Source: a virus
DNA length: 25,535 bases
Virus record (IMG/VR): IMGVR_UViG_3300046459_000478
Coordinates: 1-25,535 of that record
Strand: one strand, 5' to 3'
The notes under the pieces are model-generated. The model did not search any database. It was not told where the DNA came from and saw only the letters and a list, made by a program, of their open reading frames with translations. Both the position numbers and the translations under genes were made by a program. How positions within the stretch are numbered: position 1 is the first letter of the stretch; every line of letters starts with the position of its first letter. Below, piece after piece: positions 1 through 25,535 of the stretch.

Positions 1-255
1 GGTGAGCAGACCCCTTTCGACCCGCTCGTGCACCTCGTGCAGCCACACCACGGTGTCTCCGTCGGTCACCCGGCGCACCGACGGCGTGAACCTGACCATG
101 GAGCCGTTGAGCGCGTTGCCCTGGTCATCCACGTATTTGGCCGTGACGGTGACGGCCGTGAAGTTGGGCGGAAGAGTAAGGGGCGGAGTATCAGGGCCTG
201 CCACGGTGGAGGGCTTCTGAGCCGTCCATCCGGGGGCATTCCATTCGTCGGCCAT
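1..255 (-). CDS. Partial phage protein of unknown function (N-terminal part)
   Basis: An open minus-strand frame starts at the ATG at 255 and runs off the left edge, so only about 85 N-terminal residues are visible. An AAGGA ribosome binding site precedes the ATG, and only 9 bp separate it from the terminase stop, so it is the next gene of the terminase operon. After a Pro-rich start (residues about 8-30) comes an alternating beta-like pattern, TAVTVTAKYVDDQGNAL, that resembles Ig-like or carboxypeptidase-regulatory beta sandwiches in structural proteins. Position after the large terminase suggests a virion protein, but I cannot name it. No membrane segment is visible in the part present. Confidence 0.7.
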   Translation of the reverse strand, partial: MADEWNAPGWTAQKPSTVAGPDTPPLTLPPNFTAVTVTAKYVDDQGNALNGSMVRFTPSVRRVTDGDTVVWLHEVHERVERGLLT

Positions 256-264
256 AAGAGGTCC

Positions 265-1851
265 TTAGCGCTGGAAGGGAGAATTGGAAACTTCGACCTC
301 GGGCATCGTGTAGTCCTTGGTCAGAACGCAGGCGAGCGCCAGGGAATCCGCGTAGTCGTCGTGGGCGTCGGCCGCGCGAGGGGCCTCAGCCAATACGTAC
401 GGCCCCTCGAATTTCTTCTCCAGGTCTTCCATCTGCTGACGGAAACGCTTGTAACTCTTGAGACGCCGGGTGTAAGCGTGGGCGGGCCAAGAGATGAGTC
501 CCCGGTTCATCAATTCCATGAGGTGCTTCCACCGCTTGGACTGCTCAGGGCGCTGGGATCCCAGCGCCACGATGTCGATATCTGGCATGAGGACGCGCAG
601 CCGGGATATGACGACGTCACCGACACCGCCCTCGTCGACCGCGATAGCCATCACGTTGTAGTTCCGTGCGAATTCGACGATGCGGAAGTACTGGTTCTCC
701 CAGTCCATTCCCCCGAGATCCATCCAGTTGAGAATTCGATGCTCGAAGTTGCCGAACTCGTCGGGTGCATCCCAGCGGACCCACACGGCCGTGACGATCG
801 TGGAGTCCTGCTTGCGAGCAGGGTCGATGCCGATGACGACGGGGCTCTTGTGGTAGGCCGGGACGACCTGCATGGAGACGTCGCCGAGTTCGTCTAGCCG
901 CTCGGTCGTGGTGAACATACCCTTGTCGAGCAACCACATGAGGCGGTACGACAACTTGAATTCGTCGGAGTCCTCGCCGATGCGCAGGAGTTCCTTCTTG
1001 ACGAATTTCGCATAGTTCTCGTTCCACTTCGAGACTTCTTTCCAGTCCGCATCGAAATGGTTCTGCCTGGCGCCACGCTTTGTGGCCGTACGCCGGTTGA
1101 TCTGGATCTGGTTGTAGAAGACGCCCTTCTCGTACGTGGGCGTTCCTGTGAAAACCATCGTTGCATTGGTCGAGGCACCCATCGGGCCGATCGACTTGTT
1201 GACCATTTTCTCGTCCGCGCCCTGGCACTCGTCGATGAGGATCAGGTGATAGGTGCGACCTTCAATGGTGGCGCGAGGGTGACAGGTCTGCTTTCGCACG
1301 AGGCTGCCGGACCGCTTGAGGGATATCGAGCGTCCCTTGCCTGCCACGGTGTCGTCGATTTCGGGGTCGGCCATGATTTCCAGGGCGTGGTCACTGGTAA
1401 GGCGGGCCACGATTCGGCCGTACAAGTTGTCGGCCTGCTCCTCGACGGGGGCGAATGCGCCGACCCAAAGGCCTTCCTTGAATTTGCCCATCAGGTCGGG
1501 GAAGATTTTCGCCAGCCTGGGGAACATGATCATGCAGGCGGCGACGCAGTTGGCCACGGTCTCGGACTTGCCGGACTGCCGGGAGAAGAGCGCGGTAAGG
1601 GTGGCGCCGTCGTTGATGATCAGCGACTCGATCAGACGAGCCGCGAAAGGGCGCTGGTACCCGTACAGGGGGTGTCCGGAGACCTCATCGACGATGAGGA
1701 GCATCTTGGCGACGATCTGGTCAACGAAAGCCTGCGAGGTCTGGTCCAGGACCACCTCGGTGTCGATCCTTGCCTGACGCTCTTCGTCGGTTTCGTCGCT
1801 GATGAACTCGTCGTACTCGACGTCCTCCGTTACAGACACAACTAACCCCAA
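265..1851 (-). CDS. terL: Terminase large subunit (packaging ATPase-nuclease)
   Basis: Motor protein that translocates phage DNA into the prohead and cuts it. About 528 aa, usual for the family. The ATPase half shows a Walker A-like SRQSGKSE (about residues 90-97), Walker B LILIDE (203-208) and coupling motif TGTP (235-238). The C-terminal RNase H-fold nuclease shows GIDPARKQDS (D343), AIAVDEGG (D406) and a final acidic cluster DAHDDYAD near residue 500, so ATPase and nuclease both look intact. The start is uncertain: the TTG at 1851 gives the longest frame, while a GTG at 1839 sits a better distance behind a GGGG stretch. It follows two small DNA-binding-type genes and precedes a probable structural gene. 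Confidence 0.95.
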   Translation of the reverse strand: MGLVVSVTEDVEYDEFISDETDEERQARIDTEVVLDQTSQAFVDQIVAKMLLIVDEVSGHPLYGYQRPFAARLIESLIINDGATLTALFSRQSGKSETVANCVAACMIMFPRLAKIFPDLMGKFKEGLWVGAFAPVEEQADNLYGRIVARLTSDHALEIMADPEIDDTVAGKGRSISLKRSGSLVRKQTCHPRATIEGRTYHLILIDECQGADEKMVNKSIGPMGASTNATMVFTGTPTYEKGVFYNQIQINRRTATKRGARQNHFDADWKEVSKWNENYAKFVKKELLRIGEDSDEFKLSYRLMWLLDKGMFTTTERLDELGDVSMQVVPAYHKSPVVIGIDPARKQDSTIVTAVWVRWDAPDEFGNFEHRILNWMDLGGMDWENQYFRIVEFARNYNVMAIAVDEGGVGDVVISRLRVLMPDIDIVALGSQRPEQSKRWKHLMELMNRGLISWPAHAYTRRLKSYKRFRQQMEDLEKKFEGPYVLAEAPRAADAHDDYADSLALACVLTKDYTMPEVEVSNSPFQR

Positions 1852-1923
1852 TCCCGTTTCTTGCTACGGAATTGAGGTTAGGCGTTTTCTGCTATCGGTT
1901 TGTAATTACGGCTTCCGAAGGGT

Positions 1924-2184
1924 TCAGGCGTCCCTTCGGATGTCCCTGTTCGCGATGATCTGCTGGGCGCGCTGCCGCGTGAAGCCGAACATCCTGCCCA
2001 GGTTCTCGTAGGTGTAGCGGCCCTTTGCGTAGACCGCCTCCACCAGAGCGTCCCGGGCCTCCGTCGACACGGCCGGGTAGTCCTCGAAGCACATCTGGTC
2101 GCAGAAGATGGGGGCGTCCTTCTTGGCCACACCCAGCAGCCTGCGGCAGCCTCGGCACCGAAGATCAACCAGCATGTCAGGCAT
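1924..2184 (-). CDS. Small zinc-finger/HTH protein, possible terminase small subunit or regulator
   Basis: 86 aa, ATG at 2184, overlapping the stop of the preceding gene by 8 bp (translational coupling). The N-terminus has two Cys pairs, CRGC and CDQMC, spaced like a small zinc ribbon. The C-terminal half, YENLGRMFGFTRQRAQQII, looks like a sigma-region-4 or homeodomain-like helix-turn-helix. Lying immediately upstream of the large terminase (72 bp gap) on the same strand, it is a candidate small terminase subunit, which in phages is often a short HTH protein encoded just before terL. The zinc ribbon is unusual for that role, so a transcriptional regulator is an equal alternative. Confidence 0.75.
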   Translation of the reverse strand: MPDMLVDLRCRGCRRLLGVAKKDAPIFCDQMCFEDYPAVSTEARDALVEAVYAKGRYTYENLGRMFGFTRQRAQQIIANRDIRRDA

Positions 2185-2461
2185 CGATCTTCGCCTCCCC
2201 CGTCATGCGGTCATCGGTCTCGTCGTCCACAGACCCGCCACCGTTCTCGTGCCAGGCGCTCTCCACACCCTGAAGCAACTGGTCGAGCAGCCCCAGTGGA
2301 AGGGTCAGGCCGCGCCCGTAGGTCTCCAGGGACGGGATGTACTCGCGCAGGTCGACGAACAGCCCGTCGTGGGGGCTCTGAACTGTGGAGACGTGAATCT
2401 CCTTGTCGTGCACGTACGCGACCCGGGCGTGGATCGTCCGTCCCTCAGCAAGTTCGTCCAT
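2177..2461 (-). CDS. PC4-like (YdbC-type) putative single-stranded DNA-binding protein
   Basis: 94 aa, ATG at 2461 with GGAGGA five bases upstream. The central part reads LFVDLREYIPSLETYGRGLT followed by LPLGLLDQLL, matching the pattern of the PC4/YdbC fold (vDiReyy...kpt..GisLtleqw..L), a small ssDNA-binding domain found in transcription coactivators and phage proteins. The first 30 residues form a likely beta segment, and the C-terminal 25 residues are acidic, Gly-rich and probably disordered. First gene of the minus-strand run that leads into the terminase, transcribed from the divergent promoter region 2462-2571. The family assignment rests on pattern recognition by eye. Confidence 0.7.
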   Translation of the reverse strand: MDELAEGRTIHARVAYVHDKEIHVSTVQSPHDGLFVDLREYIPSLETYGRGLTLPLGLLDQLLQGVESAWHENGGGSVDDETDDRMTGEAKIDA

Positions 2462-2500
2462 GACTCCTCCATCGCTCTATGTGTCCGAGACTACACCGCG

Positions 2501-2524
2501 CAAGCGGTCTCGACAACCCGCTTG
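2501..2524. promoter_or_regulatory. Inverted repeat (candidate operator) in a divergent promoter region
   Basis: CAAGCGG at 2501-2507 and CCGCTTG at 2518-2524 form a perfect 7-bp inverted repeat with a 10-bp spacer. It lies between the divergent genes starting at 2461 (minus) and 2572 (plus). A plus-strand promoter can be read across it: TCGACA at 2510-2515, 18-bp spacer, TACAGT at 2534-2539. A weaker minus-strand one is TTGCGC with an ATAGAG-like -10. A repressor bound here could control both directions. Confidence 0.5.
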
Positions 2525-2571
2525 ACGAGCGAGTACAGTGAGTCTGTTGACAAGAGATAGAGGAGCACACG

Positions 2572-2790
2572 ATGGGCATGTACCCGATGAATGACCCGGA
2601 GAAGTGCCCGAAGTGCGGGCGGGACCTCTCCGAGGCACCTGCATCTGAGCGGGTAAAGGTCGAAAACTTCCCCGCCGAGGTAACCTACGGACTTGATCCG
2701 GTCTGTGGGGGGCGCTGGCACGTGTGGGATCGCACCTCTCCGCTGCGGAAGAAGGCACAACCCTTCGTGGACGGAGAGAACGATGGATGA
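2572..2790 (+). CDS. Small zinc-ribbon protein, unknown function
   Basis: 72 aa, ATG at 2572 with AGGAG at 2561-2565; a second in-frame ATG at 2578 is an alternative. The sequence begins with CPKCGRD (residues 12-18) and has a further Cys in PVCGGRWHVW, giving three visible Cys and a His, i.e. an incomplete or atypical zinc ribbon. The C-terminus is basic then acidic. It is the first of two plus-strand genes and its stop overlaps the next start by 8 bp. No specific function is recognisable. Confidence 0.75.
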   Translation: MGMYPMNDPEKCPKCGRDLSEAPASERVKVENFPAEVTYGLDPVCGGRWHVWDRTSPLRKKAQPFVDGENDG

Positions 2791-3013
2791 CTTCAACCTC
2801 CAGAACGGCATACAGCGCGCCACAGGCTCCGAGGAGCTGGACGCCCTCCAGCAGCGCGAGCTGCGGTCCGAGCAGATGCAGTACTACAAGAACGCCAACA
2901 CCGAGCCCTTCGAGGGCTTCGGCGGGTTGCAGGGACTCAAGGAGGCTGCGATCGGTGTGGCGATCTTCCTGGGCGTGGCCCTGTTCATCAAGTACGTCCT
3001 TGGCATTGGCTAG
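2783..3013 (+). CDS. Small tail-anchored membrane protein, unknown
   Basis: 76 aa, ATG at 2783 overlapping the upstream stop, with GGAGAG at 2772-2777. The first 50 residues are hydrophilic and Gln/Glu-rich (likely helical); residues about 55-74 form one hydrophobic segment, IGVAIFLGVALFIKYVLGIG, reaching the C-terminus, so it is probably tail-anchored in the host membrane. Last gene before a strong terminator. It could be a holin-like or superinfection protein, but size and one membrane segment alone do not decide this. Confidence 0.75.
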   Translation: MDDFNLQNGIQRATGSEELDALQQRELRSEQMQYYKNANTEPFEGFGGLQGLKEAAIGVAIFLGVALFIKYVLGIG

Positions 3014-3020
3014 CCAGCAC

Positions 3021-3064
3021 AGCAGAAGGCCCCCGCTCCGGTCTGGAGTCGGGGGCCTTCTGCT
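3021..3064. terminator. Bidirectional terminator hairpin between convergent genes
   Basis: A 15-bp perfect stem: AGCAGAAGGCCCCCG at 3021-3035 against CGGGGGCCTTCTGCT at 3050-3064, with CTCC/GGAG extending inside the loop. It lies between the plus-strand membrane protein gene and the end of the minus-strand tyrosine recombinase gene and can serve both. Confidence 0.85.
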
Positions 3065-3067
3065 TGC

Positions 3068-4144
3068 CTACTGCGCCCGCCGCAGCGGTACGACGTTCTC
3101 CTGGCTGACCATGGCGGTCAGGAACGGCTTGCCCTTCATGGTTTCGTCACGGCGCCTGCGCTCCGAGGACAGGCCCAGGTACCGCTCGGTGGTTGCCATG
3201 TTCGAGTGGTGCAGCAGGGCCGAGACTGTACGGAGCGCGGCGTCGTAGCCGACCTCCGTGGACAGCGCGTCGAAGTAGGCACGGGCCACCGCCCGGCGGA
3301 TGGTGTGGGTGCCCTCGTACCGGGTCGGCAGGCCCACGGCGGCCAGCGCGTGCTTGACGATCTTCTCCGTGCGCTGCACCGGCCGGTCCGGGTGCCACAT
3401 GAACGGTGTGCGGACGTAGACCCGCTGGCCCGTCTCCTTGTCCAGGTAGTGCGTGGCGATGGTGTTGCCGGTACGTGCCGGGAAGAGGTAGTCGTCCGCG
3501 CGTAGGGGTCGGCCCAGCAGCTCGGCGTACTCGACCAGCCATACGCGCAGCTCGCGCTCCAGGTCGGCGGTCAGGGGCATCTCGTCCTCCTCCCTGGTCT
3601 TGATCACGGTCACGAAGACCTCGGACCGCGCGAAGTCGATGTCGCCGACGCGCATGTTCGTGATCTCCGAGGCACGGCACGCCGTGTTCACGGCCGTGGC
3701 CAGGTAGGCCCGGTGCATGGCGCACTCAGCCTGGTCCAGGAGCTGGAGCAGGATGGACGGGGCGGGCTGCTGGCGGCGCCTCTTCGGTTCCGGCAGGGGG
3801 TCGACACCGGTCAGGTAGTTGTCCAGCGGGGTGAAGCCGCTGTTCTTGCAGAAGGAGAAGAACACCTTCAGCCGGGCGCGGTAGTTGTTGTGGGTGCCGG
3901 GGCCGACGGCCTCCCGAACCGGCTGTCCCTTGATGCGGGTGGAGTGGGTGTCCATGATCCCGCCGGGCCCGTAGAAGAAGTCCCGGACCTCCACGGCGCT
4001 CAGCTTGTCGAACTCCAGGTTGCCCAGGTGCTCGACGAACCGGGGCAGCAGAGTCTCGTCGACCCTCATCGTGTTGTCGGCCTTGCCGGAGCGCTTACGG
4101 ATGTCCAGGTACTCCTCGACGGCGCTGCGCAGTGCGATGGTCAC
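3068..4144 (-). CDS. Tyrosine recombinase/integrase
   Basis: Phage-type integrase family site-specific recombinase. From the GTG at 4144, preceded by AGGAGG at the right distance, it has 358 aa; an open frame extends further upstream but lacks such a site and crosses the promoter. N-terminal SAM-like DNA-binding domain about residues 1-115, catalytic domain from about 125. The catalytic set is complete: R157 in CRASE, K182 in VIKTR, H280 and R283 in THTIRR, H312/H313 in LLHHS and the nucleophile Y322 in ERYLG. It ends beside a bidirectional terminator. Its coexistence with a serine recombinase 0.4 kb away is unusual: one may integrate the element and the other resolve multimers, or one may be acquired. 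Confidence 0.93.
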   Translation of the reverse strand: MTIALRSAVEEYLDIRKRSGKADNTMRVDETLLPRFVEHLGNLEFDKLSAVEVRDFFYGPGGIMDTHSTRIKGQPVREAVGPGTHNNYRARLKVFFSFCKNSGFTPLDNYLTGVDPLPEPKRRRQQPAPSILLQLLDQAECAMHRAYLATAVNTACRASEITNMRVGDIDFARSEVFVTVIKTREEDEMPLTADLERELRVWLVEYAELLGRPLRADDYLFPARTGNTIATHYLDKETGQRVYVRTPFMWHPDRPVQRTEKIVKHALAAVGLPTRYEGTHTIRRAVARAYFDALSTEVGYDAALRTVSALLHHSNMATTERYLGLSSERRRRDETMKGKPFLTAMVSQENVVPLRRAQ

Positions 4145-4178
4145 GCTTCCTCCTGGTGCGGGGTTGGCTGCGTGTCCG

Positions 4179-4207
4179 ACTCTACAGACGTCAAGCACAT
4201 CAATCAA
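4179..4207 (-). promoter_or_regulatory. Promoter of the tyrosine recombinase gene
   Basis: On the minus strand TTGATT (plus 4202-4207) and TAGAGT (plus 4179-4184) are separated by 17 bp, a good sigma70/HrdB-type match, about 35 bp before the GTG at 4144. A TTGACG (revcomp of 4187-4192) lies within the spacer. Confidence 0.55.
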
Positions 4208-4212
4208 GATGA

Positions 4213-4241
4213 TTGCGTAGCACTTCTTGAGAAGCGATAGT
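4213..4241 (+). promoter_or_regulatory. Promoter of the 52-aa gene and possibly the serine recombinase
   Basis: TTGCGT at 4213-4218 and GATAGT at 4236-4241 with a 17-bp spacer; the predicted start would leave only a few bases before the ATG at 4254, so the message may be nearly leaderless. An overlapping alternative -10 is TAGGGT at 4241-4246. It is back-to-back with the tyrosine recombinase promoter. Confidence 0.4.
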
Positions 4242-4253
4242 AGGGTGTGCGTC

Positions 4254-4412
4254 ATGGAAACCAACGCGCTTCATACCTCGGGGCTCACCGAGCCCCAGAG
4301 CAACATGACCGTCAGCCTGACGAACAACCGCATGGAGGACAGCCGCTGGAACCGACTCCTCACCATCCTGTTCACCCCGCAGGACGAGGACGCCCAGGCA
4401 GTCGCCGGATAG
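4254..4412 (+). CDS. 52-aa protein of unknown function
   Basis: ATG at 4254, no convincing Shine-Dalgarno, possibly translated from a near-leaderless message. The protein begins METNALHTSGLTEPQ and continues with a basic/aromatic stretch RWNRLLTILF and an acidic end. It contains the in-frame LHT codons CTT CAT ACC (4269-4277) that recur across the window. It lies between the divergent tyrosine recombinase and the serine recombinase, where a small recombination directionality factor or regulator could be encoded, but no excisionase-type motif is visible. Real coding status is likely from position and orientation, not proven. Confidence 0.5.
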   Translation: METNALHTSGLTEPQSNMTVSLTNNRMEDSRWNRLLTILFTPQDEDAQAVAG

Positions 4413-4454
4413 CCACCAACTGCCCTACTCGTCTGACTCGTTCCACATATACTC

Positions 4455-4516
4455 ACTGATCAACAGGACGGCCCTGGCACCGCGAGTAGAGGCGCGGGAC
4501 CAGGGCCTTGATCAGT
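4455..4516. repeat. Nested inverted repeat before the serine recombinase (hairpin or att candidate)
   Basis: Outer arms ACTGATCAA (4455-4463) and TTGATCAGT (4508-4516); middle arms GGCCCTGG (4470-4477) and CCAGGGCC (4500-4507); inner arms CCGCG (4480-4484) and CGCGG (4493-4497) around an 8-bp centre AGTAGAGG. Only a 6-bp bulge on the left breaks symmetry. It ends a few bases before the ribosome binding site of the recombinase gene. Possible roles: terminator of the 52-aa gene, attenuator, operator, or phage attachment site, since serine integrase attP sites are imperfect palindromes next to int. Confidence 0.8.
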
Positions 4517-4535
4517 CTGTAAAGGAGACTGAACC

Positions 4536-6620
4536 ATGGCCAGCATAGCGGCCGAGCGGGCCCGCGTACGCGCGCAGAAGGTCAACGGCACACGCCCCGG
4601 CACCCCCGGAACCTTCCAGTCCAGCACCGCCCTCGCACGCATCGTCAAGCGTGTCGGCGCATACCTCCGGGTGTCCACCAAGGACCAGATCGTCGGCTAC
4701 GGCCTCGACGTCCAGCTCAAGGGCATCCAGGACAACATCGACCTCAAGAACGCGACGGAAGGGCGCAACGGCACCAACATCGTCTGGGAACTCTCCGACG
4801 TCTACGAAGACGCGGGCGAGTCCGGCGCCAAGCAGGACCGGCCCGAGATGATGCGCCTGGAGCGCGACGTCCTCGCCAAGAAAATCGACGTCGTCGCCGT
4901 CCACAAGTTCGACCGCATCGGCCGCACCGGCCGCGCCTTCTGGCACTGGGTCTGGGCCCTCGAAGACGCCGGAACCTCGATCATCTCCGTCACCCAGGAG
5001 ATCGACACCACCACCACCCACGGCGTCACCGCGCTCCAGCAGCTCGCATCCTTCTCCGAGATGGAATGGCGCACCATCCTGGAGCGCACCCAGAACGGCC
5101 TCAACATGAAGGCCGCCTCCGGAGGCTGGACCGGCGGACCCCCGCCCTTCGGCTACTACATCGAGAACCAGGGCAAGCGCGACTCCAAGCTGGGCCTCGA
5201 CACCGAAGAGTGCCGCACCCTCGAACTCGCCGCCCAGTTCATCGTCGAAGGCGGCTACACCGTCGACCGCGCCGCCCACATGCTCAACCTCATCGGCCGA
5301 CTCACCCGCAAGGGCGTGGAGTGGACCGGATCCAACCTCCGGCACAAATTCTTCAACACCGCCCTGGACGGATTCGTCGTCTACCGAAACACCGACGAAG
5401 TCGTCAACAAGCGTCGTAAGCGCGCCACCCGGATGAACCCTGACGGCACCCCCAAGCACGGCCCCATGATGATCATCGACACCCCGATGGTCTTCGAACT
5501 CGACCGACTCATCTCCATCCGCCACGCCCTCAAGCGAAACGGCTGGAACCTCACCGGCCCGTACAAGTACCACCCCCTCAGCACCCGCGTGATCGGTGAA
5601 TGCGGCGCCCACTACACCGGAGTCTGGGTAAAGGCCGAGAACCGCCGCACCTACCGCTGCACCGGAAACAAGTGCGGCGACTCCGTGATCGACGCCGTGG
5701 CGCTCGAAGAAGTCGTCTGGGACAGCCTGAAGAACTTCCTCGGCGACAAGGAGAAGCTGCGCGAGATCGCCAAGGACTGGGTGACCACCGCACCGGATCA
5801 CCGCAAGATGTACGAGGCGCGTATTGAAGAACTCACGCGGGAAATCGCGGGTCTGCGTGAGCTGACCACCACCACGCTGGTCAACCTCGCGAAGGCGGGC
5901 GTCGATGCGCTGGCCATCAATTCAGCAGTGGCGAAGCTGAACGAGGAGATCAACAACAAGCAGGCGATGCTGGACGACACCGTGTCGATGCTGGCGGAGG
6001 CAGAAGAGTCCGCTACTCGCGCCGAGGATTTCCAGCGCCTGGTCGAGATCGCCACCTTCAACCTGGAGTTCATCACCGACCGGCAGAAGGCCGAAGTGAT
6101 GGACCTGCTGGAGATTCAGGTGACGCTCATAGGGCCGGTTCCGCTGGACGGCCGCTTCGGGCCGGACTCCGACATCGAGCAGTGGTTCGGAAAGCGCAGT
6201 GTTCAGCCGGTCGAGCTGACCGATGCGCTGTGGGAGGAGATCCGTCCTCGGATCAGCTTCCGGGCCTCGAAGAAGAGCCACGATCTGCGGGGGCTGGTGG
6301 AGGGTCTGCTCTACAAGGCCCGCACGGGTTGCCCGTGGTCTGAGATGCCGGAGCACTTCCCGCCGAAGGAGGCTCTGAGGGCCCGCTGGAGGGCCTGGAA
6401 GGACGGGGCGTGGGAGAACATCGTCGAGCCTCTTCTGGTGCCCGCTCCGCCGCGTAAGCCGCCGCTGCCGCCCATGAAGGTGACGGGGAACATCGACCCC
6501 CGTCTGGTCGAGTTCACCAACGGTCAGGCGACGAGCCAGGTTCCGCACTCTGCTGGACGAACTTCCAGGGGATTGTTCACGTACGTCATCAACCTGGAAA
6601 AATGGCGATTGGCCGCCTGA
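4536..6620 (+). CDS. Large serine recombinase with C-terminal IS5-transposase-like (DUF4096) module
   Basis: 694 aa, ATG at 4536 with AAAGGAG upstream. Resolvase domain about residues 38-190 with nucleophile S47 in YLRVSTKDQ and the conserved DRIGRTGR region; recombinase domain follows (GGPPPFGY); zinc-ribbon-like GECGAHYTG and RCTGNKCG (about 353-385); coiled coil about 425-495. This is the large serine integrase layout, acting on attP/attB. Unusually, residues about 558-632 (LWEEIRPRISF, TGCPWSEMPEHF, WRAWKDGAWENI) match the N-terminal DUF4096 domain of IS5-type transposases. The first 1.3 kb uses almost only C-ending codons, while the part after about 5.8 kb is more mixed, consistent with a joined gene. 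Likely controls integration of the element. Confidence 0.93.
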   Translation: MASIAAERARVRAQKVNGTRPGTPGTFQSSTALARIVKRVGAYLRVSTKDQIVGYGLDVQLKGIQDNIDLKNATEGRNGTNIVWELSDVYEDAGESGAKQDRPEMMRLERDVLAKKIDVVAVHKFDRIGRTGRAFWHWVWALEDAGTSIISVTQEIDTTTTHGVTALQQLASFSEMEWRTILERTQNGLNMKAASGGWTGGPPPFGYYIENQGKRDSKLGLDTEECRTLELAAQFIVEGGYTVDRAAHMLNLIGRLTRKGVEWTGSNLRHKFFNTALDGFVVYRNTDEVVNKRRKRATRMNPDGTPKHGPMMIIDTPMVFELDRLISIRHALKRNGWNLTGPYKYHPLSTRVIGECGAHYTGVWVKAENRRTYRCTGNKCGDSVIDAVALEEVVWDSLKNFLGDKEKLREIAKDWVTTAPDHRKMYEARIEELTREIAGLRELTTTTLVNLAKAGVDALAINSAVAKLNEEINNKQAMLDDTVSMLAEAEESATRAEDFQRLVEIATFNLEFITDRQKAEVMDLLEIQVTLIGPVPLDGRFGPDSDIEQWFGKRSVQPVELTDALWEEIRPRISFRASKKSHDLRGLVEGLLYKARTGCPWSEMPEHFPPKEALRARWRAWKDGAWENIVEPLLVPAPPRKPPLPPMKVTGNIDPRLVEFTNGQATSQVPHSAGRTSRGLFTYVINLEKWRLAA

Positions 6621-6634
6621 CCTGGGAAAACACC

Positions 6635-6668
6635 GAAGGCCCCTACCCAATCGCGGGTGGGGGCCTTC
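6635..6668. terminator. Bidirectional terminator after the serine recombinase
   Basis: GAAGGCCCC at 6635-6643 pairs with GGGGCCTTC at 6660-6668; ACCC/GGGT extends the stem internally. It lies between the convergent ends of the recombinase gene and the minus-strand gene ending at 6670. Confidence 0.85.
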
Positions 6669-6669
6669 C

Positions 6670-6930
6670 TCATGCCTCGCGCTTGGAGAGCACATCCAGG
6701 ACTCCGAGGAGACTCTGCGCCCCCTGGTGGGCCTCCAGCAGACTCTCCGGCGTCGACTGCTTGCGGTAGTCATCCAGGGCCTTGGCCAGCCCACTGCCGA
6801 CCGCATCCGCCCAGTCGAGCACGTCCCCCGTGGCGAGCCGGTCCAGCCTCTTGGCCGCCTTCGCGCGGATGGGATCGATCTTGCCTTCGCCGCCCCGAAG
6901 GGCTCGCTTCACATCAGCCCAAGAGCGCAC
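6670..6930 (-). CDS. Hypothetical 86-aa protein
   Basis: GTG start at 6930 overlapping the end of the upstream 39-codon ORF (stop at 6909-6911), consistent with coupling. The protein is highly charged and probably all-helical (IRAKAAKRLDRLATG, WADAVGSGLAKALDDYRKQ, LLEAHQGAQSLLGVLDVL). No Cys, membrane segment or recognised motif. Terminal gene of a short minus-strand run that ends at the bidirectional terminator. Function unknown. Confidence 0.65.
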   Translation of the reverse strand: MRSWADVKRALRGGEGKIDPIRAKAAKRLDRLATGDVLDWADAVGSGLAKALDDYRKQSTPESLLEAHQGAQSLLGVLDVLSKREA

Positions 6931-7028
6931 AGGACCTCGTGCTCCGTTTCCATGTCGTCGTTCTTCTTGGCTACGAGTCGGCGGGCCGCCGCCTTCTCTT
7001 CCTCGGTGTTCTCAGACGACGAGTTCAT
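6909..7028 (-). CDS. Possible 39-aa acidic/Lys-rich peptide
   Basis: ATG at 7028 behind a GAGGTG eight bases upstream, overlapping the end of the 99-aa gene (stop at 7012). The product starts MNSSSENTEEEKAAARRL and is Glu/Lys-rich. A longer open frame extends upstream to 7316 but would be read through the 99-aa gene. The chain of overlaps on both sides supports a real coupled gene; its size keeps confidence modest. Confidence 0.45.
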   Translation of the reverse strand: MNSSSENTEEEKAAARRLVAKKNDDMETEHEVLCALGLM

Positions 7029-7311
7029 CGGGCACCTCGTCGAATCTGTGGGCGTTGTCGCGGATCGAGTCCGTGGTGAGCGCGTCCTCTGTTCCCCGGA
7101 CGGCTTCCAGCAGGGCTTCTCTTTCACTGCGCCCGGTATGGCGCCAGCGACCGAACACGAGGCCCTTTCGCCATATCCGGATAATCCAGGAGTGGGACCG
7201 GCGGTACGGCGGGTCCAGTTCATCAGTAGGCGCGGTATGAAGCAACGGTGTCTTTGGGGCCAGGTCGATGAACTGAACGAAGAAAGGCCCCACGTCATGG
7301 GTTCTAGGCAT
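7012..7311 (-). CDS. Hypothetical 99-aa protein
   Basis: ATG at 7311. The central part is basic and aromatic, RSHSWIIRIWRKGLVFGRW, followed by an acidic helical tail ending in FDEVPDELVV. The frame has more protein-like composition than the competing frame 6909-7316, so I take this one as real. It contains LLHT written CTT CAT ACC (motif copy at 7234-7243). The start is back-to-back with a plus-strand HTH gene. No convincing Shine-Dalgarno; a -10-like TAGGCT lies close upstream. Function unknown. Confidence 0.6.
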   Translation of the reverse strand: MPRTHDVGPFFVQFIDLAPKTPLLHTAPTDELDPPYRRSHSWIIRIWRKGLVFGRWRHTGRSEREALLEAVRGTEDALTTDSIRDNAHRFDEVPDELVV

Positions 7312-7359
7312 GACATGGAGCCTATTCTTCGGACGCTCAGGACTGGTAACTTGGCGGCT

Positions 7360-7560
7360 ATGACTGCCGATGATGGACTGACCCTCTCCCCCGCCGAGGC
7401 TGCTGTACTCGCGTGGTTCGTTATCGACGAGCCCAGGATGACCTATGCCGACGCGGCTAAGAAACTTGGAGTCTCAGAAGACTTCGTCCGAATTATCGAG
7501 TCGCGAGCAAAGAGCAAGCTGCGCCGGTTCACCGGCGAGCGTTGGCCTTTGGACCAATGA
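7360..7560 (+). CDS. Small sigma-region-4-like HTH protein
   Basis: 66 aa from the ATG at 7360 (GGCGG five bases upstream); an in-frame ATG at 7315 would add 15 residues but has no ribosome binding site and abuts the divergent gene. The product reads LSPAEAAVLAWFVIDEPRMT then YADAAKKLGVSEDFVRIIES and RAKSKLRR, the layout of sigma70 region 4/LuxR-type HTH domains (LSpaEr.vL...gls..eiA..lgvs..tV.....ra..KLr). It lacks other sigma domains, so it is probably a small transcription regulator. It ends 1 bp from the convergent KTSC gene. Confidence 0.65.
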   Translation: MTADDGLTLSPAEAAVLAWFVIDEPRMTYADAAKKLGVSEDFVRIIESRAKSKLRRFTGERWPLDQ

Positions 7561-7561
7561 T

Positions 7562-8020
7562 TCAGTTTACGCCGGTCGGCTCGTCGAGGTCGTGCTCCGG
7601 CGCATAGGCGAAGTTGTTCAGCGTGCGGTTGATAGCACGGCCCGGAGACTTCACTCGCTTGAAATTCCGCCACACATTCGGCGGGACGTTGTAGTAGCCG
7701 TAGACCTGACCGTTCCGGAATCGAACCCGTAGCGTCTGAGAATCCCTGTCGTAACCAGCGGCAAGAGTTCTCGGGCGCGGCGGATTGATAGAGGGGGTCG
7801 GCTGATACGGGAGAAGGTCGAAGTCGTCGCCGTCCTTGGCCAACTGGATTGCGTCGGCCAGCCCCTGGGACATGACCCTGCGGGATCCCGCTCGGGCGGC
7901 TGGGTTGGGTATCGAGATCGGGGGCTCGGGCTTGTTCAGGTCACCGAAGTCGAAGGACAACTGCTCGTAGGCGTTCGCGCGGTTGTTCCTCCCCCCGCGC
8001 TTGGGGTTGCGTGGTGCCAC
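7562..8020 (-). CDS. KTSC-domain protein
   Basis: 152 aa from a GTG at 8020 with AAGGAG upstream. The N-terminal 85 residues are basic then Pro-rich and likely unstructured. Residues about 88-140 read AAGYDRDSQTLRVRF, NGQVYGYYNVPPNVW and the end of a small beta-rich KTSC domain (pattern GYD...TL.V.F.nG.vY.Y..VP...w..f..A.S.G...N). KTSC domains occur in phage and bacterial proteins, sometimes fused to lysyl-tRNA synthetase, with unclear nucleic-acid-related roles. A terminator precedes it, so it may have its own promoter or be read through. Confidence 0.75.
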   Translation of the reverse strand: MAPRNPKRGGRNNRANAYEQLSFDFGDLNKPEPPISIPNPAARAGSRRVMSQGLADAIQLAKDGDDFDLLPYQPTPSINPPRPRTLAAGYDRDSQTLRVRFRNGQVYGYYNVPPNVWRNFKRVKSPGRAINRTLNNFAYAPEHDLDEPTGVN

Positions 8021-8039
8021 TGTGTCTCCTTACAAAAAC

Positions 8040-8068
8040 AGCCCCGACCCGGGTGGGACGAGGCTGTC
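8040..8068. terminator. Terminator-like hairpin
   Basis: ACAGCC at about 8039-8044 pairs with GGCTGT at 8063-8068, with CGACCC/GGGTGGGACG inside, between the minus-strand genes ending at 8095 and starting at 8020. Confidence 0.6.
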
Positions 8069-8094
8069 AGTCCGGGCGATCAACCCCGGATGGA

Positions 8095-8523
8095 TCAGGC
8101 GGGAACGTTGTCCACCGTGGACGCGGTGGCCGGGCCGTCCGTGGCGCCCGGAGCGGTGCTGGCGCCTGCGTTGGTCGTGCCCGCGTAGACAGCGGTGCCC
8201 GCGAGCAGGTCGTGCGGCTCCGGGCCGCCCGGGTGGGCCTTGGCCTCGTCGTGGGTCAGGACGACCAGACCGGCGTTCGAGGTGGCCGGGTGGATGCCCG
8301 CAGCGGCCTGCGCCTTGGGGTCCGGCAACTGCTTGGCGACGAAGACCTGGCCGGGAATCGGGTCGGTGTTCTCGTACTTCGTGCCGTGCTGGACGGTCCA
8401 GCCCAGGTTCGGGTGGTCCCAGTCAGATGCGCGGCCGGGGACGATCTCCTGGACGGCAGCAGGGGTCTCGCCGACGGGAGCGGGCGTCTCGGCGGTGGGA
8501 GCGCTCTTGGATGCAGCAGCCAC
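8095..8523 (-). CDS. Ala/Pro-rich protein of unknown function
   Basis: 142 aa, GTG at 8523 with a weak AGAAG ribosome binding site. N-terminal 30 residues are Ala/Pro/Thr-rich, a middle globular part reads HPNLGWTVQHGTKYENTDPI and VFVAKQLPDPKA, and the C-terminal 35 residues are again Ala/Thr/Gly-rich (low complexity). Composition resembles small virion or host-surface-associated phage proteins. It shares a GWTVQ peptide, encoded by an identical 17-bp DNA stretch, with the 43-aa protein encoded just upstream. Last gene of the cluster starting at 9411. Function unknown. Confidence 0.65.
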   Translation of the reverse strand: MAAASKSAPTAETPAPVGETPAAVQEIVPGRASDWDHPNLGWTVQHGTKYENTDPIPGQVFVAKQLPDPKAQAAAGIHPATSNAGLVVLTHDEAKAHPGGPEPHDLLAGTAVYAGTTNAGASTAPGATDGPATASTVDNVPA

Positions 8524-8544
8524 TGGCTTCTTCTTTCGTAAGGG

Positions 8545-8676
8545 TTACCGGTTTTGCTGGACGGTCCAGCCTGGTTCTTTGACCGGGCCCTCTTCGTCCT
8601 CTGTTTGATTATGAGGGCAATCGGGGCCGGAATAGACATGCTGGCCCTCTTGGAAGATGCAACTCGTTACGTACAT
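8545..8676 (-). CDS. 43-aa Cys-containing small protein
   Basis: ATG at 8676 with AGGAG eight bases upstream and stop TAA at 8545-8547. The product starts MYVTSCIFQEGQHVYSG, continues with CPHNQTEDEEG and ends EPGWTVQQNR. Two or three Cys/His residues (C6, C20, H22) could hold a metal. Placement between two genes with 10-22 bp gaps, a good ribosome binding site and the peptide shared with its neighbour all support coding despite the small size. Confidence 0.55.
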   Translation of the reverse strand: MYVTSCIFQEGQHVYSGPDCPHNQTEDEEGPVKEPGWTVQQNR

Positions 8677-8686
8677 AGGTGTGCTC

Positions 8687-8875
8687 CTACAGGGAACTGC
8701 CTGCCTCGGCATTCGAGCCTACCGGCATTCCCCCGGGAGTTTCCCATGGCTGGGATCCGGCGAATTGGTCTGCGGAAAGGAGAGAGCCGCGCAGGGGTGA
8801 CCCGTTGACGGTGAATGCGTATCCGCCTGCGTAGGCGTCGCCGGTCGCGGGGATCGGTTCAGGTGTCTTCGGCAT
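8687..8875 (-). CDS. Hypothetical 62-aa Gly/Ala/Pro-rich protein
   Basis: ATG at 8875 with GAGGG six bases upstream, overlapping the preceding gene's end by 17 bp. It begins MPKTPEPIPATGDAYAGGY and is rich in Gly, Ser and Pro with few charged residues, so probably extended or beta-structured. No motif recognised. It is sandwiched in a compact five-gene run (9411 down to 8095) that starts with a membrane protein. Confidence 0.55.
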   Translation of the reverse strand: MPKTPEPIPATGDAYAGGYAFTVNGSPLRGSLLSADQFAGSQPWETPGGMPVGSNAEAGSSL

Positions 8876-9065
8876 GGGAGCCCTCCCGGGCGGCCTCGAA
8901 GCCGGAGCGGAGCCGGGTCATCTTGACCTTGTAGGTGCGGAGCCGGGACATGTGCTCGCAGGCTGACTCGACGATGGCGCCTACCTCTTCGAGGCAGCGG
9001 TCGAGCAGGTCTTCGATGTCGGCGATGTCGTCGCGGGTCTCGCGCGTCTGGGGCAGCAGTGGCAT
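8859..9065 (-). CDS. Small coiled-coil protein
   Basis: 68 aa, ATG at 9065, directly after the stop of the upstream membrane protein gene (TGA at 9067-9069), with GGAGGAG inside that gene's end. The sequence is nearly all helical: TRDDIADIEDLLDRCLEEVG, IVESACEHMSRLRTYKVKMT, RLRSGFEAAR. It may form a helical hairpin or coiled coil, perhaps partnering the adjacent membrane protein, which also has a long helix. No known family recognised. Confidence 0.6.
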   Translation of the reverse strand: MPLLPQTRETRDDIADIEDLLDRCLEEVGAIVESACEHMSRLRTYKVKMTRLRSGFEAAREGSHAEDT

Positions 9066-9066
9066 C

Positions 9067-9411
9067 TCAGGAACTCCTCCGTCGGCGCGGCCGGGGAGTC
9101 TGGTCGCTCTGGAACAGGTCCAGTACGTCTTCGAGGACGTCGGTGACGGTGGCCTGTGCGGCGACGCTGTCCTGGGTGGCCTGCACCAGGTCTCGGGCGG
9201 CGGTGACCATCTGCTCGGCGAGGGGGACCACTTTCTCCGTAAGCGCGCGGAGCCTCTTGTTCTCTTCCACCTCGCGGCGGTAGGCCTTGCCAGAGACGAC
9301 GACTTCAGTGACGAAGACCGCGAAGATGAAAGCCGCGATCGGGCCGAGGACAAGAGGGTTGTCTACGGACAATCCTCCGCCCCCTGAGTCCGAAGCGAGA
9401 AAAACAAACAT
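9067..9411 (-). CDS. Membrane-anchored coiled-coil protein (holin-like or spanin-like possibility)
   Basis: 114 aa, ATG at 9411. One membrane segment about residues 19-38 (PLVLGPIAAFIFAVFVTEVV), then a long charged helix (REVEENKRLRALTEKVVPLA, DLVQATQDSVAAQATVTDVL) and a basic Arg-rich end. This single-span plus coiled-coil layout is seen in some phage lysis proteins, but no lysin lies next to it. The start codon sits inside a 13-bp inverted-repeat arm and has no good Shine-Dalgarno, so initiation may be regulated by structure or the true start may differ. Confidence 0.6.
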   Translation of the reverse strand: MFVFLASDSGGGGLSVDNPLVLGPIAAFIFAVFVTEVVVSGKAYRREVEENKRLRALTEKVVPLAEQMVTAARDLVQATQDSVAAQATVTDVLEDVLDLFQSDQTPRPRRRRSS

Positions 9412-9465
9412 CCCGGGTACCGCCCGTCGCTTAATTGTGCTTGCGACTTAATGGTACCCGGGATG
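9409..9465. repeat. 13-bp inverted repeat overlapping a start codon
   Basis: CATCCCGGGTACC at 9409-9421 and GGTACCCGGGATG at 9453-9465 are perfect complements around a 31-bp centre that holds a second stem, GTCGC (9426-9430)/GCGAC (9443-9447). One arm contains the start codon of the minus-strand gene at 9411. It could be a terminator for the gene ending at 9478 and a translational lock for the next. Confidence 0.8.
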
Positions 9466-9477
9466 CCGTAATTGCTT

Positions 9478-9720
9478 TTAGATATGAAGACCGGCCTTCT
9501 TAAGCTGATTCTTGGCCTTGATCCAGCCAGGGGTCGCTCCGGTTAGCCCGCTGATGCAGACCGTGTTCCCCTTTGGGTCGACCCACCGGATGTGGTTTCC
9601 TCCGGTGACTGTCACCGTCCATTTGTCCTTTCGCGCCTTCTTTACGACCTTCTCGATCTCCTTGTCGGCTCCGAGTCGGCCAGAGCTGCTGCTGGCCACT
9701 GGTGCACCCTTGCGGGCCAT
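9478..9720 (-). CDS. HicA-like (YcfA family) small RNA-binding protein
   Basis: 80 aa, ATG at 9720 with AAGGAGG upstream. After a basic start, VKKARKDKWTVTVTGGNHIR followed by WVDPKGNTVCISG and KAKNQLKKAGLHI gives the beta-alpha pattern of the HicA/YcfA double-stranded-RNA-binding-like fold, with the typical GG-x-H near residue 42 that is catalytic in HicA toxins. HicA proteins are mRNA interferases paired with HicB antitoxins; no HicB is seen nearby, so this may be a solitary phage version with another role. It has its own promoter-like sequence upstream. Its C-terminus ends in Leu-His-Ile coded CTT CAT ATC, a near copy of the recurrent motif. Confidence 0.65.
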   Translation of the reverse strand: MARKGAPVASSSSGRLGADKEIEKVVKKARKDKWTVTVTGGNHIRWVDPKGNTVCISGLTGATPGWIKAKNQLKKAGLHI

Positions 9721-9768
9721 GGGTCCGCCTCCTTGTTCAATTGGGCTGTGCTGTTGTTTGTTAGCTAC

Positions 9769-9798
9769 AGACTAGGGTGACGGATTATCAGTTAGCAA
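9769..9798 (-). promoter_or_regulatory. Promoter candidate for the HicA-like gene
   Basis: Minus-strand TTGCTA (plus 9793-9798) and TAGTCT (plus 9769-9774), 18-bp spacer, about 45 bp before the ATG at 9720. Confidence 0.4.
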
Positions 9799-9915
9799 GC
9801 GGTTAGGGGGATTTACTTGACGTGACCCGGACCACAAACCGCTGGTAACCCCTTGACCTGCGGAAACTTGCCTCCCTGGCATATGCCAACCTCTGAGCGG
9901 TCCTGCACAGCACGA

Positions 9916-9946
9916 AGCCCCGACTGCCAGTGTGGCAGCCGGGGCT
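9916..9946. terminator. Terminator hairpin
   Basis: AGCCCCG (9916-9922) pairs with CGGGGCT (9940-9946) and CTGCCA (9924-9929) with TGGCAG (9933-9938), directly after the minus-strand gene ending at 9961. Confidence 0.8.
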
Positions 9947-9960
9947 CGGCAGGGCGCGGA

Positions 9961-10479
9961 TCAGGCCTTGGTCCGGAGGGCTTCCAGGGTCTTGGCCAGC
10001 AGCGCGGAGTACTCCTCCTGGTGGGCGGCGATCAGGGCGGCCACGGCCATCTCTGTGGCCTTCTCGAACCGCTCCCTGTCCCGCTTCTCGTCTCCGCGAG
10101 CCGTGATGGCCGCGTTGCTCTCGGCGCAGGCGTAGTACAAGCCGTTAGCCGCCAGGCCTGCGGATGGCAGCCCGATCGCGTACCACTCGGGGCCGTTGTG
10201 GGCGAACACCAGGCCGTCCTTGAACATCTTCTCCAGCAGCCGCTCGGCGGCCGGGACGTCGATGACACGACGAGCCCAGGTGATCTCCGGGACGTTCCAG
10301 TCCCGGTCAGCGGTCACCGCTTGAGCGCACGCTACGAAGATGTCCTTCTTGCTCATGACGGCGTGGCTGAGGCGATTCGGATCCCACTTGCTGAGGACGG
10401 CGAGGATGTCCTCCTTGGTGACCTCGACCTTCTCGACCACGGGGTCTCCGCCTACGGGGTAGCGACGGGGTCGGCTCAT
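9961..10479 (-). CDS. Hypothetical 172-aa protein
   Basis: ATG at 10479 with AGGAG before it, 13 bp after the end of the upstream gene, so probably cotranscribed with it. N-terminal part is basic then VTKEDILAVLSKWDP; the middle, RLLEKMFKDGLVFAHNGPEW followed by YAIG, resembles a winged-helix wing; the C-terminal 80 residues are helical and charged (GDEKRDRERFEKATEMAVAA). No metal or catalytic signature is visible. Possibly a DNA-binding regulator or a partner of the upstream AcrVA2-like protein; function unknown. Confidence 0.7.
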   Translation of the reverse strand: MSRPRRYPVGGDPVVEKVEVTKEDILAVLSKWDPNRLSHAVMSKKDIFVACAQAVTADRDWNVPEITWARRVIDVPAAERLLEKMFKDGLVFAHNGPEWYAIGLPSAGLAANGLYYACAESNAAITARGDEKRDRERFEKATEMAVAALIAAHQEEYSALLAKTLEALRTKA

Positions 10480-10492
10480 AACGCTCTCCTGC

Positions 10493-11635
10493 CTACTTTC
10501 CTATCGTCTTCCTGCGGCGCAGCGGATCCTTGCGCTGGGGGTCCACGGGGACAATCTGCGTGGGTGCGTCCGTCCCTTCCGGCAAGTCCTCCAGCTTGGT
10601 CCAGTAGGGCTCGATCCAGGTGGTGGTGGACTGCGTGCGCTGGCCGGACTTCCCGGGCCCGATCCAGACCGTCTTGAAGTGGCCCGCTCTGTGCTGCGGC
10701 CCGTACTCGACGCCCGACGGGATGGAGATGCCGGAGCGGTTCAGCGCGGCAGCCCGCTGACGGGCGGTGTGCAGTTGAGGACCGACGTACCAACCGACAC
10801 GGACCCAGAACGGGTCACGCTCCTTGGGCCTTCGCCCCTTGCCGGTCTTCTTCCTGCCCTGCGCCGTCGTCCACTCCGGGGGTTCCTTCACGTCCCGGTT
10901 GTCGGTGCACAGGTAGGTGAGGACCGCGAAGGCCTTCTGGAGGATGGGCCGGAAGGTCTTGACCGCGTCGCTGCGGTCCTTCCCGTCGGCGCTTCCGCCC
11001 TGCCACTCCTCGGCGAACCGGATGGCCTCTGCGGCCGTGAATGTCTTCCGGTCCATCGGGAGGGGGATGAGGTCTCGGTGACCTCCGGGAAGGATCTCCC
11101 CGGTGTCCTCGTCGACCACGTCGTAGCAGAAGAGGAGCGCCAGTCCGTCGCGGTCCGGGTCGTTGGAGTTGCACAGGCCCATGCCGGAGAAGCCGGTGAT
11201 GAAGAAGCACCGCACGTAACCCTCTGCCAGGCCGCCACGGCCCTTGCCAGCAGGCCAAGGGTCGGGGATGACGACCATGGGGTTGATGTGCGGCAGCTTG
11301 TTGAACAGCTCGCCGGGAACCTTGTCCATCTTGGAGCGGTACAGGGCGTCGGCCAGCTCCTGGTGGAGGTCGTAGACGACCCGACCGTTGCGCTTCCACA
11401 GCTCGCTGGCGGCGATCTCCCCCATCAGGTCCCCGGTCCGCTCCAGAGTCGCCTGGTCGAACTGGACACGGTCCTGGGCGTCCCAGCCGGGAGCGATCCC
11501 GCGCATCATCGAGTCGATCCGTCGCGCGATCTTCGGGATGCTGCGCAGCTCCCGAGAAGCCTCGGTCAGCATGTCCACATGAGCCATGGCGGCCTTGTGC
11601 GCCTCGGCGGCCCTGCGGGTTCGGTCTTGTGCCAT
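10493..11635 (-). CDS. Unknown 380-aa protein, weak resemblance to AcrVA2-type proteins
   Basis: ATG at 11635 with GGGAGGG upstream; the frame extends 7 codons further but without a better site. N-terminal ~120 residues are helical; the middle has HINPMVVIPDPWPAGKGRGG and LALLFCYDVVDEDTGEILPG, i.e. a beta-rich domain; the C-terminal part has RAGHFKTVWIGPGKSG then TTTWIEPYW. The closing HF/HW-x-x-W-G plus W-I-x-P pattern and the overall layout recall AcrVA2-family proteins (AcrVA2 itself blocks Cas12a production by triggering loss of its mRNA), many relatives of which have unknown roles. This resemblance is from memory of the pattern, not an alignment. Driven by the best promoter in the window. 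Confidence 0.85.
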   Translation of the reverse strand: MAQDRTRRAAEAHKAAMAHVDMLTEASRELRSIPKIARRIDSMMRGIAPGWDAQDRVQFDQATLERTGDLMGEIAASELWKRNGRVVYDLHQELADALYRSKMDKVPGELFNKLPHINPMVVIPDPWPAGKGRGGLAEGYVRCFFITGFSGMGLCNSNDPDRDGLALLFCYDVVDEDTGEILPGGHRDLIPLPMDRKTFTAAEAIRFAEEWQGGSADGKDRSDAVKTFRPILQKAFAVLTYLCTDNRDVKEPPEWTTAQGRKKTGKGRRPKERDPFWVRVGWYVGPQLHTARQRAAALNRSGISIPSGVEYGPQHRAGHFKTVWIGPGKSGQRTQSTTTWIEPYWTKLEDLPEGTDAPTQIVPVDPQRKDPLRRRKTIGK

Positions 11636-11670
11636 CGATCCCTCCCTGACGTGCAAATCCTACGGGCAGA

Positions 11671-11699
11671 AATCTACCCAGCACGCTACGCACTGTCAA
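11671..11699 (-). promoter_or_regulatory. Strong consensus promoter
   Basis: Minus-strand TTGACA (plus 11694-11699), exactly 17 bp, TAGATT (plus 11671-11676). This near-consensus housekeeping promoter lies about 35 bp before the ATG at 11635 and contains a TGTCAAGC copy (plus strand) over its -35. Confidence 0.8.
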
Positions 11700-11740
11700 G
11701 CGGTCTCATTAATCAGCTTGACTAAAGATTCCGGGAAGCA

Positions 11741-11789
11741 CGAAACCCCGGCCACTGCCACGGGGGGAGCAGTACAGACCGGGGTTTCG
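11741..11789. terminator. Terminator hairpin
   Basis: CGAAACCCCGG at 11741-11751 pairs with CCGGGGTTTCG at 11779-11789; ACTGC/GCAGT forms an inner stem. Located after the minus-strand operon ending at 11848. Confidence 0.8.
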
Positions 11790-11847
11790 CTGATCCTCCT
11801 CCAGCCGCTCGACCTGTCCAAGGGTGGGGCCGACCGAAGGAGGACTC

Positions 11848-12090
11848 TTAGGGGTTGGGCAGCGGCTCGTCGTGCCGCGTGACGCGGTAGTAGTTGGTGG
11901 TCTGGAGCCGGAAGCCGGTGTGCTTGGTCCGGCCGGTGTGCTTCATGGCCCAGTCGCGGGCGTCATCGAGAGAAACGCACCCGGACTGCTCGGGGCAGCT
12001 CGTGCAGAACATCTCCTCCATGTCCCGCTCGGCCGCCGGGTCCAGGTCGATCGAGTGCATCACGTACTTCCAAACAGACTTGAGGCTCAC
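11848..12090 (-). CDS. DUF7848-like small protein
   Basis: 80 aa, GTG at 12090 overlapping the stop of the upstream gene (TGA 12087-12089). The sequence YVMHSIDLDPAAERDMEEMF, CTSCPEQSGC, DARDWAMKHTGRTKHTGF, RLQTTNYYRVTR matches the pattern of small Streptomyces proteins (xxGeeadCgats...W...Ht..tgHt.Fr......y.v) annotated as DUF7848. Three Cys and two His could bind zinc. Such genes sit next to XRE/DUF397 pairs in Streptomyces chromosomes, as here. Function unknown. Confidence 0.75.
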   Translation of the reverse strand: MSLKSVWKYVMHSIDLDPAAERDMEEMFCTSCPEQSGCVSLDDARDWAMKHTGRTKHTGFRLQTTNYYRVTRHDEPLPNP

Positions 12091-12314
12091 AGCTCGCCCC
12101 TACTCCTGGCGTTGGCCGCAGCCACGCCGGGGCTCAACTCCTCGGACACCGTCGGCTTCCGCAGGACCCCCCGGTCCGCCCACCACTCCGTACCACCGCC
12201 GACCGGCCGGAGCGCGATGTTCTTGGGCCAGATCTCCATGACCAGCCCCAGACGCTGCCTTTGGGTGTCGAAGGCCAGCTTGCCTTCCTCGGGAGAGAAC
12301 GCCTCCTCAGCCAC
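12087..12314 (-). CDS. Small Streptomyces-type protein (LRPxGGGxEW motif)
   Basis: 75 aa from a GTG at 12314, overlapping the upstream stop by 8 bp. Core sequence KLAFDTQRQRLGLVMEIWPK then ALRPVGGGTEWWADR and VLRKPT matches a recurrent Streptomyces pattern (G.la.D....r.GvVm......LRP.gGG.EW.a....lRp.t), a short beta-rich protein usually encoded near XRE/DUF397 regulator pairs and DUF7848 proteins. Longer frames upstream (to 12701) look like read-through of the neighbouring gene in another frame. No defined function. Confidence 0.7.
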   Translation of the reverse strand: MAEEAFSPEEGKLAFDTQRQRLGLVMEIWPKNIALRPVGGGTEWWADRGVLRKPTVSEELSPGVAAANARSRGEL

Positions 12315-12567
12315 GGGACAGCACCCCTCTCCTGATGATCTCCGCCAGGTCCTCGATGACGTCCGGCCGCGCCCGGCCGAGGTCGACCAGCGGGCTGGAG
12401 AACCCGGGACCTCCCTGGCCGCGCGCGATATCCACGGTCGGCAGGGTGATCTCCGCCTCGCGCAGGGCCTCCTGTAACGCCCCCATCGCCTTCCGGGCCT
12501 CCCCCTCCGTCCACCTCGCCGGAGGGGCGGGACTGCTGGTCTTCGTGGAGTTCTCGTCTTCTCGCAT
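12307..12567 (-). CDS. Hypothetical 86-aa protein, first gene of a Streptomyces-type trio
   Basis: ATG at 12567. N-terminus is Ser/Thr/Pro-rich; the rest, WTEGEARKAMGALQEALREA followed by EITLPTVDIARGQ and VDLGRARPDVIEDLAEIIRR, is helix-strand-helix. Its stop overlaps the next start. The sequence type (a hydrophobic strand followed by LGrarpdvi..La..i) is common in small Streptomyces chromosomal proteins of unknown role. Transcribed divergently from the XRE regulator gene, which may control it. Confidence 0.65.
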   Translation of the reverse strand: MREDENSTKTSSPAPPARWTEGEARKAMGALQEALREAEITLPTVDIARGQGGPGFSSPLVDLGRARPDVIEDLAEIIRRGVLSRG

Positions 12568-12691
12568 CCGCCCACTCCTCGCATCCGCCGTACGGCCCTA
12601 ACCCAACGGCCGCCCTGGGTCACGCAGTTGTCAAGCCGAGTGACCACTTCGCCACCCTGCGCTAGTAGCATGCTCCCCAATTCGCCACGGT

Positions 12692-12717
12692 GCAAGTGCA
12701 TGAACTGAGCAAGTGCA
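12692..12717 (+). promoter_or_regulatory. Direct repeats GCAAGTGCA upstream of the XRE gene
   Basis: GCAAGTGCA occurs at 12692-12700 and again at 12709-12717, 17 bp apart start to start, in the divergent region before the XRE gene; a third copy, in GTGCAAGTGCACG, lies inside that gene near 13240. Candidate autoregulatory sites for the encoded HTH protein. Confidence 0.45.
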
Positions 12718-12796
12718 CGAAAGAGTTAAGGCTGTTCCGCACTAAGAGGGGGTGGCAGACTGTGATGCGGTACCCGCAACCAGGGAGGGAACGCTG

Positions 12797-13657
12797 GTGG
12801 ACAGTCCGACCGTGCTGAGACGACGGCTCGGCGGCGAGCTGCGCATCTTGCGCCGGAGTCGCAACCTGACCACCGCGCAGGTGGCCAAGGCGCTCACGTG
12901 GTCCGAGTCCAAGGTCAGCAGGATCGAGACTGGCAAGTCTCCACTGTCTGACCATGATGCCAGGGATCTCCTGACCCAGTACGGAGTTGAGGATCCCGAG
13001 GAAGTGAGGCAGTTCGTCTCCCTGGTGCGCCGGAGTCGTCAGAACGGCTGGTGGCACTCCTTCGGGGACGCCCTGCCGGACTGGTTCAGGCCCTATCTGG
13101 GCTTCGAGTCCGACGCCGCGACGATCCTTACCTACCAAAGCGAGCTGGTGCCCGGACTGCTGCAAACAGAGAGTTACGCCCGCGCCGTAATCCGGTCGAT
13201 GAACCCCGAACTGTCGGCCGACGAAATCGACGCACGTGCAAGTGCACGGGTTCAGCGGCAGGGGATCCTGTCTACCGACAACCCTCCCAGGGTGTGGGCG
13301 ATCATCAACGAGGCGGTCGTCCGTCGAGTCATCGGCTCGACGAGCATCATGCAGGAGCAGTTGAAGTCCCTGGCGGACCTGGCGGACACCCTGCCGAACG
13401 TCACTGTCCAGGTGCTCCCCTTCGACGCCGGGGCCCATGCAGCGCTGGGGTACAGCTTCTCCTACATGAGCTTCGAGGACGTTCCCGGCTCCATCGCCTA
13501 CTCGGAAGCGCCCACTAGCGCTACCTACCTGGACAAGGCATCAGATCTAAGCCGCCACGAAGACATCTTCCAGCGGCTCGTGGCCGCCGCCGAGCGGCCT
13601 GAGAAGTCCATCAACATGATCAGAACCATCGCAGAGGGATACAGCCATGCAGGGTAA
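12797..13657 (+). CDS. XRE-family regulator with DUF5753 domain
   Basis: From the GTG at 12797 (AGGGA eight bases upstream) 286 aa; a GTG at 12752 would add 15 residues. Residues about 8-65 form a lambda-repressor-type HTH (LGGELRILRRSRNLTTAQVA, WSESKVSRIETGKSPLS). The rest is a DUF5753 domain, with WFRPYLGFESDAATILTYQS, ELVPGLLQTESYARAV and VRVLPFDAG-type segments. This architecture is typical of Streptomyces WhiJ-like regulators, which act with a small DUF397 partner encoded next to them, as is the case here. In a phage it is probably a host-derived accessory regulator that could influence host development or lysogeny. Confidence 0.92.
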   Translation: MDSPTVLRRRLGGELRILRRSRNLTTAQVAKALTWSESKVSRIETGKSPLSDHDARDLLTQYGVEDPEEVRQFVSLVRRSRQNGWWHSFGDALPDWFRPYLGFESDAATILTYQSELVPGLLQTESYARAVIRSMNPELSADEIDARASARVQRQGILSTDNPPRVWAIINEAVVRRVIGSTSIMQEQLKSLADLADTLPNVTVQVLPFDAGAHAALGYSFSYMSFEDVPGSIAYSEAPTSATYLDKASDLSRHEDIFQRLVAAAERPEKSINMIRTIAEGYSHAG

Positions 13658-13847
13658 CGAAGACCTGGTCTTCCGTAAGAGCAGCTACAGCAACGGCTCC
13701 GGCGACTGCGTCGAGGTGGCAGTCACCGCCACAGGCGACCGGGCCGTGCGTGACTCCAAGAACCCCACCGGGGGCCTCCACTTCTTCAATCCGTCGGAGT
13801 GGGCTGCCTTCGTGGCGGGAGTGAAGGATGGCGAGTTCGACAACTGA
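13647..13847 (+). CDS. DUF397 protein, partner of the XRE regulator
   Basis: 66 aa, ATG at 13647 overlapping the XRE gene end by 11 bp, hence coupled. The sequence LVFRKSSYSNGSGDCVEVAV, VRDSKNPTGGLHFFNPSEW, AAFVAGVKDGEFD is a textbook DUF397 domain (W.KSsyS...g.CVEVA......vavRDSK.p.gp.l.fs..eW.aFl..vk.G.f). In Streptomyces these small acidic proteins work with DUF5753 XRE regulators, in some cases modulating them. A strong terminator follows. Confidence 0.93.
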   Translation: MQGNEDLVFRKSSYSNGSGDCVEVAVTATGDRAVRDSKNPTGGLHFFNPSEWAAFVAGVKDGEFDN

Positions 13848-13860
13848 GTTACAACGACAA

Positions 13861-13896
13861 GAAGCCCCCGACCTCGTACTGAGGTTCGGGGGCTTC
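13861..13896. terminator. Bidirectional terminator
   Basis: GAAGCCCCCGA (13861-13871) pairs with TCGGGGGCTTC (13886-13896), CCTC with GAGG inside. Lies between the DUF397 gene and the convergent MazG-like gene. Confidence 0.85.
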
Positions 13897-13905
13897 TCGT
13901 TGGAA

Positions 13906-14412
13906 CTACAGCCACTCTCCGGTCAGGGCGCCGTGGACGTCGGCTTCCCGGTAGGTATCCGGCTTGAGGATCTTGCCGTCCTCGCGGCGGATGACCTGGC
14001 CGTCGACCACCTTGCTCATGTTCGAGCGGTGGACCTCTCTGAAGACGGCCTCCAGGGGGATCTCCAGGAGGTCGGCGGTGCCGTAGACGACGTACAGGAC
14101 GTCGGCCAGTTCCTTGGCCAGGGCCGCGTACCGGTACGGCGCCTCAACGGTGTGCAGGCCGGTGATGGTGGCGGCCGGGTTGGCCTCGAAGTAGTCGTCC
14201 ATGATCTGCGTCTTGCGGTAGTTCAGAAGGGCCTCCAGGGCCTCCTGGACCTCCTCGGCGATGAGGGTGGACCGCAGGGAGATCAGGTCGTCCCGGGCGG
14301 CCTCGTCACGCTCGATGAAGGGCTTCTCCCCCACCGCCTGGTGCCACTGTCTGACGGCTTCCATGGGGCGGTGGGGCTGGGTATGAAGCAGGGTGCGCGG
14401 GGTGTTCGTCAC
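13906..14412 (-). CDS. MazG-like nucleotide pyrophosphohydrolase
   Basis: 168 aa from the GTG at 14412 with GGAG six bases upstream; the longer frame to 14577 runs into the neighbouring gene. All-alpha NTP-PPase/PRA-PH superfamily: the metal-binding EExxE motif is in LIAEEVQEALEAL and the ExxD motif in LAKELADVLYVVYG; the end, VFREVHRSNMSKVVDGQVIR followed by DGKILKPD, is characteristic. Such enzymes hydrolyse (d)NTPs to monophosphates and pyrophosphate, or clear abnormal nucleotides or alarmones; phages use them to adjust nucleotide pools. Contains a GCTTCATACC copy near its N-terminus (LLHT). Last gene of the operon beginning at 16869. Confidence 0.85.
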   Translation of the reverse strand: MTNTPRTLLHTQPHRPMEAVRQWHQAVGEKPFIERDEAARDDLISLRSTLIAEEVQEALEALLNYRKTQIMDDYFEANPAATITGLHTVEAPYRYAALAKELADVLYVVYGTADLLEIPLEAVFREVHRSNMSKVVDGQVIRREDGKILKPDTYREADVHGALTGEWL

Positions 14413-14423
14413 GGGTTCTCCAG

Positions 14424-14900
14424 TCACGCGGGGAGGATGAGGTCCAGGTCCACCGGCCGGACGTTCTGCGGCAGGCGGTTGTCGTCGAAGAGGTGGACTC
14501 CGGCGCGCTCGTAGGCCAGGTCGACCAACTGCGAGCAGATGAGCCGGTCCTGCCGCTGGATGCGGCGGTCCACCCACCCGATGGAGATGTGGAACCTCTT
14601 GAGGGTGATCGCCAGGATGTCGAGCCAGCCGTACGGAGTGCCCACCAGGGAGACCGCGTTGGCCCAGATCTGCTCCCGGGTGTCGTCCGGGAGCGAGGTA
14701 TGAAGGTTGAAGCGGGCGTTGGGGTACTGCCTGATGTCGCCGAAGGCCGCGCCGGAGGGGTTGGCCTCGACGATGAGCCCGCCGGGGCCGACGATGAAGG
14801 CGTGGTTCACGCGACCGCCAGTGAACTTGCGGATGACCCAGCCCGCGAAGCCGCCGGTCGCGGTGACACCGAAGGAGCCGATCGGAGGAGCGTCAGGCAT
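14424..14900 (-). CDS. Permuted NlpC/P60 (YiiX/papain-like) hydrolase
   Basis: About 158 aa from the ATG at 14900 (an ATG at 14909 is an alternative; both overlap the upstream stop). The catalytic His comes first, in GGRVNHAFIVGPGG, and the Cys later, in RLICSQLVDLAYERAGV, the order of circularly permuted NlpC/P60 enzymes (YiiX/YaeF type). Segments SLVGTPYGWLDI and LPQNVRPVDLD fit the family. Members cleave peptide or amide bonds in peptidoglycan or lipids; no signal peptide, so an intracellular or virion-associated role is likely. Near copy of the LHT motif at 14697-14706. Could assist cell-wall passage. Confidence 0.75.
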   Translation of the reverse strand: MPDAPPIGSFGVTATGGFAGWVIRKFTGGRVNHAFIVGPGGLIVEANPSGAAFGDIRQYPNARFNLHTSLPDDTREQIWANAVSLVGTPYGWLDILAITLKRFHISIGWVDRRIQRQDRLICSQLVDLAYERAGVHLFDDNRLPQNVRPVDLDLILPA

Positions 14901-15159
14901 TCTGGCCATCCCCCTTGTCCTTCTTGTCCTTCTTGGCCGACCAGGCGCTCAGTTCGTCGTACCAGGCGAGGTAGTCGCCGTAGCCGCCCTTGCGTCCGCC
15001 GAAGGAGAACGGGTTCAGGCCGTAGCGGATCGGGCCGTAGGGCCAGCCCTCGTCGTCCCGCTCGACCACGGTGGTGACGGTCTTGGAGAACTCGCTCCAG
15101 TTGCCGTCCTTGTCCTTCTCGCTGTGGACCACGGTGGTCGTTGTCGTCTTACGCGACAC
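14893..15159 (-). CDS. Hypothetical 88-aa charged protein
   Basis: ATG at 15159, overlapping the preceding gene by 11 bp and the next by 8-17 bp. It begins MSRKTTTTTVVHSEKDKDGN, a repeated Thr/Val strand, has an aromatic middle (RDDEGWPYGPIRYGLNPF, GGYGDYLAWYDELSAW) and ends in a Lys/Asp-rich tail. No family recognised. Its place in a compact operon and clean overlaps argue that it is real. Confidence 0.65.
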   Translation of the reverse strand: MSRKTTTTTVVHSEKDKDGNWSEFSKTVTTVVERDDEGWPYGPIRYGLNPFSFGGRKGGYGDYLAWYDELSAWSAKKDKKDKGDGQNA

Positions 15160-15343
15160 TGTCTTCCTCCAGGTTGTACTTGCCGTAGAAGTCGATGTGC
15201 AGGGAGTCGTTGTTCTCCGCGCGGTCCAGCCAGCGCTTGGCGAAGACCTCGCGGGAGTAGAAGAGAGTCCTGGCGGCCCAGGTGCCGTCCTTGTTGATCA
15301 GCACTCGGACCTTCCAGATGTGGTTGTCCCTAGCCGTCCGCAC
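15149..15343 (-). CDS. Hypothetical 64-aa protein
   Basis: GTG at 15343 with GGAGGGG upstream, overlapping the end of the previous gene by 14 bp. The sequence VRVLINKDGTWAARTLFYSR followed by AKRWLDRAENNDSLHIDFYG suggests a small beta-alpha-beta fold. His here is encoded by CAC with CTG for Leu, in contrast to the recurrent CTT CAT motif elsewhere. No known function. Confidence 0.65.
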   Translation of the reverse strand: MRTARDNHIWKVRVLINKDGTWAARTLFYSREVFAKRWLDRAENNDSLHIDFYGKYNLEEDSVA

Positions 15344-15650
15344 GGGCAGCCCCTCCGGGCAAGATATGAAGCGCGCCGGGCTGGTCGAGTTCCAGGAACG
15401 GCTCGGCGATCTGGACGGCGACCTGCGTGAAGGCCTCGCCGATCTGCTCCTGGATTCCTCCCAGGCCCTGCAACTGGTCGGCCAGTTCCAGCAGGGTGCC
15501 GACGATGTCCTTGATCGCGACGTAGTACTCGCCGCTCTCGTCGTCCCGCATGAAGCGGTAGGTGGCCTCGTGCTCGGACGTGGTCTCGGTGGTGACGCTC
15601 AAGGGGTTCTCCAGGGTGGTGGTGCCATCAGAGCCAGATGCGGTGCTCAC
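15330..15650 (-). CDS. Hypothetical 106-aa protein
   Basis: GTG at 15650, overlapping the stop of the phosphoesterase gene by 23 bp. N-terminal 20 residues are Ser/Thr-rich; then TYRFMRDDESGEYYVAIKDI followed by a helical region (TLLELADQLQGLGGIQEQIG) and a C-terminal tail. A near copy of the recurrent motif, CTT CAT ATC (15363-15372), encodes Leu-His-Ile near the end. Function unknown; it may bind the neighbouring phosphoesterase. Confidence 0.65.
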   Translation of the reverse strand: MSTASGSDGTTTLENPLSVTTETTSEHEATYRFMRDDESGEYYVAIKDIVGTLLELADQLQGLGGIQEQIGEAFTQVAVQIAEPFLELDQPGALHILPGGAARADG

Positions 15651-16869
15651 TGGTAACGCGTCCCTTCTCGGGGTGGATGAAGTGCAGGCGCTGGGAGGGG
15701 TCTCCCGTGGCCGCCACGAATTCGTGCGCGTAAATGTTGTCCGACTCGGGAGAGCCAGTCATGAAGACACTGCCGCCGTTGGCCATCTGCAACTGCATGG
15801 CCTGGTGGTAGTGGCCGATGTAGAGGTCGCGGAAGGACGGGAGGACGCCGGAGGCCCACTGGTTGGCCTTGCGCAGGATCCCGTACGCCGGAATGTTGCC
15901 GCCGAAACTCTTGATCTCGTCGCCGTGGATCGCCATCGCGGAGTAGTTGCCGATGGTGAAATGCTGGTACCAGTCCCCTGACGTCTGGAACTTCGTCAGC
16001 CGGGGCTCGTGGGCCAGGCGCTGCTTCACGATGTTGTAGACCATGCGGTCCACGTTGTCCGAGGCCTTGATGCCGTCGCCCTTGCGGCCGAGACGTCCGT
16101 GGTTGCCGTACTCGGCGACAACCTCGACCGTCTCGTAGGTATGAAGCGCCTGCGTGATCGTCCAGATCATCAGGTCAGCGACGTCAAACATCTGCTCGTA
16201 CAACGTGCCATCCAACTCCCAGACCTGGCCGGGGAAGATGGAGACACCTTCGACCATGTCTCCGGTGAACAGCAGCACGCCGTGCTTGACCGGGTGGTCG
16301 GCGCGCTGGATGTCGGTGATCTCGGTGGCCTTCTCGACGTACTTCTCGATCCGCCTGTGCATGATCTCGCGGTCGTACGTCTCGGTCCGCTTGCCGCCCT
16401 GCCAGTCGGTGAGGTGCCACAGGGCTACCTCGGTCGGCTTCATGCGGGTGTCGGCGAGAGGCGGGGTGACATCGCGCTGGCCGACGTACTGTGCGGCATC
16501 CGTGGCGGCTCGGTAGACGGCTTCGATGTACTCGTCGCCGCGCGCCTTGGCCTTCTTGTAGGCCGCGAACAGACGGCGGTTGTCAGCCTCCAGGGAAGCG
16601 ATGCGCTCCTCCTGGCAGACCTCCTCCGTGTCCTCGGCCACTGCCTCCGGATCGCCCTGCTCGGGCTCGGTATGAAGCGTCTTGCGACCGGGCTCGACCA
16701 GGATGGCCCGCTTGTACTCGTTGGCCTTGCGCCAGCGCCGGACGGCGGTCTCGGACGTCTCGACGCCGTTGAAGACGAGGTCGTCGGCAGCGGCCTGGTG
16801 GCCGACGTTCGGGTCCATGAGGATCTGCTGGACCCACTCGACGTCGATCATGTCCTGAAGCGTGCTCAA
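15628..16869 (-). CDS. Calcineurin-like metallophosphoesterase with N-terminal HTH
   Basis: 413 aa taking the TTG at 16869 as start because AGAGG lies seven bases upstream; the frame is open to 16920. Residues about 10-50 look like an HTH (VQQILMDPNVGHQAAADDLV, SETAVRRWRKANEY), followed by a coiled-coil stretch to about 125. The phosphoesterase domain shows D155 in WHLTDWQGG, TGDMVEG (202-208), GNHGR (255-259), HGDE (315-318) and GHYH (352-355), the metal-binding order of the family. Likely a phosphodiesterase or nuclease acting on nucleic acid. Contains two exact GCTTCATACC motif copies (residues 65-67 and 242-244). First gene of the operon running to 13906. Confidence 0.88.
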   Translation of the reverse strand: MSTLQDMIDVEWVQQILMDPNVGHQAAADDLVFNGVETSETAVRRWRKANEYKRAILVEPGRKTLHTEPEQGDPEAVAEDTEEVCQEERIASLEADNRRLFAAYKKAKARGDEYIEAVYRAATDAAQYVGQRDVTPPLADTRMKPTEVALWHLTDWQGGKRTETYDREIMHRRIEKYVEKATEITDIQRADHPVKHGVLLFTGDMVEGVSIFPGQVWELDGTLYEQMFDVADLMIWTITQALHTYETVEVVAEYGNHGRLGRKGDGIKASDNVDRMVYNIVKQRLAHEPRLTKFQTSGDWYQHFTIGNYSAMAIHGDEIKSFGGNIPAYGILRKANQWASGVLPSFRDLYIGHYHQAMQLQMANGGSVFMTGSPESDNIYAHEFVAATGDPSQRLHFIHPEKGRVTSEHRIWL

Positions 16870-16939
16870 GGGTGTTCCTCTCACAGGGGATGAGGTGGTG
16901 TCAGCCCGTCTCCGGACCAACGACGGTTACGCTATCAGG

Positions 16940-17060
16940 GTTATCGCTTCCTAGCAACACTTCACTTCGGAAGTGAACCGGCTTCACTGCAAGGGTCAGC
17001 AACGACTACAACCGTCTGACCTGCGCAACCTAGACTTGTTATCGGATCCAAAGCGATAAC
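16940..17060. promoter_or_regulatory. Divergent intergenic region with repeated GTTATCGC sites and a palindrome
   Basis: GTTATCGC at 16940-16947; GTTATCG at 17038-17044 facing CGATAAC at 17054-17060 (inverted pair, 9-bp spacer); and a 17-bp palindrome TTCACTTC-G-GAAGTGAA at 16961-16977. They lie between the phosphoesterase gene and the divergent gene at 17072. Candidate operators; I see no clean promoter beyond TTGTTA at 17036-17041. Confidence 0.5.
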
Positions 17061-17071
17061 TAGGAGTCTCC

Positions 17072-17446
17072 ATGAGTGAAATCGGTGGCAATCTCTTCGT
17101 CGTAACTGCGACGGACGCTGCCCAGCCTGTCCTCCCGCTTCCGTTCGCGGCCGACCTGACCAAGGTCTACGTCAACCTGGCGACGGCGGGCTCGACCAAC
17201 ACCGTGGTCAACGTCAAGAAGAACGGCACCAACGTCACGGGCGCGGCCGTCACCCTCGCCAACACCGTGACGAAGGCCAACGTGGGCATCGTCAACCCGT
17301 ACATCGGCGTGAACGTCGTGACCCCGGCGGTCAACACGGTCGCCCCGCTGGCGTCCTTCGCGGCCGGTGACACCGTCCAGGTCTCGACCGCCCTGGGTAC
17401 GTCGGCTGTCGGCGCGGGCGTCGTGCTGGTCTTCGAGCAGCGCTGA
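17072..17446 (+). CDS. Beta-rich protein of unknown function (possible virion decoration protein)
   Basis: 124 aa, ATG at 17072 with AGGAG at the right distance. Almost entirely short beta-strand-like segments rich in Val, Thr, Ala, Asn: LTKVYVNLATAGSTNTVVNV, NGTNVTGAAVTLANTVTK, ending VGAGVVLVFEQR; no Cys, few charges. This composition resembles phage head-decoration, fibre or receptor-binding domains. Isolated on the plus strand with its own terminator, suggesting independent, possibly high expression. Exact role not recognisable. Confidence 0.75.
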   Translation: MSEIGGNLFVVTATDAAQPVLPLPFAADLTKVYVNLATAGSTNTVVNVKKNGTNVTGAAVTLANTVTKANVGIVNPYIGVNVVTPAVNTVAPLASFAAGDTVQVSTALGTSAVGAGVVLVFEQR

Positions 17447-17456
17447 CCCAACCACA

Positions 17457-17499
17457 AAGCCCCTGGACTGCCACTGTTTCGGCGGTCCGGGGGCTTTCT
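17457..17499. terminator. Terminator hairpin
   Basis: AAAGCCCC at about 17457-17464 pairs with GGGGCTTT at 17492-17499, with GGACTGCC/GGCGGTCC inside, following the plus-strand gene that ends at 17446. Confidence 0.8.
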
Positions 17500-17517
17500 G
17501 CTACCCAAGGAGGGACC

Positions 17518-17811
17518 ATGTTCTGGTCCTGCGAGATCTGCAACGACTGGGGGGTCGCCGAGAACGAGGTCGACCTCGTGGTGGACCGTCAGCGGCACAA
17601 GGACACCCATGGGTTCCCAGGCGCGACAGAGCCCCAGCAGGAGTCCGTGGAGGAGGATGAGGACACTGTCCTCGGCGCCAATTACCTGGCGTGGGGTATC
17701 ACGGCCCTGCTGGGGCTACTGTCCGCTCACTGGCACGCTCTGGTGGGGGTAGTCCCCCTGGCGGGCCTGATCGCCTTCGTCCTGACCTTCCGGCCGAACG
17801 ACAAAGGGTGA
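17518..17811 (+). CDS. Small zinc-motif membrane protein
   Basis: 97 aa, ATG at 17518 with AAGGAGGG upstream. N-terminus MFWSCEICNDWG has a CxxC; HKDTH follows at about residue 27, so a Cys2His2-type site is possible. Residues 57-90 hold two closely spaced hydrophobic segments (YLAWGITALLGLLSAHW and ALVGVVPLAGLIAFVLTF), so it is probably a membrane hairpin protein. Its end overlaps the 3' end of the convergent tRNA-His gene by about 5 bp. Function unknown. Confidence 0.7.
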   Translation: MFWSCEICNDWGVAENEVDLVVDRQRHKDTHGFPGATEPQQESVEEDEDTVLGANYLAWGITALLGLLSAHWHALVGVVPLAGLIAFVLTFRPNDKG

Positions 17812-17892
17812 ACGAAGGGGGTCGAACCCTCACGCCCCTCTCGGGACACCGGGGTCACAGCCCGGCGCGGCTACCTTTTCGCCACGTTCACC
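17807..17892 (-). tRNA. tRNA-His(GTG) with a long variable arm (Leu-type body)
   Basis: On the minus strand, acceptor GTGAACG/CGTTCAC; anticodon stem CCGGG/CCCGG with loop CTGTGAC, anticodon GTG; T-arm GAGGG-TTCGACC-CCCTT. An extra 5' G (position -1) faces C at position 73, the HisRS identity pair. Between the anticodon and T arms is an extra arm TCCC-GAGA-GGGG, and the D-arm GCG..CGC is that of Leu-type class II tRNAs. Total 86 nt, no encoded CCA. Confidence 0.85.
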
Positions 17893-17909
17893 ATAACCCG
17901 GCTGGTTAT
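17893..17909. repeat. Small hairpin ATAACC-cggct-GGTTAT
   Basis: Perfect 6-bp inverted repeat with a 5-base loop immediately 5' of the tRNA-His gene (minus-strand sense), perhaps a processing signal in the tRNA precursor. Contains another GGTTATCGC. Confidence 0.5.
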
Positions 17910-17974
17910 CGCGGAGCCGGAAGCGCGGGCGGATGAGTTTATACGGATGGACTAAGTACGCCATTCAGTCCGCG

Positions 17975-18047
17975 CTCCCCGACCTGGACTCGAACCAGGA
18001 ACCAACGGATTAACAGTCCGTTGCTCTGCCAATTGAGCTATCGGGGA
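17975..18047 (-). tRNA. tRNA-Asn(GTT)
   Basis: 73 nt; acceptor TCCCCGA/TCGGGGA, discriminator G, anticodon loop CTGTTAA, T-loop TTCGAGT, normal D-arm AGCTCAATTGGCAGAGC. A canonical tRNA; no encoded CCA. Confidence 0.95.
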
Positions 18048-18052
18048 TTGCG

Positions 18053-18133
18053 TGCCCAAGGTGGGAGTCGAACCCACACGCCTTTCGGCGCCGCTTTTGA
18101 GGCGGCTGACTGTGCCAATTCGTCTACTCGGGC
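18053..18133 (-). tRNA. tRNA-Leu(CAA)
   Basis: 81 nt; acceptor GCCCGAG/CTTGGGC, discriminator A, anticodon stem GCCGC/GCGGC with loop CTCAAAA, variable arm GCCGAAAGGCG, T-loop TTCGACT. Class II tRNA reading TTG, a rare codon in high-GC hosts. Confidence 0.93.
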
Positions 18134-18137
18134 TGGC

Positions 18138-18176
18138 GCCGGACGGCTCCCGGTCTGCCCCAGGTCACCGTCCGGC
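18138..18176. terminator. Terminator or processing hairpin
   Basis: GCCGGACGG (18138-18146) pairs with CCGTCCGGC (18168-18176), between the NlpC/P60 gene end and the tRNA-Leu gene. Confidence 0.65.
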
Positions 18177-18192
18177 CTTTCCTACGTGAATC

Positions 18193-18681
18193 CTACTTCA
18201 CGGTGTAGCGACCGTAGTAAACGGACTTGGTCCAGGGCTTGTAGTAGTTGACGCCCTTACCGGGCCGCTCGGTTTCCAGCCAGGTGTGGGAATTGACGTA
18301 GATACCGACGTGGTAGACGTAGCCGTGGGAGTCGTGCGCGAAGACGAGGTCCCCGGTCTTGGGGGTCTTGACGTGCACGCTCTTGCGGTACTGGTCGTTG
18401 GCGACCCGGGGGATGGTCTTCCCGAGGCGCTTGAACGTGTACTGGGTGAATCCAGAGCAGTCGAAACCTCTGGACGGTGAGGAACCTCCCCACACGTACC
18501 TGACGCCTATGAATTTGGCACCCTGCCTCACTATCTTCGTTCCGGACGACACCGTGGTGGTGGTGGCCGAATACGAGACAGTAGTGGATGCGGCCGGGGT
18601 ATTCGCCTGCGCGCTTGATGTAGCGAGCGGGGAAATAGCCAGGGCACCTGCGAGCAGAAGTCCAGCGATGCTCTTATTCAT
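18193..18681 (-). CDS. Secreted NlpC/P60 cell-wall endopeptidase
   Basis: 162 aa from the ATG at 18681 (GGAG eight bases upstream; an earlier start at 18696 is less likely). Residues 1-26, MNKSIAGLLLAGALAISPLA then TSSAQA, are a Sec signal peptide with an AQA cleavage site. The NlpC/P60 domain follows: YVWGGSSPSRGFDCSGFTQY with catalytic C75, and the His in YVYHVGIY (H124). Such enzymes cut the peptide part of peptidoglycan. Export by host Sec makes it different from the permuted enzyme at 14424 and suggests action outside the membrane: lysis, wall remodelling in lysogens, or exclusion of other phages. It is embedded among tRNA genes. A TAATCT -10-like box lies about 35 bp upstream. Confidence 0.9.
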   Translation of the reverse strand: MNKSIAGLLLAGALAISPLATSSAQANTPAASTTVSYSATTTTVSSGTKIVRQGAKFIGVRYVWGGSSPSRGFDCSGFTQYTFKRLGKTIPRVANDQYRKSVHVKTPKTGDLVFAHDSHGYVYHVGIYVNSHTWLETERPGKGVNYYKPWTKSVYYGRYTVK

Positions 18682-18846
18682 GACAGCACTCCGCACGCCT
18701 GCGAGATTAGGTGACGGGCTCGGGATAAGTGCCTTTCCCTACCACAAATGACTCTGCGGATTCGCCCCAAAAGATTCGGTCTCCCGCCCCTGTTCAGGGT
18801 TGAGTTCAGGATTTGTCCAGGAACAGGGCTAAGCGTCTGGACAAAG

Positions 18847-18919
18847 TGGCCCCCCTTGGAATCGCACCAAGATCTCCCGCTTTTCAGGCGGGCGCATTAA
18901 CTGTCTCTGCCAAAGGGCC
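18847..18919 (-). tRNA. tRNA-Phe(GAA) with atypical D- and T-loops
   Basis: 73 nt; acceptor GGCCCTT/GGGGGCC (with G-T pairs), discriminator A, anticodon stem CCCGC/GCGGG with loop CTGAAAA, T-stem CTTGG/CCAAG. The T-loop is TGCGATT instead of TTCRANN and the D-loop lacks a GG pair, so the usual 18-55 and 19-56 contacts cannot form normally. May be weakly functional or specialised. Confidence 0.8.
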
Positions 18920-18924
18920 GGGAG

Positions 18925-18998
18925 TCTGGACGGCAGGATTCGAACCTGCGGCTTCTCGCATCCAAAGCGAGCGCGCTACCGGGCTGCGCTACGTCCAG
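18925..18998 (-). tRNA. tRNA-Pro(TGG)
   Basis: 74 nt; acceptor CTGGACG/CGTCCAG, discriminator A, anticodon stem CTCGC/GCGAG with loop TTTGGAT, T-loop TTCGAAT. Canonical cloverleaf; 5 bp from the tRNA-Phe gene, so probably one transcript. Confidence 0.95.
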
Positions 18999-19018
18999 AA
19001 GTTGATGTCTTCGACACT

Positions 19019-19044
19019 ACTGTATCAGGGGTACGTCATGTCAA
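19019..19044 (-). promoter_or_regulatory. Possible promoter of the tRNA-Pro/tRNA-Phe unit
   Basis: Minus-strand TTGACA (plus 19039-19044) and TACAGT (plus 19019-19024), 20 bp before the tRNA-Pro gene. The spacer is only 14 bp, short for a housekeeping promoter, so the call is tentative. Confidence 0.35.
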
Positions 19045-19082
19045 CCCTTAACAGCAAACCACTTGCACTAAGAGGGAGAAGG

Positions 19083-19146
19083 GTTCCCCGCCGGGTCTTA
19101 CGCGGTCGCGCTCAGATGGCGACGGCAGCCCGGTTAGGCGGGGAAC
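19083..19146. repeat. Triple-nested inverted repeat (structured RNA or terminator)
   Basis: GTTCCCCGCC (19083-19092)/GGCGGGGAAC (19137-19146), then CCGGG (19091-19095)/CCCGG (19129-19133), then GTCGC (19105-19109)/GCGAC (19119-19123) fold into one long arm. It lies in the 420-bp gap 18999-19418. A complex terminator or non-coding RNA element; it lacks tRNA signatures. Confidence 0.7.
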
Positions 19147-19253
19147 GGGAAGCGGCCGAGGCGGAACGCCTGCGAGGCCGTGACGAACGCAGGCATGCCA
19201 GCCAGCGGGAGGTGGTTCCCTCGGCTCGGCAGTCGCTCGCTCGTCGTGTTCAT
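19134..19253 (-). CDS. Possible 39-aa small protein or leader peptide
   Basis: ATG at 19253 preceded by AAAGGA (spacing 4), stop TAA inside the arm of the nested hairpin. Product starts MNTTSERLPSRGNHLPLAG and is basic/hydrophobic. It fills part of an otherwise gene-free stretch. Coding a short ORF that ends in a strong hairpin is reminiscent of leader peptides, but no target gene in a regulated position is obvious. Strength of evidence is low; a plus-strand ORF 19038-19337 overlaps it and is Arg-rich, which looks less genuine. Confidence 0.3.
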   Translation of the reverse strand: MNTTSERLPSRGNHLPLAGMPAFVTASQAFRLGRFPFPA

Positions 19254-19266
19254 AGATCCTTTGTAC

Positions 19267-19300
19267 CGGATCCCGATTACGGCTTTGTAATCGCTTCCGG
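19267..19300. repeat. Inverted repeat CGATTAC/GTAATCG with outer CCGGA/TCCGG
   Basis: CGATTAC (19274-19280) and GTAATCG (19287-19293) around a 6-bp loop, extended by CCGGA (19266-19270) and TCCGG (19296-19300). Lies just upstream (minus sense) of the possible 39-aa ORF; a hairpin or operator. Confidence 0.6.
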
Positions 19301-19356
19301 CCACTGCCTGGAAGCCTCGTGCGGGGGTGGGGGGTAGGACACTGTCCGGGAACGCC

Positions 19357-19392
19357 GAAGGGGCCGGGGGGATGTTATCCCTCGGCCCCTTC
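19357..19392. terminator. Terminator of the Lsr2-like gene
   Basis: GAAGGGGCCG (19357-19366) pairs with CGGCCCCTTC (19383-19392), 27 bp after the stop at 19419 on the minus strand. Confidence 0.8.
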
Positions 19393-19418
19393 TCGGGTGC
19401 AGGTCAGCTCACGTCAGC

Positions 19419-19784
19419 TCACTTGTGCGCGTCCTCGAACTCGCGGAGCAGGTCCTCCGGCAGGCGGCCGGTGTGGGACACGTCGCGCCCCTGCTCCTGC
19501 AACCACTTGCGGACGTCCGCCGTGGTGAAGGCGCCCCTCTTGCCCTTGATCGCCCGGCGCACCTGCGTACCCGTGCGCTTCTGCGTGTCGCTTGCGATCG
19601 AGGTGAAGGGCTCCAGCACCTCATGCATGTGGTCGATGTGCTCCTGGCACAGGTCCATCAGGTAGCGGGTGGTCCCGACGGTGATCGGGGTGGCCTCGTT
19701 GTTCGGCACATCCTGCCCGCAAGCTACCTTTTCGCGCTTCCGAGTGACCTTGAAGTCGCACTTCTTCATCACTACGTCTGCCAT
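19419..19784 (-). CDS. Lsr2-like DNA-binding protein with zinc-type N-terminus
   Basis: 121 aa, ATG at 19784 with GGAG eight bases upstream; a longer frame to 19937 crosses the promoter and is rejected. The C-terminus, TADVRKWLQEQGRDVSHTGR followed by LPEDLLREFEDAH, matches the AT-hook-like DNA-binding domain of Lsr2 (i..WA..nG..v..rGRip..v...y..a). The N-terminus has C9, C22, C46 and H49 (CQEH), suggesting a zinc-bound domain in place of the Lsr2 dimerisation domain. Lsr2 silences AT-rich foreign DNA in actinobacteria; phage versions may counter or recruit silencing, or maintain lysogeny. Own promoter with an operator-like palindrome. Confidence 0.82.
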   Translation of the reverse strand: MADVVMKKCDFKVTRKREKVACGQDVPNNEATPITVGTTRYLMDLCQEHIDHMHEVLEPFTSIASDTQKRTGTQVRRAIKGKRGAFTTADVRKWLQEQGRDVSHTGRLPEDLLREFEDAHK

Positions 19785-19846
19785 CGATAACTCCTTAACA
19801 ACGCGACCCCCGTAGTGCGCCGCACAGCTTTCATTTGACGTCAACC

Positions 19847-19876
19847 ATACTGCTAGTGCAGTACGGCATCTGTCAA
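19847..19876 (-). promoter_or_regulatory. Promoter of the Lsr2-like gene with palindromic operator candidate
   Basis: Minus-strand TTGACA (plus 19871-19876) and CAGTAT (plus 19847-19852), 18-bp spacer. A palindrome TACTGC-TAGT-GCAGTA at 19848-19863 covers the -10 and spacer, a natural place for a repressor. Confidence 0.6.
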
Positions 19877-19905
19877 GCGATTCCAGTGTGGCGCTCGACA
19901 AGCCG

Positions 19906-20853
19906 TTACCTGAAGGTCCTACCCAGAAGTGCCTCAACCGGGCTAATAACCTCGCTCACGAGGCCTCCCTGCGTGTTGCGACGGCCCTCGTTCACCGGAG
20001 GACGGGGCGCCGCAGTAACCAAGGCGGTGGTCGGCGCCGGAGAGGCGTTATCCCTGCGGTGCTTGCCGATGTGGTGGTGCCCCTTGTGCTCCCCCGCAAG
20101 GTGGTGGTGGTGCTTGTGCCCGTCCTTGTGCCCGTGCTTGTGATCGTGCTCGGGCGCGTGCTCGGGCTGAGGGTGCTCAGGCTCCTTGCGGTGCTTGCCT
20201 CCCGGAATGCCGCCCCGCGCGCTGTTGGGGTTCACGGTGGGAAGCGTTGCGGGGGCTGCGGGCGCTGCCATGACCGTCGGCGCGGCCACCGGGGCCGGAG
20301 TCTGAGACGGTGACTCTTCGGCGGTGAGGTCGGTCCGCTCCACCGTGGGCTTGTGCTGCTCCCTGGCCTGATCGACGGCGTACGCCCCGACACCGATGGC
20401 GAACGGAGTCGCCACAGCAGCAACCATGGTGACCATGGCCCGAGACATCACGCGCTGCCGAGTCGTAGGTGCACGACGGTGGGAGACCCTTTTCGTCTCA
20501 GGTTCCGGCGTAGGTTCCGGCGTGGGGCAGCAGGACTCCGCGTCGTCACAGCGCCAGAAGCCCATCTCCTGCCGTTCCTCGATCCAGCCGAAGCACAGCT
20601 CCCCTTCGTCAACCATCTTGAGGAGTACGGCTTCTATTTGCCCTTCCGCAGTGTCCTCGAAGGGATCTGCCAGGCCGTAGAAGTCGGGGATGGAGCCCTC
20701 GTGAGGCACGTCTTCCTTGTCGCGGAGGTGCGGGGTATTTGCTTCTTTGGGCATCTCCTGGGAGGCGCCGTTGCCCCCCAGGAAGTGACGGCGCAGCCCT
20801 CGGACGTCCTGATTCCCTGTGTCGTCCGCACCGTCGCGCCTGATCGTGTTCAT
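19906..20853 (-). CDS. Single-pass membrane protein with a His-rich external-type region
   Basis: 315 aa, ATG at 20853. Residues 1-130 are hydrophilic with an acidic part (DFYGLADPFEDTAEGQIEAV, ELCFGWIEERQEMGFWRCDD) and a CC pair; a basic stretch SHRRAPTTRQRVMSRA precedes one membrane helix (VTMVAAVATPFAIGVGAYAV, about residues 141-160), so the N-terminus is predicted cytoplasmic. The outer part is Ala/Pro/Thr-rich and then His-rich: EHDHKHGHKDGHKHHHHLAG, EHKGHHHIGKHRR. The cluster of His suggests metal (Zn, Ni, Co, Cu) binding or a pH-sensitive linker; Asp/His/Lys repeats also occur in some cell-wall-binding linkers. Function unknown. Confidence 0.75.
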   Translation of the reverse strand: MNTIRRDGADDTGNQDVRGLRRHFLGGNGASQEMPKEANTPHLRDKEDVPHEGSIPDFYGLADPFEDTAEGQIEAVLLKMVDEGELCFGWIEERQEMGFWRCDDAESCCPTPEPTPEPETKRVSHRRAPTTRQRVMSRAMVTMVAAVATPFAIGVGAYAVDQAREQHKPTVERTDLTAEESPSQTPAPVAAPTVMAAPAAPATLPTVNPNSARGGIPGGKHRKEPEHPQPEHAPEHDHKHGHKDGHKHHHHLAGEHKGHHHIGKHRRDNASPAPTTALVTAAPRPPVNEGRRNTQGGLVSEVISPVEALLGRTFR

Positions 20854-21348
20854 TGTCGTTACGTAACCCCTCCTACCGGACGCACGCAGGTCGATGTAGC
20901 TGGGGACGCGCCTGCGTGCGTGATCTTCACGTGAGGCTGGTGTTTCAGCGGATCACACAGGCGCAGATGGGCCGAAACCCGTACGAGCAGCAGGGCTGCA
21001 CGGGTGTGTGATCTGTGGGGAACCAGTGAACGGAACGTATCACCGAGGGGTCGTTTCGACTATGGGTGTCCGGGCTTCCGCAACGCGGTTGCTTTACTTT
21101 TCAAGGGCCCACATGGGTATCTCTTTACCTTACGGAGCACAACTCATGACCATTACCGCTGGTTACCGCTGGGTGGCCAGAGTGTGAAGGTTTCGTCAAG
21201 GTGGTGTAAGTCACAGCCGCATTTCTGCCGGTTGACCGAAACCTGGACGCCAGTTGTCAAGCTACCACTGGACAAGACTTGACCCCGCCACGGGATGCCG
21301 TAACGGGGCCATATGTCAATCTGCTTTGCCTATGAGGCAACTATGAGG
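20854..21348. other. 495-bp gene-free stretch rich in inverted repeats
   Basis: No convincing gene. Contents: CGCACGCAGG (20881-20890)/CCTGCGTGCG (20911-20920); GATCACACA (20951-20959)/TGTGTGATC (21005-21013) enclosing CCCG/CGGG and CAGC/GCTG; TTACCGCTGG twice in tandem (21153-21172); AGGTTTCGTCAA (21188-21199) facing TTGACCGAAACCT (21232-21244); a TGTCAAGC (21255-21262); a terminator-like hairpin CCCCG/CGGGG near 21283-21307. Base composition is less GC-rich than the surroundings. Candidate origin, non-coding RNA or regulatory hub. Confidence 0.6.
21283..21307. terminator. Terminator hairpin after the kinase-phosphatase gene
   Basis: CCCCG pairs with CGGGG and ACGG with CCGT around GATG, shortly after the minus-strand stop at 21349. 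Confidence 0.6.
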
Positions 21349-22266
21349 TTAGAAGTCGCCCGGGGCAACCTGAAGGCAGGTCAGACCGAGGTTGTTCCGC
21401 CACATATCGACGACCTGGTTGCGGTCGTCGAGCACGAAGCGGACGTTGTAGAACGGCTCGATCTTCCCTCGGTAGATCTCTTCCTTCACGACGGCGTCCC
21501 TGCGCATGTCACCGGCCGCCCGCATGTACAGGAACGCCTCCCGGGCCCACTTCCCCACGTGACGCTCCAGCCAGGCCCGCGTCTGCTCGTAGCAGGAGCC
21601 GTCCCGGCCGGACAGGAACACGATCTCCACGCCCGAGTCGTCGAGGGTGTTTACCAGGTTCACGACATCCCTGATCGGCTCGTCCTCGCCGACCTTGTCC
21701 CAGTCGAAGGGACCGCGCGAGACCATCTTGGCCAGCGTGCCGTCGATGTCGACCAGGACCGCGTCCTTGAGGGACGGGTCGTACACGGGAGGCGCCGCAC
21801 GAGGCCGCAGGTACGTGTCGTACATCCGCTGGATGACCTTCTCTCCCACGCTCCGCTCGCGCAGCAGGTCGCGCTTGATGCAGGTCCGCAGCGGCACGTC
21901 AGTGAAGTCCTTGACGACGAACTGCACCCCGTAGTGCTCCGCGATGTCTCGCAGGTTCTTCTCGTGGACCGGGTTGAAGTTGGTGTCGTCCACGATCACG
22001 CTGATGCCACGCACCAGCCAGGTATGAAGCAGTGCGTCCCGGGACCGGACGACCTGCCGCTCGTTCTTTCCGTGCCAGCGCTCCGCGTGCAGCATCGCGC
22101 GCAGGTCGTCCTTGTTGATGCGGATCAGGGTGCCGGGGGCGGCCTTGAGGACCTGCTCCTTTGCCCAGGTGCTCTTGCCCGAGCCAGGCAGGCCCTTGGT
22201 CATGGTCAGGGTAGTGGTCACAGGCTTCTCCTTGGGTCCGCAGCACTTGCACTTGAGGTAGGTCAT
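21349..22266 (-). CDS. Polynucleotide 5'-kinase/3'-phosphatase (T4 Pnk type)
   Basis: 305 aa, ATG at 22266. Kinase domain first: P-loop GLPGSGKST (25-33), RINKDDLRAMLH, VDDTNFNP. Phosphatase (HAD) domain second: DIDGTLAKM with D173/D175, IVFLSGRDG, FVLDDRNQVVDMWR. This is the domain order of T4 polynucleotide kinase, which heals broken RNA ends (5' phosphorylation, 3' phosphate removal). The Cys-rich start (KCKCCG) is extra. It overlaps the upstream gene by 4 bp and is two genes after an RNA ligase, so the two most likely repair RNA cut by host anticodon nucleases or toxins. An exact GCTTCATACC encodes LHT at residues 80-82. Confidence 0.93.
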   Translation of the reverse strand: MTYLKCKCCGPKEKPVTTTLTMTKGLPGSGKSTWAKEQVLKAAPGTLIRINKDDLRAMLHAERWHGKNERQVVRSRDALLHTWLVRGISVIVDDTNFNPVHEKNLRDIAEHYGVQFVVKDFTDVPLRTCIKRDLLRERSVGEKVIQRMYDTYLRPRAAPPVYDPSLKDAVLVDIDGTLAKMVSRGPFDWDKVGEDEPIRDVVNLVNTLDDSGVEIVFLSGRDGSCYEQTRAWLERHVGKWAREAFLYMRAAGDMRRDAVVKEEIYRGKIEPFYNVRFVLDDRNQVVDMWRNNLGLTCLQVAPGDF

Positions 22267-22559
22267 CGACAGCACCCGTCGCAGCCGTGGACGCTCTCCC
22301 AGGCCGCCTCCTCGTCGCCGAGGAACATCCGCTTGTATTCGAGGTCGTCCGGGTCGGGGTGACCGATGCCATGGGGACAGGTGCGCTCCATCAGCCCCCG
22401 ATCCATCCGGAAGTGCTGGGGGAAATCGCTCATGGAGTGCTGGGAGGGGTTGTGAACAGAGCAGTGGCGGCCGATGCAGCCCTTGCGGGGGTGGGCGAGG
22501 ATCTGCTCCCCGCCCACCAGCTCGGCCCGCTCGAACCACCCGACGAGGTCGAGGGTCAC
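22263..22559 (-). CDS. Cys/His-rich putative zinc protein
   Basis: 98 aa, GTG at 22559, overlapping the RNA ligase stop by one base and the kinase start by 4 bp. Contains GCIGRHCSVHNPSQHS, TCPHGIGHPDPDD and the C-terminal HGCDGCCR, i.e. several CxxC/CxxH pairs that could hold one or two zincs. A longer frame (to 22964) is read through the ligase and is not used. Location between the ligase and kinase-phosphatase suggests a role in the same RNA repair unit, perhaps RNA binding. Confidence 0.7.
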   Translation of the reverse strand: MTLDLVGWFERAELVGGEQILAHPRKGCIGRHCSVHNPSQHSMSDFPQHFRMDRGLMERTCPHGIGHPDPDDLEYKRMFLGDEEAAWESVHGCDGCCR

Positions 22560-23659
22560 TACGCCACGTCCTCCGAGACCGCGTAGAACGGCTTCTCGAA
22601 CTCCGGCCGGACCCGCTTCCACAGCCGCGTCGAGACGTCCTTGCCGTCGTACAGACCGAACAGGACGTCCTTGTACGGGCTCGTCTGGGCCAGCAGGGCG
22701 AACTCCTTGCGGGCGTCCTTGTCCCACTCCGGCCGACGCACGCGCTTCTTGATCCACTCGAACTCGTCCACGGCGTCGGCCTTGACCCGATCGAAGTCGG
22801 ACTCCAGCCGGTGCACCTGCTTGTGGACCCAGGAGTAGAACTCGTCCGGCACGTGATCGATCCAGGACTCGATGCCCTGCCCGTTCGACAGCGCGTCCCA
22901 CACCGAGAGGGAGGAAACGTTCGTGAGGATGCGGTGCAGCCGCACGTACTCGTCGAACTTCCACTTCACCCGCAGATCACTCTCCGGGAAGTGGACGACG
23001 AAGCCCTCCTCGTTCTTGCTCTGCGGCGCCGACAGCACCTCGGCCAGCGAGGAGTAGTAGCCAACCGGCGCGTTCCACGGGCCCGGCCAGTCGTACGGGT
23101 CCTTCGGGAGCGTCCGGCCGGTCTCGGTGTCGACCACCGCGATCAGGACCAGGTCGTCCATGTCCTTGTAGTCCACGACGATCCGGTTCTGCGGGTAGAC
23201 GATCTCGAAGAGGTACGTCAGGCCGAGGATCGGCTCAAAGGTCGGGTACCGGGTCTGGAGCACTTCCGTGGCATGGAGCGCCTGGGGGGAGGTGAAGGAG
23301 CCCCGCGTGGCGATGCGGAACTCCCCGGTATGAAGCCCGTAGAGGACACCCAGACTGCCGTCCCACTTGATGTAGGTGTCGACCGGCGCGTTCATCAGCC
23401 GCGCCTGCTCGTCCGACGGGATCTGCGACCAGTTGAAGAACTTCTCGAAGGGCCGCGCGACGACCTTCTCGGTGACGGAGTTGATGATCAGGCCCCGGGT
23501 CTTCTTGGTGACCTCGTTCCACGCCCCGTCGTACTGCGCCTTGTTCGTGTAGTTGAAGATCACCCGGCTGCCGTCGGGGCTGGTCTGGGTGCGTACGTAG
23601 CCCTTGCCGATGTTGTCGATCAGGTCGTCGGGCTTGAAGACGTTGTCCAGGTGCACCAT
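22559..23659 (-). CDS. T4 Rnl1-family RNA ligase
   Basis: 366 aa, ATG at 23659 with GAGGAG at the right distance; open frame further upstream lacks a site. The nucleotidyl transferase motif I is YIKWDGSLG with adenylated lysine K98; further motifs are FRIATRGSFTS, LTYLFEIVYPQNRIV (motif IIIa-like) and EEGFVVHFPESDLRVKWKF (motifs IV-V). Size and C-terminal helical domain fit T4 RNA ligase 1, which reseals tRNAs cut in the anticodon loop after end healing by Pnk. Works with the kinase-phosphatase two genes downstream. Contains an exact GCTTCATACC (LHT, residues 109-111). Confidence 0.93.
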   Translation of the reverse strand: MVHLDNVFKPDDLIDNIGKGYVRTQTSPDGSRVIFNYTNKAQYDGAWNEVTKKTRGLIINSVTEKVVARPFEKFFNWSQIPSDEQARLMNAPVDTYIKWDGSLGVLYGLHTGEFRIATRGSFTSPQALHATEVLQTRYPTFEPILGLTYLFEIVYPQNRIVVDYKDMDDLVLIAVVDTETGRTLPKDPYDWPGPWNAPVGYYSSLAEVLSAPQSKNEEGFVVHFPESDLRVKWKFDEYVRLHRILTNVSSLSVWDALSNGQGIESWIDHVPDEFYSWVHKQVHRLESDFDRVKADAVDEFEWIKKRVRRPEWDKDARKEFALLAQTSPYKDVLFGLYDGKDVSTRLWKRVRPEFEKPFYAVSEDVA

Positions 23660-23682
23660 GTTCGCTCCTCGGTTGTGGTGGG

Positions 23683-23904
23683 TCAGACGCGGTGGTCGAG
23701 CGCGGTCACGACGCGGGCGGCGAACTCCTCGTAGAAGCCCTCCGGCATGTCGAGGCCGAACCACTTCTTCGCCTCGTCGGCGACGATCTCGGTGGCCTGC
23801 TGGCGCTTGGCTCCCTGGCGTCGCAGCCAGTCCTGTGCAGCGCTGCTCTTGGGGATGACCAGGTGGCCGAGGTTCAGCGTGGGGCGCTCGTCGATGGCAG
23901 TCAT
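23683..23904 (-). CDS. Hypothetical 73-aa protein
   Basis: ATG at 23904, 3 bp after the stop of the preceding gene and 23 bp before the ligase start; clearly in the same operon. The sequence PTLNLGHLVIPKSSAAQDWL is followed by basic/helical QGAKRQQATEIVADEAKKWF and EGFYEEFAARVVTAL. No Cys or membrane segment. No family recognised; possibly an accessory protein of the RNA repair operon. Confidence 0.65.
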   Translation of the reverse strand: MTAIDERPTLNLGHLVIPKSSAAQDWLRRQGAKRQQATEIVADEAKKWFGLDMPEGFYEEFAARVVTALDHRV

Positions 23905-23907
23905 GGG

Positions 23908-24339
23908 TCAGCCTTCCTGCTGGGTCTTCTTGGCCTTCTTCGCAGCCTTCTTGGCCGCCTTCTTCTTCGCTTCGGCCAGGGCGAGGAGGTCACGGGTGTT
24001 GAGGTTTTCCTCGACGTCCGTCAGGGCCTCGTCGAGCAGTTCGACGAACTGGAAGATCGCACCCTTGAGGACTTCCGCCTTGTGGCGGGCGTTCTGGACG
24101 TCGGCCCGCAGCTTGTCGCGGTCCTTCTGGCTGCCGACCTGCCCGTAGACGCCGAAGTCGAGGGTCACGCTGCGGGAGCAGTCCTGGATCTGGAGGGTGG
24201 CGCCGAAGTCCAGGTAGTCATCCGCGTCGTCCCCGTCGGTGATCTCCGCGAGCACCGCGCCGAGGCTGTGGTGCCCAGGGTTGTTCAGGAACTCGCGGAT
24301 GTAGAGGCGGCGCTCTTCCGGGGTGGCGGTGGTGCTCAT
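23908..24339 (-). CDS. Hypothetical 143-aa protein with Lys/Ala-rich tail
   Basis: ATG at 24339; the frame is open to 24426 but crosses the promoter region. N-terminal half: EERRLYIREFLNNPGHHSLG, DYLDFGATLQIQDCSRSVTL (alpha then beta); C-terminal half is a long coiled-coil-like helix (LKGAIFQFVELLDEALTDVE) ending in AEAKKKAAKKAAKKAKKT, a tail like those of histone H1-type nucleic-acid-binding proteins. First gene of the RNA repair operon; it might bind RNA or DNA through the tail. Confidence 0.7.
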   Translation of the reverse strand: MSTTATPEERRLYIREFLNNPGHHSLGAVLAEITDGDDADDYLDFGATLQIQDCSRSVTLDFGVYGQVGSQKDRDKLRADVQNARHKAEVLKGAIFQFVELLDEALTDVEENLNTRDLLALAEAKKKAAKKAAKKAKKTQQEG

Positions 24340-24469
24340 GCGGTGCTCCTTGCGTGTTGTCTTCGGGACCTTCGTGCGGCCCGTTCCGATAACCAAGAAC
24401 CTATAACCAAGAAGCCGTAATCGCAAGTGGGTTCGTTAACTCGATTTACAAGCGCAGTTACGTGACGCA

Positions 24470-24510
24470 CGAAGACCCCCGCCGGGAGGGTGTCCCAGCA
24501 GGGGTCTTCG
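24470..24510. terminator. Terminator hairpin
   Basis: CGAAGACCCC (24470-24479) pairs with GGGGTCTTCG (24501-24510), after the minus-strand nucleotidyltransferase gene. Confidence 0.8.
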
Positions 24511-24525
24511 CAGGTCAGACGGCCA

Positions 24526-25179
24526 CTACAGGCGCCGCACGTAGTTGATGAAGTCCTGGAGCCTGTCGGTCCGAGGATGCGCCGGAAGGATGCCCTGCCG
24601 GTCGTTGAAGGTGTCGAACGCCTTCCAGAACTCCTTCTCGATCTGCTCGGCGGTCATCTCGTCGAACGCCCAGTAGAACTCCGGGTCCTCCACCTTGACC
24701 GTGAGCGTGCCGTAGTCGAGCAACTGCTGGCCCTGGCGCAGCAGCCGGAAGCAGTGGCGGGCGTGCTTGGCCACGCGCTTCTGGCGGCCGTCGTTCGCCA
24801 GCTCCTGCTTGATGCGCTTGATCTGACCCATGGCGTAGCCGCCGTACGCGGAGCGCACGTAGGGCTCGGAGAGGAAGTCCTCGCGGATGTCGAGCAACCA
24901 CTCCCCCTCCCAGGACTGCTGCTCGTACTCCTCCAGGTACATCAGGTCCATGATCGTGGGGTTGCACTTGAGCGCGAGGTTCACGTACTTGCCGACCTCG
25001 TGCAGGGCGACGTCCGGGTCCTTGCTCACGAGTGAGTCCTGGTGCTTGGCACCGATGCGGAAGAACTCCGGGGTCGGCCGGATGAAGATGCCCAGCCGGT
25101 CGATGTCTGAGCCGGGCCGAGCAAGGCCGAAGGCGGTTGAGCCAACGACCCCGCTCAGCAGAATGTTCGGCGTCCCCAT
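24526..25179 (-). CDS. Pol-beta-superfamily nucleotidyltransferase (COG3541/RlaP type)
   Basis: 217 aa, ATG at 25179, overlapping the preceding stop by one base. Motif ILLSGVVGSTAFGLARPGSD followed by IDRLGIF (residues 6-32) is the GS-x10-DxD-like signature of predicted nucleotidyltransferases of the COG3541 group; further TIMDLMYLEEYE, an HxxR-type helix (AKHARHCFRLLRQGQQLL) and an acidic end. In phages these proteins are often near RNA ligase and kinase genes and are suspected to act on RNA ends, but no substrate is established. Operon with the upstream 108-aa gene, separated from the ligase operon by a terminator. Confidence 0.85.
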   Translation of the reverse strand: MGTPNILLSGVVGSTAFGLARPGSDIDRLGIFIRPTPEFFRIGAKHQDSLVSKDPDVALHEVGKYVNLALKCNPTIMDLMYLEEYEQQSWEGEWLLDIREDFLSEPYVRSAYGGYAMGQIKRIKQELANDGRQKRVAKHARHCFRLLRQGQQLLDYGTLTVKVEDPEFYWAFDEMTAEQIEKEFWKAFDTFNDRQGILPAHPRTDRLQDFINYVRRL

Positions 25180-25535
25180 CAGAACCAGTAGTCCTCGGAC
25201 GGGTCGTCCAGGCCGTCGGTCTCGTAGGCCTTGGCGGACTCCTCGTACGTCTCCAGGGCCTCTTCCAGCGCCCGGCCCCAGGTCTGTCCCTGGTCCTGCT
25301 CAACCTGAGCAATGGTGAGCAACGCCAGCGTCTCGTTGTCGACCTTGAGATGGCCCTCCTCGACCAGGTCCTGCACCTCCGTCACGACGCTGTTGGTCGT
25401 CTCCAGGACGTCGTACGTGACGCCCTTGTAGGACAGCACGTAGCCGACCATGCAGGAGGGGCACTTGTCCGCCGGGTTGAAGTAGGCGCACTGAGAGCGG
25501 CCCATGTCCGTCAGCGGGGCGTAGACGTAGTCCTC
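25179..25535 (-). CDS. Cys-motif protein of unknown function, 5' end probably outside the window
   Basis: An ATG at 25505 gives 108 aa, but it has no clear ribosome binding site and the frame stays open to the window edge with protein-like sequence (EDYVYAPLTD), so the true start is probably further upstream. It has MGRSQCAYFNPADKCPSCMV with a CPSC pair near the visible start, a beta segment VGYVLSYKGVTYDVLETT and an acidic helical C-terminus (LEEALETYEESAKAYETDGL). Possible zinc-binding start; function unknown. Its stop overlaps the nucleotidyltransferase start. Confidence 0.65.
   Translation of the reverse strand, partial: EDYVYAPLTDMGRSQCAYFNPADKCPSCMVGYVLSYKGVTYDVLETTNSVVTEVQDLVEEGHLKVDNETLALLTIAQVEQDQGQTWGRALEEALETYEESAKAYETDGLDDPSEDYWF

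Follow-up and report, generated by a model that had tools for sequence, protein, structure and literature searches.

A codon-phased word in translated messages of actinobacteria-type phages and a HicA-like protein as its candidate reader

To our knowledge, the dispersed recognition sites described in phages are DNA sites, and none is known to us that keeps to a single reading frame over dozens of genes. The nut sites of lambda (boxA plus boxB) resemble the sites reported here in placing a short linear RNA word before a stem-loop, but they are few, have no codon phase and carry a sequence-specific hairpin. The RNase RegB of phage T4 has a fold unrelated to that of HicA. In the accessible portions of its description, RegB cuts phage mRNAs, its own included, at a short word, and a phage polynucleotide kinase cooperates with it (PMC3014915). 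By analogy, the present word may direct a similar action on phage mRNAs, and the phage studied here also encodes a polynucleotide kinase; RegB, however, cuts chiefly translation-initiation regions, structure protects against it, and those portions report no frame rule for GGAG sites (PMC3014915). For E. coli HicA, the available text reports a strong bias to cut before the first codon position, a codon-phase bias to which the present frame can be likened, and leaves open whether HicA acts together with the ribosome (PMC8546651). The stoperators of cluster A mycobacteriophages are, in the sections consulted, asymmetric, type-specific and oriented with transcription, at about 20-30 sites per genome; they are described there as DNA to which a repressor of transcription binds, located in promoters and in short stretches between genes (PMC9283540, PMC6550527), whereas the sites described below are intragenic and share one frame. 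Among the matches listed by a search of open-licence papers, no codon-phased dispersed phage sites appeared.

The window analyzed here is a whole stretch of 25,535 nucleotides (IMG/VR virus record IMGVR_UViG_3300046459_000478), and the phages concerned are actinobacteria-type. The initial annotation had reported seven exact copies of GCTTCATACC, and all seven were recovered at the coordinates given there, one on the plus strand and six on the minus strand, against an expected count of 0.01; 0 of 100 dinucleotide shuffles reached seven. Near copies had also been proposed, and a one-mismatch search located them at 14697-14706 and 15363-15372, with TCTTCATATC at 9481-9490 as the copy previously placed at about 9480. 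Near copies included, CTTCATAYC occupies ten window sites, and on the coding strand every one reads CTT CAT ACC or CTT CAT ATC, as expected from the earlier claim that the copies are in frame and codirectional with their genes. Of the 24 Leu-His pairs encoded in 38 hand-picked window ORFs, these sites account for ten, and synonymous-codon permutation, which relied on a crude gene caller, gave 0.69 expected against 8 observed, all in frame.

Most of these sites are followed by a potential RNA hairpin. The plus-strand copy (4268..4277) occupies codons 6-8 in an ORF of 52 aa whose ATG lies at 4254, and 2 nt 3' of the copy lies a hairpin on the same strand (4280..4296) with a 7-bp stem, GGGGCTC/GAGCCCC, and an MFE of -13.9. 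On the minus strand, CTTCATACC in the gene of a 161-aa protein matching phrog_1128 (14697..14705) precedes an 8-bp stem GCTCCCGG/CCGGGAGC (14672..14694, MFE -17.2); the copy in the polynucleotide kinase gene (22021..22030) an 8-bp stem GCTGGTGC/GCATCAGC (22000..22018, MFE -12.2); and the copy in the RNA ligase gene (23327..23336) a 10-bp stem GGAGTTCCGC/GCGGGGCTCC (23297..23324, MFE -17.4). The phosphoesterase gene (phrog_284, exonuclease), also on the minus strand, holds two copies, one (16138..16147) with a weak hairpin (16115..16134, MFE -6.6) and one (16669..16678) with a 4-bp stem GCCC/GGGC (16654..16666, MFE -8.0); a search of GTDB genomes with the phosphoesterase returned a single short match, taken as spurious. 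CTTCATATC in the last part of a gene for a 106-aa protein (15363..15371, minus strand) adjoins a structured stretch (15338..15362, MFE -12.5) for which stem search and MFE differ in their pairings. The remaining three of the ten sites, all on the minus strand, have no such structure: the copy in a 99-aa protein gene (7234..7243; word at 7234-7242), CTTCATATC as the final codons of the HicA-like gene (9481..9489), and the copy in a MazG-like gene (14380..14389; word at 14380-14388), where a strong hairpin is lacking. Across 145 windows, the 30 nt 3' of the word folded at -9.7 against -7.3 for the synonymous-codon null (P 3e-13). Paired-base changes within groups comprised 14 two-sided pair cells versus 291 broken, of 1300, a tally that we count against our preferred explanation.

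The word is abundant throughout related genomes. Among 25 records searched, GCTTCATACC was present in 12 (C type), and a further nine held at least four copies of CTTAATAYC (A type); these counts are not independent, because the window is approximately the same phage as genome G001 and several records are mutual near copies. Five C-type relatives carry 24-35 copies each, almost throughout on one strand, and CTTMATACC ranks first among 9-mers in each of ten genomes. In ten relatives, 13-34 sites were counted against synonymous-shuffle means of 0.26-1.56, so that enrichment over a codon-shuffled null, which the initial annotation had asked to see genome-wide, extends well beyond the window. All 319 sites have an in-frame upstream start when tiny ORFs are counted, and 236 of 241 coding sites lie in frame 0 by the crude gene caller, window included; the other five are off-frame as assigned by that caller. 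Sites are spread over 65 ortholog groups. In 9 of 47 groups, the third codon position is not the most variable.

C-type (CTTCATACC) and A-type (CTTAATACC) sites are orthologous, with the same base altered in most copies. Of 83 A-type cells aligned with a motif His of G001, 52 have Asn; for other His residues the figure is 57 of 2312. A word of the opposite type occurs once each in G010 and G018; the number of C/A switches may be one or few. Neither outcome named in the initial annotation as refuting was found: the motif is enriched genome-wide, and homologous positions, rather than being conserved as protein residues with ordinary codons, follow phage type. Such a concerted one-letter change in related phages suggests that a phage factor reads the word, and the word swap opens that reader to testing. 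We give virtually no credence to chance, codon bias or the conservation of protein residues; the excess over shuffles in all ten relatives and residues that switch with phage type refute this reading for the overall series. In its favor, the 7234 site may persist as CTTCATACC in two A-type relatives, G010 and G018, judging from a counterpart identified by eye; for this reason that site may lie outside the functional series and is perhaps non-functional. Frame, shuffle excess, hairpin and concerted change uphold the earlier proposal that selection acts on the nucleotide sequence itself, probably at the mRNA level, and from sequence comparison we regard the word as a well-supported cis-acting mRNA element. 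The hairpin, the type switch, the leader and the candidate factor discussed below had not been noticed in the initial annotation.

The candidate trans factor is an 80-aa HicA-like protein (9478..9720, minus strand; PF07927 E=0.0038, below cut-off). Only 3 of 105 testable genes split strictly by type, and the HicA-like gene does so with the widest margin, the two others having smaller ones. It ranks first by gap with G001 (118 genes) and G006 (117 genes) as queries and third by mean difference with the G001 query; with G021 as query, the protein was absent among the matches listed, so that query provides no test of it. CTTCATATC stands at the end of the gene or one codon earlier in 13 of 13 C-type records (about six distinct sequences). 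The A-type gene ends in CTTAATCTC in seven of eight records and holds the motif in one of eight.

The protein resembles HicA mRNA interferases (PF07927, including Adephagia gp91) in predicted element order, G-x-x-H residues and a weak family match; it differs in its score below the cut-off, the PF15919 HicB that was not found, and the long word that recurs through the genome encoding it. No record passed the curated PF07927 cut-off, either in a set of 8 or in a set of 12; at E <= 1 the family matched 6 of 11 HicA-like members (best 5.1e-5). G40 and H43 are unchanged in all 11 members and are spaced as G-x-x-H, like the residues that the accessible text names in Adephagia gp91 (PMC11373665). 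The predicted order of elements is alpha-beta-beta-beta-alpha, in a model with a pLDDT of 66.8. Foldseek returned 0 matches to this model at E <= 0.001; in a VIA comparison, HicA chains filled five of the top seven rows (Z 4.5-5.0), with YkfF rather than HicA in the top row and rows this close to be read as ties. Among these rows are 5yrz and 1whz, which we take to be HicA chains. The alignment of the HicA-like proteins gave 20 weak matches to PDB sequences, none of them HicA (best E 0.26), and the protein gave 0 matches in the phage collection at E 0.1. PF15919, the sole HicB model used, was found in 0 of 8 records. In Dagobah, a weak PF07927 match (E 0.003) contains an internal stop, so this phage was counted as lacking the HicA-like gene.

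Other genomes carry a HicA-like homolog with another word or without one. G026 encodes a HicA-like homolog (49%) and a different in-frame word, CTT CTA GNC, observed 26 times versus 1.0 expected under the synonymous-codon null. All 27 genome copies of this word lie on one strand, 25 of them with an in-frame upstream start, and the word encodes Leu-Leu-X, with neither a His nor an Asn codon. A hairpin 3' of the G026 word was not found (mean -5.8 versus -5.7 upstream, 49 sites by a looser pattern). G027 also encodes a homolog (42% over 50 residues), and no strong in-frame word was found in 39 kb of coding DNA. The word panel covered 98-112 kb for G001, G006, G022 and G026 and 47-50 kb for each of seven named phages, for which a missing word is weaker evidence because of that shorter span.

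We consider CTTMATAYC likeliest to be an in-frame mRNA element whose reader, acting on messages under translation, is the solo HicA-like protein as an RNase or RNA-binding protein, an identification that in our estimate falls only slightly short of even chances. The element, with M set per phage as C or A, would be framed CTT-MAT-AYC in translated phage mRNAs, often with a GC-rich stem-loop of variable sequence about 2 nt 3' of it. A ribosome meeting the stem would have its P site on CTT and its A site on MAT, and the HicA-like RNase could read or cut the exposed motif in codon phase, thereby tuning the lifetime of phage messages, that of its own included. The HicA-like reader, the cutting and a benefit to the phage are what we infer from these patterns. 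We weigh against this explanation G027 with its homolog but no strong word, the hairpins missing in G026 and at three window sites, the two G026 copies without an in-frame upstream start, the low PF07927 and structural scores, the third rank by mean difference, the two other genes that split by type, the lean of His tRNA to the C type, the A-type genes that end in CTTAATCTC and the possibly small number of switches. Of the options in the initial annotation, the best fit is a site for an RNase or an RNA-binding protein; a plain ribosome pause leaves the C/A switch unexplained, and a Chi-like DNA mark is disfavored by the strict frame and by the plus-strand copy, which sits in a plus-strand ORF. 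More tentatively, and at clearly lower confidence, a translation-phased RNA code may operate phage-wide: a solo HicA-like nuclease that evolves fast would read, on the ribosome, dozens of in-frame CTT-NNN-NNC words, with a stem-loop in two of three lineages, and lineages would swap word and reader jointly (CTTCATAYC, CTTAATAYC, CTTCTAGNC), giving private control or mutual exclusion of messages per phage type. If true, a phage would control its own translated messages through a codon-phased word, a role would be suggested for HicA-like activity where the customary partner is missing, and the question of HicA-ribosome cooperation, as raised in the accessible text of PMC8546651, would be directly concerned.

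The same element might instead have another reader, whether a different protein or an RNA of the phage, a step at the His or Asn codon that depends on tRNA, or the ribosome itself through pausing or attenuation, a possibility that we rank slightly lower still. Enrichment, frame, hairpin and type switch support the element itself. A leader in 8 of 10 genomes has an attenuation-like arrangement, with the motif directly before TAG and paired to its own complement, by C-G in four genomes and A-U in four. The switching codon is CAT or AAT, and there is a partial link to His tRNA, which occurs in three of five C but zero of five A genomes; Asn and Leu(CAA) tRNAs, however, are present in all ten genomes, and the G026 word dispenses with both codons. 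The homolog of G027, found without the word, favors another reader, while the only other strict type splitters are two genes of smaller margin. Nor did a separate trans-acting RNA with a full complement stand out among the matches listed, beyond the sites' own complements. At gathering scores, Rfam returned only tRNAs and the c-di-AMP riboswitch across seven sources.

That motif-bearing mRNAs act as a sponge, an RNA antitoxin against a toxic HicA-like RNase in place of HicB, agrees with the numerous sites per genome and the HicB result above; we nonetheless find it improbable, as sequestration needs no reading frame. Quite as doubtful are stoperator-like DNA sites, at which an immunity repressor would occupy dispersed asymmetric sites oriented with transcription: copy number, orientation and type-specific variants are alike, and integrases and an HTH regulator are encoded in the window, but a DNA site requires neither a frame nor an RNA hairpin, and a single frame with an upstream start at every site sits poorly with the promoters and short intergenic spaces where the consulted sections place stoperators. 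Hairpin-stimulated programmed frameshifting seems very unlikely. CTT is a known +1 slippery codon and the stem would begin about 5 nt past the presumed A-site codon; against this, the sites lie in 65 ortholog groups, a -1 slip would immediately meet TAA in the A type but TCA in the C type, and G026 is without the hairpin. The window phage encodes an RNA ligase in addition to its polynucleotide kinase. As for an insertion or bypass element, the ligase, in which the motif lies in the context GLHTGEF, shows no evident insert.

The seven exact copies of a ten-nucleotide word described in the initial annotation were all recovered at their positions (0.01 expected), and the broader form CTTCATAYC occurs at ten sites in the window, a virus record of 25.5 kb, all in frame and reading Leu-His-Thr or Leu-His-Ile. 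GCTTCATACC is present in 12 of 25 records searched, with up to 23 copies per record. Among ten IMG/VR relatives, fetched in pieces, the most over-represented 9-mer is either CTTCATACC (C-type phages G001, G004, G011, G016, and G020; 24–35 copies) or CTTAATACC (A-type phages G006, G008, G010, G014, and G021; 21–38 copies), with at most one opposite-strand copy per genome. G001 (107 kb) encodes a phosphoesterase 99% identical to that of the window. The A-type form, CTTAATAYC, matches 11 of the 25 records, with at least four copies in nine, and none of the 12 C-type records. Among named records, those of Streptomyces and Gordonia phages come nearest, sharing tiny stretches. A further word, AAGCCGTAA / TTACGGCTT, occurs in 8–14 copies on both strands of A-type G008, G010, G014, and G021 (L143–L159) and is perhaps an operator.

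Across the ten genomes, the 319 sites of the combined motif CTTMATAYC (codons CTT-MAT-AYC) fall into 65 ortholog groups, and none lacks an in-frame upstream ATG, GTG, or TTG. Crude gene calls, window included, place 236 of 241 sites in frame 0, and every genome surpasses the mean of 0.26–1.56 sites obtained when synonymous codons are permuted within genes. The third codon position is the most variable in 38 of the 47 groups with enough changes. Some sites lie in tiny ORFs (e.g., ATG CGA CTT CAT ACC TAC GGG GGC CCC TGT TGA), and 14 of 65 groups have a stop codon within the next 45 nt, compared with 6.5% of codons in G001 genes.

Orthology of the sites holds across the two types. In alignments of at least 50% identity, whose cells are not independent, the motif His of G001 is matched by His in 81 and Asn in 0 of 92 C-type cells, and by Asn in 52 and His in 15 of 83 A-type cells; for other His residues, 57 of 2312 A-type cells have Asn. 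A-type G010 and G018 each carry a single CTTCATACC, which by eye seems to correspond to the window site at 7234 that lacks a hairpin; one copy is also present in A-type G029.

The 30 nt following the motif fold better than controls, with a mean MFE of -10.3 over 279 sites versus -6.4 at random places and -7.8 in mononucleotide shuffles. In 145 non-redundant coding windows, downstream MFE is -9.71 versus -7.34 after synonymous recoding (P = 3e-13), while the upstream sequence is less folded (-5.20 versus -5.65, P = 0.008) and positions +45 to +75 give -6.69 versus -6.40 (P = 0.08). A strong stem follows 107 of 183 non-redundant sites versus 20% of shuffles, and 44 of these 107 stems start 2 nt past the motif; in the window, seven of ten sites have some stem (one weak) and three have none. 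Counting against the hairpin, however, 291 of 1300 pair cells within groups are broken, and two-sided compensations number 14.

The candidate reader of these sites is an 80-aa HicA-like protein (9478–9720, minus strand). A strict split by type is seen in three of 105 testable genes, and this protein has the widest margin of all 105 (13.9 points; mean between-type identity 48%). With either G001 or G006 as the query it ranks first by gap, and by mean difference it is third with G001; A-type versions carry a 14-column insertion. Its HicA family match is weak, its structure model shows a HicA-like order of elements, and the best VIA structural matches, headed by YkfF, include HicA chains. PF15919 HicB was found in none of eight records. 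Given where the stem lies, a ribosome meeting it would have its P site on CTT and its A site on MAT. E. coli HicA has a strong bias for cutting before first codon positions, according to PMC8546651, and PMC3014915 describes T4 RegB as a phage RNase able to tune phage mRNAs and its own mRNA. Genes for a polynucleotide kinase and for an RNA ligase are present in the window phage. Together, these points lead us to favor a HicA-like, translation-linked factor as the reader, whose identity, cutting, and benefit we infer.

A profile scan of IMG/VR for the HicA-like protein returned 26 loci, two of them in the more distant phages G026 and G027. Of the 154 G001 proteins, 56 have homologs in G026, which has its own word, CTT CTA GNC, with 22 sites in frame 0 and four off frame by the gene caller versus 1.0 expected; an in-frame upstream start exists at 25 of the 27 genome copies, and no hairpin follows the sites. 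In a 14-phage panel, G001, G006, and G026 have strong in-frame words (log10 P of -21.6, -32.6, and -16.4), and none was found in G027. Next are G022 (-9.0, a Chi-like word) and Dagobah (-6.3). The HicA-like profile has no match in the ten panel phages other than G001, G006, G026, and G027; the word test covered only 47–50 kb in seven of these and the whole genome in G022, which has 46 proteins in common with G001. Within coding DNA of G022 (L163–L168), TGGTGGAG and CTGGTGGA are over-represented; both resemble the E. coli Chi word.

Beyond the window, in eight of ten genomes, one site directly precedes TAG and then GGTATK, which is complementary to the motif, with K varying by type (G001, about 4090–4250, L108). 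Next come a GC-rich stem and a possible stem spanning the translation start of a small conserved protein. Upstream sequence varies from genome to genome with the frame preserved; the pattern was not found in G010 and G011 among the ten.

Finally, the window carries two adjoining integrases (3068–4264, minus; 4536–6620, plus), respectively of the tyrosine type and large and serine-recombinase-like, judging from the matched families. A DUF5753 helix-turn-helix regulator and, after it, a short ORF that appears DUF397-like occupy 12752–13847 (plus), and an Lsr2-like DNA-binding protein lies at 19419–19937 (minus). A c-di-AMP riboswitch aptamer (RF00379; 18682–18816, minus; 71.9 bits), flanked by tRNA genes, directly precedes an NlpC/P60 protein gene (18193–18696) and recurs in five of six other loci scanned.
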